From Candidatus Alcyoniella australis (GTDB lineage: Bacteria > Lernaellota > Lernaellaia > JAVCCG01 > Alcyoniellaceae), in assembly GCA_030765605.1 (NCBI GenBank), contig JAVCCG010000004.1, positions 1 to 48,692 on the forward strand: a DNA stretch of 48,692 nucleotides. Direction: 5' to 3'. Below, piece after piece: positions 1 through 48,692 of the stretch. The translations under genes were made by a program, and so were the position numbers. The stretch's first letter is position 1; the number at the start of each line of letters is the position of its first letter. Below the pieces are notes generated by a model, which was given only the letters and a program-made list of their open reading frames with translations, was not told the origin of the DNA and did not search any database.

Positions 1-44
1 CTATCCGTAGCGTCAATAAGCGGCACCAGGCTCTTTAAAACCAT
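1..44 (-). CDS. possible N-terminal fragment of a gene cut by the left edge
   Basis: Reading the minus strand from an ATG at 44, the frame stays open to the window edge and gives MVLKSLVPLIDATD. There is no clear ribosome binding site ahead of the ATG. Fourteen open codons prove little. The reason to list it is that the next gene rightward starts its 3' end only at 266, so a leftward gene starting here would fill the edge. No function can be given. Confidence 0.2.
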   Translation of the reverse strand, partial: MVLKSLVPLIDATD

Positions 45-144
45 TTGTCGCGTCTAAGACTCGAGGGTCGAAGGGAATGCCAAGGGTTGCATGGTGAATC
101 GTTTTAGTTAATCTCGAACCAATACTTCCGGCGAGCCTACACAC

Positions 145-254
145 AAAGATCGATTACTCGATCTTTACCTACCCCTTCCCAATCTTTCGGCGCGGGGTGG
201 GTCGTAGCATTACGACCAGCGTACTACGCGAGTTTTGCTGCACCTCAAAGGTGC
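145..254 (-). repeat. intergenic hairpin repeat, copy 1 (downstream of the poly-Asp phosphoesterase)
   Basis: Read in the sense of the minus-strand gene, the element begins 11 nt after the stop codon. It opens with the hairpin GCACCT-TTG-AGGTGC (240-254 on plus), continues with AGCAAAACTCGCGTAG and a GC-rich stretch, and closes with a 9-bp palindrome, AAAGATCGA-TTAC-TCGATCTTT (145-166). The same hairpin, the AAAACTCGCG tail or the ATCGATCTTTGTGT end recur at 13244-13534, 32690-32745 and 39088-39158. It lacks the U-tract of a classical terminator. The rest of 45-265 shows nothing recognisable. Confidence 0.75.
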
Positions 255-265
255 CGCTTTACCTT

Positions 266-1528
266 TTACCCACAACAACCGCTGTCGTCGTCGTCGTCAT
301 CGTCGTCGCCCGCTGAATCGTCGTCGTCGTCGTCATCATCATCGTCATCGATGTCGTCGTCGTCGTCGTCATCATCGTCATCGCAGGGCTCGGGCCATTC
401 CATGCCCGGCACTCCGGCGCCGCCCGCGTCGTGCTCGTAGCTGAACTGCTCGATCAGCGTGCCATCGGGACGGAAGGCCGTGTAGTTGACCGCCGCGCCG
501 TCGATTTCGACCTTAACGTAGTTCAGAGTCTTCTCGCTGACCACGGTCCAGTAGTCGCTGCCGTTGCCGTACAGCGGCGCGCCGCCGCCGCCGGTGACAA
601 TGTAGTTCACGTCGTTTACCAGGCCGTGCTCATAGTTGTGATCGTGACCGGCGAAAACCATGTCCACGTCGTAGGCCTCGAACAGCGGGGTCAGGTGCTC
701 CCGAATTGACAGGGAGTCCCAATCATCGCCGTGGTTGGACGCTGAATACGGCGAGATGTGCAGGAAAGGCATGATGTGTTTGCACTGCGGATTGTCCACG
801 GCCTGGGCCAGGGTCTGCTCGATGAACTGGTACTGCGCCGAGCCCGCGGTGTAGGGGCGCGTGACGTCGATGGCGATGAACTGGGTGTTGCCGTAGTGAA
901 AGGCGTACATCGAAGGTTCGGGGGTCGAGGCCGGATGGCTGAAGTACTTGTCGAAGTACGGCCTGCCGCCCCACAGCTCGTGATTGCCCATTACGCCGGC
1001 CATGGCGGTCTGGGCGATCAGCGCCTGCTCCACGTCGAACCACGAGCGCCAATCGCCGGCCGAAAATCCGATCTCCACGTAATCGCCGGTGTTGATCAGG
1101 AAGTCCGGCGATTGCAGCGCGATGGCGTCGACAACCGCCTGATGGTCGTCGGCGTTGGTGCGGTTGTCGCCGAAGGCCACGAACATGAACGGCTCCTCAA
1201 CGCCGACCCCGGTATAGAAGGTATAGATCGGCGAGGAGTTCTCGCCGGAAAGCGCACGATAGTAATATAGGCTGTTGGGCTCCAGGCAGCGCAGGTCCAC
1301 GCTGTGCACGCCGCTTTGGACCTCGCTGGGCAGGACGCTGCCCAATTGCTGGGTCAGGCCGTACTCCACCGAGCCCGAACCCGCGTTGTCCTCCCACTTG
1401 ACGGTCACGCCGCGATCCCAGACGTTGACCAGGAACGGGCCTTTGGAGAACTGCGCGTTGGCGATCCCACTAGTAAGCAGCACCGCGGCGCAGCCTATCG
1501 CCACCAGGGTCAGAGTTCGTATCTTCAT
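266..1528 (-). CDS. secreted purple-acid-phosphatase-like metallophosphoesterase with poly-Asp tail
   Basis: A 420-residue exported calcineurin-like phosphoesterase. Residues 1-25 are a Sec signal ending ANA. Residues 28-108 form a fibronectin-like N-terminal domain typical of purple acid phosphatases. The catalytic domain shows GDNR (120-123), TGD (147-149), GNHE (181-184), H257 and GHDHNYEH (294-301), so all metal-binding motifs look intact. The C-terminus is low complexity: Cys, 10 Asp, Ile, 11 Asp, SAG, 8 Asp, then SGCCG. The ATG at 1528 is preferred over an in-frame ATG at 1555, because GACGAGG precedes it and it puts the signal peptide at the N-terminus. The substrate is unknown; a phosphomonoesterase or phosphodiesterase role outside the cytoplasm is inferred. 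The gene is divergent from the BadF-type ATPase gene. Confidence 0.85.
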   Translation of the reverse strand: MKIRTLTLVAIGCAAVLLTSGIANAQFSKGPFLVNVWDRGVTVKWEDNAGSGSVEYGLTQQLGSVLPSEVQSGVHSVDLRCLEPNSLYYYRALSGENSSPIYTFYTGVGVEEPFMFVAFGDNRTNADDHQAVVDAIALQSPDFLINTGDYVEIGFSAGDWRSWFDVEQALIAQTAMAGVMGNHELWGGRPYFDKYFSHPASTPEPSMYAFHYGNTQFIAIDVTRPYTAGSAQYQFIEQTLAQAVDNPQCKHIMPFLHISPYSASNHGDDWDSLSIREHLTPLFEAYDVDMVFAGHDHNYEHGLVNDVNYIVTGGGGAPLYGNGSDYWTVVSEKTLNYVKVEIDGAAVNYTAFRPDGTLIEQFSYEHDAGGAGVPGMEWPEPCDDDDDDDDDDIDDDDDDDDDDDSAGDDDDDDDDSGCCG

Positions 1529-1672
1529 CGTTTGCCTCGTCATTGCGTGCAACATGGTAGAGGATGCTAACAGAAAATTAGCTCCCAGATAACATCGGAA
1601 GCCTACAAAAATGACGTTTCTCGTATCGACGGTCCAACGTGGGACGGACGCAGCGCGCCGCTCGCCGGCTGC

Positions 1673-1701
1673 TTGAGCCCTGCATGTAAAACGTCTATGC
1701 T
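1673..1701 (+). promoter_or_regulatory. putative sigma70-type promoter
   Basis: TTGAGC (1673-1678) and TATGCT (1696-1701) are separated by 17 nt. Transcription would begin near 1708, about 25 nt before the ATG at 1733. This argues against the upstream TTG at 1673 being the start of the next gene, since that TTG would be part of the -35 box. Confidence 0.45.
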
Positions 1702-1732
1702 CTATCCTCGATCAACACACGAGATTGCCACA

Positions 1733-2527
1733 ATGACTGAACTTTACGCAGGAATCGACATCGGGTCCCTGACCACCAAGTGTACGCTGATCGACCCCGA
1801 GGGTCGGATCGTGGCCTGGGATCTGCGCCCCACCGCGCCCAACGCTTCCAAGGCGGCTCAGGGCACGTTGACCGCCGTTTGTGCCGCGGCAAAGATCGAG
1901 CAGGGCGACCTGTCGCTGTTGGTGAGCACGGGCTACGGCCGCAACCGGTTGCCGTTCGAGGCCAAGTCGATCACCGAGATCACCTGCCACGCCAAGGGCG
2001 CGGCGCGACTGGTTTCCGGCGCACGAACCGTGATCGACATCGGCGGCCAGGACTCCAAAGCGATCCGCATCGACGAGCTTGGCAAGGTCGGCGACTTCGT
2101 GATGAACGACAAGTGCGCCGCGGGCACCGGCCGATTCCTGGAAGTAATGGCGCGCACCCTGGAAGTCGACCTGGATCAGGTCGGCCCGCTGGCCCTGGAG
2201 GCCCGCAGCCGGATCGCGGTGAGTTCGATGTGTACGGTATTCGCCGAGAGCGAGGTCGTGGGCCTGATCGCCAACGGCCATCCCACACCTGATATCCTGG
2301 CCGGGATCTGCCGTTCGGTGGCCGACCGCGTGGCCGCGATGGCCGCACGGATCGGCGTGACGCCCGCGGTGGTGATGACCGGCGGAGTGGCGCGCAATGC
2401 GGGCGTAGTGCTGGCCCTGAGCGAGAAGCTCGGGCACGAGGTCACGCCCGCGCCCCACGCCCAACTCGCCGGGGCCTACGGTGCGGCGTTGTTCTCGATG
2501 GAGCGCAATCGATCGATCAACGATTGA
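1733..2527 (+). CDS. BadF/BadG/BcrA/HgdC-type ATPase (2-hydroxyacyl-CoA dehydratase activator family)
   Basis: A 264-residue ASKHA-fold ATPase. Visible motifs are the first phosphate loop IDIGSLTTK (8-16), the second IDIGGQDSK (101-109), NDKCAAGTGR around C128, MCTVFAESE around C167, and TGGVARN near the C-terminus. In the activator family, two cysteines equivalent to C128 and C167 hold one [4Fe-4S] cluster between the subunits of a homodimer and feed ATP-driven electrons to a dehydratase or benzoyl-CoA reductase. Both are kept, so an active iron-sulfur ATPase is likely. No partner dehydratase subunits lie in the window, so the client is unknown. It heads the run into folC, with a 9-nt gap. 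Confidence 0.88.
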   Translation: MTELYAGIDIGSLTTKCTLIDPEGRIVAWDLRPTAPNASKAAQGTLTAVCAAAKIEQGDLSLLVSTGYGRNRLPFEAKSITEITCHAKGAARLVSGARTVIDIGGQDSKAIRIDELGKVGDFVMNDKCAAGTGRFLEVMARTLEVDLDQVGPLALEARSRIAVSSMCTVFAESEVVGLIANGHPTPDILAGICRSVADRVAAMAARIGVTPAVVMTGGVARNAGVVLALSEKLGHEVTPAPHAQLAGAYGAALFSMERNRSIND

Positions 2528-2536
2528 GGGAGAGCG

Positions 2537-3840
<1,304 letters not shown>

Positions 3841-3844
<4 letters not shown>

Positions 3845-6105
3845 GACTTTGCCGCGCCCTGCTGCTCGGGCTGCTGATCGCCTGCCTGCTCGCCGGGGCT
3901 GCGGCTGCTCAGGACGAATCGGACCAGGAGCAGCCAGACCAGGAACAGGTCGACCAGGAGCAGTCCGGGGAAACGCCGGGGTTCGAGCAGCTCGTGGCGC
4001 GCGGACGCGAGGAACAGAAGGTCGTGGTCTCGGCCGAGATGATCACCGTCGATTCGGAAAACGAGCTGTACAAGGCGTTTGGCAACGTGGTGCTGATCTA
4101 CGGCGAGCAAATCCTGATGGCCAAGATGGTCAGCCTCGATATGTGCAACAGCGAGGCCGTGGCCGTGGGCGACGTGCGGCTGATCGACCCCGAGGGCGAG
4201 ATCACAGCCGAACGCGTGGCCCTGAACTTCGAGCGCGAGACCGGCTATCTGTTCTCGGGCCGCTTTATCATCCGCAAGGAGCAGGCGACCTACTTCATCG
4301 AGGGCGAACAGATCGAGAAGATCGGGCCGGACCGCTACCTGATCCACAACGGCAGCTACACCACCTGCCAGTGCGAGGAGGACGACGAACTTCTCGACTG
4401 GAAGATCGAGGGCAAAGACCTCGACGTGACCATCGACGGCTACGCCCGGATCCATGACGCGCGCTTCAGCTATTTGGACCTGCCGCTGTTCTGGACGCCC
4501 TACGCCGTGGTGCCGGTCAAAGTCACGCGCCAAAGCGGGTTCCTGCCGCCGTACTTGGGTTTCTCGGACCGCAGCGGATACTTCCTCGAGCTGCCGTTCT
4601 TCTGGGCGATCAGCCAGCGGGCCGACGCCACGTTCTACAGCGAGTACCTCGAGCGTCGCGGGTTCAAGCCCGGGATCGAGTACCGCTGGGCGCTGAGTGA
4701 AGGCGGCAAGGGGCAGGTCAACCTCGACTTCATCGACGACCGCGAGTACGGCGCGCGACGCTGGGCCATGCGCGGCGAGCAGACCCAGCGCATCACCCGC
4801 ACCTTCAACGTGCGCAGCAAGTTGCTCGAGGTCTCGGACGATCAATACATCGGCGACTTCAGCCGCGACTTCAGCGGGCTGCGCTACGACCGCTACCTGC
4901 GCAGCAACATGATCGTCGACAAGCGTTGGGACCGGTTCAGCCTTAACACCGATTTCCAGCACTACAACGACCTGACGCGCGCCGACGATTCCTCGACCTG
5001 GCAGCGCCTGCCGCAGGTGAGCTTCAGCGCGATCAACCGCCCGATCTGGAAGCTGCCGATGCTCTTACGCGCGGGCACCGTGGCGACCAACTTCTACCGC
5101 AATAAGATCAGCGACGAGGAAAAGCTGCTCGACCCGCAAAAGAAACTTTTTCTCAGCGGCGGACGGCGCATCGAGGCTGTGCCCGAGATGCTGCTGCCGC
5201 TGCACTACCGCAACTGGTTCCAGTTCGTGCCGACCATCGCCTGGCGCGAGACGCTCTACCACGTGCCCGAGCGCGAGGAGCTGTGGCTGACCCGCGAGCT
5301 GTGGCGCACGCGCACCGACCTAACCACCACTCTGGAGCGGGTCTACGATATGGACCTGCAGGTGATGCCCGCGCTCAAGCATTCGATCGAGCCGCTGCTG
5401 GCCTACGAATTTCAGCCCGAGCCCGCAGACCAGGACGAGCTGCCGGTGTTCGACGGCAGCGACCGACTGAGCAAACGCAACGCGATAATCTACGGCGTGA
5501 CCAACCGGCTGTGGGCCAGGCTCTATCTAAGTAAGCGCAAGACCTTCGCCAGCCTGCGGCTGATCCAGCTCCGGGTATGGCAGGAATACGATATCGAGGA
5601 GACCCGGCGCGAACTACTCGAGACCGTCGAGGACCAGGAGCCCGACGAGCGCCGCCCGTTATCGGACGTGATGAGCCAGCTCGAGGTCAAGTTCTCGCTG
5701 GGTCGCTTCTTAAACAAGATCTACATTCTGCAGGACCTGAACTACGGCGTGTACGACCAATGGCTGACGCGCTACAACGTGCTCGGCGGATTCGAGACCG
5801 TGGGGCGCTCGGGCGCGGTGCTCGAATACCGCTACCGCCGCGGTCCCGACGGCAAGGCCTCGATCGAATCGCTGGGCGGCAACACCCGGCTCAACCTCGC
5901 CGAATCGTTCTCGCTGACCTACGCCACCAAATACAACTTCCTCGACGATCAGTTCATCGAGAACATCTACGGCGTGGAGTTCCACTCGCTGCAACGCTGC
6001 TGGAATTTCACCCTGCTGATCGAGGACAAGTCCAATCCGCGCGAGCTGGTCACGCGTTTCATCATTGACTTGACCGGCCTGATCGAGTTCAAAGGATCGT
6101 GGTAG
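3841..6105 (+). CDS. lptD: LPS-assembly outer membrane protein LptD
   Basis: A 754-residue outer membrane barrel that inserts lipopolysaccharide into the outer leaflet. Residues 1-23 are a signal peptide, followed by an acidic Asp/Glu/Gln linker (to about 45). The OstA/LptA-like periplasmic beta-jellyroll runs from about 55 to 200, with FGNVVLIYG and the conserved YTTCQCEED. The barrel begins with the family stretch around FWTPYAVVPVK and GFLPPYLGFSDRSGYF and runs to the C-terminus. The ATG at 3841 overlaps the folC stop and starts directly with the signal peptide; the frame is open upstream but lies inside folC. LptE and the other Lpt genes are not in the window. The gene shows that this is a diderm cell with LPS or a similar glycolipid. 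Confidence 0.93.
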
Positions 6106-6113
6106 GTCCAAAG

Positions 6114-7193
6114 ATGGGAATGAACAAGCACAAGTTGATCGTCAGCGACTTCCACCTCGCCGCCGGGCCCAAGGGTCCGGACGGTCGTCGCAACCGGCTC
6201 GAGGATTTCTTTCGCGACGAGCAGTTCATCGAGTTCCTCGACTTTTTCCGATCCAACCAGTACGCCGAGCGCGAGGTCGAGCTGGTGTTCAACGGCGACT
6301 TTCTCAACGAGCTGTTGGTGCCCTATCGCGGCTCGCACCCGGTGCGGATCACCGAGGAGATGTCGCTGGAGAAGGTGCAGACGATCATCGCGGGCCACCC
6401 CGAGGTGTTCGACGCGTTGCAGCGCTTCGCCGCCAGTCCCGGCGGGCGGATCGTGATCATCCCGGGCAACCACGACCAGGCGCTGCTCTGGCCCAAGGTG
6501 CAGAAGCTGCTCAAGGAGCGGATCAACCCCTACATCCGCTTCTTTGTCGACGCCTACAACTTCGACGGCGTGTACGTCACCCACGGCCACGCTTACGAGT
6601 TCATCAACCACTCCAACCCCTACAGCTTCTGGATCCTCGACCACGAGGGGCACGAGGTGCTGCGGCTGAGCTGGGGCAATTATTTCATTCTCGAGCTGAT
6701 CAGCGAGCTCAAACTCAAACGGCCTTACATCGACAAGGTCAAGCCGTTCCGCGCTTACTTGCGCTGGGCGTTCTACAACGACGTGCGCTTTTTCTTCGAG
6801 GCCAACGCCCGGCTGGTGGCCTTCTACCTGCGCAACCGCTTCAGCCACGACCCGCTGCGCCGCCGCGAGTTCAAGATCGGCATCAACCGCTACAACGAGG
6901 CGCTGACCCACACCAACCTCGCGGCCGAGGCCGAGAAGATTTTGATCAACACCAACTACCATACGGTGGTGATGGGACACAGTCACAAGGCCGACTACGT
7001 TAACTTCGGCGAGGTCGGCCAGTACTTCAACAGCGGGACCTGGCTGGATCTGATCAGCCTCGACATCTCCGAACTGGGACGCCACAGCAATCTAACCTTC
7101 GTGCAGATCGATTACGTCGAGGGCCAGCCGGTCTCGCGGCTGCGCTCCTGGCGCGGCTCGCACAAGCTCGTCGAGGAGACGATCCTGCTTTGA
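6114..7193 (+). CDS. calcineurin-like metallophosphoesterase next to lptD (LpxH-like superfamily)
   Basis: A cytosolic phosphoesterase of 359 residues. Motifs in order: SDFHLAAGP near residue 10, NGDFLNE near 60, PGNHDQ near 120, THGHAYEF near 155 and MGHSHKAD near 290. These give a complete two-metal site. It is longer than classical LpxH (about 240 residues) because a helical insert lies between the last two motifs. Location directly after lptD suggests a job in lipid A or envelope metabolism, for example hydrolysis of UDP-2,3-diacylglucosamine, but this is inference only. Starts at GTG 6099, ATG 6114 or ATG 6120 are all possible; the ribosome site (AAAGGA, 6091-6096) does not decide. Confidence 0.8.
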   Translation: MGMNKHKLIVSDFHLAAGPKGPDGRRNRLEDFFRDEQFIEFLDFFRSNQYAEREVELVFNGDFLNELLVPYRGSHPVRITEEMSLEKVQTIIAGHPEVFDALQRFAASPGGRIVIIPGNHDQALLWPKVQKLLKERINPYIRFFVDAYNFDGVYVTHGHAYEFINHSNPYSFWILDHEGHEVLRLSWGNYFILELISELKLKRPYIDKVKPFRAYLRWAFYNDVRFFFEANARLVAFYLRNRFSHDPLRRREFKIGINRYNEALTHTNLAAEAEKILINTNYHTVVMGHSHKADYVNFGEVGQYFNSGTWLDLISLDISELGRHSNLTFVQIDYVEGQPVSRLRSWRGSHKLVEETILL

Positions 7194-7226
7194 GATAACC
7201 GCGCACAATCGCAGGCGGAGGAACCG

Positions 7227-7484
7227 ATGCAAGACCGTACGCTGAAACTTTTACTGCTGCTGATCGCCGTGGGGCTAATGCTCAACGCGGCAGCCTCCTT
7301 CTACCAGGCGCTGGTGCCCGAGGCCCTGGCCGACTCGACCTCACGGATCTACATCGAAGGCGGCAAGCTGGAAGTGACGGTCCAAGGCGGATACGGCGGG
7401 CTGCCGATCAGCATTGAAAAGCCGGTGCGCATCGAGGGCAGCGGCTCGTCGTTCAATCCGCTGTACGTGGAAGTCAATAAGTAG
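7227..7484 (+). CDS. small exported or membrane-anchored protein of unknown function
   Basis: An 85-residue protein with a GGAGGAA ribosome site close ahead. Residues 6-28 are hydrophobic (signal anchor or cleavable signal); the rest is a short beta-rich, Gly-containing extracytoplasmic part with IYIEGGKLEV and VRIEGSGSS. I recognise no family. It lies 5 nt ahead of the next gene, so the two are likely cotranscribed. Confidence 0.6.
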   Translation: MQDRTLKLLLLLIAVGLMLNAAASFYQALVPEALADSTSRIYIEGGKLEVTVQGGYGGLPISIEKPVRIEGSGSSFNPLYVEVNK

Positions 7485-7489
7485 CACCG

Positions 7490-8227
7490 ATGCAGGAGTT
7501 AAGCTGTAACAGCTGCGGCGCTCCGCTGAAGATCGAGCCGCAGGACTTCCAGCACGGATACGCCACCTGCCCATTCTGCGACAGCGTCTACTCACTGGGT
7601 CCTGCGGCCCAGCCCGAGCTCGACGCCGACGTGCGGCGCGGCCTGAAGATGCTCTCGATGATGGACCGCTTCTTCGAGATCGCGCCGCCGGATCTCAACG
7701 AGCCGGCGCAGCGTCCGACCGATACAAAGATTGAGCTGCGCAACGTTCCGGGCTACTCGCTGCAAGTGAAAATCCCGCGCCGGGGCCTGAGCCTGGGCGC
7801 CGGGTTCATGGGGGTCTTCACTGCGTTCTGGTGCGGATTCATGGTGATCTGGAACGCCATCGGTATTTCCCAGGGCCAGTGGGCGATGGTCGCCTTCGGC
7901 CTGATTCACGACGCGGTGGGAGCCGGGCTGCTGATCTCGGTCTGCTGGAAGGTGTTCGGCCGCGAGGAGCTGATCGCCGACCACGGCGAATTTCAGCGGG
8001 TGCTGCACCTGTTCGGATTCAAGCGCCGACGCGTGATCCCCGTAGATAAAATCAAGGACGTTATTTTCAAAATCGTCTCGCGCAACAACAACACCAACAG
8101 CGTTACCCGCGGACTGTTCCTGGCGTTCAACGGCACCCGGCAGCGCATCGCATCCAACACCAATCGCGACGAGCAGCGCTGGCTGCGCACTGAGCTGCGC
8201 AAATTTCTCAAACTCGATACCGCATAA
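7490..8227 (+). CDS. zinc-ribbon membrane protein of unknown function
   Basis: A 245-residue protein. An N-terminal zinc ribbon has C6-x2-C9 and C27-x2-C30. After a cytosolic linker there are two hydrophobic segments (about 103-125 and 132-150). The C-terminal part (about 160-240) is a beta-rich cytosolic domain with FGREELIADHGEF and GTRQRIASNT, resembling the membrane PH-like domain proteins found widely in bacteria. The function is unknown. It follows the small exported gene within 5 nt. Confidence 0.7.
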   Translation: MQELSCNSCGAPLKIEPQDFQHGYATCPFCDSVYSLGPAAQPELDADVRRGLKMLSMMDRFFEIAPPDLNEPAQRPTDTKIELRNVPGYSLQVKIPRRGLSLGAGFMGVFTAFWCGFMVIWNAIGISQGQWAMVAFGLIHDAVGAGLLISVCWKVFGREELIADHGEFQRVLHLFGFKRRRVIPVDKIKDVIFKIVSRNNNTNSVTRGLFLAFNGTRQRIASNTNRDEQRWLRTELRKFLKLDTA

Positions 8228-8398
8228 AACGCGCGCCGTAATGCCCCGACCCACGTCACAACCGGAGAGGTTGGAGGGGAATACTGTTTGTTTAACAAGA
8301 TTGGTAAAGGCTCGCGGGATAATCCTGAGAGCGGCGCGTTGACGAATGCGGATGAATCTTTCAGGCTATGGACAACAATTTTGGGGGAGTTTAATCCG

Positions 8399-9340
8399 AT
8401 GTTGCAAAAGACGAGTTTTACCTTATCCGCAATTCTGGCGTTGGTCCTGATCGCCGCGCCAATCGGCTGCGGCGGACAGCAGGCCCCGGCTCCGGCCACA
8501 CAACCGGTTGCCGACGGCCAGGTCGTTGCCGAACATTATTCCGGCGAGAAATCGACTCAGTCGCAATCGTCCTATGACAACGCCTCGAACGCCTACGCCG
8601 AGTTCACCCGCATCCGTCGCGAGGACCCGATCGATTTCGCCGCGCTGACCAGTCTCTACCAGACCGAATTAGCGGCCTACGTGACGCGGGCCGATAGTTA
8701 CGGCAGCACACAGATCGAGCTTGAGATCAGACAGGCTCTGCAAAAAGGCGCCAACGGCGAACACGCCCACGGCAACGTGCAGACCGCGGAGAAGCTGATC
8801 GGCTACGCGTTCCTGCTGACGTTCGTCAACAACCTCAACCAGCTGGCCATCGGCGCTGAAAACGGGGACGCCCTGCATCTGTTGCGCGGGTCCGGACCCT
8901 CGATCCGTAGCGCGGCCGTACGCCGCAGCGTATGGCTCGGAGAGGACAACCTGCTGCCTGCTGTGTTCGACGCCGCCTGGAAGGCGGTCGAGATTGCGGA
9001 ACAGGGTGAGGATCCGCAAGCGCTGGACAGCGCCCGGCAGCAGATGCAAGCGTTCATTGCCAAGATCTATACGCTCTCGGTGCTCTACGAGCTCGACGGA
9101 TTGTCGCAAGCGCGCGGCCAGGACGCGAACATTGCCGAGGAGAAGCTGGCCGAGGCTTGCACCTACTACCGTTACATCCAAGCCGAGCATCAGCGCCGCA
9201 ATGCCCCGAGCGCCAAGAACGCGGGCGCGGAGCTGGCCAAACAACCCGCCGATGTGAACTGCGAGCTGGTGCGCGAACTGCTGCTCAACGACTTCAAGCC
9301 CGAGCTGGCCGACGTGGCGACCAGGCTGCCCGCCGGCTGA
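8399..9340 (+). CDS. helical lipoprotein of unknown function
   Basis: A 313-residue secreted protein, probably lipidated at the Cys of PIGCGG, although Pro at -3 is an atypical lipobox. The mature part is helix-rich, with segments such as EEKLAEACTYYRYIQAEHQ that suggest a TPR-like or all-helical fold. Start choice: the ATG at 8399 has GGGGGAG about 10 nt upstream and yields a signal peptide, whereas the frame can be opened from a TTG at 8288 without a signal. The gap 8228-8398 shows no clear promoter. It lies 14 nt ahead of the TPR lipoprotein, so it probably belongs to the same transcript. Confidence 0.7.
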   Translation: MLQKTSFTLSAILALVLIAAPIGCGGQQAPAPATQPVADGQVVAEHYSGEKSTQSQSSYDNASNAYAEFTRIRREDPIDFAALTSLYQTELAAYVTRADSYGSTQIELEIRQALQKGANGEHAHGNVQTAEKLIGYAFLLTFVNNLNQLAIGAENGDALHLLRGSGPSIRSAAVRRSVWLGEDNLLPAVFDAAWKAVEIAEQGEDPQALDSARQQMQAFIAKIYTLSVLYELDGLSQARGQDANIAEEKLAEACTYYRYIQAEHQRRNAPSAKNAGAELAKQPADVNCELVRELLLNDFKPELADVATRLPAG

Positions 9341-9354
9341 GAGGACACGGCACG

Positions 9355-11154
9355 TTGTTGAGACGCTGCTCGCTGCTGCTGATCGCGCTGCTGCTGTTCG
9401 CGGCCTCGGCCTGCGACCGGGGCAAGATCGTCGAGGGCCCGCTGCTGGAGCAGGTCGGCCCGTTCTCGGCCACGCTGAGCTGGAGCACCGACCGGCCGCT
9501 ACGCTGCCGCGTGGCGTTCGGCGAGGGCGAACTTTTCGACCGCGAGATAATCCAGGAGCAATCATCGGGCGAGCACCGGTTGAAGCTCACCGGCCTGCGT
9601 CCCTCGACCCGCTATTGCTACCGCATCGAGCCTTGCGGATTCAGCGGCTCGCTGCGCACCGCGCCCTCGCGCGACGGTGCGTTCGACCTGCTACTGCTCG
9701 ACTCGCAATCGCCCGAGTGCGACGGCCGCGACGCGGGCCAGGAGCAGCCGGACATCGTGGTGCTGCTCCAAGCCTGCGACGCTGAGGTTGCCCAAGAGCG
9801 GCACTCGATCCTGACCCTCGAGCTGCCCTTGCAAGAGGCGCTGGGCATGCGCTACGGCCGCTGGGGTTTGGTGCTGGCGCCGGATATCCAGCGGGCTGTA
9901 AACGCGTTGCCGATCGAGGGAGCCGAGCGCCGGATCGTAGTGCTGCCCCAACTGCCCCAAGCCGCGCCGCCAGAGCTGGCCCAGGACGTGCTGGTCTCGG
10001 CCCAAGGCGCGCTGTATCAGGGGCGACGCTTAAATTGGAACGGCGCCGGACGGCTCGAAGTCGACGCGTTCGAGCTGGCGGCGATCGAGCTTGTAGACGG
10101 CGACCGCGTGCGCAAGGTGATCGTTCAGGCTCCGCCCGAGACGCGTAAATCGTGCCTGTACTGCGACCGGCTGCTCGAGAGCGGCCGCTACGAGGAGAGC
10201 CTGGCGTGGTATCGCGACTTCGTGTCCCAGAACCGGGAACGCCACGAGATCGAGGACGCGTTGTACCAGATCGCGCTGATCCTCGACGAAAAGCTGCACC
10301 GTTACGACGAGGCGCTGCAAGCCTTTCGCAGTTTTTTACAGCGCTACCCCGAGGGCCGGCGCGCGCCGTTGGCCGAATATCGACTCAATTATTTACTGGG
10401 CCATGCCGACGATAACTTCGAACCCCTGCGGCTGTTCGAGGGAGCCAAGGCCTCGCTGGTGGCCGACGATCCACTGCCCGCCGCCGAACAGGTCGAGCTG
10501 CTGATCGATCGCTATCCCCAAAGCACGATAGTCCCCGAGGCGCTGCTGTGGCTGGCGCATCTGCTCGAACAGCAAGATGAAAAACGGGCCCGCGAATATT
10601 ACGCGCTGCTGATCCAGCGTTTTCCCCAAAGCCCCAACGCGCCGCTGGCCGCCATCGCCGTGGGCGACGTGCACTACAAGCACAATCGCTACCGCAGCGC
10701 GATCGCGGCCTACGAGCAGGCGCTGAGCATCGCGCCGCCAAGCTTCCAAATTTCGATCGAGGAGAAGCTGAACAAGTCGCACCGTAATATCCGCCGCGAG
10801 GCGATCCACTTGACCTGCTGGGCGCTGCTGGCGATCTGGGTGCTGATCACTGCCTGGCTGCGCGCCCGTCCCAACGCGGACGACCTGGCATACAGCGCGG
10901 TGGTCGCGGCGCTGTTCGCCTCGCTGATCGGCGGCTACTTCAGCCTGACCTACGAGAACACGCGCGAGCTGCTGCCCGTGATCTGCGCTTTGGCCGGAGC
11001 GATGACCCTGGTGCTGCTGTGGAGCCGCGCATTGGGCACGCGTCTGCACAACAGGCCGGGCTGGCTGCTGTTGCTACACACGCTGAGCTGCTCGTTGGCC
11101 GCGGCGTTTCTGGTGATGTATTGGTTTCATTTCCTCTACCTGTTTGGGTTGTAA
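9355..11154 (+). CDS. TPR lipoprotein with a decayed phosphoesterase core and C-terminal membrane domain
   Basis: A 599-residue protein read from a TTG at 9355 (AGAGGA ribosome site 9 nt upstream). The leader ends in the lipobox ASAC. Residues about 25-105 match a purple-acid-phosphatase N-terminal domain (SATLSWSTDRP, LTGLRPSTRYCYRIE). The next 150 residues sit where the phosphatase domain should be but lack every metal motif: LLDSQ replaces the GD motif and QACD replaces TGD. A CLYC motif leads into four or five TPR units (about 265-470, for example YDEALQAFRSFLQRYPEG). The C-terminus has about four membrane helices (about 485-595). This is probably a non-enzymatic scaffold. It is followed within 2 nt by the TlpA-like gene. 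Confidence 0.75.
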   Translation: MLRRCSLLLIALLLFAASACDRGKIVEGPLLEQVGPFSATLSWSTDRPLRCRVAFGEGELFDREIIQEQSSGEHRLKLTGLRPSTRYCYRIEPCGFSGSLRTAPSRDGAFDLLLLDSQSPECDGRDAGQEQPDIVVLLQACDAEVAQERHSILTLELPLQEALGMRYGRWGLVLAPDIQRAVNALPIEGAERRIVVLPQLPQAAPPELAQDVLVSAQGALYQGRRLNWNGAGRLEVDAFELAAIELVDGDRVRKVIVQAPPETRKSCLYCDRLLESGRYEESLAWYRDFVSQNRERHEIEDALYQIALILDEKLHRYDEALQAFRSFLQRYPEGRRAPLAEYRLNYLLGHADDNFEPLRLFEGAKASLVADDPLPAAEQVELLIDRYPQSTIVPEALLWLAHLLEQQDEKRAREYYALLIQRFPQSPNAPLAAIAVGDVHYKHNRYRSAIAAYEQALSIAPPSFQISIEEKLNKSHRNIRREAIHLTCWALLAIWVLITAWLRARPNADDLAYSAVVAALFASLIGGYFSLTYENTRELLPVICALAGAMTLVLLWSRALGTRLHNRPGWLLLLHTLSCSLAAAFLVMYWFHFLYLFGL

Positions 11155-11156
11155 CC

Positions 11157-11660
11157 TTGATTCGGCTGTGCACCGCGCTGGTTCTGTGCGCGCTGCTGCT
11201 TTGCGGCTGCGGCGAGGCCGGCGGTCCGGTGCAGGCCGGCGGCGTGGCCCCGGACTTCCGCGCCCAGGACGTATTGGGCCGCACCCATTATCTAAACGAC
11301 GAGCTGGACCGGCCGCTGGTGCTGACGTTTTTCGCCACCTGGTGCGCGCCGTGCAGACGCGAGATCCCGCTGATGATCGAGCTGGAAAAGCGCCACGCGG
11401 GCCGCGTCAACGTGCTGTGCGTGGTGGTCGACGCTCAGGCGATCGACAGCGTGCGCTCGCTGGTGGCCGAGCTGAAGATTCCCTACCCGATGCTGCTGGA
11501 CGAGAGCGGGCGCATCAAACGCATCTACGGGGTGCAGTCGCTGCCCACGACATTGGTGATCCGGCCCGACCGTAAGATAGCCGCACGCTTCGTCGGATTC
11601 GACGACCAGGACGCCGCGGCGCTGGACGAGCTGCTGTTGCGGCTGGTTGCGGTCAAATGA
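11157..11660 (+). CDS. TlpA/ResA-like thioredoxin lipoprotein
   Basis: A 167-residue membrane-tethered thiol-disulfide oxidoreductase. The leader ends in the lipobox LCGC. The thioredoxin fold follows, with APDFRAQD, active site ATWCAPCRREIP (CxxC) near residue 62, and the cis-proline loop SLPTTLVI near 125. Family members reduce or oxidise disulfides in exported proteins, often during cytochrome c maturation. The only plausible start is TTG at 11157, which overlaps neither neighbour and gives a proper lipoprotein signal; its ribosome site is weak, so coupling to the gene before it is likely. The stop overlaps the ATG of the next gene by 4 nt. The next gene carries its own CxxC domain, hinting at a thiol-exchange partnership. 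Confidence 0.85.
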   Translation: MIRLCTALVLCALLLCGCGEAGGPVQAGGVAPDFRAQDVLGRTHYLNDELDRPLVLTFFATWCAPCRREIPLMIELEKRHAGRVNVLCVVVDAQAIDSVRSLVAELKIPYPMLLDESGRIKRIYGVQSLPTTLVIRPDRKIAARFVGFDDQDAAALDELLLRLVAVK

Positions 11661-13201
11661 TGCGGCGCGTCGGACTCGCGCTGGCGCTGGCCGCGCTGCT
11701 GTGCGCGACCGACGTTTTCGCCGCGGTCAAGTTCGGCCCTTATTTGCAATCGTTGGCGCCCGATCGAGTACGGGTCTGCGTATCCTGCGACCAGGAAGAC
11801 CGCTTCGAGGCGCGCCTCACTTCGCCGCAAGGCGAGCAATCGATTGTGGCCCTGGATGGACACGACCCGGCCTGCGCCGACTTCAGCGGTCTCGAGCCGG
11901 ACCTGACCTATCGCTACGAGCTGCTACTCGAGGGCAAGCCGCAGGAAACGAGCGGCTCGTTCGTGGCCGACAGCACGGAGCAGCTGAGCCTGGTGATTTT
12001 CGGAGACACGCGTTCGGGCGACAACAGCTTCGATCTTGACCATCGCCGCGTGGCGCAAGCCATCAGCCGCTCGGTGCTGCCCGACGCGATCGTACATACC
12101 GGCGACTTTGTCGAGCGCGGCAACGACCCGGCGCTGTGGGCCAACTTTTTCCAGATCGAGTCACAGGTGCTGGCCGACGCGCCGCTCTATCCGTCCATCG
12201 GCCGCTCGGACCAACCCGGCGTGATGATCCGTCGACTCTTCGGGCTGCTTAACACGAACGGCTGGTATTCGTTCGACCGCGGGCCCGCACACTTCGCAGT
12301 GCTCAACCTCTGGCAGTCGCGCTCGCAAGACTCGGATCAGACTGCGGCCGATGGTGCGCAGGCGACCTGTTTGCGCGCGGACCTGGCGGCCGCGCGTGCC
12401 GCGGGCGCGCGCTATTTGTTCGTGGTGATGCACCAGCCGGCGTTCGACCTGGAGGGGCGTAGCCCGCGGGCGATGCGCGAGGTCTACATGCCGCTGTTTC
12501 AAAGCTTCGGCGTAGACGCGGTGTTCAGCGGCGCGCACTACTTCTCCCACGCCCTGCGCGAGGGAGTGCACTACTTCACCAACGGCGGCGGCGGAGCGCA
12601 GTTGGTCACCGAGAATCCGGCCGAGGGCCTGTTCCTGTTTCACGGCGCAATGCACCATTTCCTGGCGTTGCAGATCGACCGCGCCGGTGCGCGGGTGAGC
12701 GCCATGGACGCGGACGGCGATCCGTTCTACGAGGTCCAGATTCAGGGGACCGCGCAACGAGCGCAGGAGCCCGGCGCGTCGAACTACGTCGAGACATTCG
12801 GCAGCGGCGCGCGCTCCGCGGCACTGACCGTGTTTTTCGAGCCGGGCTGCGATGATTGCCAAGAGCTGCAAAGCAGGCTGCCGCAAATCGCCCAACGGTT
12901 GGACGCCACGCTGGTGGCAACGTTCCGCTCCCTGGACGATCCGGACAACTTGGCGCTGCTGCGCTCGCACAGCGATGGCCAGGCCGCAGCCCCGGCGGTG
13001 CTGGTGGACGATCAGACCCTGCTCGGCTTGGAGCAAATCGATATGCTGCTCGACGAGCAGCTCGCCCGCAGCCTGGAGCGAGGAGGGGCGCGGGAATCAC
13101 GCTCCAGCGGCCGTTTGGTTGCAGCCGCAGCAGCAACTACCGGCGCATTCGCCTTACTCGCGGCAATAATCCTCTCTCGCCGCAAACGCTCCGCCCGATA
13201 G
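11657..13201 (+). CDS. exported phosphoesterase fused to a thioredoxin-like CxxC domain and a membrane anchor
   Basis: A 514-residue protein. The signal peptide is at 1-22 and a purple-acid-phosphatase-type N-terminal domain spans about 23-105. The phosphoesterase domain has FGDTRSGDN (near 115), HTGDFVERG (near 147) and MHQPAF (near 258). The GNHD motif, however, has become GRSDQ and the last GHxH motif reads GAHYFSH, so one metal site may be weakened. Residues about 383-470 resemble a thioredoxin or glutaredoxin with FFEPGCDDCQ (C398, C401) and a likely cis-proline at AAPAVLVDD. A single C-terminal membrane helix (about 485-507) ends in an RRKR-rich tail. The active domains would face the periplasm. 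It is translationally coupled to the TlpA-like gene. Confidence 0.8.
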   Translation: MMRRVGLALALAALLCATDVFAAVKFGPYLQSLAPDRVRVCVSCDQEDRFEARLTSPQGEQSIVALDGHDPACADFSGLEPDLTYRYELLLEGKPQETSGSFVADSTEQLSLVIFGDTRSGDNSFDLDHRRVAQAISRSVLPDAIVHTGDFVERGNDPALWANFFQIESQVLADAPLYPSIGRSDQPGVMIRRLFGLLNTNGWYSFDRGPAHFAVLNLWQSRSQDSDQTAADGAQATCLRADLAAARAAGARYLFVVMHQPAFDLEGRSPRAMREVYMPLFQSFGVDAVFSGAHYFSHALREGVHYFTNGGGGAQLVTENPAEGLFLFHGAMHHFLALQIDRAGARVSAMDADGDPFYEVQIQGTAQRAQEPGASNYVETFGSGARSAALTVFFEPGCDDCQELQSRLPQIAQRLDATLVATFRSLDDPDNLALLRSHSDGQAAAPAVLVDDQTLLGLEQIDMLLDEQLARSLERGGARESRSSGRLVAAAAATTGAFALLAAIILSRRKRSAR

Positions 13202-13243
13202 CAGGATCGGGGGGAGATCAAGTAAAGATCGAAAATTTGCCCG

Positions 13244-13534
13244 GCACCTCAAAGCCACCCGGCGCCGGGCGGGCCGTTGGATTAGGACCGGCGAACTACG
13301 CGAGCCATGCGGGCACCTCATAAAGTGCTGGGCGCGGGGTGGATCGTGGCATTACTACCAAAGTTCTGCGCGAGTTTTGCTGTGGCTCAAAACTGCCCGT
13401 CGCGGAGTGGCCCGTTGTATTAGGACCGGCGAACTACACAAGCCATGCGGGCACCTCATAAAGTGCTGGGCGCGGGGTGGATCGTGGCATTACTACCAAA
13501 GTTCTGCGCGAGTTTTGCTGTGGCTCAAAGCCAC
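13244..13534 (-). repeat. tandem array of 69-bp hairpin units, copy 2 of the dispersed element
   Basis: Five hairpin positions start at 13244, 13313, 13382, 13451 and 13520, exactly 69 bp apart. Alternate units are nearly identical, giving a 138-bp super-period (13272-13391 against 13410-13529). The unit nearest the deacetylase stop forms a perfect hairpin, GTGGCT-CAA-AGCCAC (13520-13534), directly touching that stop codon. Other positions are GCACCT-CATA-AAGTGC variants or mosaics whose two stem halves come from different types. This array fills the only gene-free gap above 300 bp (13202-13534). I see no other gene or signal in it, apart from AAAGATCGAAAATTT near 13226, which recalls the palindrome end of copy 1. 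Confidence 0.9.
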
Positions 13535-14680
13535 CTAGCCGATGCCGTTCATGGGGAAGGTTTTTTCCAGGTGGAACTCGATCGTGCGTTCCAGCTCGGC
13601 CACGGCGCGCTCCTTTTCCGCTCCGGAGGTATATACGCGCATCTCGCGCAGGCCGCCCGAGCGTTCGCCCGATCCGAGGAACACACCGCCGACCAGTCCG
13701 GCGTAATCGTCCACCGGCTCGGCGTCGCACATCACTAAAAACGCCAGGGCCCAGCCGCGCGCGGTCTTGAGCGGATCGTATCCGCCGCCGCCGAACAGCA
13801 GGACCGGCTTTTGCAGCTTGCGAATGCGGGCCAGCATGTCGGCCACTGAGTTGTTGGTCATCCGCAGGTGGGTCAGCGGATCGTTGTTCAGCACGTCCAT
13901 GCCGATCTCGATTACGAGCACGTCCGGGTCGAAGCGCTCGACCAGCGGGTAGACCACGGTGTTGAAGGCGTGGACGAACATGCCGTCGTCCGTGCCCGCG
14001 GGCAGTGGCAGGTTGACGTTGAACCCGCGGCCCAGTCCGGCGCCGATCTCGTTTTCAAACCCGCACCAGGGGTAGAGCGTATGGCCCGATTCGTGGGTCG
14101 AGATCGTCAGTACTCGCGGGTCGGCGTAGAACGCGTCCTGGGTGCCGTTGCCGTGATGGGCGTCGAGATCGACGTTGGCCACGCGCAGTCCGCCGTCGGC
14201 CAGTTGCATGCAGGCCAGCACAACGTCGTTGACGTAGCAGAACCCCTCGGCGTGGTCGACCCCGGCGTGATGAAACCCGCCGATGGGGTTGAACACCAGA
14301 TCCTTGCTTCCCCGGGCCAGCAGTTGCGCGCCGGCCAGCGAGGCTCCGGCCGAGAGCGCGGCCAGGTCGTAGAGCCCCTTGAACGCCGGGCAGTCGTCGC
14401 CGCCGATGCCGTATTGCAGCATCTCGATCGAGAAGTCGTAGCGGCCCTTGCTGATGCGTTGCATCGCCTCGAGGTACGCTCCGTGGTGGAAGCGCTCCAT
14501 CTGCTCGAAGCTCGCCGGCTCGGGACTCAGCCGCTCGAGCCACGGCTGGTCGAGCACTCCCTCCGAGGCGAGAATCTCCATCAGCAACGCCGCACGCTCC
14601 GGGCGGAACGGATGATTCGGCGGATATGTGAGGTGCTCGTGTCCACTGTAGCTGAACAGGGCTGTTCGTGGTTGCTGCAT
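13535..14680 (-). CDS. histone-deacetylase-superfamily (AcuC/HDAC-like) amidohydrolase
   Basis: A 381-residue cytosolic zinc hydrolase that would remove acetyl or similar acyl groups from lysine, polyamines or small molecules. Seen: the catalytic His pair in GGFHHAG (H137, H138), metal ligands in DLDAHHGNG (D173, H175), the third ligand in the region GMDVLNNDPL and the glycine-rich GGGGYDP holding the catalytic Tyr. Length and order match class I-like bacterial deacetylases. The ATG at 14680 is preferred, with AGGTGG 8 nt upstream; a GTG at 14692 is possible. Bacterial relatives deacetylate acetyl-CoA synthetase or acetylpolyamines; no neighbour here points to a substrate. Confidence 0.9.
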   Translation of the reverse strand: MQQPRTALFSYSGHEHLTYPPNHPFRPERAALLMEILASEGVLDQPWLERLSPEPASFEQMERFHHGAYLEAMQRISKGRYDFSIEMLQYGIGGDDCPAFKGLYDLAALSAGASLAGAQLLARGSKDLVFNPIGGFHHAGVDHAEGFCYVNDVVLACMQLADGGLRVANVDLDAHHGNGTQDAFYADPRVLTISTHESGHTLYPWCGFENEIGAGLGRGFNVNLPLPAGTDDGMFVHAFNTVVYPLVERFDPDVLVIEIGMDVLNNDPLTHLRMTNNSVADMLARIRKLQKPVLLFGGGGYDPLKTARGWALAFLVMCDAEPVDDYAGLVGGVFLGSGERSGGLREMRVYTSGAEKERAVAELERTIEFHLEKTFPMNGIG

Positions 14681-14692
14681 CAGAGATACCAC

Positions 14693-14943
14693 CTGTTCCG
14701 GCCCGCGGTCATCGACAGCCGCAACCGATGGGCGGGGCGCATTGCCGCGGACCGCGATACCGTTGACACATCCGGGAGACTACACCCAACCTATTGCGTC
14801 TTCAAGGCACCCGCAACCATGGACCCCCTTGCCGCGACTACCGGTAAGGCTCGCGTGCATCGAGGCTATGCGGGCCATTTCATCCGTGCCGCTGTTCGTG
14901 GATAATGGAGGATGCTTTTCACGCAGACAACGGAAGAAGATCG
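14693..14943. other. intergenic region between divergent deacetylase and permease genes
   Basis: About 250 nt that should carry promoters for both neighbours. A perfect TTGACA occurs at 14763-14768 but no good -10 box lies at the right distance. No conserved RNA, repeat or convincing short gene is visible. Confidence 0.4.
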
Positions 14944-15474
14944 GTGAAAAAAGGAAAGGGGCTGCCCTCAATGCTGATACCGACCATCTTGCTGGGCGTG
15001 ATCGCCCTGGCCCTGCTCTATTTGGGCTATTCGCGCGGAGACGGCGTGCACCTGACCGGTCTGAAGTCGGGGATGACCATGCTGCTGCAGATCACGCCGC
15101 TGCTGATCTTTGCGCTGATCATCGCCGGGATGGTGCCGCTGCTGATTCCCCAGGAGACCGTGGCCAAATGGATCGGCGTCAAATCCGGATTCCGCGGGAT
15201 CGTAATCGGCTCGCTGGCCGGCGGCCTGGCCCCGGGCGGGCCCTACGTCAGTCTGCCGCTGGCGGTCTCGCTGCTGCGCTCGGGAGCGGGCGTGGGCACG
15301 ATGGTCGCTTTCCTCACCGGCTGGTCGCTGTATGCGGTGAGCCGCCTGCCGCTCGAGGTCGGCATCCTGGGCTGGAAGCTGACCGTGATCCGCCTGGTCA
15401 GCACGCTGATCTTCCCGCCGCTGGCGGGCCTGCTGGCCCAGTTCATGTTCTCGTGGGTCAAAGATCTAAACTGA
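14944..15474 (+). CDS. small multi-spanning permease (DUF318/ArsP-like, COG0701)
   Basis: About 176 residues with roughly four to five membrane helices. It has the ArsP/DUF318 look: paired hydrophobic blocks with the loop IPQETVAKWIG followed by GSLAGGLAPGGPYVSLPLA. It is about half the length of typical two-repeat ArsP permeases, so it may act as a dimer of half-permeases. The transported substrate is unknown. Starts are ambiguous: ATG 14905 (no ribosome site), GTG 14944 (GGAAGAAG just upstream) or ATG 14971 (AAAGGAAAGG about 11 nt upstream). The 3' end overlaps the convergent radical SAM gene by 9 nt. Confidence 0.72.
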   Translation: MKKGKGLPSMLIPTILLGVIALALLYLGYSRGDGVHLTGLKSGMTMLLQITPLLIFALIIAGMVPLLIPQETVAKWIGVKSGFRGIVIGSLAGGLAPGGPYVSLPLAVSLLRSGAGVGTMVAFLTGWSLYAVSRLPLEVGILGWKLTVIRLVSTLIFPPLAGLLAQFMFSWVKDLN

Positions 15475-16971
15475 TCCGGCTCGGTTCCTCTCGCGCAACG
15501 CCCGCGGCAGCATAATCGCGTAATACTTGATGTAGGTCCAAAAGCGATGATCGCGGCCGCGCAGAGCACCGAGCAGTTGCAGCGCGATCAGCAGCGGATA
15601 GGGCAGCTTGGCGAGTTTGGTCCAGCGATCATTACGCAGCATACGCTCGGTCCAGCTTGCGGGCAGCAGCGGCAGCACCTTTAGCGCGTGAGTGGCGGCG
15701 TTCACTAGCCTCAGGTGTTGGGGATCGTCGATGGCTGGCTCGTGGAAAAAATCGTTGATCCAACCGGCCTCGATCCGCGCCCGCTGCTCAGCGTCGACGG
15801 CGCCGACTTGCTGTTGGCGGTCGAGCAACGCCGTGCCTGGGAACAGCGTTAGATAGTGGCACTTGATGCGGTTGAGCATCTTCAATCCGCGGAAGAATTC
15901 GACTGTGCGGCGGTAGTCGTCGCTGGTCTCGCCGGGCAGGTTGAACATGATGTCCACGTCGTAACGCAGGCCGATGCGGTCGCACAGTTTGAAGGCGTCC
16001 AGGGATCGATCCAGCGGCTCGTTGCGGCCCAGAATGTCGCGGCGCAGCTCGTCGTTGACCGTCTGTAGGCCGAACTGCACGGTAAAGCATCCGGCGCGCT
16101 TCAGCGCCAGGGCGATCGACTCGTCGAGCAGCTGCGAGGAGCCGAAGCAACGGAACGGAATGTTGATCGCGTTGCCGTAGCTCTCGAGCAATTCCAGCGC
16201 CCAGTCGCGTTTGACGTGCAAAATCGTATCGACGAACAGCACCTCTTTGGGCCGCCAAACGCGCTTGGCGCGGGCGAGCTCGTCGAGCACTTTGCCCACG
16301 CTACGCAAGCGAAAGAAGCGCCGCTTGTACATGTCCGAGACCGTGCCCTCGCAGCAGTAGGTGCAACGGTTTGGGCAGCCGCGCGAGGCGGCGATCAGGT
16401 AGCTCAGATTGGGCATGGAGTAGTGCGCGAACAATTCCTTGCGCGGCAGCGGCAGCGTGTCCAGATCGACCAGCGGGCGTAGTGGATTGTTGACCACGCG
16501 GCCCTGATCGTCGCGCCAGCAGAGGTTGCGCATGCCGCGCGGGTCTGCGCCGCGTCCGATAAAATCGAGCAGCTCGGGCAGCGCCTGCTCCCCTTCCCCG
16601 CGAACGGTGTAGTCGACCTCGGGCTGCGCCGCGAGGTACTCGGGAACCAGCGTGGCGTGGGGTCCGCCGAACACCGTGGGAATTGCGACCTTGCTTTTAA
16701 TGCGACGCGCCGCTTCCAGCGCCCACTGCACGGTGCTGGTGTAGGGCGAGAACGCCAGCACGTCCGGCGGCGCGGCGATCGTCTCGGCGATCAGCCGTTC
16801 GCCGCGCGCCAGCAGCCGTTCAAGCCGTGGGACATAGAATACGTTGTCCTCGGGTCCGAGCAGGCCCGGGTCCACGCCCACGCTCACCCGATGGCCGTGC
16901 TGCTCAAGCACCGCGGCGAGCAATTCGATCCCCAGATGCTCGCGGCCTAGGTGCAGGAAGTGGACGTGCAT
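15466..16971 (-). CDS. B12-binding-domain radical SAM protein
   Basis: A 501-residue protein. The N-terminal third is a cobalamin-binding-like Rossmann domain, with LAFSPYTSTV and TVFGGPHATLVPEYL as in class B radical SAM enzymes. The radical SAM core follows with RGCPNRCTYC (CxxxCxxC) near residue 200, binding [4Fe-4S] and S-adenosylmethionine. Conserved later parts include FGLQTVNDELRRDILGR and FNLPGETSDDYRRT. The C-terminal 100 residues are basic and helical. Such enzymes methylate unactivated carbons or do related radical chemistry; the substrate is not evident. It lies 6 nt after the next radical SAM gene, so they form an operon and may act on one molecule in turn. Confidence 0.88.
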   Translation of the reverse strand: MHVHFLHLGREHLGIELLAAVLEQHGHRVSVGVDPGLLGPEDNVFYVPRLERLLARGERLIAETIAAPPDVLAFSPYTSTVQWALEAARRIKSKVAIPTVFGGPHATLVPEYLAAQPEVDYTVRGEGEQALPELLDFIGRGADPRGMRNLCWRDDQGRVVNNPLRPLVDLDTLPLPRKELFAHYSMPNLSYLIAASRGCPNRCTYCCEGTVSDMYKRRFFRLRSVGKVLDELARAKRVWRPKEVLFVDTILHVKRDWALELLESYGNAINIPFRCFGSSQLLDESIALALKRAGCFTVQFGLQTVNDELRRDILGRNEPLDRSLDAFKLCDRIGLRYDVDIMFNLPGETSDDYRRTVEFFRGLKMLNRIKCHYLTLFPGTALLDRQQQVGAVDAEQRARIEAGWINDFFHEPAIDDPQHLRLVNAATHALKVLPLLPASWTERMLRNDRWTKLAKLPYPLLIALQLLGALRGRDHRFWTYIKYYAIMLPRALRERNRAGSV

Positions 16972-16977
16972 CGGCGG

Positions 16978-18459
16978 CTAATCCTGGCGCGCTTTGGGGT
17001 GGGCCTTGTAGACCTCGAACGGCTGGTTGCGCTCGAGCCAGTCCTCGCTACGCGACTCCTGACGGAACGTCATCTCGAGGAAGCCCATAAACTTGCGCCT
17101 GAACTCGCCCAGGGTGCGCACCTTGAGCGTGTGGCGCATCAGGAACAGCGGCCGGGCGTGGAAGTTGATATAGGCCCACTTGGTCAAGCGGTCGATGTCC
17201 TCGTTGGTCAGATCGGTCCACGGTCGCGGCAGCGCCGCCTCCACCGCGCGCCCCATTACGTATTCGCGCCAGTAGTCGTAGCCCGTGGATTGAACCAGCT
17301 CGCGCCACATCCCGGTCCAGGGCTTGGCCGTGAGCTTGCTGAACTGCACGTAATCAAGGTGCAGGCTCTTGGCGAACTTGATCGTGCTGGCCACGCTCTG
17401 CCTAGTCTCGCCGGGCACGCCTATTAGAAAAAAGCCCAGCGGACGGATGCCGCAATCGCGGGTGAGCTTGATCGTGTCGCGGATCATCTTCAGCGAGATG
17501 CCCTTGTTGATCTCGTCGAGCTTCTGCTGCATGCCGTGCTCAATACCGTAGTAGATGCGGCCGCAGCCCGCGTCGGCCATGTCGCGCAACAGCGCCTCGT
17601 CCACCGAGTCGACCCGCGAGCGGCAGGCCCAGAGTATGTCGAGGTTGCGCTCCTTGATCAGCTTGCAGATCCGCCGCGTGCGCTTCTGGTTGAGGGGAAA
17701 CTCATAGTCGAAGATGTCGATCTCGCGCACGCCGAAGCGATGATAGACCTGCTCCATCTCGTCCACCACCTGCTCGGGAGTGCGCGCGTCGTGGGGCGTG
17801 CGCCCGGCCTCGCAGAACACGCAGGCGTGCGGGCAGCCCTTGCTTGTGACCATCACGGTGAAATTCTTGCGCTCGGTGGGGAACTCCTCGTACAGCTCGT
17901 TGGGCAGGCTGGCGCGATGCGGCAACGGATAGTCGACGAAACTCGGCGCCGGGTCGACCTCGGGGGTCTGGACGATGCGGCCGTTGTCGCGGAACACCAG
18001 GCCGGGCACGTCGTGGAAATTGCCGCCGTGCTCCAGCTCGCCGAGCAAGGCCGGCAGCGTGTTCAGCGCCGAGTTGACGCAGCCGAAGTCGACCTCGGGG
18101 TGAACCAGGCTCTCTTTGGGATAGACCCGCAGGTTGTAGCCGCCGATGATCACCGGCACGTCCCGCAGCCCCTGCTTGATGAAGCGCACCCATTCCATGG
18201 TCTCGAGAAACATGTAGGTGGTCATCATCAGGCCCACGGCGTCGGGCTTGAACTGCTTGAGCCGCTCCAGGGTCTGCTCTTTGCTCAGCCCCAGGGTGCG
18301 GGCGTCGATAATCTGAACCTCGTGGCCCGCGGCCTCGGCGATCCCCGCGGCCCAGCAGATGCTCAACGGCGGAAACAGGCCGAAAAAGCGCTGGACGACC
18401 CGCAGGTTCTCCTCGTGCAGCTTGTAGGAAAACGGGTTGAAAACGAAGGCGAGACGCAT
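16978..18459 (-). CDS. B12-binding-domain radical SAM protein (first gene of the pair)
   Basis: A 493-residue protein. The N-terminal B12-binding-like domain includes AGHEVQIIDARTLG and IIGGYNLRVYP. The radical SAM triad is in SKGCPHACVFC near residue 210. Later come IYYGIEHGMQQKLDEINKG and FFLIGVPGETRQSV, the usual SAM-pocket strands. The ending is a helical C-terminal region. Together with the downstream paralogue it resembles pairs of hopanoid, fosfomycin or tetrapyrrole-type methylases, but I cannot choose between them. The region 18460-18677 upstream holds GC-rich imperfect inverted repeats (for example 18529-18553) and no clear promoter. Confidence 0.88.
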   Translation of the reverse strand: MRLAFVFNPFSYKLHEENLRVVQRFFGLFPPLSICWAAGIAEAAGHEVQIIDARTLGLSKEQTLERLKQFKPDAVGLMMTTYMFLETMEWVRFIKQGLRDVPVIIGGYNLRVYPKESLVHPEVDFGCVNSALNTLPALLGELEHGGNFHDVPGLVFRDNGRIVQTPEVDPAPSFVDYPLPHRASLPNELYEEFPTERKNFTVMVTSKGCPHACVFCEAGRTPHDARTPEQVVDEMEQVYHRFGVREIDIFDYEFPLNQKRTRRICKLIKERNLDILWACRSRVDSVDEALLRDMADAGCGRIYYGIEHGMQQKLDEINKGISLKMIRDTIKLTRDCGIRPLGFFLIGVPGETRQSVASTIKFAKSLHLDYVQFSKLTAKPWTGMWRELVQSTGYDYWREYVMGRAVEAALPRPWTDLTNEDIDRLTKWAYINFHARPLFLMRHTLKVRTLGEFRRKFMGFLEMTFRQESRSEDWLERNQPFEVYKAHPKARQD

Positions 18460-18677
18460 ATCGCTCCGGTCGCTGTCGCCGGTCCGAACCGCTCAATGGT
18501 TCCCGGCCGTGGTTTCAATGCAACTACAGCGGACCGACCCCGGGCCGGACCGCTTCCTCGGGCACGCTCATCTCCCCCTCACTGTGGTTACGCTACGACA
18601 TGGCGGGCAAATTCTATGTAGCACAACTCACTTGCAGCCGCTGATATTAACGCCGTAACGGTCCTTTGTCACTCACT
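18460..18677. other. intergenic region upstream of the radical SAM pair
   Basis: About 218 nt between two minus-strand genes. It must hold the radical SAM promoter and the importer operon's end. I see an imperfect GC-rich inverted repeat at 18529-18553 and a small GAACC/GGTTC hairpin at 18486-18502, neither with a U-tract. No gene is visible. Confidence 0.35.
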
Positions 18678-19550
18678 TCACTCAACCCCGGCCGCTAAAC
18701 GCCGCCTGTGCGTCAGCAGTGCGACTATCAACTTGACCGCGAAGAACACGGCCACCTGCAGCAATACAATCAGCGCGCCGCTGGGCAGTTCCAGGCGGTA
18801 GGAGAGGTAGAGTCCGAGCATCGTGCTCAACAGGCCGACGACCACCGACCAGATAATCATCACCGACATCTTGTCGGTCAGGTCGCGGGCCACGGCGCCG
18901 GGAATCACCAGGAACGCCGAGACCAGCACCACGCCCACGACCTTCATCGCGCCGACGATCGTCAGCGCCAAGAGGGTCAGCAGCAGGTAGTGCAGCCCGG
19001 CGGTGGGCAGTCCGGCGACCTGGGCCATCTCCTCGTCGAAGGTGTAGAACAGCAGCTCCTTGAACAGCAGCGCCACGCTGAGCAACACCGCGACGCCGAC
19101 CACCGCCATCACCAACAAGTCGCCGCGCGAGACGCTGAGGATCGAGCCGAACAGCAGGCTCATAATATCGACGGTGTAGATCCGGCGCGCGCTGACCAAT
19201 ACGATCGCCAGGGCCATCGACGCGGCGAACAGGATGCCGATCGCCGAGTCCTCGCTGATCCCGCCGCGCCGCGAGACCAGGCCGATCAGCACCGCGACCA
19301 GCACGCAGAACGCCGCGGTGATCAGGCTGCCCAACGGCCCGTTGACCTCGGCGGCGGGCACTATCAGCAGCGCCACGGCCGCGCCGGCGAACGCCGAGTG
19401 GCTGATCCCCTGGCCGATGAACGCCATGCGCCGCAGCACCACAAAGCAGCTCAGCGTGGAGCAGACCACGCCCACCAGCAGCCCGGCGAGCATCGCGCGG
19501 CGCAGAAAGGCGAACTCGGCCAGCGCCGAAAAGAACGACTGCTCATCCAT
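18678..19550 (-). CDS. znuB: zinc/manganese-type ABC transporter permease
   Basis: A 290-residue inner membrane permease of the ABC-3 family with about eight hydrophobic helices. Characteristic stretches are FVVLRRMAFIGQGISHSAFAG near the N-terminus, SEDSAIGILFAASMALAI in the middle and a conserved VVLVSAFLVIPGAVARDL segment. It forms the channel for a divalent metal, probably zinc. It overlaps the ATPase gene by 8 nt, and the three importer genes form one operon. It might instead carry manganese or iron; sequence alone does not decide, and the symbol is by family likeness. Confidence 0.88.
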   Translation of the reverse strand: MDEQSFFSALAEFAFLRRAMLAGLLVGVVCSTLSCFVVLRRMAFIGQGISHSAFAGAAVALLIVPAAEVNGPLGSLITAAFCVLVAVLIGLVSRRGGISEDSAIGILFAASMALAIVLVSARRIYTVDIMSLLFGSILSVSRGDLLVMAVVGVAVLLSVALLFKELLFYTFDEEMAQVAGLPTAGLHYLLLTLLALTIVGAMKVVGVVLVSAFLVIPGAVARDLTDKMSVMIIWSVVVGLLSTMLGLYLSYRLELPSGALIVLLQVAVFFAVKLIVALLTHRRRLAAGVE

Positions 19551-20367
19551 CGTCGGGCATTCTCAGTTCGATATGCGCGCGCTTCATCTCGTCGAGCTCG
19601 CAGGCGTAGGCATCGTCGAGCAGCCGCTCGTCGAGCAGCTCGGAGCGGCCGTGAAAGTGCATCGTACGGTTGAGGCAGGCCAGCTTGTCCGCAAACTTCT
19701 TCATCGGTCCCAAGTCGTGGCTGACGATCAGTACGGCCAGCGACATCTGTTGCATCAGCTCGCGGATCAGCTCGAACAGTCGGGTCTGGCCCCAGGAGTC
19801 CACGCCGCTGGTCGGCTCGTCGAGGATTAAAAGTCGCGGCCGCGTGACCAGCGCGCGGGCGATGAACACCCGCTGCTGCTGCCCGCCCGAGAGCTGGCCG
19901 ATGGGCCGATCGGCAAAGCGCTCCATGCCCACCAACTCGAGCAGCTCATGGGAGCGTTGGCGCAGGTCGCGACCCACGCGGCGGCCCACGCCGCGCTGGG
20001 CGTAACCTCCCATGGCCACGACCTCCCAGGCGCTGACCGGGAAGCGCCAGTCCACCACGTGCTGCTGGGGCACGTACCCCAAATCGGCGCGCAGTCGGCC
20101 CAGCCGTTGGGGCGGTCGGCCGAAGACCAGCACGTCCCCCGCGTCGGGCCGCAGCAGGCCGACCACCAGCTTGAGCAGCGTGGTCTTGCCCCCGCCGTTG
20201 GGCCCGATCAGACCGACGAACTCGCCCTGGTCCACGTGGAAGTACACGTCGCGCAGCACGCTGTCCGCGGCGTAGGCGAACGACACCCCGCGCACGATGA
20301 TCTGCGGGTTGACGCAGGTGCACTGCTCGCGACCGGTGCACAGGCCGGAGAATTCCTCGCGACTCAT
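19543..20367 (-). CDS. znuC: zinc/manganese-type ABC transporter ATPase
   Basis: A 274-residue ABC ATPase that powers metal import. Seen: Walker [10 protein letters not shown] near residue 60, signature LSGGQQQR near 155, Walker B LLILDEPT near 175 and H-loop VSHD near 210. An N-terminal extension carries three cysteines (CTGREQCTC), unusual for ZnuC and a possible metal-sensing or binding site. The ATG at 20367 overlaps the stop of the binding-protein gene by ATGA; the frame is open further upstream but only as a shadow of that gene. Confidence 0.9.
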
Positions 20368-21269
20368 CTTGCGCCGCGCTCCATGCTGGTCAGGATCTGC
20401 TCGACGTTGAAATTGAGCAGTCCCTGCAGCGTGTCGCGCCCCGGCGTATTCGGCTCGCCCAGCGGGTCGAGCACCATCAGCGGCACGCCTAGTTCCGCAG
20501 CCAGGGCCTGGGCCGCGCGCGGACTGAGCTGCGGCTCGCGAAACACCGCGCCGACTCCGCTTTGTCGCGCCCGATTGACCAGCCGGGCCATGGCGCGCGC
20601 CGAGGGTTCGGCCCCGGGCGAGAGCGTGATCACCAGCATCTCGACGCCCAGAAACTCGCAGAGGTAGGAGTAGGCGCCGTGGACCACCACGATCGCCCGG
20701 CCGCGAAACGGCGCGCAACGCTCGGCGGCCCGGTGCGCCAGATCCTCGAGACTCGCGCTGAGCGTCGCGGCGTTGGCCTGGTACTGGACAGCGCCCTGCG
20801 GGTCGATGCGCATCAGCTCGTCGGCGATCATCCGCACCAGCGCGGGCAACAGCTCGGGGTCGAGCCAGATGTGCGGATTAACCTCGCCGTGGCCCTCGTG
20901 CCCGTGTACATCGCCGTGAGTATCGAGCAACCCCTGCTGCCTCAACCGGTCGCCCAGCAGCATCGGCCCTCCGTTGCGCCCACCCTCCAGGGCGCGCTCG
21001 ATCCATACGTCCAGCCCAAGTCCCACGGCGAACACCGCGTCGGCGGATTCGATCCGCGCCAATAGCTGCGGTGTGGGCGCGAAGGTGTGCGGGCTGGCCC
21101 CCGGCGGCACGATGGAAAATGGCTCCACGCGCTCGCCGCCGATCTGGCGCAGCAGGTCGTACAGCGGAAAGATCGTGGCCGCCACCCGCAGTTCGGCCGC
21201 GGCCGCGGCCACTGGCGCGCAGAACGCCGCAAGAGCGAGTATCAACAACAGCCGACAATGCGTTCTCAC
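20364..21269 (-). CDS. znuA: periplasmic metal-binding protein of the ABC importer (ZnuA-like)
   Basis: A 301-residue cluster A-I solute-binding protein. The signal peptide covers about 1-25 (ends near AAAAAE). Metal ligands expected in the family are visible: His in PHTFAPTP near residue 62, the His-rich loop HGDVHGHEGHGEVNPHIWLDPE near 115-135 (partly quoted: HGHEGHG, NPHIWLDPE), His in VVHGAYSY near 195 and an acidic residue late. The His-rich loop argues for zinc. The GTG at 21269 is chosen because GGAGG lies 6 nt upstream and gives a clean signal peptide; an ATG at 21341 would run into the upstream gene. Confidence 0.9.
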   Translation of the reverse strand: MRTHCRLLLILALAAFCAPVAAAAAELRVAATIFPLYDLLRQIGGERVEPFSIVPPGASPHTFAPTPQLLARIESADAVFAVGLGLDVWIERALEGGRNGGPMLLGDRLRQQGLLDTHGDVHGHEGHGEVNPHIWLDPELLPALVRMIADELMRIDPQGAVQYQANAATLSASLEDLAHRAAERCAPFRGRAIVVVHGAYSYLCEFLGVEMLVITLSPGAEPSARAMARLVNRARQSGVGAVFREPQLSPRAAQALAAELGVPLMVLDPLGEPNTPGRDTLQGLLNFNVEQILTSMERGAR

Positions 21270-21324
21270 CAAGTTCCTCCCAATGCTGCGACGCGCGAAG
21301 AACCAAGGATGACGAGTCTGTTGA

Positions 21325-22341
21325 TTATACTCGCCCGACAAGCGTTGAGACCAACGCCGCGATCAACAGCGCAACCGCCGGGATCGCGGCCAGCAGCGCG
21401 GCCAGCGGCATCAGATACTCGTAGCCCGAGCTGTAGGCGCGCGGATCGCCGCCTTGCACGCACACGTCGAGCACCGCCTCGGCGATATCCTCGCTCACCG
21501 TCTGCACCAGGGCCGCGCCGAAACGTTTGTCAGCCGCCGCCGGGTCGCCCACGTAGCCGCGCTCGCGCCCGTCGAGCACCCAGCACAGGTCGCGGTAGAC
21601 GATCAGCGCCGCGCCGGGCAGCCGTTCGCGATCCGCCGGATCGCGCACAACAAGCCGCGCCGGAAGCAGCGACAGATCGATCAGCCGCCGCAACCAGGGC
21701 CGCTCGCGCGGAAAAATCGGCGGCAGTTCGCGATACTCCGGCCGCACCTGGTCCGGCGCCAGCTCGAGCAGCAGCCCGGTCTCAAGCAGTCCTGCGTGCA
21801 GGTCGCAATCAAGGTGCGCGGCAAGGCTCGCGTCCAACGGCTTGCCGATAATCTGCTCCCAACGATCCAGGTATTGCCCCAGGTAGGAGCGCGCCGCCGG
21901 GCGGCTGGTGGGAGCGATTACGCGCAGGCCGCGTTTACGCAGCTCGCGCATCGCCGACTCGATAGCGATCACGTGCGCCAGGCCGCCGTGTCCGGTGAGC
22001 AGCACCAGCCGCGTGATTCCCGTGGCCGCCAGCCGCCGGCCGGTCTGCACCAGCAGCCGCCGCAGTGTACGTCCGTTTATTTTAAGGCTGCCCGTGCCGC
22101 GGATCGTGGCCGCACCGATGTGCAGCGTGGGGTGCAGCAAAATCGTCAGCTCGGGGCGCATCTCCGCGAGCAGCGCGGCCGAACGCTGCGCCAGTCCGCG
22201 GGAGATCAGCGCGTCGGTGCTAAGCGGCAAATGCGGGCCGTGGCGCTCCGGCGCGCCAAAGGGCAGGAACAACAGCGCCTGGGAAAGATCGAGCCGTTGC
22301 AGCTCGTCCTGGGTCAGTCGTTGATATTCGTGGATGGCCAT
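21325..22341 (-). CDS. creatininase-family amidohydrolase with C-terminal membrane anchor
   Basis: A 338-residue protein. The fold of creatinine amidohydrolase is shown by PFGAPERHGPHLPLSTD (E32, H34, D43 as likely metal ligands), LLTGHGGL near 115 and HAGLLETGLLL near 185. The family hydrolyses cyclic or linear amides with zinc or manganese; MftE and FAPy deformylases belong here too. Unusually, residues about 309-335 form a hydrophobic helix, which would tether the enzyme to the membrane. It lies 56 nt ahead of the metal-importer genes on the same strand, so the enzyme and its metal supply may be coexpressed. The substrate is unknown. Confidence 0.82.
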   Translation of the reverse strand: MAIHEYQRLTQDELQRLDLSQALLFLPFGAPERHGPHLPLSTDALISRGLAQRSAALLAEMRPELTILLHPTLHIGAATIRGTGSLKINGRTLRRLLVQTGRRLAATGITRLVLLTGHGGLAHVIAIESAMRELRKRGLRVIAPTSRPAARSYLGQYLDRWEQIIGKPLDASLAAHLDCDLHAGLLETGLLLELAPDQVRPEYRELPPIFPRERPWLRRLIDLSLLPARLVVRDPADRERLPGAALIVYRDLCWVLDGRERGYVGDPAAADKRFGAALVQTVSEDIAEAVLDVCVQGGDPRAYSSGYEYLMPLAALLAAIPAVALLIAALVSTLVGRV

Positions 22342-22445
22342 CGGCGTTGGTTAAACCAGATTGCTCGGTTTGCTTCAAGCGGCTTGCGACAAATGCGTAA
22401 ACGCGACGATTGGTCTGGAACGCAGCCGATGATAAAGTCCGGGCT

Positions 22446-23846
22446 ATGCAAGTACTACTGGTCCAACCGCAGGCCCACGAGGGCGAGCTGTTCAATTTGC
22501 CGGGCAAAGAGATCCCACTGAGCATTTTGAGCATCGCAACCTATTTGCGCTCGCAGGGAATCGACGCGCGGGTGCTCGATCTGACGCTCGAGCCCGCGCC
22601 GCGCGCCGCGCTCTCGCTGGCGCTCTCGGGCGAACCGTCCGTCGTCGGCGTGACCTCCTACACCACCAACGTGGCCCTGGCCCATCGCGTGGCCCAGCAG
22701 GTCAAAGCAGAACAGCCCCAGGCCGTGGTGGTGCTCGGCGGGTTCCATGCTTCGGCCCTGCCCGAACGCACCCTCGAGGAGTTCCCGGCCTTTGATCACG
22801 CGGCCGTGGGCGAGGGCGAGATCACGCTGCTCGAGACGGTGCAGCGCGTGTTGGCGGGCGAAGATCCGACCGGCGTGCTCGGGCTGTACAGCCGCGGCGA
22901 GGGCGGCGTGGTGTTCAGCGGGCCGCGACCGTTGATCGAGGATTTGGACTCGCTGCCGATCGTCGACCGCCGACTGATCCAGAACGAACGTTACGTGCCC
23001 GACCCGGGCAACTATCATCACCTGCCCTCCACCGGAGTGATCTACAGCCGCGGCTGCCCGATGAAGTGCGCCTACTGCTCCAAGTCGGTGTTCGAGGACA
23101 CGGTGCGCTTCCGCAGCGTGGAAAACTTCATCCAGGAGCTTCAGCTTTGCGGCGAGCTGCACGGCATCACCGACTTCCGGCTCTACGACGAGGGCCCGAC
23201 GATCCGCCGCCACAAGATGGTCGCGCTGTGCGAGGGGATCCTCTCGCGCGGACTGCGCGTGAGCTGGAACTGCTTCTCGCGCGTGGACACGGTCAACCGC
23301 GAGCTACTGCAGCTGATGGCGCGCGCGGGCTGCTATCACGTGATCTACGGCGTGGAGTCCGGCCACCGCCCGACCCAGGAACGGATCTCCAAGGTGCTGG
23401 ACATCGAGCAGGTGGTGCAGGTCTGCGAGACGACCCGCAAACTGGGGATCGAGTGCAAGGCCAACTACATCATCGGCTTCCCCTGGGAAGACGAGCAGGC
23501 AATCAGACAAACCCTGGCGCTGACCCGCAAGGCGGCCACCGACCTGGTGTCGATCAACCTGTTCAAGCCCTTCCCCGGCTCGCGACTCTACAACGAGATG
23601 TCGGCTGCGGGGCAGATCAAGGACGTGCCCTGGGAGGCGTACTTCACCACCAGCTCGACCGAGGTCTTCCAGGGCAAGGTCAGCCCCCAGCGGCTCAAGC
23701 GGATCCTCAAGCGCGCCTGGTACGGCTACTACTTCCGGCCGCGAATGATCGTACGCCGTTTGCGGCGCCTGCTGAGCAACCCGCGGCGCGAGCTGACGAT
23801 GAACCTCACCGGAATCCGGGTGCTGTTGGCCAACCTCTTCCGCTGA
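22446..23846 (+). CDS. B12-binding-domain radical SAM protein (third in window)
   Basis: A 466-residue protein with a cobalamin-type domain (LSILSIATYLRSQGID, VVLGGFHASALPE) and a radical SAM core with SRGCPMKCAYC near residue 200, then VIYGVESGHRPTQERISK and YIIGFPWEDEQAI. The C-terminal 60 residues are basic. The substrate is unknown. The ATG at 22446 begins directly with a beta strand typical of the family (MQVLLVQPQ); the longer frame from 22410 lacks support. It is divergent from the creatininase gene and ends in a 14-bp tandem duplication. Confidence 0.88.
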   Translation: MQVLLVQPQAHEGELFNLPGKEIPLSILSIATYLRSQGIDARVLDLTLEPAPRAALSLALSGEPSVVGVTSYTTNVALAHRVAQQVKAEQPQAVVVLGGFHASALPERTLEEFPAFDHAAVGEGEITLLETVQRVLAGEDPTGVLGLYSRGEGGVVFSGPRPLIEDLDSLPIVDRRLIQNERYVPDPGNYHHLPSTGVIYSRGCPMKCAYCSKSVFEDTVRFRSVENFIQELQLCGELHGITDFRLYDEGPTIRRHKMVALCEGILSRGLRVSWNCFSRVDTVNRELLQLMARAGCYHVIYGVESGHRPTQERISKVLDIEQVVQVCETTRKLGIECKANYIIGFPWEDEQAIRQTLALTRKAATDLVSINLFKPFPGSRLYNEMSAAGQIKDVPWEAYFTTSSTEVFQGKVSPQRLKRILKRAWYGYYFRPRMIVRRLRRLLSNPRRELTMNLTGIRVLLANLFR

Positions 23847-23864
23847 TCACTTTCCGCTGATCAC
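23837..23864. repeat. 14-bp tandem duplication spanning two convergent stop codons
   Basis: CTTCCGCTGATCAC (23837-23850) is followed at once by TTTCCGCTGATCAC (23851-23864), 13 of 14 identical. The first copy holds the TGA of the radical SAM gene. The second copy holds the TGA of the opposing solute-binding gene. The palindrome TGATCA serves as a stop on either strand. Confidence 0.7.
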
Positions 23865-25411
23865 GGCTCAAGCGTCGCCGTCGCCAGGCTGGTGTACTCG
23901 CCGCCGGGGTAGATCGCGAACCCGTGCAGCCCGCGGCTGTGGACCACCACGTTGTCGCTGTACCACAGGCTGACGTACACGCAGTCGGCAGCCAATGTCC
24001 GCTGCACATCTTCGAAGATCCGTTTGCGTTTCTCCCGGTCGAGCTCAACGCGGCTGGCGTCGATCAGCCCGTCCAGCCGCGGGTTGCGGTAGCGTCCGCG
24101 GTTGGCGCCCGAGGGCGGCAGCGAATCGGAGTGAAACACGTAGTGGTAGATGTCCGGATCGGTGATCCCGACCCAGGTCAGCGAGTAGAGCTGGAAGTTG
24201 CCGTTCTTGACGTCGGCGAAGAACGTGCCCCACTCGTAGCTGCGCTTTTCGACCTTGATCCCGACCTGCCCCAGTTGGTAGGCGATGATCGTGGCGATCT
24301 CGTTGCGCAGCCGGTCGGTGCTGGTCTTGTAGGTCAGCTCGAAGCGCGGCTGCTCCCCATCGCCGTCCGGATCAATCAGGCCCGCCGCGTCGAGCAGCTC
24401 GCGCGCGCGCTGCGGGTCGTAGCCAAAGGTCGGCACGTCGGGCTCGTAGGCCCAGTTGCTCGGCGCCAGCAGGCCCGTGGCCGGTCGCGCCATGCCCTCC
24501 AGCGAGCTGTCGATAATCGCCCGACGATCGATGGCCATGCTGATCGCCTGACGCACCTCGAGCTTTTGCAGCAGCGGATCCTCGAGGTTGAATCCCAAGT
24601 AGCTGTAGTTGACCCCCGGCTCGCGCAACACCACGAAGCGCGGATCGGCCTCAAAGCGCGCCAGGTCGCCCGGAGCCACGGCGTTCTGGACCAGGTCCAG
24701 CCCTCCGGCCTCGAGCTCGAGGGTGCGCGTGGTCTGATTCTCCAGAATGCGGAAGGTAATGCGCTCGATTGTCGGCTGCGGCCCGTAGTACTGCTCGTTG
24801 CGCTCGAGCACGATGCGCTGGCCGCGCTCGTTGCGCGCGATGCGATACGGCCCGGCCCCCAGCGGCCGTTGGGACATCGCCGGGTCGGCCAGCAGCTCGG
24901 CGGGCAGGATCCCGCGGAAGCATTTGAGCAGAAACGGCGCGAACGGCTGGTCGAGCTCGAAGCGCACGATTAAATCGCCCTGGGCCTCGACGCTTTTCAG
25001 GGCGAACAGGCCCGAGACCGCGGGGCTGCCCGTGGCCGGATCGAGCACCGAGCGGAAGTTGGCGACCACGTCAACGGCGGTCAGCTCGCTGCCGTCGCTG
25101 AAACGCAGGCCGGACCGTAGTTGGAAGGTGTAGCTCAGGCCGTCCGGGGCAATCTCCCAGCTCTGGGCCAGTTCGGGACGCGGCAGGCCCCGGGGGTCCA
25201 TGCTCACCAGTCCCGGCGCGATCAAGGGGATGATCCGCGTCGAGTAGGCGTCCGTGGCAAAGCGCGGATCAAGGTTGGTCGGCGTGCCCTCGATCCCGAC
25301 CACCACCGCGGAAAGCACCGGCTGCTGCTCAAGCTTGCTCCCGCCGCAGCCCGCACAGATGCAGATCAGCGCCAGAATTGAAATCGCAATCGCCCAATGG
25401 ATTCTTCTCAC
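23861..25411 (-). CDS. oligopeptide/nickel-type ABC solute-binding lipoprotein (SBP_bac_5)
   Basis: A 516-residue periplasmic binding lipoprotein. The lipobox is CAGC after a hydrophobic leader. Family signatures are GTPTNLDPRFATDAYS near 45, WEIAPDGLSYTFQLRSGLRFSDG near 85-107 (partly quoted: YTFQLRSGLRFSDG), LGAGPYRI near 188 and VRQAISMAIDRRAII near 280. The domain is full length. No permease or ATPase partner lies nearby, so it may work with a distant importer or serve as an orphan receptor. GGGGGA precedes the ATG by 3 nt. The usual ligands of the family are peptides, nickel chelates or sugars; which applies here is unknown. Confidence 0.88.
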   Translation of the reverse strand: MRRIHWAIAISILALICICAGCGGSKLEQQPVLSAVVVGIEGTPTNLDPRFATDAYSTRIIPLIAPGLVSMDPRGLPRPELAQSWEIAPDGLSYTFQLRSGLRFSDGSELTAVDVVANFRSVLDPATGSPAVSGLFALKSVEAQGDLIVRFELDQPFAPFLLKCFRGILPAELLADPAMSQRPLGAGPYRIARNERGQRIVLERNEQYYGPQPTIERITFRILENQTTRTLELEAGGLDLVQNAVAPGDLARFEADPRFVVLREPGVNYSYLGFNLEDPLLQKLEVRQAISMAIDRRAIIDSSLEGMARPATGLLAPSNWAYEPDVPTFGYDPQRARELLDAAGLIDPDGDGEQPRFELTYKTSTDRLRNEIATIIAYQLGQVGIKVEKRSYEWGTFFADVKNGNFQLYSLTWVGITDPDIYHYVFHSDSLPPSGANRGRYRNPRLDGLIDASRVELDREKRKRIFEDVQRTLAADCVYVSLWYSDNVVVHSRGLHGFAIYPGGEYTSLATATLEP

Positions 25412-25524
25412 ATTGTCCCCCGAATATCAGGACGCGAACCGTTGCCGTCCCGGATGATAACCCGGATTGTCGCTGATCAGCCGTCGATATCAACCCCGCG
25501 CTGAACAGCCCAGGCCGGATTTCC

Positions 25525-25554
25525 TTGACATTCTCGCGCAGGGTTATGTACTTT
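25525..25554 (+). promoter_or_regulatory. putative sigma70-type promoter of the TPR lipoprotein gene
   Basis: A perfect TTGACA (25525-25530) is followed after 18 nt by TACTTT (25549-25554). The start point would be near 25561, giving a leader of about 37 nt with AAAGGAAA before the ATG at 25598. Confidence 0.55.
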
Positions 25555-25597
25555 CCCTGTGCGGAGCCTCGTTATTCAAAGGAAATCGTGCGCTGTA

Positions 25598-27046
25598 ATG
25601 TTTACCAATAATAACTGTGCGCGGGCCTTGATCCTTGTAATTACAGGGCTGCTGCTGCTTGCCGGTTGCGGTCCCAAACAAGTCCAGACGGCTGAAGATC
25701 CCTATGCCCAGGCGGCGCAGCAGGCCCAGGCGCACAGCGGCCGGACCTCGCTGGACACCACCGGCCTGTTCCAAGAGGGTGTGCGGCGCTTCAAGGCCGG
25801 CGACTACCAGGCCGCGGCACAGGTCTGGGAACAACTGCTGTCCGTAACGCCGCCGAATTTCGTCCAGGCCTACCAGACGCATTTCAACCTCGGCGTGGCC
25901 TACCTGCGCCTGGACCAGCCGTACAACGCGGCCCCGCACTTCGCACGGGCCGCGGGGATCGAGCCGGAGAATCCCAAGGCCTGGGTGATGCTCGGCCAGG
26001 CGCTGCTGATCAACGAGCGCTTTCCCGAGGCCCGCGAGGCCGTGGAAAAGGCCCTGGAGATCTCACCGAAAATGCCCGAGGCGCTGATCACCGCGGCGGC
26101 CGTGAACTATAACCTCGGCGACTACCCCGGCGCGGCGACCAACTACGAGAACGCCCTGGGCGTGGGCGCCGACGTCGAGACCGCGCGCCAGGGGATGGCC
26201 GCGTCGCACCTAGCCTGGGGGCACGAACTGCTCAACGCCGGCGACCCCTCGTCCGCGGTCTCGCACCTGCTGCGCGCGCATCAGCTGGAGCCCGACCGGC
26301 CCGAGGCGGCCTACCTGCTGGGACGGGCCTATATCGAGATGGGCAACCTGGACAAGGGGATCGAATCGCTGCAGCGCGCCCAGAGCATCGACCCGGATTG
26401 GGTCGCCGAGCATCGCGACGACTTCGCACCCTACGCCGAGCTCGGCGGCCAAAACGCCCGGGCCCACATCGACGTGGCGCAGAACTTGGTCGACACGGGC
26501 AAGTACGACCTGGCGGCAGCGGCCTACGAGAAGGCTCTCGAGGTCGACTGGCACCAGCCGCAGCTGCAGCTGACCCTCGCCCGGCTCTACAGCCGGCAGT
26601 TGGGCCAATCCGCGCCCGCGATCGAGCACTATCGAGCGTTCATCACCCTCCTCCCCCTCGACGCGGCGGTCCCCCAGGCGCGTAAAGAGATGGAGCTGCT
26701 CGAGGGGCCGCCGGAAGACACGGCGATCCGCATGGTCAAGGTCGAGGTCGGGCTGGGGCGCGATCCACTAAGCACCGACTTGACGGCCACCGGCCAAAGT
26801 TTCCCCATCGGCTCCGAGGTCTATCGCCAGATCGTGCTCACCGGACTGTGGGGGCGGCACGTGATCGTCAAGAAGACCTACAGGCCCGGCGGAACCCTGT
26901 ACTATGCCGAGCCGATCGAGCTGGAGTTCTTCACCAAATTCGTGCGCCTGCTGAGCAAGGATCGGATGTCATCGCGCGGAACGTGGCGCCAGATGTGGTA
27001 CGTTGACGCCGTACTGGTCGGTACGGTCGAATGGACCGTCGAATGA
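25598..27046 (+). CDS. TPR-repeat lipoprotein
   Basis: A 482-residue lipoprotein with lipobox LAGC near residue 23. From about 50 to 370 it is built of TPR units, for example NPKAWVMLGQALLINERFPE, RPEAAYLLGRAYIEMGNLDK and YDLAAAAYEKALEVD. The last 100 residues form a separate beta-rich domain (GQSFPIGSEVYRQIVLTG). TPR lipoproteins usually scaffold envelope or pilus complexes; the partner is unknown. The ATG at 25598 places the signal at the N-terminus; a longer reading from 25559 would start inside the promoter spacer. The PilZ gene follows after 10 nt. Confidence 0.82.
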   Translation: MFTNNNCARALILVITGLLLLAGCGPKQVQTAEDPYAQAAQQAQAHSGRTSLDTTGLFQEGVRRFKAGDYQAAAQVWEQLLSVTPPNFVQAYQTHFNLGVAYLRLDQPYNAAPHFARAAGIEPENPKAWVMLGQALLINERFPEAREAVEKALEISPKMPEALITAAAVNYNLGDYPGAATNYENALGVGADVETARQGMAASHLAWGHELLNAGDPSSAVSHLLRAHQLEPDRPEAAYLLGRAYIEMGNLDKGIESLQRAQSIDPDWVAEHRDDFAPYAELGGQNARAHIDVAQNLVDTGKYDLAAAAYEKALEVDWHQPQLQLTLARLYSRQLGQSAPAIEHYRAFITLLPLDAAVPQARKEMELLEGPPEDTAIRMVKVEVGLGRDPLSTDLTATGQSFPIGSEVYRQIVLTGLWGRHVIVKKTYRPGGTLYYAEPIELEFFTKFVRLLSKDRMSSRGTWRQMWYVDAVLVGTVEWTVE

Positions 27047-27056
27047 GGAGATCCCG

Positions 27057-27428
27057 ATGACAAAACGCAAAGGCTCGGAAAAAAGAAAGACTCCCCGAGC
27101 CAGTGTGCGAACCAAGGTCGAGATCGACTACCAAATCGACAGCGAAGATACGTTCCTGTTCGAATACGCGAGCAACGTAAGTCGCGACGGCATCTTTCTC
27201 CAGACCAAGTCCCCGCTGGAGATCGGCACCCGGCTGATGCTCAAGTTCGAGCTGGCCGACGAGGGGCGCACGATCGAGACCAACGGCGAAGTGATGTGGA
27301 TCAACCCCTACCGTCCCGACGGCGAGAACATTAACCCCGGGATGGGCATCAATTTCATCGACCTGTCCGCAAAGGACAAAGAGGCGATCAGCAGGTTGGT
27401 TGGAAAAAAAGCATACTTAGCGGACTGA
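27057..27428 (+). CDS. PilZ-domain c-di-GMP-binding protein
   Basis: A 123-residue cytosolic single-domain PilZ protein. Both c-di-GMP motifs are present: RASVR (RxxxR) near residue 15 and NVSRDG (NxSxxG) near 40. The core strand EVMWINPYRPDG and the closing GMGINFIDLSAKDKEAISRLV region (partly quoted: GMGINFIDLS) resemble the PilZ subfamily common in Myxococcus-like bacteria. It would change the activity of a motility or envelope partner on ligand binding. GAGGAG sits 6 nt ahead of the ATG. It lies between a TPR lipoprotein and a HAMP protein, both possible partners. Confidence 0.88.
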   Translation: MTKRKGSEKRKTPRASVRTKVEIDYQIDSEDTFLFEYASNVSRDGIFLQTKSPLEIGTRLMLKFELADEGRTIETNGEVMWINPYRPDGENINPGMGINFIDLSAKDKEAISRLVGKKAYLAD

Positions 27429-27476
27429 CCCGCTTGCCCTGAAGCGATCCGCCCGACTGCGGCAAGGAGTTGACAG

Positions 27477-28004
27477 ATGAGCACGCAACCGCAAGCGCAA
27501 CACAATAGACGGCGCCGCTACTTCATCGACAAGCGCATCCAAAGCCGGATGATCGGGCTGACCGTGCTGTTCACGGTGCTGTTCGCTTCCTTTGCCGTGG
27601 CGCTGGTCAAGGTCAACAGCGGCGGCGGCGACAACCTGATGATCATCGCGATCACCGGCATCGCCCTGGTGCTGACCCTGTTCATCATCTACTACGGGCT
27701 GCGCTTCACGCACCGTATCGTCGGTCCGATCTACGCCTTCAACCGCCACATCGCCCAGGTGCGCGACGGGCGCTACAAGAACGACCTGCGGCTGCGCAAA
27801 GACGACGAGTTCCAGAACCTGGCGATCAGCTTCAACACCATGCTCAGCCGTCTCCGCGAACGCAGCGAGCAGGGCGTGGAGCTGTGCGATCAGCTCAACG
27901 CCGAACTGGACAAGCTCGAGGGAATCGACGCCGCGACGCTAAGCAAAATCAAGCAGCAGATCGAGCAGTTCAAAAAGCAGCAGGAGACGCTGCTCCAGTC
28001 ATAG
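27477..28004 (+). CDS. HAMP-domain membrane protein without a visible output domain
   Basis: A 175-residue protein with two membrane helices (about 24-45 and 55-76), almost no periplasmic part between them, and a HAMP domain (about 77-128: HRIVGPIYAFNRHIAQVRDG, DEFQNLAISFNTML). A coiled coil follows (130-175, ELDKLEGIDAATLSKIKQQ). It resembles the membrane and HAMP part of chemoreceptors or kinases but ends before any signalling module. It may relay signals by helix movement to a partner such as the adjacent PilZ protein; this is inference. Confidence 0.8.
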   Translation: MSTQPQAQHNRRRRYFIDKRIQSRMIGLTVLFTVLFASFAVALVKVNSGGGDNLMIIAITGIALVLTLFIIYYGLRFTHRIVGPIYAFNRHIAQVRDGRYKNDLRLRKDDEFQNLAISFNTMLSRLRERSEQGVELCDQLNAELDKLEGIDAATLSKIKQQIEQFKKQQETLLQS

Positions 28005-28043
28005 CGACAATCGTCGAATCCTATTTTACGGAAAGCAACGGCG

Positions 28044-28643
28044 ATGAAACCCCGCTTGGCCGAATTCATCAAATCCGCAGCGCAGCCCGGCGACTATCCG
28101 CAGCCCGGGCCGCCGGAGATCGCCTTTGCCGGGCGCTCGAACGTGGGCAAGTCCAGCCTGATCAACGGCCTGCTGGGCCGTAAAAAGCTGGCCAAGGTCA
28201 GTCAGAGCCCGGGCAAGACCCGACTGATCAACTTCTTCGCCATTGAGGGCGACCGGCTGCGCCTAGTCGATTTGCCCGGCTACGGCTACGCCAAGGTCTC
28301 CAAGGTCGAACGCTCGTCGTGGCGCACGATGATCGAACGCTACATCGACCAACGCGAGACCCTGGCCGCGGTGGTGCTGCTGACCGACTCGCGCCGCGGG
28401 CTGCAGGACTGGGAAATGGGGTTGATGAGCTGGCTGGCCGACCAGGGTCTGCCGTTTTTACTGACGCTGACCAAGGTCGACAAGCTCAAGCGCAACGAGA
28501 TCGAGAAGCTCAAACGCGAAATGCACGGCAAGTTCGGGCTGCAACCCGGCGACTACGCGCTGACCTCCGCTGCCAAGGGTTCCGGCCTTCCCGAGCTGTG
28601 GCGCCGGATCGAAACCCTGGCCCTACCGCCCGAGATCGCTTGA
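28044..28643 (+). CDS. engB: ribosome-biogenesis GTPase EngB/YsxC
   Basis: A 199-residue TRAFAC GTPase needed for large-subunit assembly. G1 is GRSNVGKSSLIN near residue 32, G2 lies in SPGKTRLINFF, G3 is DLPGYGYAKV near 76, G4 is TKVDKL near 140 and G5 is TSAAKGSGL near 173. Length is normal. It lies 39 nt after the HAMP gene on the same strand and converges on the propeller gene 6 nt later. Confidence 0.93.
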   Translation: MKPRLAEFIKSAAQPGDYPQPGPPEIAFAGRSNVGKSSLINGLLGRKKLAKVSQSPGKTRLINFFAIEGDRLRLVDLPGYGYAKVSKVERSSWRTMIERYIDQRETLAAVVLLTDSRRGLQDWEMGLMSWLADQGLPFLLTLTKVDKLKRNEIEKLKREMHGKFGLQPGDYALTSAAKGSGLPELWRRIETLALPPEIA

Positions 28644-28649
28644 CACGGC

Positions 28650-30362
28650 TCAGATCCCCCGATTCATTCCCAGCAACGATCTGAACACGGCATTGGCCGA
28701 GTTGAGCAGGAGATAGAACGGATCAAGGCGCTGCAGGACGCGCGTCCGCTCGTCCGAGTCTGCCCGCGCCAGATCCAGTTGCCAGGCTCCTTGGCCCTGG
28801 GTGGTGAAATAGAATTTATCCCTTTGCTGATCGACCTCGCCCCACCTGGCCCAGCCGCGAGCGGTCAGCCTCCGCACCAGGCGGAAGTCGTCCAGTTGCC
28901 GGATCTCGATGATCGGCGAGAACCCGCAGGTGATGATCCAGCGCTGTTTGTCGTAGATCGCCATGCGGCGCACTCCGGGTACGCTGTCGGCCCAGCGTAG
29001 GAAGCGATAGTCAGAGCGGTCGACCACCAGCAGCCGCCCCAACAGCGGAAAGCTGACGATCAGCCGGTCGGTCGCCGGGTCAAGCACGATCTGCTCGGGC
29101 CAGGCGGGAACCTCAATCGAGCGCCGGACCTCCAACGTACGCGCGTCCAAACAGACCAGGCGGTAATCGACGTCGTCCTCGCTCTCGAGCACGTGGATCT
29201 CGCCATGCTGCGCGTCGGGCAGGGCAAAGGGGATCAGCCCCGATCTCCAGGCCGTGATCCGGTCCATCTCAGGGCTGATCAACGCGATGTCGCCCCAGCG
29301 ATAGGCGTAGAGCAGCCCGTGCTCGGAATCCCACTCGGTCCGCCAGCAGTCGAAGTATTCTTCGTCCCGGGGCGGCGGATCAACCAGCCTGCGGTGTTGG
29401 AGCACCTGCAACGTGTCGGCGTCGAGCAGCAGGCTGTGGCCGAACAGCGGGTTGACGAACGCGGCCTGACGGCGATCAGCGCTCAGGGCCAATCCCTGCA
29501 CCTGAAAGCCGGGGTCGAGTTCAAGCGAGTTGATGATCCTGCGTTGCACAGGGTCGATCAGAATGAACTTACCGGGCTCGTTGGCAAGAATCACGTTCCC
29601 ACTGCGCTCGTTGACCCGCACCTGGTAATAACCCATACCGATGGTGGGGGCGACTTGCTGCAGCAGTCCGTCGACCGACATGCTACGCTCCATCGGCACC
29701 GGCGTTATGATCAACGGACTGAACATCAGGGTTGTTAAAAACAGGATCGGCAACGGCCGATAGATATTCGCAATCCGCCCGGCTTCCCAACGGTAGGCCG
29801 ACCAGACCAAAGCCGGAAGCGCGAGGTCGATCAGCGGAAATAGCCGCAGCACCGCCCTGCGTAGCGGTTCGACCCACTGGCCCGCCGTCTGCAACAACGT
29901 GACGCCGAACACGTTGAGGCCCAGCAGCACAAAGCACCATTTCATGCCGGGCACGCGGAAAACGTACTCATAACGGTAAGTCAGCGTCAGATAGGGCAGA
30001 CCGGCGACCGTGATCGCGCAGACCAACGCCAGTCCCAGCGCCGGTCCGGCCGTGGTTGCCAGCGGGCCGCGTATGCGGGGGATCAGCAGCAGCAGGATCG
30101 TTGCGGGCAGCAGCGCGTAGAACAGCGCGCGCAGCACGTCGATCTCGAGCAAAAGCGCGATGATCGGCAGGGAGCTGGTCTCGAACGCGATGGCCGGGGC
30201 GAGGACAAAACGGAACACCGTTGCCAGAACCGCGAGCTGAAATACAGCCCGAACCGCCCCCAGAATCAAGGCATGCGCCGATCGCTGCGTTCTTACAGCA
30301 TCCTCGTCTCGTATCATTATGAACGGGGTATATAGGGCTTCTCGAAGATTGTCCAACAACAT
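28650..30362 (-). CDS. membrane protein with C-terminal beta-propeller-like domain
   Basis: A 570-residue protein. Residues about 30-225 contain five or six membrane helices. Residues about 235-540 read as a YVTN/WD40-type propeller: repeated blocks such as GNVILANEPGKFILIDP, ALSADRRQAAFVNP and QIVLDPATDRLIVSFPLLGRL, about 40-45 residues apart. I do not recognise a named family. ATG 30362 has a ribosome-like AGGA touching it, while the ATG at 30317 sits just after a promoter-like sequence (30329-30356), so the true start may be 30317. Confidence 0.7.
   Translation of the reverse strand: MLLDNLREALYTPFIMIRDEDAVRTQRSAHALILGAVRAVFQLAVLATVFRFVLAPAIAFETSSLPIIALLLEIDVLRALFYALLPATILLLLIPRIRGPLATTAGPALGLALVCAITVAGLPYLTLTYRYEYVFRVPGMKWCFVLLGLNVFGVTLLQTAGQWVEPLRRAVLRLFPLIDLALPALVWSAYRWEAGRIANIYRPLPILFLTTLMFSPLIITPVPMERSMSVDGLLQQVAPTIGMGYYQVRVNERSGNVILANEPGKFILIDPVQRRIINSLELDPGFQVQGLALSADRRQAAFVNPLFGHSLLLDADTLQVLQHRRLVDPPPRDEEYFDCWRTEWDSEHGLLYAYRWGDIALISPEMDRITAWRSGLIPFALPDAQHGEIHVLESEDDVDYRLVCLDARTLEVRRSIEVPAWPEQIVLDPATDRLIVSFPLLGRLLVVDRSDYRFLRWADSVPGVRRMAIYDKQRWIITCGFSPIIEIRQLDDFRLVRRLTARGWARWGEVDQQRDKFYFTTQGQGAWQLDLARADSDERTRVLQRLDPFYLLLNSANAVFRSLLGMNRGI
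30329..30356 (-). promoter_or_regulatory. putative promoter overlapping the 5' end of the propeller gene
   Basis: On the minus strand TTGGAC (30356-30351) and TATATA (30334-30329) are 16 nt apart. If used, transcription begins near 30322, only about 5 nt before the in-frame ATG at 30317, giving an almost leaderless mRNA. Confidence 0.4.
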
Positions 30363-30412
30363 TCCTGTCGCCGGTAAACAACCGCATGCCGCGAGGTGAT
30401 ACTATTTTGCGG

Positions 30413-31669
30413 ATGAGCCGCGAGCGACGCACCCCGGGATGGACCCCGCAACGGGTCGGCTATTATCTTTACCTGGCCTTCCTGTTGCTGATGGTGCTGC
30501 TGCTACGGCCGCTGAACTCCGAGGGGCTGCTCTCGTTCGAGCTGCTCGACGCGCTTATTACCATCGAGGACAGCACGGGGCTGGCCCAGCAGGCGCGAGT
30601 GCCGCCCGCTGCCGCGTTGACCCTCGGATACGCGGCGCTGTTGCCCTCCGCGCTGCTGGACTCTCTGGCGCCCGACCGCGATCATTTGTCGCTGCTGACG
30701 GCCGGTCTGGGCTGGTTGGCACTGGCCGCGGGCTTACTGCTCGCCGGACTGTCGTTGCCGCGCGAGACGCGCCTGGCCGCGCTGCCCGCGGCCCTGGTCG
30801 TCTTGGCGGGCAGTCCGGCCCTGGGCCGGGCGTTTGTCGATCCGTTGCCGAGCTTCGGCCTGGCCGCACTGGGAGCCGGAGCGCTGCTCTATCTGCGCTC
30901 GCGTCTGCAGGGCGACGAGGGAGTGCAAGCCTACCTCGGCCTGGGCCTGCTCTGCGGGCTGTGCACCGCAGCCGGAACGGTCGCGGCCGCGCTGCTGCTG
31001 CTGCCGCTGCTCAACGCCCTGCGCTCCCGAAGCATCTGGCGCAATACCGCGGCCCTGGCCCTCGGCGCGCTAGTCGGCGGCCTGCCCGCCCTGGCGACCC
31101 TCTGGGCCTTTGACAACGCCTGGACCGTGCCTGCCGCGGCCCAGCTCGTGCGCGGCACAATCGACCTGGCGCCCTGGCTGCCACTGGGGCTGATCGCCCT
31201 GGCCGGCGCGATCCTGGAGCTGCGTGCTCGGCCGCTGGAGAGCGTCGCGCTGTTTACAGCCGCTCTGCTGACGGCCCTCTCGATACAGGGAAGCTGGCTG
31301 GACGATGCTGCGGGCGCGGCATTGCCCTTGGCCCTGGTGCTCGGGGCACGGCTGCTGCAGCGCGTCGGTCGTCCGTTCAACTGGGTGCTGACCGCGACCG
31401 CAGTGGTCGGCGGGCTGGTGTTGTACGCTGAACTCCACGGCGGCGCATCGGCCTTGCACAGTCTGACCAACGCGGACCTGGGCCTGGACCGACCGGCCGC
31501 ACTGCCGATTGTCGTTACGGCGCTGCTTGCCGCGCCGCTGTTTTTAATCGGACTGCCGCGGCTGCTCGCGCCCGCACCACAGCGCCCGCAATTCCCGTCC
31601 CGCGCGCTACTGGCGATTGACCTTACCTTGCTTGCGCTGGTGCTGCTTACCTGTCTTGCGTCATATTGA
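30413..31669 (+). CDS. polytopic membrane protein of unknown function
   Basis: A 418-residue, very Leu/Ala-rich protein with about ten predicted membrane helices separated by short loops. After the first helix a loop, LNSEGLLSFELLDALITIED, recalls the first periplasmic loop of glycosyltransferase-39-like proteins, but no clear catalytic DxD or DE pair is visible. A TTG at 30407, with GAGGTGAT 6 nt upstream, is an equally good start. It overlaps the frame of the next gene slightly and is divergent from the propeller membrane protein. Confidence 0.65.
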   Translation: MSRERRTPGWTPQRVGYYLYLAFLLLMVLLLRPLNSEGLLSFELLDALITIEDSTGLAQQARVPPAAALTLGYAALLPSALLDSLAPDRDHLSLLTAGLGWLALAAGLLLAGLSLPRETRLAALPAALVVLAGSPALGRAFVDPLPSFGLAALGAGALLYLRSRLQGDEGVQAYLGLGLLCGLCTAAGTVAAALLLLPLLNALRSRSIWRNTAALALGALVGGLPALATLWAFDNAWTVPAAAQLVRGTIDLAPWLPLGLIALAGAILELRARPLESVALFTAALLTALSIQGSWLDDAAGAALPLALVLGARLLQRVGRPFNWVLTATAVVGGLVLYAELHGGASALHSLTNADLGLDRPAALPIVVTALLAAPLFLIGLPRLLAPAPQRPQFPSRALLAIDLTLLALVLLTCLASY

Positions 31670-31734
31670 CTAAGACTGGAGCGAACATATCGTGTCCCCC
31701 GGTGTCTGATATCAATCAAGGAGCGAGGGCAACG

Positions 31735-32646
31735 GTGAGTAAACCGATTCCGCGCAGAAAGTTCATCGAACGGGCGAGCGAGATCGGCCTGCTGTTGTTC
31801 GCGCCGATGGGGCTGATCGAGTCGCCGCCGGGCCAGGCTCCCAAGCCCCCTGCTCCGCTGACCATCGCCGCTTCCACAACGAGCCACAGGTCGAGCTACT
31901 CGTTTGTCGGATCGAGCGACCCGGGGTTTGCCGAACGATTCGTGGGCGAGCGTAAGACGTTCAACATCGAGTGGATGAAGATCCTCGGCGTGGCGGACAT
32001 CGACATCTCGTTCGACCGCGGCTCGGCCGAGCACCGCTACAACACCAGCTTCGTGCTCAAGCTGCGCAACATCTACAGCGCGCTGTCGCGCTACGGCGAG
32101 ATGAAGATCCAAAGCGAGTTGATCAGCGGCACCCAGCGCGGCAAGTACCGGCTGATGCCGTTGCGCACGATGGTCGAGCACACGTTCAAGGGCGATCTCT
32201 ACGTGCGCCAATACAAGTTTGACTACGACAAGCACAGCTACAATTTGCGCAAAACCAAGAACGGCGTGGAGACCCGCAACCGCGACTACACCTTCCGGCC
32301 CAACCGGGTCTACGACGATCCGTCCAGCGCCTTTTGGAATTTGCGCGCCGGGATCTACGGCGACCCAACCCCGGGCAGACATTTCAAAATTCGCTCCCTG
32401 CGCTTTGCCGGACTCAAGCGTTACGAGGGCGACGTGCTCAAAACCGACCAGCTCGAGCCGGTCTCGTTGCTGCTCACAGCCTACCCGCAGGTGCACACCG
32501 TGCTTTCGGTCGACCTCTCCAAGCAATTGTTCCTGGGCAAGCCCGGCGGCAAGGTCTACATCGGCTTTGACAAGAAGATGCAGCCGCACTTCGGCCTGAT
32601 CCCGAACATCCCCTCGGTCGGCGACGTGTTTGCGCTAAAGAAGTAG
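31735..32646 (+). CDS. DUF3108-like exported protein with a Tat-like leader
   Basis: A 303-residue protein. The N-terminus PRRKFIERASEIGLLLFAP resembles a twin-arginine leader. The mature part has the DUF3108 layout: VGERKTFNIEWMKILGV near 70, repeated beta strands with LKLRNIYSALSRYGEMKIQS, a middle RTMVEHTF block and YDDPSSAFWNLRA. DUF3108 proteins are envelope beta-sandwiches of unknown biochemical role. The GTG at 31735 has AAGGAG 11 nt upstream; a longer reading from 31666 overlaps the previous gene and lacks a leader. Family assignment is by eye and moderate. Confidence 0.68.
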   Translation: MSKPIPRRKFIERASEIGLLLFAPMGLIESPPGQAPKPPAPLTIAASTTSHRSSYSFVGSSDPGFAERFVGERKTFNIEWMKILGVADIDISFDRGSAEHRYNTSFVLKLRNIYSALSRYGEMKIQSELISGTQRGKYRLMPLRTMVEHTFKGDLYVRQYKFDYDKHSYNLRKTKNGVETRNRDYTFRPNRVYDDPSSAFWNLRAGIYGDPTPGRHFKIRSLRFAGLKRYEGDVLKTDQLEPVSLLLTAYPQVHTVLSVDLSKQLFLGKPGGKVYIGFDKKMQPHFGLIPNIPSVGDVFALKK

Positions 32647-32689
32647 AGAAACGCACATCACCACGGTAGTAATACAGCGTGCCTCTGCG

Positions 32690-32745
32690 CGACGCGGGGC
32701 AATGATCAGCGTACTACGCGTGCCATGCGGGCACCTCAAAGGTGC
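32690..32745 (-). repeat. intergenic hairpin repeat, copy 3 (between convergent genes)
   Basis: The hairpin GCACCT-CAA-AGGTGC (32731-32745) is identical to the one in copy 1. In the sense of the transketolase gene it lies 32 nt after the stop and is followed by CCGCATGGCACGCGTAGTACG, the tail seen in alternate units of the 13.3-kb array (quoted part: CCGCATGGC, CGTAGTACG). It lies between convergent genes. Confidence 0.75.
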
Positions 32746-32777
32746 GATAGATCAATCTCTTGATCTTGTACCCGCCC

Positions 32778-34778
32778 TCACCCCAGGTGGGTGCGGATCC
32801 GTTGGGCTACCTGCTCGGGGGTAAAGCCGAACTTCTCGGCGATCACCTTGTCCGGTGCGGAAGCGCCGAAGCGATCGACGCTGATGATCAGCCCGCGATC
32901 TCCGGCCAGCTTGTACCAGGGTTCGGCGCTGCCCAGCTCGATGCAGACGCGCGGCAGGTCCGGCGGCAGCACGTCGTTGAGGTACTCCGGCGGTTGGGCC
33001 GCAAAGCGTTCGAGCCAGGGGACCGAGACGATGCGCAGGCCCGTGCCCGCCTCGCCCAGGGCCTTGCGCGCGGCGAAGGCCAACGCGACCTCGGAGCCCG
33101 TGGCCAACAGCACGGCGCGCGGCGCTGCCAAAGCCTCGGAGACCACGTATCCGCCGCGGGCCAAAAGTTCGATACTCATCGGCACGCGCCCCTCGAGTTG
33201 CGCCAGTTTCTGGCGACTGAGAATCAGCGCGGTCGGTCCGTCTCGCCGTGCCAGGGCCGCGGTCCAGCACGCCGCGGTCTCGGCCGCGTCGGCCGGGCGC
33301 AGCACCGCCAGGTTGGGAATCAGCCGCAACGCGGCCACGTGCTCTACCGGCTGATGGGTCGGGCCGTCCTCGCCGACCATCAGGCTGTCGTGGCTGAACA
33401 GGAAGATCGTGCGTATGCCCATCAGCGCCGCGAGCCTGATCGACGGACGCATGTAGTCGGAGAAAACCAGGAACGTGGCGGTGTAGGGGATCGCGCTGCC
33501 CGACAGCGCCAGGCCGTTGGCAATGGCGCCCATCGCATGCTCGCGGACGCCGAAGTGGATATTGCGGCCCAGCATGTTATCGCGAGACAGCGATTGTTCG
33601 GCCGCCACAGTGCTCTTGTTCGACGGACCCAGGTCGGCCGAGCCGCCGATCAAGGCCGGCACCGCGGCCGAGGCTGCGGCCAAAGCCTTGCCCGACAGTC
33701 CGCGGGTGGCCGCATCGCCATCCGGGCAGGCCGCCGTCAGCCGCTGGAACAGATCCTCGGGCAGCTCGCAGCCCATCAGCGCGTCCCAGCGCTGCGCGGA
33801 CTGCGGATGCTCGGCAAGCCAGGCGGCCAGCGCGCGCTTGTGCTTGCGACGCGTTCGTTCGCCGCGACGTGCGGCCTTGGCAAACGGCTCACGCGCCTGG
33901 TCGGGCACCAGGAACGTCGGCTGCTCGGGCCAACCCAGACAGCGCTTGGTGCACGCCGACTCTTCCGAGCCCAGGGGCGCTCCGTGGCAGACCTCGCAGT
34001 CGCACTTGCCCGGGCTGCCCGCGCCGATATGAGTCCGGGCGATCACCAGGCACGGCGCGCCCTGGTGCTTAATCGCACGCTTGATCGTGCGGGCCAACGC
34101 CTCGCGGTCGTGGCCGTCGCAGCGCAGCACCTTCCAGCCGTAGGCAGCGAAACGCTTGCCCACGTCCTCGCTGTGGGACAGATCGAGATTGCCCTCGATA
34201 GTGATCTGATTGGCATCGTAGAGCGCCACCAGGTTGTCCAGGCCCCAATGGCCGGCCAACGAGGCGCTCTCAGCTGATACACCCTCCATCAGGTCGCCAT
34301 CGGAGACTATGGTGAAAACGCGGTAGCCGATGGGATCGAAGGCGCCGTGGTTGAACTCGGCGGCCGAGCGCTTGCCGGCCAGGGCCATGCCCACGGCCAT
34401 GCCCAGGCCCTGACCCAGCGGCCCGGTGGTGCATTCGACTCCCGGCAGGTGCAGCTCGGGATGTCCCGGAGTCTGCGAGCCCCACTGGCGGAACTGCTTG
34501 ATGTCTTCCAGCGAGATTTTAAAACCGCTGAGGTGCAGCAGGGCGTAGAGCAGCATCGAGGCGTGTCCGGCCGAGAGCACGAAGCGATCGCGGTCGACCC
34601 ATTGCGGGTCCGAGGGCGCAAAGCGCAGAAAGCGCGTCCAGAGCACATAGGCCATGTCGGCCGCGCCCAGCGGCATGCCCGGGTGACCCGAGCCGGCTTT
34701 CTCGATCGCGTCGACCGCGAGCATCTTGATTGTGTTTACCGCAAGCTGATCCGTCTCCTGGTCGATCCTGAGAACCAT
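32778..34778 (-). CDS. tkt: transketolase
   Basis: A 666-residue thiamine-diphosphate enzyme of the pentose phosphate pathway that moves two-carbon units between sugar phosphates. Seen: KAGSGHPGMPLGAADM near 28, GPLGQGLGMAVG near 115, the TPP motif starting GDGDLMEG near 155, and the C-terminal half with GEDGPTHQPVEH near 465 and GSEVALA near 565. The ATG at 34778 has GGGGGG 6 nt upstream. Odd point: where the family has a Gly-rich loop before HGAPLG, this protein reads GKCDCEVCHGAPLG, and two more Cys follow (C259, C261, C264, C276, C280). It faces the CPBP gene across a divergent gap of 140 nt. Confidence 0.93.
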   Translation of the reverse strand: MVLRIDQETDQLAVNTIKMLAVDAIEKAGSGHPGMPLGAADMAYVLWTRFLRFAPSDPQWVDRDRFVLSAGHASMLLYALLHLSGFKISLEDIKQFRQWGSQTPGHPELHLPGVECTTGPLGQGLGMAVGMALAGKRSAAEFNHGAFDPIGYRVFTIVSDGDLMEGVSAESASLAGHWGLDNLVALYDANQITIEGNLDLSHSEDVGKRFAAYGWKVLRCDGHDREALARTIKRAIKHQGAPCLVIARTHIGAGSPGKCDCEVCHGAPLGSEESACTKRCLGWPEQPTFLVPDQAREPFAKAARRGERTRRKHKRALAAWLAEHPQSAQRWDALMGCELPEDLFQRLTAACPDGDAATRGLSGKALAAASAAVPALIGGSADLGPSNKSTVAAEQSLSRDNMLGRNIHFGVREHAMGAIANGLALSGSAIPYTATFLVFSDYMRPSIRLAALMGIRTIFLFSHDSLMVGEDGPTHQPVEHVAALRLIPNLAVLRPADAAETAACWTAALARRDGPTALILSRQKLAQLEGRVPMSIELLARGGYVVSEALAAPRAVLLATGSEVALAFAARKALGEAGTGLRIVSVPWLERFAAQPPEYLNDVLPPDLPRVCIELGSAEPWYKLAGDRGLIISVDRFGASAPDKVIAEKFGFTPEQVAQRIRTHLG

Positions 34779-34918
34779 TGCACCCCCCGTATTTCGGCCG
34801 GTTCGCGCGCCGTCGTGCAAAGCAGCGGCCCGCACTTTCGCGACTGGCCGCTTGATGACAACTCAGCTATGATTTAGCGTGATTTTTCATTAGCCAGAAC
34901 AGAGGCATCTTACAACAA

Positions 34919-35638
34919 ATGAAACGCACAATCGAGATCGTCCGTAAAATGGATCGACGACTGGCCATCGTGCTGATTTACGCGGCTTTGGCCATGACGC
35001 CGTTCGCCTATCAGTGCAGTCGTTCGTTCTTTTTAGAACATTGGGGCGAGGCGTTCGCACCGCGCGCGGCCCTGTGGTACGCCGCGTTGTGGCACCACAG
35101 TTGGGTGCTGCTGCTGTTCGGCCTGATCCCGCTGGCGATCGTCAAGCTCGGATTTAAGCTGCGCCTGGCCGACTTCGGCGTACGCCTGGGCGATTGGAAG
35201 TTCGGCCTGGCGTTCCTGGCGATCTGGGTCGTGCTGATGCTGCCGGGGACCTACGTCAACAGCATGCAGCCCGAGTTCACGGCCGAGTACCCGCTGGTGA
35301 ACATGCACGAGGCGGGCATCGGACTGTGGCTGCTGTGGTCCCTGCTCTACCTGGTCTACTACGTGGGCTGGGAATTCTTCTTCCGCGGATTCATCCAGTT
35401 CTCGGTGGAACGCGCGGCCGGGCCGCTGCTGGCGATTATGATGCAGACCCTGCCCAGCACGATCATCCACATCGGCAACAAGCCGTTTGGCGAGACCTTC
35501 TCCGCAGTGATCGCCGGGCTGCTGTTCGGCCTGGTGGCGGTGCGCACGCGCTCGATCCTCTGGCCGCTGCTGGCCCATTGGTATGTCGGCATGTCCAACG
35601 ATTGGTTCTGCAACATGGCAGGCCCGCATTATTCATGA
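34919..35638 (+). CDS. CPBP-family intramembrane metalloprotease (Abi/CAAX-like)
   Basis: A 239-residue inner membrane protein with about six helices. The CPBP catalytic motifs are visible as GWEFFFRGF near residue 150 (ExxxR), the His of PSTIIHIGNKP near 182, and LLAHWYVGMSND near 222. Only one Glu is present where many members have two. Family members cut prenylated proteins, anti-sigma factors or bacteriocin-related peptides; the substrate here is unknown. It is monocistronic by position; a bulged stem-loop follows the stop. Confidence 0.85.
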   Translation: MKRTIEIVRKMDRRLAIVLIYAALAMTPFAYQCSRSFFLEHWGEAFAPRAALWYAALWHHSWVLLLFGLIPLAIVKLGFKLRLADFGVRLGDWKFGLAFLAIWVVLMLPGTYVNSMQPEFTAEYPLVNMHEAGIGLWLLWSLLYLVYYVGWEFFFRGFIQFSVERAAGPLLAIMMQTLPSTIIHIGNKPFGETFSAVIAGLLFGLVAVRTRSILWPLLAHWYVGMSNDWFCNMAGPHYS

Positions 35639-35647
35639 AAATTCTAC

Positions 35648-35669
35648 TGCGGAGCACAATATGCTCGCA
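35648..35669 (+). terminator. possible stem-loop after the CPBP gene
   Basis: TGCG(G)AGCA and TGCTCGCA can pair in 8 bp with one bulged G around the loop CAATA, 9 nt after the stop codon. There is no U-tract, so a factor-independent terminator is doubtful. Confidence 0.3.
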
Positions 35670-35930
35670 ATAACTGTGTCATCCTCGCCGATCCGCCCTC
35701 GACGTACCACAGCGGGTACGCCTGCGGAGTATCGACTCGGCTTCCTCGTTCTTGCGGCATCTTGTACACCTCGCTACGAACCCTCATCAATAATGCGGGC
35801 AAGTAGGCAATCTTAAGGGAGTTTTCCCACGACCGTGTTATGCGGCCGCTTGCCAGCGGTTGCCGCTGGTGATACAACGACCCTCGATTTCCCCAGCTTG
35901 GATTATTGATCCAGGCCAACTGAGAGGTGC
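35670..35930. other. intergenic region upstream of the PP2C gene with two hairpins
   Basis: Noncoding by my reading. A 6-bp hairpin CGTACC-ACAGCG-GGTACG lies at 35703-35720 and a perfect 7-bp hairpin CCAGCGG-TTG-CCGCTGG at 35853-35869, about 60 nt ahead of the PP2C start. The stretch 35690-35815 has the look of a mobile intergenic repeat, but no second copy is in the window. A 102-codon minus-strand frame crosses the region and is judged spurious. Confidence 0.4.
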
Positions 35931-37706
35931 ATGGAGACCTACGGACTAACACACCCGGGAAACCGGCGCGAGACCAACGAAGACGCGGTCTTGATCAACG
36001 ATAACATCGGCCTGTTGGTGCTCGCCGACGGGATGGGCGGTCATGCGGCCGGCGACGTGGCCAGCCAAATCGCCGTGGAAGTGATCAATGACGCGCTCGA
36101 GGCTGCGTTGGCCGACGTCGGCCCGAGTGAGGACGAGTCGTACTACGTCGGCTCGCTGCGCGCCGCGATCAGGCGCGCCAATGCGGCGATCCACGAACAG
36201 GGGCAGTCCGAGGCCTCCACTCGCGGCATGGGCTCCACAGCCGTAGCCGTTCTGATTGTCGGCCTCCGGCTATATGTGGCGCACGTGGGCGACAGCCGCT
36301 GCTACCTGTACGACGACGGCAAATTTACGCAGATCACACGCGATCACTCCAAGGTCCAGGAACTGGTCGACGCCGGGCAACTCACCGCGGACGAGGCGCG
36401 CAACCACGCGCTGTCCAACCTGCTGACGCGCTCCCTGGGTCCCTACGCCGAGGTCGAGGTCGACGTTACGACCCACGATTGGAACGAGACGCGCCTGCTG
36501 CTGCTGTGCTCCGATGGCCTGAACTCCGAGCTGAGCGACGCCCAGATCCGCCAGTCGCTGGAGACCTACGCCGACATCAAGGACAAATGCCGCGCGCTGG
36601 TGGGCCAGGCGCTCGAGGGTCGTGCCAACGACAACGTTTCGCTGCTGATCGGCCAAGGCGAGCGCTTCGCTCCCCAGGCCAAGCAGGCACCGGAAAAACT
36701 GGTCGACCTCACGCCGGACCACGAGGTCAACGACGAATCGCGCACCGGCACTCCCGCGCCCGCCACCAACCGCACTCCAGCGCCCGCCGCTGGTCCGCAG
36801 GACGAGCCCGAGCCGGAGTTCACGCCGCGGCCGGGCAGCCGTCGCGGCCTGCAACTACCCAAGACGCTGCTGGGCTCCGCACGCCGTCCGACCAGCCGCC
36901 TGCAGATCGCGCTGATCGCCGGGGCGATCGTGCTGGTGCTGATCGCGTTACTGTTGATCCCGATCTTCTGTGACGACTCCGGCTCGCCCGCGACCGGCGC
37001 CGACCAACAGGGCCAAACCACGAGCGACGCGCAGGCCGGTCCGACGCATTACTATCTGCTGTTCAAGGACGACGCGCTGAGCATGGCCCAAGGCAGCTCG
37101 CCGGAAAGCGCCGCTGCAATCGAGGGCAGCGACGTGCTGGTCTGGGACAACATCAGCCTGGTGATCCGCGGTCGCGGCTTCACTCCCTCCCAGGGTGGGC
37201 TGTTCTTCAAATCGCTGGACACGATGCCTCAGCTGACGCAGGAAGCGCTGCAAATCTACTCCAGCGTGATCGCTCACGCGTTGAGCCTCAAGACGGCCGA
37301 CGGCCTGGTGCTGGCCTTCACCACCCTGATTGCGGTCAAGCAAAATCCGCTGCTGACCCGCATCGATTCCCAGGCCGTACACCGCCTCGAACTCGAAACC
37401 TTTTCCAAGTCGCTGCCCGTAATCGACGAGGTGCTCAAATCCGAGTACGAGATCGGCAGCGCCTGGATCAGACGCACCGACCGAATCTTTGAGCTGGCCG
37501 ACCACGCCTTCGAACTCGAGGGCGAGCGCATGGGCCAGTATCGCTCACGCAAGGGCGACTACCATTACTACCAGGGGCTATACTACGCCTCGCAAAACAT
37601 CAACGACCGCGCGTTGCTCAAATTTCAAGACGCGCGCCAATTAGGCACGAGCTTCCCCGACGTGGGCGCAAAAATCGAGGAACTTGAGAGCCAGAGCTCC
37701 AACTAA
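35931..37706 (+). CDS. transmembrane PP2C-type Ser/Thr phosphatase with extracytoplasmic domain
   Basis: A 591-residue protein. Residues 1-240 are a PPM/PP2C catalytic domain with RRETNEDA, LADGMGGH near 34, HVGDSRCYLY near 110, LCSDGLNSELSD near 190 and NDNVSLLIG near 225, so all metal-binding acids are kept. A Pro-rich linker (240-320) leads to one membrane helix (about 324-346). The remaining 245 residues are outside the cytoplasm: a beta-rich part and a helical TPR-like part (YYQGLYYASQNINDRALLKF). Such proteins dephosphorylate Hanks-type kinase targets; no kinase is present nearby. The DEAD-box gene begins 1 nt after its stop. Confidence 0.88.
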   Translation: METYGLTHPGNRRETNEDAVLINDNIGLLVLADGMGGHAAGDVASQIAVEVINDALEAALADVGPSEDESYYVGSLRAAIRRANAAIHEQGQSEASTRGMGSTAVAVLIVGLRLYVAHVGDSRCYLYDDGKFTQITRDHSKVQELVDAGQLTADEARNHALSNLLTRSLGPYAEVEVDVTTHDWNETRLLLLCSDGLNSELSDAQIRQSLETYADIKDKCRALVGQALEGRANDNVSLLIGQGERFAPQAKQAPEKLVDLTPDHEVNDESRTGTPAPATNRTPAPAAGPQDEPEPEFTPRPGSRRGLQLPKTLLGSARRPTSRLQIALIAGAIVLVLIALLLIPIFCDDSGSPATGADQQGQTTSDAQAGPTHYYLLFKDDALSMAQGSSPESAAAIEGSDVLVWDNISLVIRGRGFTPSQGGLFFKSLDTMPQLTQEALQIYSSVIAHALSLKTADGLVLAFTTLIAVKQNPLLTRIDSQAVHRLELETFSKSLPVIDEVLKSEYEIGSAWIRRTDRIFELADHAFELEGERMGQYRSRKGDYHYYQGLYYASQNINDRALLKFQDARQLGTSFPDVGAKIEELESQSSN

Positions 37707-37707
37707 C

Positions 37708-39087
37708 ATGCAAAATGACCAAGGTCCTATTATCAACGACAATCCCGAAGAACAAGAAAATGACGACAGCCAGGAGCAACGAAGCTTCGAGAGCTTCGAC
37801 TTCCATCCGCTGGTGCAAAAAAGCATCGCCGCGGTAGGGTTCACCGAGCCTACGCCGGTACAGCAAAAATCGTTCGACGCGCTGCTGCGCGGCCGCGATC
37901 TGATGGCCCAGTCCCAGACCGGGACCGGCAAAACCGCCACGTTCCTGCTGACGATCCTCGACCGCGTCTGCCGCACCAAGCGCCCGGCCGACGGCTCGCC
38001 GCGCGCGCTGATTCTCGCACCGACCCGCGAGCTGGCGCTGCAGATCGGCAAGGAATGCCGCCTCTACCGCGGCAAGATCGACGCGCGCATCGCCGTGCTC
38101 TACGGCGGCGAGCGCTACCTCAAACAGGAACAGGAACTGGAGCGCGGCTCGGACATCGTAATCGGCACGCCCGGCCGCCTGATGGACTTCAAGTATCAGG
38201 GCAAGGTCAAGTTCGACAAACTCCAAATCGTGGTGATCGACGAGGCCGACCGGCTGCTGGACATGGGCTTCTGGCCCGACATTAAAAAGATCCTGCTGAT
38301 GACGCCGCCGGTGGATCAACGCCAGACGTTGGTCTTCTCCGCGACCCTGGGCGACGAGGCGCGCGGCATCGCCTATTTGCACACCAACGACCCGCTGGTG
38401 GTCGAGGTCCGGCCGGAAAACATCACTGCCGACGGCATCCAGGAAGTGCTTTACCACGTAGGCTCGCACGAGAAGTTCAGCCTGCTGCTCGGAGTGCTGC
38501 GCCGCAGCCAAGCCAAGCGGGTACTGATCTTCACCAACATGAAGAACATGGCCGTGCTCGTTTCGCGCAAACTCGAGGGCCACGGTTTCCGAGCCCACGC
38601 GATCATCGGCGACATGCGCCAATCCAAACGGATGGCCGCGCTCGAAGATTTCCGCGCGGGCAAGATCCAAATCCTCGTGGCCTCGGACGTGGCCAGCCGT
38701 GGGCTGCATGTGGAGGACATCGGGCTGATCGTCAACTACGACCTGCCCCAGGACCCGGAGAACTACGTGCACCGCATCGGTCGCACCGCGCGCATGGAGC
38801 ACACCGGCGTGGCCGTCTCCCTGGCCTGCGAGCGCTTCATCTACTCGCTGGAGGCCATCGAGAAGTACATCGACCGCCCCATCCCGGCACAGGTGCCCGA
38901 GGAGGAGCTGTTCGAGACCGACCGCTTCTCGCACATGACCGTCGAACGAGCACCGCGACGCGGCGACGGGAATCGCTCGCGCTCGGGCGGCGGCGGCGAC
39001 CGACGCGGCGGACGCTCGGGACCGGGCGGACGCTCTGGACCGGGCGGCCGCCCACGCTCGTCAGGTCAAGGCCGACGACGCAGGTAG
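37708..39087 (+). CDS. DEAD-box ATP-dependent RNA helicase (RhlB/RhlE type)
   Basis: A 459-residue helicase. Motifs: Q motif GFTEPTPVQQKS near 45, I SQTGTGKT near 70, Ia PTRELALQ, Ib TPGRLMD, II DEAD near 180, III SAT near 212, V SDVASRGLHVED near 330 and VI HRIGRTAR near 355. The C-terminal 45 residues are Arg/Gly/Ser-rich (GGGGDRRGG, RSGPGG repeats), a likely RNA-binding tail. The N-terminal 30 residues are acidic. It would unwind RNA in decay or ribosome assembly. The start at 37708 lies one base after the PP2C stop, so coupling is likely. A repeat hairpin touches its stop codon. Confidence 0.92.
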   Translation: MQNDQGPIINDNPEEQENDDSQEQRSFESFDFHPLVQKSIAAVGFTEPTPVQQKSFDALLRGRDLMAQSQTGTGKTATFLLTILDRVCRTKRPADGSPRALILAPTRELALQIGKECRLYRGKIDARIAVLYGGERYLKQEQELERGSDIVIGTPGRLMDFKYQGKVKFDKLQIVVIDEADRLLDMGFWPDIKKILLMTPPVDQRQTLVFSATLGDEARGIAYLHTNDPLVVEVRPENITADGIQEVLYHVGSHEKFSLLLGVLRRSQAKRVLIFTNMKNMAVLVSRKLEGHGFRAHAIIGDMRQSKRMAALEDFRAGKIQILVASDVASRGLHVEDIGLIVNYDLPQDPENYVHRIGRTARMEHTGVAVSLACERFIYSLEAIEKYIDRPIPAQVPEEELFETDRFSHMTVERAPRRGDGNRSRSGGGGDRRGGRSGPGGRSGPGGRPRSSGQGRRRR

Positions 39088-39158
39088 GCAGCTTTGAGCT
39101 GCACTAAAACTCGCGAGCGGACCATATTCTTGGTTTAACGATAAATCGATCTTTGTGT
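39088..39158 (+). repeat. intergenic hairpin repeat, copy 4 (after the DEAD-box gene)
   Basis: The hairpin GCAGCT-TTG-AGCTGC (39088-39102) starts at the base after the stop codon. It is followed by ACTAAAACTCGCG and, further on, by AATCGATCTTTGTGT, matching both ends of copy 1 in the opposite orientation. Relative to copies 1 and 3 one base pair of the stem is exchanged in a compensatory way. The 3' end lies 14 nt from the opposing porB stop. Confidence 0.75.
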
Positions 39159-39172
39159 TCAGCGCGAGCGCA

Positions 39173-40075
39173 TCATTCGTAGTGCGTGCCGTCGTAGGCG
39201 TCCATCATCGACTTGTGCAGCAGGCGTTGCCACTCGTAGTCGACCTTGCCCTGGATGTCCTCGACATCGGCCTCGCTCAGGTGGCGGAAGCGCCCTTGGG
39301 CGCGCAGATAATCGACAACCGGCAAGTCGTCGGGCTGGATGTTGATCTCGTACTTGTCGCCGTTGAAAACCTCGTAGATCGGGAAGACCTTGGTGTGCGT
39401 GGCCATGCGCGCGATCTCGATCGACTGCTCGGAGCTGATCTTCCACCCCGGCGGACAGGGCGAGAGCACGTGGATGAAAGTCGTCCCCTTGGTCTGGGAG
39501 GCGTGCCGCACCTTGCGGATCAGATCCTCGGGAAAGGCCACCGAGGCCGTGGCCACGTAGGGCGTCTTGTGCGCGGCCATGATCTGCACGATGTTCTTCT
39601 TCGGCCCGCGTTTGGGATGCTCCTCGGGCGTGGTCGTGGTCCAGGCGCGGTCCGGCGTGGCGCTCGAGCGCTGGATGCCGGTGTTCATGTACGCCTCGTT
39701 GTCGTAGCAGACGTAGATGATGTCTTCGTTGCGCTCGGCAGCGCCGGACAGGCTCTGCAGGCCGATGTCGAACGTGCCGCCGTCGCCGGCCCAGGCCAGC
39801 ACCTTGGTCTCCTGCTTGCCCTTGACGTCCAGGGCCGCGCGCACGCCGCTGGCCGCGGCCCCCGCGGTCTCGAACGCGGTGTGCAGCACCGGCACGCGCA
39901 GCGCCGAATAGGGGAACGGCCCGGCGATGATCGTCCAGCAGCAGGCCGGGATCACGCAGATCGTGTCCGGCCCCAGCGCGCGCAGCGCCAAACGCATGGC
40001 CAGCGCGCCGCCGCAGCCCTGGCAGGCCAGATGGCCGGAGGTCAGCAGTTCCTGTTTCGGGTGCTCGAAGCTCAT
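39173..40075 (-). CDS. porB: 2-oxoacid (pyruvate):ferredoxin oxidoreductase beta subunit
   Basis: A 300-residue TPP-binding subunit. Seen: HLACQGCGGALA near 15, the pair ACCW near 44, the TPP/Mg motif GDGGTFDIG near 97, NEAYMNTG near 126 and SPCPPGW near 205. The cysteines are placed as in PorB, where they bind a [4Fe-4S] cluster. It decarboxylates a 2-oxoacid and passes electrons to iron-sulfur centres. It overlaps porA by ATGA. Pyruvate is the likely substrate because the sequence follows the PorB pattern, but 2-oxoisovalerate or 2-oxoglutarate are not excluded. Confidence 0.9.
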   Translation of the reverse strand: MSFEHPKQELLTSGHLACQGCGGALAMRLALRALGPDTICVIPACCWTIIAGPFPYSALRVPVLHTAFETAGAAASGVRAALDVKGKQETKVLAWAGDGGTFDIGLQSLSGAAERNEDIIYVCYDNEAYMNTGIQRSSATPDRAWTTTTPEEHPKRGPKKNIVQIMAAHKTPYVATASVAFPEDLIRKVRHASQTKGTTFIHVLSPCPPGWKISSEQSIEIARMATHTKVFPIYEVFNGDKYEINIQPDDLPVVDYLRAQGRFRHLSEADVEDIQGKVDYEWQRLLHKSMMDAYDGTHYE

Positions 40076-41226
40076 GACATCACCCCCATCCACTGCGAAC
40101 CATCGGGCGGCGGCTCGTCTTTGAGGCCCTGCCTGGCGATTCCCTCGATCACCTCGAGCGTCAGGTCGCGGCCGCCCAGTCCGGCGATGTAGCCGTAGAT
40201 CAGCGGTCGGTCCGCGTCGTTGGCCAACGCGCCGCGGATCTCGTCGGCGATGATCCCGCCCTTGCCGAACGAGCAATTGCGGTCGATGACGATCGCCCGT
40301 TTTTTGCCGCGCAACGCTGCGCGCAGCTCGGCGGTGGGGAACGGCCGGAACAGCCGCAGCTTGACCAAACCGATCTTGATTCCTTGCTCGCGCAGCCGGG
40401 CCACGACCAGCCGCGCCGGGCTGCTCATGCTCGCCATGGTGACCAGCACGGTCTCGGCGTCTTCCACGTCCACGGTCTCGACGTTATGGTAGCGCCGACC
40501 GAACTGCTGTTCGAACTCCTCGTCCGCCTTGTTGAACACAGCGGCCGCGCCGTCCATCGCGGCCTGAATTTTGAAACGCATCTCCATGTAGCTATCGGGC
40601 TGGACCAGCCCGTTGAACGCGTGGGGATCCTCGGGGTCGAGGTAGATCTCGGGCGTGTACGGCGGCAAGTAGGCGTCGACCTGCTCAAGCTCGGGCAGAT
40701 CGACCGGTTCGTAGGTGTGGCTGAGAATGAACGCGTCGTAGCAGACCATCACCGGCAACTTGATCTGCTCGGCCACGCGGTAGGCTTGCAGCACGCTGTC
40801 GAGCACCTCCTGGTTGGTCTCGACGTAGAGCTGGCACCAGCCGGTGTCGCGCTGGGAAAGCGAATCGGTCTGCTCGCTCCAGATGGACCAGCCCGGCGCC
40901 ATGGCGCGGTTGACGTTGACCATTACCAGCGGCAGCCGCGCGCCAGAAGCCCAGTGCAGCAGCTCGTGCATCAGCGCCAAACCCTGGGAACTGGTGGCGG
41001 TAAAGGTCCGTACGCCGGTGCTCGCCGCGGCGATGATCGCGGCCATTGCCGAGTGTTCGCTCTCGACCTTGAGGAAGTTGGCCTGCAGCGCGCCCTTGGC
41101 GCACATCTCGGACAGCTCCTCGACGATCTGCGTCTGAGGCGTTATCGGATAGGCCGAGATTACTTGGACGCGGGCCAAACGCACGCCGTGGCTGGCCGCG
41201 TGGTTGCCCATGATGACCTTCTGCAT
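40072..41226 (-). CDS. porA: 2-oxoacid (pyruvate):ferredoxin oxidoreductase alpha subunit
   Basis: A 384-residue subunit with the pyrimidine-binding domain I (SAYPITPQTQIVEELSE near 25, ESEHSAMAA near 55, TSSQGLALMHE near 78) and domain II (VVARLREQGIKIGLVKLRLFRPFP near 275, partly quoted: GLVKLRLFRPFP). It binds the 2-oxoacid and TPP with PorB. A GGAGG lies 6 nt ahead of the ATG. Only 1 nt separates it from the preceding flavoprotein gene. Confidence 0.92.
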   Translation of the reverse strand: MQKVIMGNHAASHGVRLARVQVISAYPITPQTQIVEELSEMCAKGALQANFLKVESEHSAMAAIIAAASTGVRTFTATSSQGLALMHELLHWASGARLPLVMVNVNRAMAPGWSIWSEQTDSLSQRDTGWCQLYVETNQEVLDSVLQAYRVAEQIKLPVMVCYDAFILSHTYEPVDLPELEQVDAYLPPYTPEIYLDPEDPHAFNGLVQPDSYMEMRFKIQAAMDGAAAVFNKADEEFEQQFGRRYHNVETVDVEDAETVLVTMASMSSPARLVVARLREQGIKIGLVKLRLFRPFPTAELRAALRGKKRAIVIDRNCSFGKGGIIADEIRGALANDADRPLIYGYIAGLGGRDLTLEVIEGIARQGLKDEPPPDGSQWMGVMS

Positions 41227-41227
41227 C

Positions 41228-42994
41228 TCAGTCCTCCGTCAAAATAATGCAGGAGCGGGGACACTCGCTGGCGCAGATCCCGCAGCCCTTGCAGTAGTCG
41301 TAGTTCACGTCGTAGCCGAACTCGCCCTCGCGCGGGATGACCGCCACGTCGGGGCAAAAGATGTAGCAATTGTCGCATTCCGTGCACAGCCCGCAATGGA
41401 AGCAGCGTTCGACCTCGCGCATTGCCGCGGCCTCGTCGAGCCCGGCGTTGACCTCGCTGAAGTCTTTAATCCGTTGCGGCATGGGGCTGTGTGCACTCTG
41501 GCCGCGTTCGAGGTGCGGGAAGTAGGCGGTGTTGATCTGCTCGAACTGGACCACCGTATTCGCGTCGTCGTAGGCCGCGTGGGCCTCGCCGCTGTCGAGG
41601 TAACGGCTGATCGAGATGCTGCCGCCCTGCCCGATGCGCATTAGCTGTTCCACCTTGTCCGGCGGCTCGCCGGCCAGTCGCATGTCAATGGCGATCGCCG
41701 CGAGCTTGCCCGAGCCCACGGCCGTAACCACGGTGCGCAAAATCGGCGTGACGTCGCCACCGGCCAGCATCCCGCCTTGGGAGCAGCGGCCGAACTCGTC
41801 GACCTGCAACGAGCCGTCGTCCTCGGTCTGGAGCCCGGGCGGCAGCGAGGAGCTGTCCACCGTCTCGCCGATGGCCGCGATTACGGTGTCGGCCTCGATG
41901 TGGTGCTCGCTGCCCTCGATCGGTTCGGGGCGGCGGCGTCCCGAGGCGTCGGGCGCGCCCAGGCGCATGCGCATCATCGTCAGTCCGCGCACGTTCCCCT
42001 CGTCGTCCAGCTCGATGCGCACCGGCCCCTCGAGCATGTACAGCCCGACTCCCTCGCGCACCGCCTCCTCAATCTCGTCCTCGAATGCCGGCATCTCGGC
42101 CCGGCTGCGGCGGTAGTAAACGTCGGCCCGCGCGCCGTGGCGCAGCAGGCTGCGCGCCGCGTCCAGGGCCGTATTGCCGCCGCCGATCACCACCGCGCGG
42201 CTTCCGACGTCGGGCTGCTCGCCCGCGCCGATGCGGCGCAGCAGCTCCAGGCCGGGAATCACCCGCGCCGCGTTCTCGCCGGGGATCCCCAGACTGCGGC
42301 TGGAATGCGCGCCCACGGCGATAAACAGCGCGTCGTAGTCGGCCAGCTCGTCGAATCCAACGTCGCCGCCCTGGCCCACGCGCACGCCGCAGCGCAGCTC
42401 CACGCCGAGGCTGAGGATGTCCTCGATCTCGTCGTCGAGCACCTCGCGCGGCAGGCGGTAGGCCGGGATGCCGTAACGCAGGATCCCGCCGGGCTTGTCG
42501 TGCTTCTCCAGCAGCGTGACCGCGTGCCCCATGCGCGCCAAATGAAACGCCGCGCTCAGACCCGCAGGGCCCGCGCCGACGATCGCCACGCGCTTACCGC
42601 TTGAGGGCCGCACTACGCCGGGCAATGCCGAGCGCTGGGCGTGCTCGCCGGCGAAGCGCTCCAGGGCCTGGATCGACAGCGCCTGGTCGTGCTCGCGCCG
42701 GTTGCACTTGCCCTCGCAGGGGTGGAAGCAGACCCGGCCGCAGGTACGCGTCAGCGGATTCTCCTGCTTGAGCCGCACCCAGGCGTCAAGAAAGCGGCGC
42801 TCGCCGATCAGCCGGATGAAGCCCTCGATGTCGTTGCCCGCCGGACAGCCGTTGTTGCACGGCGGCACCTTGTTTTGGAAGCTCGGCCGCAGGTAACGCC
42901 ACGAGCCGGTGGCGTTGTGCTCCATCGTGGCCAGGCTGACCACCAATTCGGGAATCTCGGCGAGCGTGTTGAAGATCAGCGGCTTGTGTTCCAT
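41228..42994 (-). CDS. GltD-like FAD/NAD(P)H oxidoreductase fused to a 2[4Fe-4S] ferredoxin domain (PorD position)
   Basis: A 588-residue protein. N-terminal Fer4_20-type cysteine clusters (CNNGCPAG near 46, CGRVCFHPCEGKC near 85) bind two [4Fe-4S]. FAD site VAIVGAGPAGLSAA near 137; NAD(P) site VVIGGGNTALDAA near 270; conserved end motif GGDVTPILRTVVTAVGSGK near 415. The last 70 residues are a ferredoxin with CFHCGLCTECDNC and CKGCGICASECPRSC, as in the PorD subunit. The fusion could link 2-oxoacid oxidation directly to NAD(P), or the reverse. It sits between porG and porA, so it replaces a stand-alone PorD. Confidence 0.9.
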   Translation of the reverse strand: MEHKPLIFNTLAEIPELVVSLATMEHNATGSWRYLRPSFQNKVPPCNNGCPAGNDIEGFIRLIGERRFLDAWVRLKQENPLTRTCGRVCFHPCEGKCNRREHDQALSIQALERFAGEHAQRSALPGVVRPSSGKRVAIVGAGPAGLSAAFHLARMGHAVTLLEKHDKPGGILRYGIPAYRLPREVLDDEIEDILSLGVELRCGVRVGQGGDVGFDELADYDALFIAVGAHSSRSLGIPGENAARVIPGLELLRRIGAGEQPDVGSRAVVIGGGNTALDAARSLLRHGARADVYYRRSRAEMPAFEDEIEEAVREGVGLYMLEGPVRIELDDEGNVRGLTMMRMRLGAPDASGRRRPEPIEGSEHHIEADTVIAAIGETVDSSSLPPGLQTEDDGSLQVDEFGRCSQGGMLAGGDVTPILRTVVTAVGSGKLAAIAIDMRLAGEPPDKVEQLMRIGQGGSISISRYLDSGEAHAAYDDANTVVQFEQINTAYFPHLERGQSAHSPMPQRIKDFSEVNAGLDEAAAMREVERCFHCGLCTECDNCYIFCPDVAVIPREGEFGYDVNYDYCKGCGICASECPRSCIILTED

Positions 42995-43019
42995 CTAATC
43001 TCTCTTCCAGTGCAGTGGT

Positions 43020-43574
43020 TCAAGCGGGCAGCACCGTCGCCTCGTAGGCCACACGCGCGGCCTCGGCGTTGTTATCGGGCTTGATCGGCACTTCCTCGAC
43101 GATCGCCTCCACCACCGAGTCGATTCCCACCAGTCCCGTGGCTTTGGCGAAACCGCCGAGGATCGAGGTATTGACGATCGGGCTCGAACGCGAGCCGAGG
43201 TGAAAGCGCAACGCGATCGACTGCGCGTCGACAGTGGCCAATTTAAAATCGTCGAGCCCGCTGAACGATTCGGGCGGCTCCGGCGAGTTGATTAAAATCC
43301 AGCCCCCCTTGTGCAGCCCGGCGGTGACGTTGGCCACCTGCAGCAAGGTCGGATCGAGCACCACGATATGGTTCGGCTCGTAGATGTTGTTGCGGATCAG
43401 GATTTTATCGCGGTCAAAGCGCGTGAACGCAGCCACCGGCGCGCCGCGGCGTTCGACGCCGAAGGCCGGGAAGCTCTGGACCCACATCCCCTCCTTGAAC
43501 AGGGCGCAGGCCAGGATCTTGCCGGCGATCACGGCTCCCTGGCCGCCGCGACCATGGAAACGGACCTCGATCAT
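43020..43574 (-). CDS. porG: 2-oxoacid (pyruvate):ferredoxin oxidoreductase gamma subunit
   Basis: A 184-residue subunit with the family start MIEVRFHGRGGQGAV, then SFPAFGVERRGAPVAAFTR and the end segment NTSILGGFAKATGLV. This domain completes the alpha-beta-gamma core and helps bind coenzyme A. GGGAGGAAGC precedes the ATG. It is second in the operon, 25 nt after the regulator. Confidence 0.92.
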   Translation of the reverse strand: MIEVRFHGRGGQGAVIAGKILACALFKEGMWVQSFPAFGVERRGAPVAAFTRFDRDKILIRNNIYEPNHIVVLDPTLLQVANVTAGLHKGGWILINSPEPPESFSGLDDFKLATVDAQSIALRFHLGSRSSPIVNTSILGGFAKATGLVGIDSVVEAIVEEVPIKPDNNAEAARVAYEATVLPA

Positions 43575-43599
43575 GCTTCCTCCCGCTGTTGCACGGCTC

Positions 43600-44199
43600 T
43601 CATTCGCCGTAGGGGTAGATCACGGCGATCGCCTTGGGCACGACCTCGCCCACGCCGCGCAGGCAGTGCGGTTTCTTCGAGTAGAAATAGAGCGCGTCAC
43701 CGGGCTGCAGCAGCACGCGGTCCTCGCCCGAGACGAACTCGACCTCGCCCTGGAGCACGTAGATGAACTCCTCGCCCTCGTGGCTGACAAGCTTGGGCGG
43801 CTGCCCCGGGTCGAGGGTGAACTCGACGAAGAACGGTTCCATGCGCTTGCCGCTGAGCCGATAGGCCAGCGATTCGTAGTTGTACTGCAACGGCGTGGCG
43901 TCCGCCTGCTGCAATCGGCGGATCTGGCGCCCCTCGCCGTGGCGCACAACCTCGATCGCGTCGGTAAACGGTGCGTCTTGGAAAAACGTGTCCACTGTTG
44001 TGCCCAGCGCCTTGGCGATGTTCACCAGCGCGGCCACGGTGGGCGCGATCACGTCGCTCTCCATCTGCGAGAGCAACACCACCGGCATACTGGTGCGCTC
44101 GGAGACCTGTTCGATGCTCAGGCCCTGCTTGGTTCTCAGGGTGCGGATTTTGCGTCCGATGGCCAGCCGACGGACCTCCTCTTTAATCTTCTCGGGCAT
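43600..44199 (-). CDS. XRE-family regulator with C-terminal cupin domain
   Basis: A 199-residue DNA-binding protein. The helix-turn-helix is at about 16-68 (IRTLRTKQGLSIEQVSERT, LSQMESDVIAPTVAALVNIA). The C-terminal cupin (about 105-195) has HEGEEFIYVLQGEVEF and LQPGDALYFYSKKPHCL, which would bind a small ligand or metal. AGGAGA lies 7 nt ahead of the ATG. As the first gene of the por operon it probably senses a metabolite and controls the operon and itself; this is inference from position. Confidence 0.88.
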   Translation of the reverse strand: MPEKIKEEVRRLAIGRKIRTLRTKQGLSIEQVSERTSMPVVLLSQMESDVIAPTVAALVNIAKALGTTVDTFFQDAPFTDAIEVVRHGEGRQIRRLQQADATPLQYNYESLAYRLSGKRMEPFFVEFTLDPGQPPKLVSHEGEEFIYVLQGEVEFVSGEDRVLLQPGDALYFYSKKPHCLRGVGEVVPKAIAVIYPYGE

Positions 44200-44250
44200 C
44201 GCGCGTCTCCTAATGTCGCCTAATCCGCATGATTGTTGACGGTTATTCGA

Positions 44251-44278
44251 ATTTTACATAAACAAGCCGTCTTTGCAA
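44251..44278 (-). promoter_or_regulatory. putative promoter of the regulator-por operon
   Basis: On the minus strand TTGCAA (44278-44273) and TAAAAT (44256-44251) are 16 nt apart in an AT-rich patch unlike the surroundings. Transcription would start near 44244. TTGTT and AACAA half sites surround the -10 region and could be part of an operator. Confidence 0.5.
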
Positions 44279-44297
44279 TTTCGGCCGTCCGGCGCGC

Positions 44298-44783
44298 TCA
44301 GGGCGTTTGGAACTCGCTTTGGATCAACGGCCGGTCGCGCGATGGCCGGTCGAGTTGGATTTTCTTGCGCACGCCGTCGGCCTCGATCATCAGGCTGCCG
44401 CGGCCGATCCACTCCAATTGCAGCTCGTCGCGTTTAAGCAGGATGATCCCGGCGACCCGCGGCCGCAGCATCCCCGGATCAAGCACAATCAGATGATTCT
44501 TATTCCAGCCCAGCCACACCGTGCGGTATAGGCCCAGCCCCCACAGCAGCATCGAGATTATCCACGGAGTGACCGCGCCGACCAACACCGTCCCGGCCAG
44601 ACTCGGCGCCAGCGCCAAGCCGTAGCGGCCCATCGCTCGGCCGAACAGCACCAGCGCCACCAGGTCCACGCCGATGATCAACGTCCACAGCAGCGAATGG
44701 CTAAGCCCGCTGCCCGCCGGCACCATGCGCTGCGGCCTGTTCTCGGGCACCAGCTTGCGAAACGTCTCCAGCTTCTTGTCCAC
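44298..44783 (-). CDS. small membrane protein with PH-like cytosolic part
   Basis: A 161-residue protein with two membrane helices (about 29-48 and 58-83) and a C-terminal beta-rich stretch (NHLIVLDPGMLRPRVAGIIL, GRGSLMIEADGVRKKIQ) like the bacterial PH-domain membrane proteins. The start is GTG at 44783 with GGGGGGAA close upstream. The function is unknown. Confidence 0.65.
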   Translation of the reverse strand: MDKKLETFRKLVPENRPQRMVPAGSGLSHSLLWTLIIGVDLVALVLFGRAMGRYGLALAPSLAGTVLVGAVTPWIISMLLWGLGLYRTVWLGWNKNHLIVLDPGMLRPRVAGIILLKRDELQLEWIGRGSLMIEADGVRKKIQLDRPSRDRPLIQSEFQTP

Positions 44784-44815
44784 GCCGTTCCCCCCTGCTT
44801 CGCTGATCGTTGCTT

Positions 44816-44843
44816 ACTATAGCCTCGTGCCTGTCGCGGACAA
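44816..44843 (-). promoter_or_regulatory. putative promoter of the PH-like membrane protein gene
   Basis: On the minus strand TTGTCC (44843-44838) and TATAGT (44821-44816) are 16 nt apart, about 30 nt ahead of the GTG start at 44783. Confidence 0.5.
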
Positions 44844-44920
44844 AGCGTAAATCGCAGCCGCGGCCAAGTGACGCAGCGACCGTTTTTATCGTGTAAGATA
44901 AGGGTTTGATGGAGGCGCTG

Positions 44921-47152
44921 ATGAGAAAATTCGCCCTGATTTTGCTGATCGCCCTGCTGTGCGCGGGACTGGCGGCCTGCGGCGGCGAGGATGACGATGA
45001 CGGCGGCGGCAGTCACGGCGACGACGATGACGACGACGATGACGACACTATCCCGCCGGGCGAGGAGCCGCAGCTGATCGACAGCGATTACAGCTTCGGC
45101 CCGGCCCAGTGCTCGTGCCCGTTGGGTAGCGAAAGCTGGAGCCGCCTGCGGGTCGCGACCTTCAACGTCAACAACATGAACTCGATCAGCGTCACGGAGC
45201 TGGTGGCGGCCCTGGACGAATTCGAGCTCGACCTGCTCTCGCTGCAGCAGGTCCCGGACCAGGCGACCCTCGATCTGATCGCGGACGGCCTGGACATGGA
45301 ATTCGCCCTCTACTCCGAGGACGACGCGGGCATCGGCCTGATCAGCGATGGGCTGCTCGAATTGAAACAGTCGATCGCGCTGTTCTCCGGTGGCACGGCG
45401 CTCAAGGCGACCACCGATCTTTTAGGCCACACCTTCACGGTCTACGGCTTTGCCTTGGACAGCGGCTCGGCAGGCCAGAAGGACGCCCAGATCCTGGGCG
45501 AGTCGATCGAGGACGAGATCTCGCCGCTGCTGATCGTGGCCGGCGACCTGGGCGGCGCCGAGGTCTACAGCTCGCAGCTTGATCTGCTGCAGCCGATGCT
45601 TGCAGACGCCTTTGCCTCGCTCGGCGTCTACCCCAGCCAGGCGCACACGATCCCGGCCGTGGGCTGGTTCGGCGAAAACGGCCCGCATCTGAGCGACAGC
45701 GTGCTGTTCGACCGCAATTCCGGGATCTGCGCGGCCGACGGATCGGCGCTCACGCTGAGCCCGGCCGGATCGGATCACAAGCCCGCGTGGTTCGAGCTGG
45801 CGCTGCCCACCGAGTTCGGGGCGCGGCCGCCCCAGGCCATGGGCACGCTGGCGATCTTCGGTCCGACCCGCGTCGAGGTGTTGTTCGACGACCTGCTCGA
45901 TCCGCAGACCCTGGACAACGTCGGCGTGGATGACGGCAAATCCGGCAACCGGCTCAAGGGCTCGGCCGTGCTGATCGACGAGGGCTCACGCCTGCGGATC
46001 GACCTTGATCGCGAGCTGGTCGTGGGTCGACGCTACGAGATCGACGTGCGCGGACTGCTTGGAGTCAACGGCCATGCGGTCTACGTCGAGACAGGATTGT
46101 CGTTCGTCTACGTCGAGAACCTGCTGAGCAACCCCGGCGCCGAGCAGGGGCTCGCCGGCTGGAACGTGACCGGCGACGCGCGCGAGGAATCGCAGCGCAA
46201 GGGGATCACCCCCTACTGCGGCAATATGTTTTTTGCCGGCAGCCCGACCGAGGCGCGCACCGAGCTGAGCCAGACCCTGAGTCTGGACGAGCACGCGCCG
46301 ACCATCGACGCGGGCAACGGCCTGCTGATCTTCGGCGGGGTGGCTTCCACGGCCGCGCAGCTCAACGGCAACGCCGTGGTCCCCACGGCCCGCGACGAGG
46401 CCGAAATGCTGGTCGAGGTCTACAACGAATCGGGCATCCTGATGGCCACGCACAGCAGCGGCAAGCGCTATACCCTGGGCTGGCATCCGATCCTCGAGAG
46501 TATCGAGCTCCCCGTGGGATCGCGGCGGGCCACCGCGCGGCTGTTGCTTTACCAAAACGGCGACGAGGGCAACGACGCGGCGTTCGACTCGACCTTCCTG
46601 GGTTTCGGCGCCATTGAGCAGGATCTGCCGCGGGTCAGCCCCAATCTGCTGAGCAACTCGTTGTTCCTGATCGGCGAGGGTGGCCAGGCCGGCTGGTTGT
46701 TTAAGCAGTCCCAGGTGCGCGAAAATTTGCCCGAGGTCGGCGGCGCGCACGACGAGTCGAGCTACGGCGGACAGCGGCTGGTGTCGGTCGGGACCTCCCT
46801 GGACACCGGCGAAGTCAGTCAGGCCATCGACGTCGAGGGCTGGGCCGACCAAATCGACAGCGGCGAGCTCTGCCTCGAATGGAGCGGCTGGGCGCGCTCC
46901 TGGGACGGCCAATCGCGGATCTACCCCACACTGACGATCCTCGACCAAAACGGCGAAGAGCTGGCAACCCTGGACAACAGCTTTGTGCTCGACACCCAGT
47001 GGAAGCCCTTCGGCGATGTGCTGCGCGTCGCGCCGGGCGTGCGCGGGTTCGAGTACGTGATCGAGGGAATGAGTATTGCCGGAGAGCCGGCGTACTTCTG
47101 CCTGCCCAGCCTGCACCTGCGCCGCACCCAGATCGCGGGAGTCTGTCGGTAA
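44921..47152 (+). CDS. multidomain poly-Asp lipoprotein with degenerate endonuclease/phosphatase domain
   Basis: A 743-residue lipoprotein. The lipobox LAAC gives C20, followed by an Asp-rich linker (runs of 4 and 9 Asp). Residues about 75-300 resemble an endonuclease/exonuclease/phosphatase domain: LRVATFNVNN and SDHKPAW fit, but the catalytic Glu is Gln in LSLQQVP and GDxN is AGDLG, so activity is doubtful. About 305-395 looks like an SbsA-type Ig domain (VEVLFDDLLDPQT). Two jelly-roll modules follow, opening NLLSNPGAEQGLAGW and NLLSNSLFLIG, typical of CBM4/9-like domains. It may bind polymers at the cell surface. The ATG at 44921 has GGAGG 5 nt upstream. Confidence 0.82.
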   Translation: MRKFALILLIALLCAGLAACGGEDDDDGGGSHGDDDDDDDDDTIPPGEEPQLIDSDYSFGPAQCSCPLGSESWSRLRVATFNVNNMNSISVTELVAALDEFELDLLSLQQVPDQATLDLIADGLDMEFALYSEDDAGIGLISDGLLELKQSIALFSGGTALKATTDLLGHTFTVYGFALDSGSAGQKDAQILGESIEDEISPLLIVAGDLGGAEVYSSQLDLLQPMLADAFASLGVYPSQAHTIPAVGWFGENGPHLSDSVLFDRNSGICAADGSALTLSPAGSDHKPAWFELALPTEFGARPPQAMGTLAIFGPTRVEVLFDDLLDPQTLDNVGVDDGKSGNRLKGSAVLIDEGSRLRIDLDRELVVGRRYEIDVRGLLGVNGHAVYVETGLSFVYVENLLSNPGAEQGLAGWNVTGDAREESQRKGITPYCGNMFFAGSPTEARTELSQTLSLDEHAPTIDAGNGLLIFGGVASTAAQLNGNAVVPTARDEAEMLVEVYNESGILMATHSSGKRYTLGWHPILESIELPVGSRRATARLLLYQNGDEGNDAAFDSTFLGFGAIEQDLPRVSPNLLSNSLFLIGEGGQAGWLFKQSQVRENLPEVGGAHDESSYGGQRLVSVGTSLDTGEVSQAIDVEGWADQIDSGELCLEWSGWARSWDGQSRIYPTLTILDQNGEELATLDNSFVLDTQWKPFGDVLRVAPGVRGFEYVIEGMSIAGEPAYFCLPSLHLRRTQIAGVCR

Positions 47153-47167
47153 CAGGTTGGCCGCATC

Positions 47168-48643
47168 CTACTGCGTGCGTTTGAGCAGCACCATTTGCCG
47201 TTGCAGCCGATATCCCGGCGGGGCCAAAGCCGCCTGCCACGGGATCTCGAGCTTCGCCTCAATCGCGTAACCCTCGTGCAATAGGCCCTCGACCGCCTGG
47301 TCGCGGCTGACCAACAACGCATAATCGGCCTGGCCCTGATCCGCAGAATGCAGCTGCTCGGGCAACGAGACATAGACGTCGATCCCGCAGTACAGCGTAC
47401 TGCCCGGCGGAAGCTCGTCAATCAACCGCGCAGCGCCCGCGGCGCTGGGATGCAGCAGCGCCAGGTCCACGCCCACACCGCTGATGATCACCAGCAGCAG
47501 CACCAACAGCGCCAAACCACGGCCCAGGGAGCGCCGCACCCGTCCGCGCGCGTTCCACAGGTACTCCAGCGCCACGGCAGCGGGCACCGCGGCCAGGGCC
47601 GAGACGAACAGCACGTCGTAGGGCTTGAGCCCGCGCGAGGGGTAGGTGAACCAATGCACGGGCATGCAAAAGCTCAGGTAGTGCGCCGCGCTCACGCTCA
47701 GAAACAGCCAGCCCAGCTCGCGTCCGCGCCTACGCCGCAGCAGCAGGATCGTGCCCATGCCCAACCAAAGCAGAGTGGAGGGCCCGAGATTCTGTTCGAC
47801 CATGCTCAGGTAGAGCCAGGGCGGCTCGAGCCCGCGGCGTTCGACCTCGGCCTCGCTCAAGCGCTCCTCGGGCGCTGCGGGCACGTAGTGGTCCAGGTGG
47901 CGGTCGAGCTGGTGGGGAAAAAACAGAGAGAAGTTGATCAGCCAGTACAACGTTAGGGCGACAACGCCCACCAGCAGCGCCTTGATCACGAAACGCGCCG
48001 CGCGTCGCAGCCTCAGCCCGTGCGGCAGTTCGCGCGCACAATACACGCCGAACAGCGCCCCGGGCATCAGCCCGTAGCTGGACTCCTTTGTCGCGGCGCT
48101 CAGCGATCCCAGCAGCGCCACCGACGCCCAGTGCCAGATGCGCTCGGCCCGGGCCGTGGCCAACCAGGCCGCGGCCGCGCAGGTCGCCAGGGCCAGCAGC
48201 GTCATTACCGCGTTGACCGACTCGCCGTGGAACATGAAGACCATGCCCGGCGCAAAAGCGGCCAGCACACCGGCGAGCAGCGTGACCCCGCGTCCCAGGC
48301 CGCGCGAGGCGATCAGCATTACGCACAGCGTGCACAGCGCCCCGAGCAGCGCGCAGACAGTGCGCGCGGCGCGCTGCATCCAGAGCGGGTCCGCAGGCGG
48401 CCCGCCCAGGGCCCGACGCAAGCCATCGGCAACGCGCACGGGCATCGCATAGACGTAGTAGCTCAGCGGGCCGTAAAACGGGTGCGGCATGGGCTCGCCG
48501 CGCACCACGGTCGAGATCTCCAGAGGCTGCGGCAGCAGCAGCAACCCGCGATCGAGTCCCACGTTGTTGCCCGCCAGGTTCAGTCCCAGGCTCAGCAGCA
48601 CGATCAGAGCGGCCAGAATCAGGAATACGCGTTTGCCCTGCAT
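47168..48643 (-). CDS. GT39/ArnT-like polytopic glycosyltransferase-family membrane protein
   Basis: A 491-residue protein with about ten to eleven membrane helices and a short C-terminal soluble part. The first loop has PFYGPLSYYVYAMP, as in dolichyl/polyprenyl-phosphate-mannose-type transferases, and the catalytic acidic residue may be the Asp in VGLDRG or the Glu of PLEIS. Members move sugars from polyprenyl phosphate to lipid A, proteins or glycans. The ending GYRLQRQMVLLKR is echoed by the gene fragment just upstream. It starts 4 nt after that fragment's stop, so the two are cotranscribed. Confidence 0.72.
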   Translation of the reverse strand: MQGKRVFLILAALIVLLSLGLNLAGNNVGLDRGLLLLPQPLEISTVVRGEPMPHPFYGPLSYYVYAMPVRVADGLRRALGGPPADPLWMQRAARTVCALLGALCTLCVMLIASRGLGRGVTLLAGVLAAFAPGMVFMFHGESVNAVMTLLALATCAAAAWLATARAERIWHWASVALLGSLSAATKESSYGLMPGALFGVYCARELPHGLRLRRAARFVIKALLVGVVALTLYWLINFSLFFPHQLDRHLDHYVPAAPEERLSEAEVERRGLEPPWLYLSMVEQNLGPSTLLWLGMGTILLLRRRRGRELGWLFLSVSAAHYLSFCMPVHWFTYPSRGLKPYDVLFVSALAAVPAAVALEYLWNARGRVRRSLGRGLALLVLLLVIISGVGVDLALLHPSAAGAARLIDELPPGSTLYCGIDVYVSLPEQLHSADQGQADYALLVSRDQAVEGLLHEGYAIEAKLEIPWQAALAPPGYRLQRQMVLLKRTQ

Positions 48644-48647
48644 CGGT

Positions 48648-48692
48648 TCAACGCCGCCCGAGCAGCGTCAGGTCGGTCTGCAGCCGAAAGTC
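48648..48692 (-). CDS. C-terminal fragment of a paralogous glycosyltransferase-like gene (right edge)
   Basis: The minus-strand frame from the edge reads DFRLQTDLTLLGRR and stops at 48648. This lines up with the end of the neighbouring gene (GYRLQRQMVLLKRTQ), so the cut gene is probably a close paralogue of it. Only 14 codons are visible, and everything beyond the alignment is inference. Confidence 0.5.
   Translation of the reverse strand, partial: DFRLQTDLTLLGRR

What the first reader, a model, noticed from the sequence alone, without database searches (positions are those of the whole stretch)
145..39158. Dispersed post-stop hairpin family with compensatory stem changes
Four loci (145-254, 13244-13534, 32690-32745, 39088-39158) share one design. 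Read in the gene sense, a 6-bp stem around a TTG loop lies 0-32 nt after a stop codon, followed by either AAAACTCGCG or CCGCATGGC and then CGTAGT(A/T)CGC. Stems differ while pairing is kept: GCACCT/AGGTGC, GCAGCT/AGCTGC, GTGGCT/AGCCAC. Three of four sites lie between convergent genes; the fourth lies at the end of the first gene. The constant orientation relative to the gene and the covariation suggest an RNA-level role such as bidirectional termination or mRNA end protection rather than a random repeat.
Basis: partly seen in the sequence, partly recalled or inferred. Interest (0 to 1): 0.78.

Follow-up and report, generated by a model that had tools for sequence, protein, structure and literature searches.

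The report
Lineage-specific REP-like repeat at gene ends
The four hairpins belong to a previously undescribed family of at least 150 short structured DNA repeats, found so far only in this bacterium, that sit at the ends of genes and appear to have inserted there, sometimes supplying the gene's stop codon; this resembles the REP/BIME repeats of other bacteria more than it resembles a new transcription terminator.

Summary
The hairpin opens a ~64-nt unit: hairpin 1, linker CAAAACTCGCG, hairpin 2, CCGCG. The genome holds at least 156 units, in single copies, head-to-tail arrays of up to 8, and inverted pairs. I found none in 59 other genomes by exact pattern, and one marginal covariance-model hit in six same-class genomes.

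Hairpin-1 covariation is strong. Convergent spacers are enriched (48 of 84 occupied spacers, against 16 of 132 in an unbiased sample). Units are almost absent from coding sequence. Constant orientation fails: between co-directional genes, 41 units are sense and 36 antisense.

The clearest new result: the hairpin-1 end lies within 6 nt of a stop codon in 50 of 96 cases, the other end in 1 of 43. In 21 genes the element itself supplies all or part of the stop. NadE ends PIT-RHL*, with RHL* read from the hairpin, where a same-class homologue ends PITNRFRDA*.

This points to a REP/BIME-like mosaic repeat that entered gene 3' ends and was tolerated there. There is no U-tract, so intrinsic termination is unsupported. 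The GTAG tag and flanking RAYT of true REPs were tested and not met.

The parts
192..255 (-). Complete unit, the best-scoring copy in the genome: hairpin 1 (240-254), linker AGCAAAACTCGCGTAGTACGC, hairpin 2 GGTCGTA-ATGC-TACGACC, CCACCCCGC
   Evidence: nhmmer 67.7 bits; covariance model R1 86.7 bits; fold -21.6 kcal/mol with both hairpins
145..166 (-). Module K, AAAGATCGAGTAATCGATCTTT then GTGTGTAGGCTCGCC, a second dispersed palindrome about 25 nt beyond the distal end of the unit
   Evidence: 48 genome matches to CGATCTTTGTGTGTAGG with up to 2 mismatches, 1 in the reversed control; spacing 22-28 nt from the unit in 24 of 31 K copies in the fetched DNA; alignment A2
13244..13260 (-). Partial hybrid hairpin 1 (GGTGGCTTTGAGGTGCC) at the distal side of the array
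   Evidence: read directly from the sequence
13267..13322 (-). Unit, CCGCATGGCTCGCG linker type
   Evidence: nhmmer 36.6 bits
13334..13397 (-). Unit, AAAACTCGCG linker type, hairpin 1 degenerate (GGCAGTTTTGAGCCAC)
   Evidence: nhmmer 53.0 bits
13402..13459 (-). Unit, CCGCATGGC linker type
   Evidence: nhmmer 34.9 bits
13472..13535 (-). Unit whose outer G completes the TAG stop codon of the histone-deacetylase-family gene (13535-14692, minus strand)
   Evidence: nhmmer 53.5 bits; junction ggcta|GGTGGC; Pfam Hist_deacetyl E 3.1e-80
32693..32745 (-). Unit with hairpin 1 at 32731-32745, 31-32 nt beyond the stop of the transketolase gene (32778-34835, minus strand)
   Evidence: nhmmer 34.4 bits; Pfam transketolase domains
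39087..39142 (+). Unit of the AGCGGACC variant; its first G completes the TAG stop of the DEAD-box helicase gene (37684-39087, plus strand)
   Evidence: nhmmer 31.2 bits; junction gcaggta|GGCAGC; Pfam DEAD E 1.9e-46
39146..39157 (+). Probable remnant of module K (right arm CGATCTTTGTGT)
   Evidence: read directly from the sequence

Best explanation
The hairpins belong to a lineage-specific REP/BIME-like mosaic repeat family. Shown: the unit is ~64 nt with two hairpins, and it is multiplied head-to-tail and in inverted pairs joined at their distal ends. It combines with at least two other repeat modules (K and R). Its hairpin-1 end is a sharp boundary that joins many different neighbours: stop codons, the 3' end of a tRNA gene, K, R, or another unit. 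Several junctions lie inside ancestral coding sequence, so the element supplies part or all of the stop codon. Inferred: copies spread by insertion or recombination, and those in gene 3' ends and convergent spacers persisted because they do least harm there. RAYT-like activity in trans, with local duplication, is possible but not shown. Once transcribed, the hairpins would act as REP hairpins do: resisting 3'-5' exonucleases and, where they lie within about 15 nt of a stop, slowing the terminating ribosome.
For: Copy number and specificity: at least 156 units by covariance model R1 (only the best candidates were scored), none in five of six same-class genomes and one marginal hit (E 5.5e-4) in the sixth; exact pattern only in this genome among 60; no Rfam family in six repeat-bearing sources. 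Structure: helix 1 is 96.8% paired; covariation score for the whole structure 0.268 against 0.137 shuffled; sliding the partners destroys it. Mosaic organisation: 119 clusters of 1-8 units; directly adjacent full units are head-to-tail 45 times, distal-to-distal 31, hairpin-to-hairpin 1; modules K and R. Boundary at gene ends: hairpin-1 end to stop at most 6 nt in 50 of 96, distal end 1 of 43, Fisher p = 8.6e-10; noticed in set 1 and repeated in a second, separately fetched set. Insertion: stops inside the hairpin loop (7 genes) or split across the junction (14 genes). NadE ends PIT-RHL* against PITNRFRDA* in the clearest homologue; CcsB ends LHAYA* with TAG joined directly to GGCGGC, while all nine homologous copies carry two more codons. 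Location: convergent spacers 48 of 84 against 16 of 132.
Against: No empty site or target duplication could be shown, because no close relative is held. No mobilising enzyme is linked to the repeat: the only RAYT (NF047646, 146 bits) has no unit next to it, and its 600-nt flanks match nothing repeated in the fetched DNA apart from weak hits beyond 330 nt downstream. GTAG before hairpin 2 is present in under half of the aligned units. The excess of TAG stops (21 of 40 at 0-15 nt against 131 of 465, p = 0.002) is not fully explained by insertion plus tolerance. Gene calls come from my own simple gene finder. Only two genes were compared with homologues.
Confidence: 0.76

Rival explanations
1. 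The hairpin is a selected RNA element at mRNA 3' ends (transcript end, exonuclease block, or control of translation termination), placed next to stop codons because it works there.
For: Covariation of helix 1. Hairpin-1 ends pile up at -2 to +3 nt from stops, and none of 38 lies within 30 nt of a start. In helix 2, G-U outnumbers A-C 41 to 18, and 16 to 2 in clean copies, which hints at folding of the sense strand. E. coli REPs within 15 nt of stops stall ribosomes (PMC12306157, citing Liang et al. 2015).
Against: Half of the units between co-directional genes are antisense. No U-tract; terminator scans at shuffle level. Gene ends are cut or extended by the element. Only a minority of genes carry it. 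Helix 1 shows no strand bias (8 G-U, 9 A-C).
Confidence: 0.3
2. It is a true REP family mobilised by the RAYT encoded in this genome, with hairpin 2 preceded by GTAG as the recognised REP.
For: A genuine RAYT gene is present. GTAG stands 5' of hairpin 2 in 43 of 104 aligned units and GCAG in 15. Intergenic, convergent, close to ORF 3' ends, as described for REPs (PMC3733652).
Against: RAYT genes were reported as always flanked by two inverted REPs (PMC2817692); here the nearest unit in the fetched stretch is about 4 kb away. Over half of the units lack GTAG. Head-to-tail arrangement is common here (45 adjacent pairs), while HT dimers are reported as negligible in CGTC families (PMC3733652).
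Confidence: 0.2
3. The units are non-autonomous parts of a larger mobile element such as the 154-nt inverted-repeat R module or a lost IS, with unit arrays as its terminal repeats.
For: R has 25-bp terminal inverted repeats, about 13 copies, and joins hairpin-1 ends in several composites.
Against: Only about 13 R copies against at least 156 units; most units lack R. No transposase was identified next to R (not searched systematically).
Confidence: 0.12

Closest known systems
REP sequences and BIMEs of E. coli, Pseudomonas and Stenotrophomonas (GTAG-tagged REPs)
   Same: Short palindromes with compensatory changes, dispersed, intergenic, close to ORF 3' ends, enriched between convergent genes, arranged as mosaics; a RAYT gene exists in the genome
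   Different: Two-hairpin 64-nt unit, frequent head-to-tail arrays, GTAG in under half of the units, no unit beside the RAYT gene, and hairpin 1 flush with or contributing to the stop codon
CGTC-tagged REPs and Rickettsia RPE elements (PMC3733652)
   Same: Palindromes near ORF 3' ends, no dedicated transposase found
   Different: Known stems are 8-9 bp with loops of 4-5; here hairpin 1 has a 6-7 bp stem and a 3-nt loop, and no constant CGTC tag
Pneumococcal BOX elements (boxA-boxB(n)-boxC; from general knowledge)
   Same: Modular element with an internal unit repeated a variable number of times; structured if transcribed
   Different: No sequence relation was tested; here unit arrays occur with or without K and often as inverted pairs
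E. coli REPs within 15 nt of stop codons (Liang, Rudd and Deutscher 2015, via PMC12306157)
   Same: Hairpin immediately after the stop codon
   Different: Effect shown only in E. coli; here the hairpin can contain or complete the stop codon itself

Membership tests
GTAG-tagged REP | Palindromic, high-copy, mostly intergenic repeat | tested here: met
   At least 156 units; 4 of 272 hits overlap a predicted CDS by more than 20 nt; helix covariation
GTAG-tagged REP | GTAG/GTGG tetranucleotide at the foot of the palindrome | tested here: not met
   GTAG before hairpin 2 in 43 of 104 aligned units, no constant tag beside hairpin 1
GTAG-tagged REP | Cognate RAYT gene flanked by inverted REPs | tested here: not met
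   One RAYT; nearest unit about 4 kb away; no copies in its flanks
CGTC-tagged REP | CGTC at one end, 8-9 bp stem, 4-5 nt loop | tested here: not met
   Alignment A1 shows no constant CGTC tag; hairpin 1 has a 6-7 bp stem and a 3-nt loop
BIME (mosaic of palindromes and other modules) | Several palindromic repeats and other motifs combined in variable order and orientation | tested here: met
   Unit, K and R modules; head-to-tail and inverted pairs. BIME in the strict sense is built of REPs, which fails above
Intrinsic (bidirectional) terminator | G+C-rich hairpin followed directly by a U-tract | tested here: not met
   Hairpin 1 is followed by CAAAACTCGCG; scan of the window at shuffle level
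Described structured RNA family | Match to an Rfam 15 covariance model | tested here: not met
   Only tRNAs matched in the window and five repeat-bearing loci
MITE / transposon | Terminal inverted repeats and target duplication at an empty site | not testable with these tools
   No close relative is held, so no empty site is available; R has 25-bp TIRs, the single unit does not

The most novel reading that the evidence does not exclude
The hairpin-1 end is integrated, or kept by selection, precisely at functional gene ends (within a nucleotide or two of stop codons, and flush with a tRNA 3' end), so that the element systematically re-builds the stop codon. That would be a repeat specialised for the boundary between coding and untranslated sequence, by targeted insertion or through an effect on translation termination.
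Probability: 0.15. Interest if true: 0.65.

Novelty: new variant of a known kind. Interest (0 to 1): 0.4.

Why it matters
It adds a REP/BIME-like family in a sparsely sampled bacterial class, with an unusual two-hairpin unit and no linked transposase. The chimeric stop codons give base-level evidence that such repeats enter coding 3' ends rather than merely evolving beside them. That offers a way to test whether the familiar nearness of REP hairpins to stop codons comes from insertion bias, tolerance, or selection on translation termination.

Tried and rejected
Searching the public genome collection for the repeat gave one match, L100, where only about 30 nt resemble the unit and the rest is missing; taken as chance. 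Rfam: none. RAYT with flanking copies: not found. Intrinsic terminators: not supported. A fixed target sequence such as TA or CTAG: rejected, because copies not beside stops lack it. Hairpin motif GSCTTNGAGSC in the other class genomes: no consistent excess over the reversed control, while the own genome has 238 against 37. Integron attC and CRISPR were considered because of the arrays and dropped by inspection: no attC core sites, no spacers. Liang et al. 2015 is not held and is cited through PMC12306157.

Full report
WHAT IS THERE. The four sites were read directly and all carry the hairpin. The window is the whole of contig C4 of a 4.29-Mb, 157-contig genome. A BLAST with the first copy found 78 matches, and an iterated profile over fetched flanks showed a ~64-nt unit: hairpin 1 (stem types GCACCT/AGGTGC, GCGGCT/AGCCGC, GCAGCT/AGCTGC, CCGGCT/AGCCGG around a TNG loop), a CAAAACTCGCG or CATGGCWCGCG-type linker, then usually TAGTWCGC, hairpin 2 (GGTCGT-N6-ACGACC) and CCGCG. 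The profile finds 272 hits in the roughly 720 kb fetched and none in the same DNA reversed. The covariance model R1 finds at least 156 in the genome, a lower bound because only the best candidates were scored.

STRUCTURE. In 104 aligned units helix 1 pairs in 96.8% of cells, with A-U/G-C exchanges in 46 units at one pair and G-C/C-G in 39 at another; no shuffle of 500 reaches the observed covariation score and sliding the partners abolishes it. Helix 2 is weaker, 79% paired; some sub-families appear to fold in another register (read from alignment A1, not tested separately). Single-strand folds show both hairpins in complete copies. Covariation shows that a palindrome is kept; it does not by itself tell RNA from DNA. 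The wobble test (G-U against A-C on the sense strand) gives 41 to 18 in helix 2 and 8 to 9 in helix 1: a hint of sense-strand folding for helix 2 only, with related copies counted as if independent.

ORGANISATION. 119 clusters hold 1-8 units. Directly adjacent full units are head-to-tail (45) or joined at their distal ends (31), almost never hairpin to hairpin (1). Module K (AAAGATCG-CGATCTTT, then GTGTGTAGG) lies 22-28 nt beyond the distal end in 24 of the 31 K copies in the fetched DNA and has about 48 genome copies. Module R, 154 nt with 25-bp terminal inverted repeats, has about 13 copies and joins hairpin-1 ends in several composites. Partial 29-nt sub-units (hairpin 1 plus linker) also occur.

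DISTRIBUTION AMONG GENOMES. The exact pattern occurs only in this genome among 60. Among the seven genomes of the class, R1 gives 156 here and one marginal hit (E 5.5e-4) elsewhere. A public-genome scan gave one chance match; that tool may leave out records of this genome itself. No genome of the same genus or family is held, so recent gain or loss cannot be seen.

RELATION TO GENES. Using a codon-usage gene finder written for this work, 48 of 84 occupied spacers are convergent, 28 co-directional and 8 divergent, against 16, 97 and 19 in an unbiased sample (p = 2.5e-12). Only 4 of 272 hits overlap a predicted CDS by more than 20 nt. Between co-directional genes 41 units are sense and 36 antisense, so orientation relative to the gene is not constant. 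The hairpin-1 end is polarised: it lies within 6 nt of a stop codon (or inside the coding end) in 50 of 96 cases, against 1 of 43 for the distal end (p = 8.6e-10). The effect was noticed in the first fetched set and repeated in the second. Facing starts, the hairpin-1 end is never closer than 32 nt. An 8-unit array also begins directly at the 3' end of a tRNA-Leu gene, one of 43 tRNA genes.

EVIDENCE THAT IT ENTERED GENE ENDS. In 7 genes the stop is the TGA inside the hairpin loop; in 14 the stop is split across the junction (TA|G, T|AG or TG|A), two of them in this window (histone-deacetylase-family gene and DEAD-box helicase gene). Two genes were compared with homologues in the class. NadE here ends PIT-RHL*, the last three residues and the stop being read across the junction into hairpin 1, while the homologue in G006 ends PITNRFRDA* and the other ends that could be read are longer and variable. 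CcsB ends LHAYA followed by TAG and GGCGGC; all nine homologous copies carry two further codons. Insertion or recombination into the last codons, followed by survival of harmless cases, explains this directly.

MECHANISM. Shown: multiplication, mosaic joining, a sharp hairpin-1 boundary, contribution to stop codons. Inferred: mobility and tolerance at gene ends. Not shown: any mobilising enzyme. The genome has one true RAYT (NF047646, 146 bits), but no unit flanks it. If transcribed, hairpins at stops should act as REPs do in E. coli, where REPs within 15 nt of the stop stall ribosomes (PMC12306157). Intrinsic termination is unlikely without a U-tract.

COMPARISON. REP families are described as intergenic, between convergent or co-directional ORFs and usually within 20 bp of ORF 3' ends (PMC3733652). 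That matches. The GTAG tag and flanked RAYT, which define the GTAG class (PMC2817692; PMC3733652), were tested and not met, nor was the CGTC class. I therefore file it as working like a REP/BIME without calling it a member.

VERDICT. A real, well-structured, lineage-restricted repeat family; the interpretation as a dedicated terminator is not supported; the gene-end boundary is the most interesting part.

Noticed in passing
G000:C104:243-396 (L185) and about 12 further places: Module R: a 154-nt element with 25-bp terminal inverted repeats (CGACAGCTCGCTCAGCGCGTTCTCA), MITE-like, about 13 copies; no transposase was looked for beside it.
   Followed up: partly
L082:2961-3107 (G000:C119:139660-139806): An array of eight units starts directly at the 3' end of a tRNA-Leu(tag) gene; only one of 43 tRNA genes was seen with such a neighbour.
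   Followed up: partly
G000:C95:13478-13834 (L009): A RAYT (REP-associated tyrosine transposase) gene without flanking copies of this repeat; whether it has its own REP family is unknown.
   Followed up: partly
A2 alignment, sequence after module K: The tail after K reads GGCTCGCC in some copies and GGCGAGC in others, as if this short stretch had been inverted.
   Followed up: no
window 284-392 and 44976-45047: GAC/GTC-rich runs that would encode aspartate-rich stretches near the ends of two predicted genes (266-1555 minus, 44906-47152 plus).
   Followed up: no
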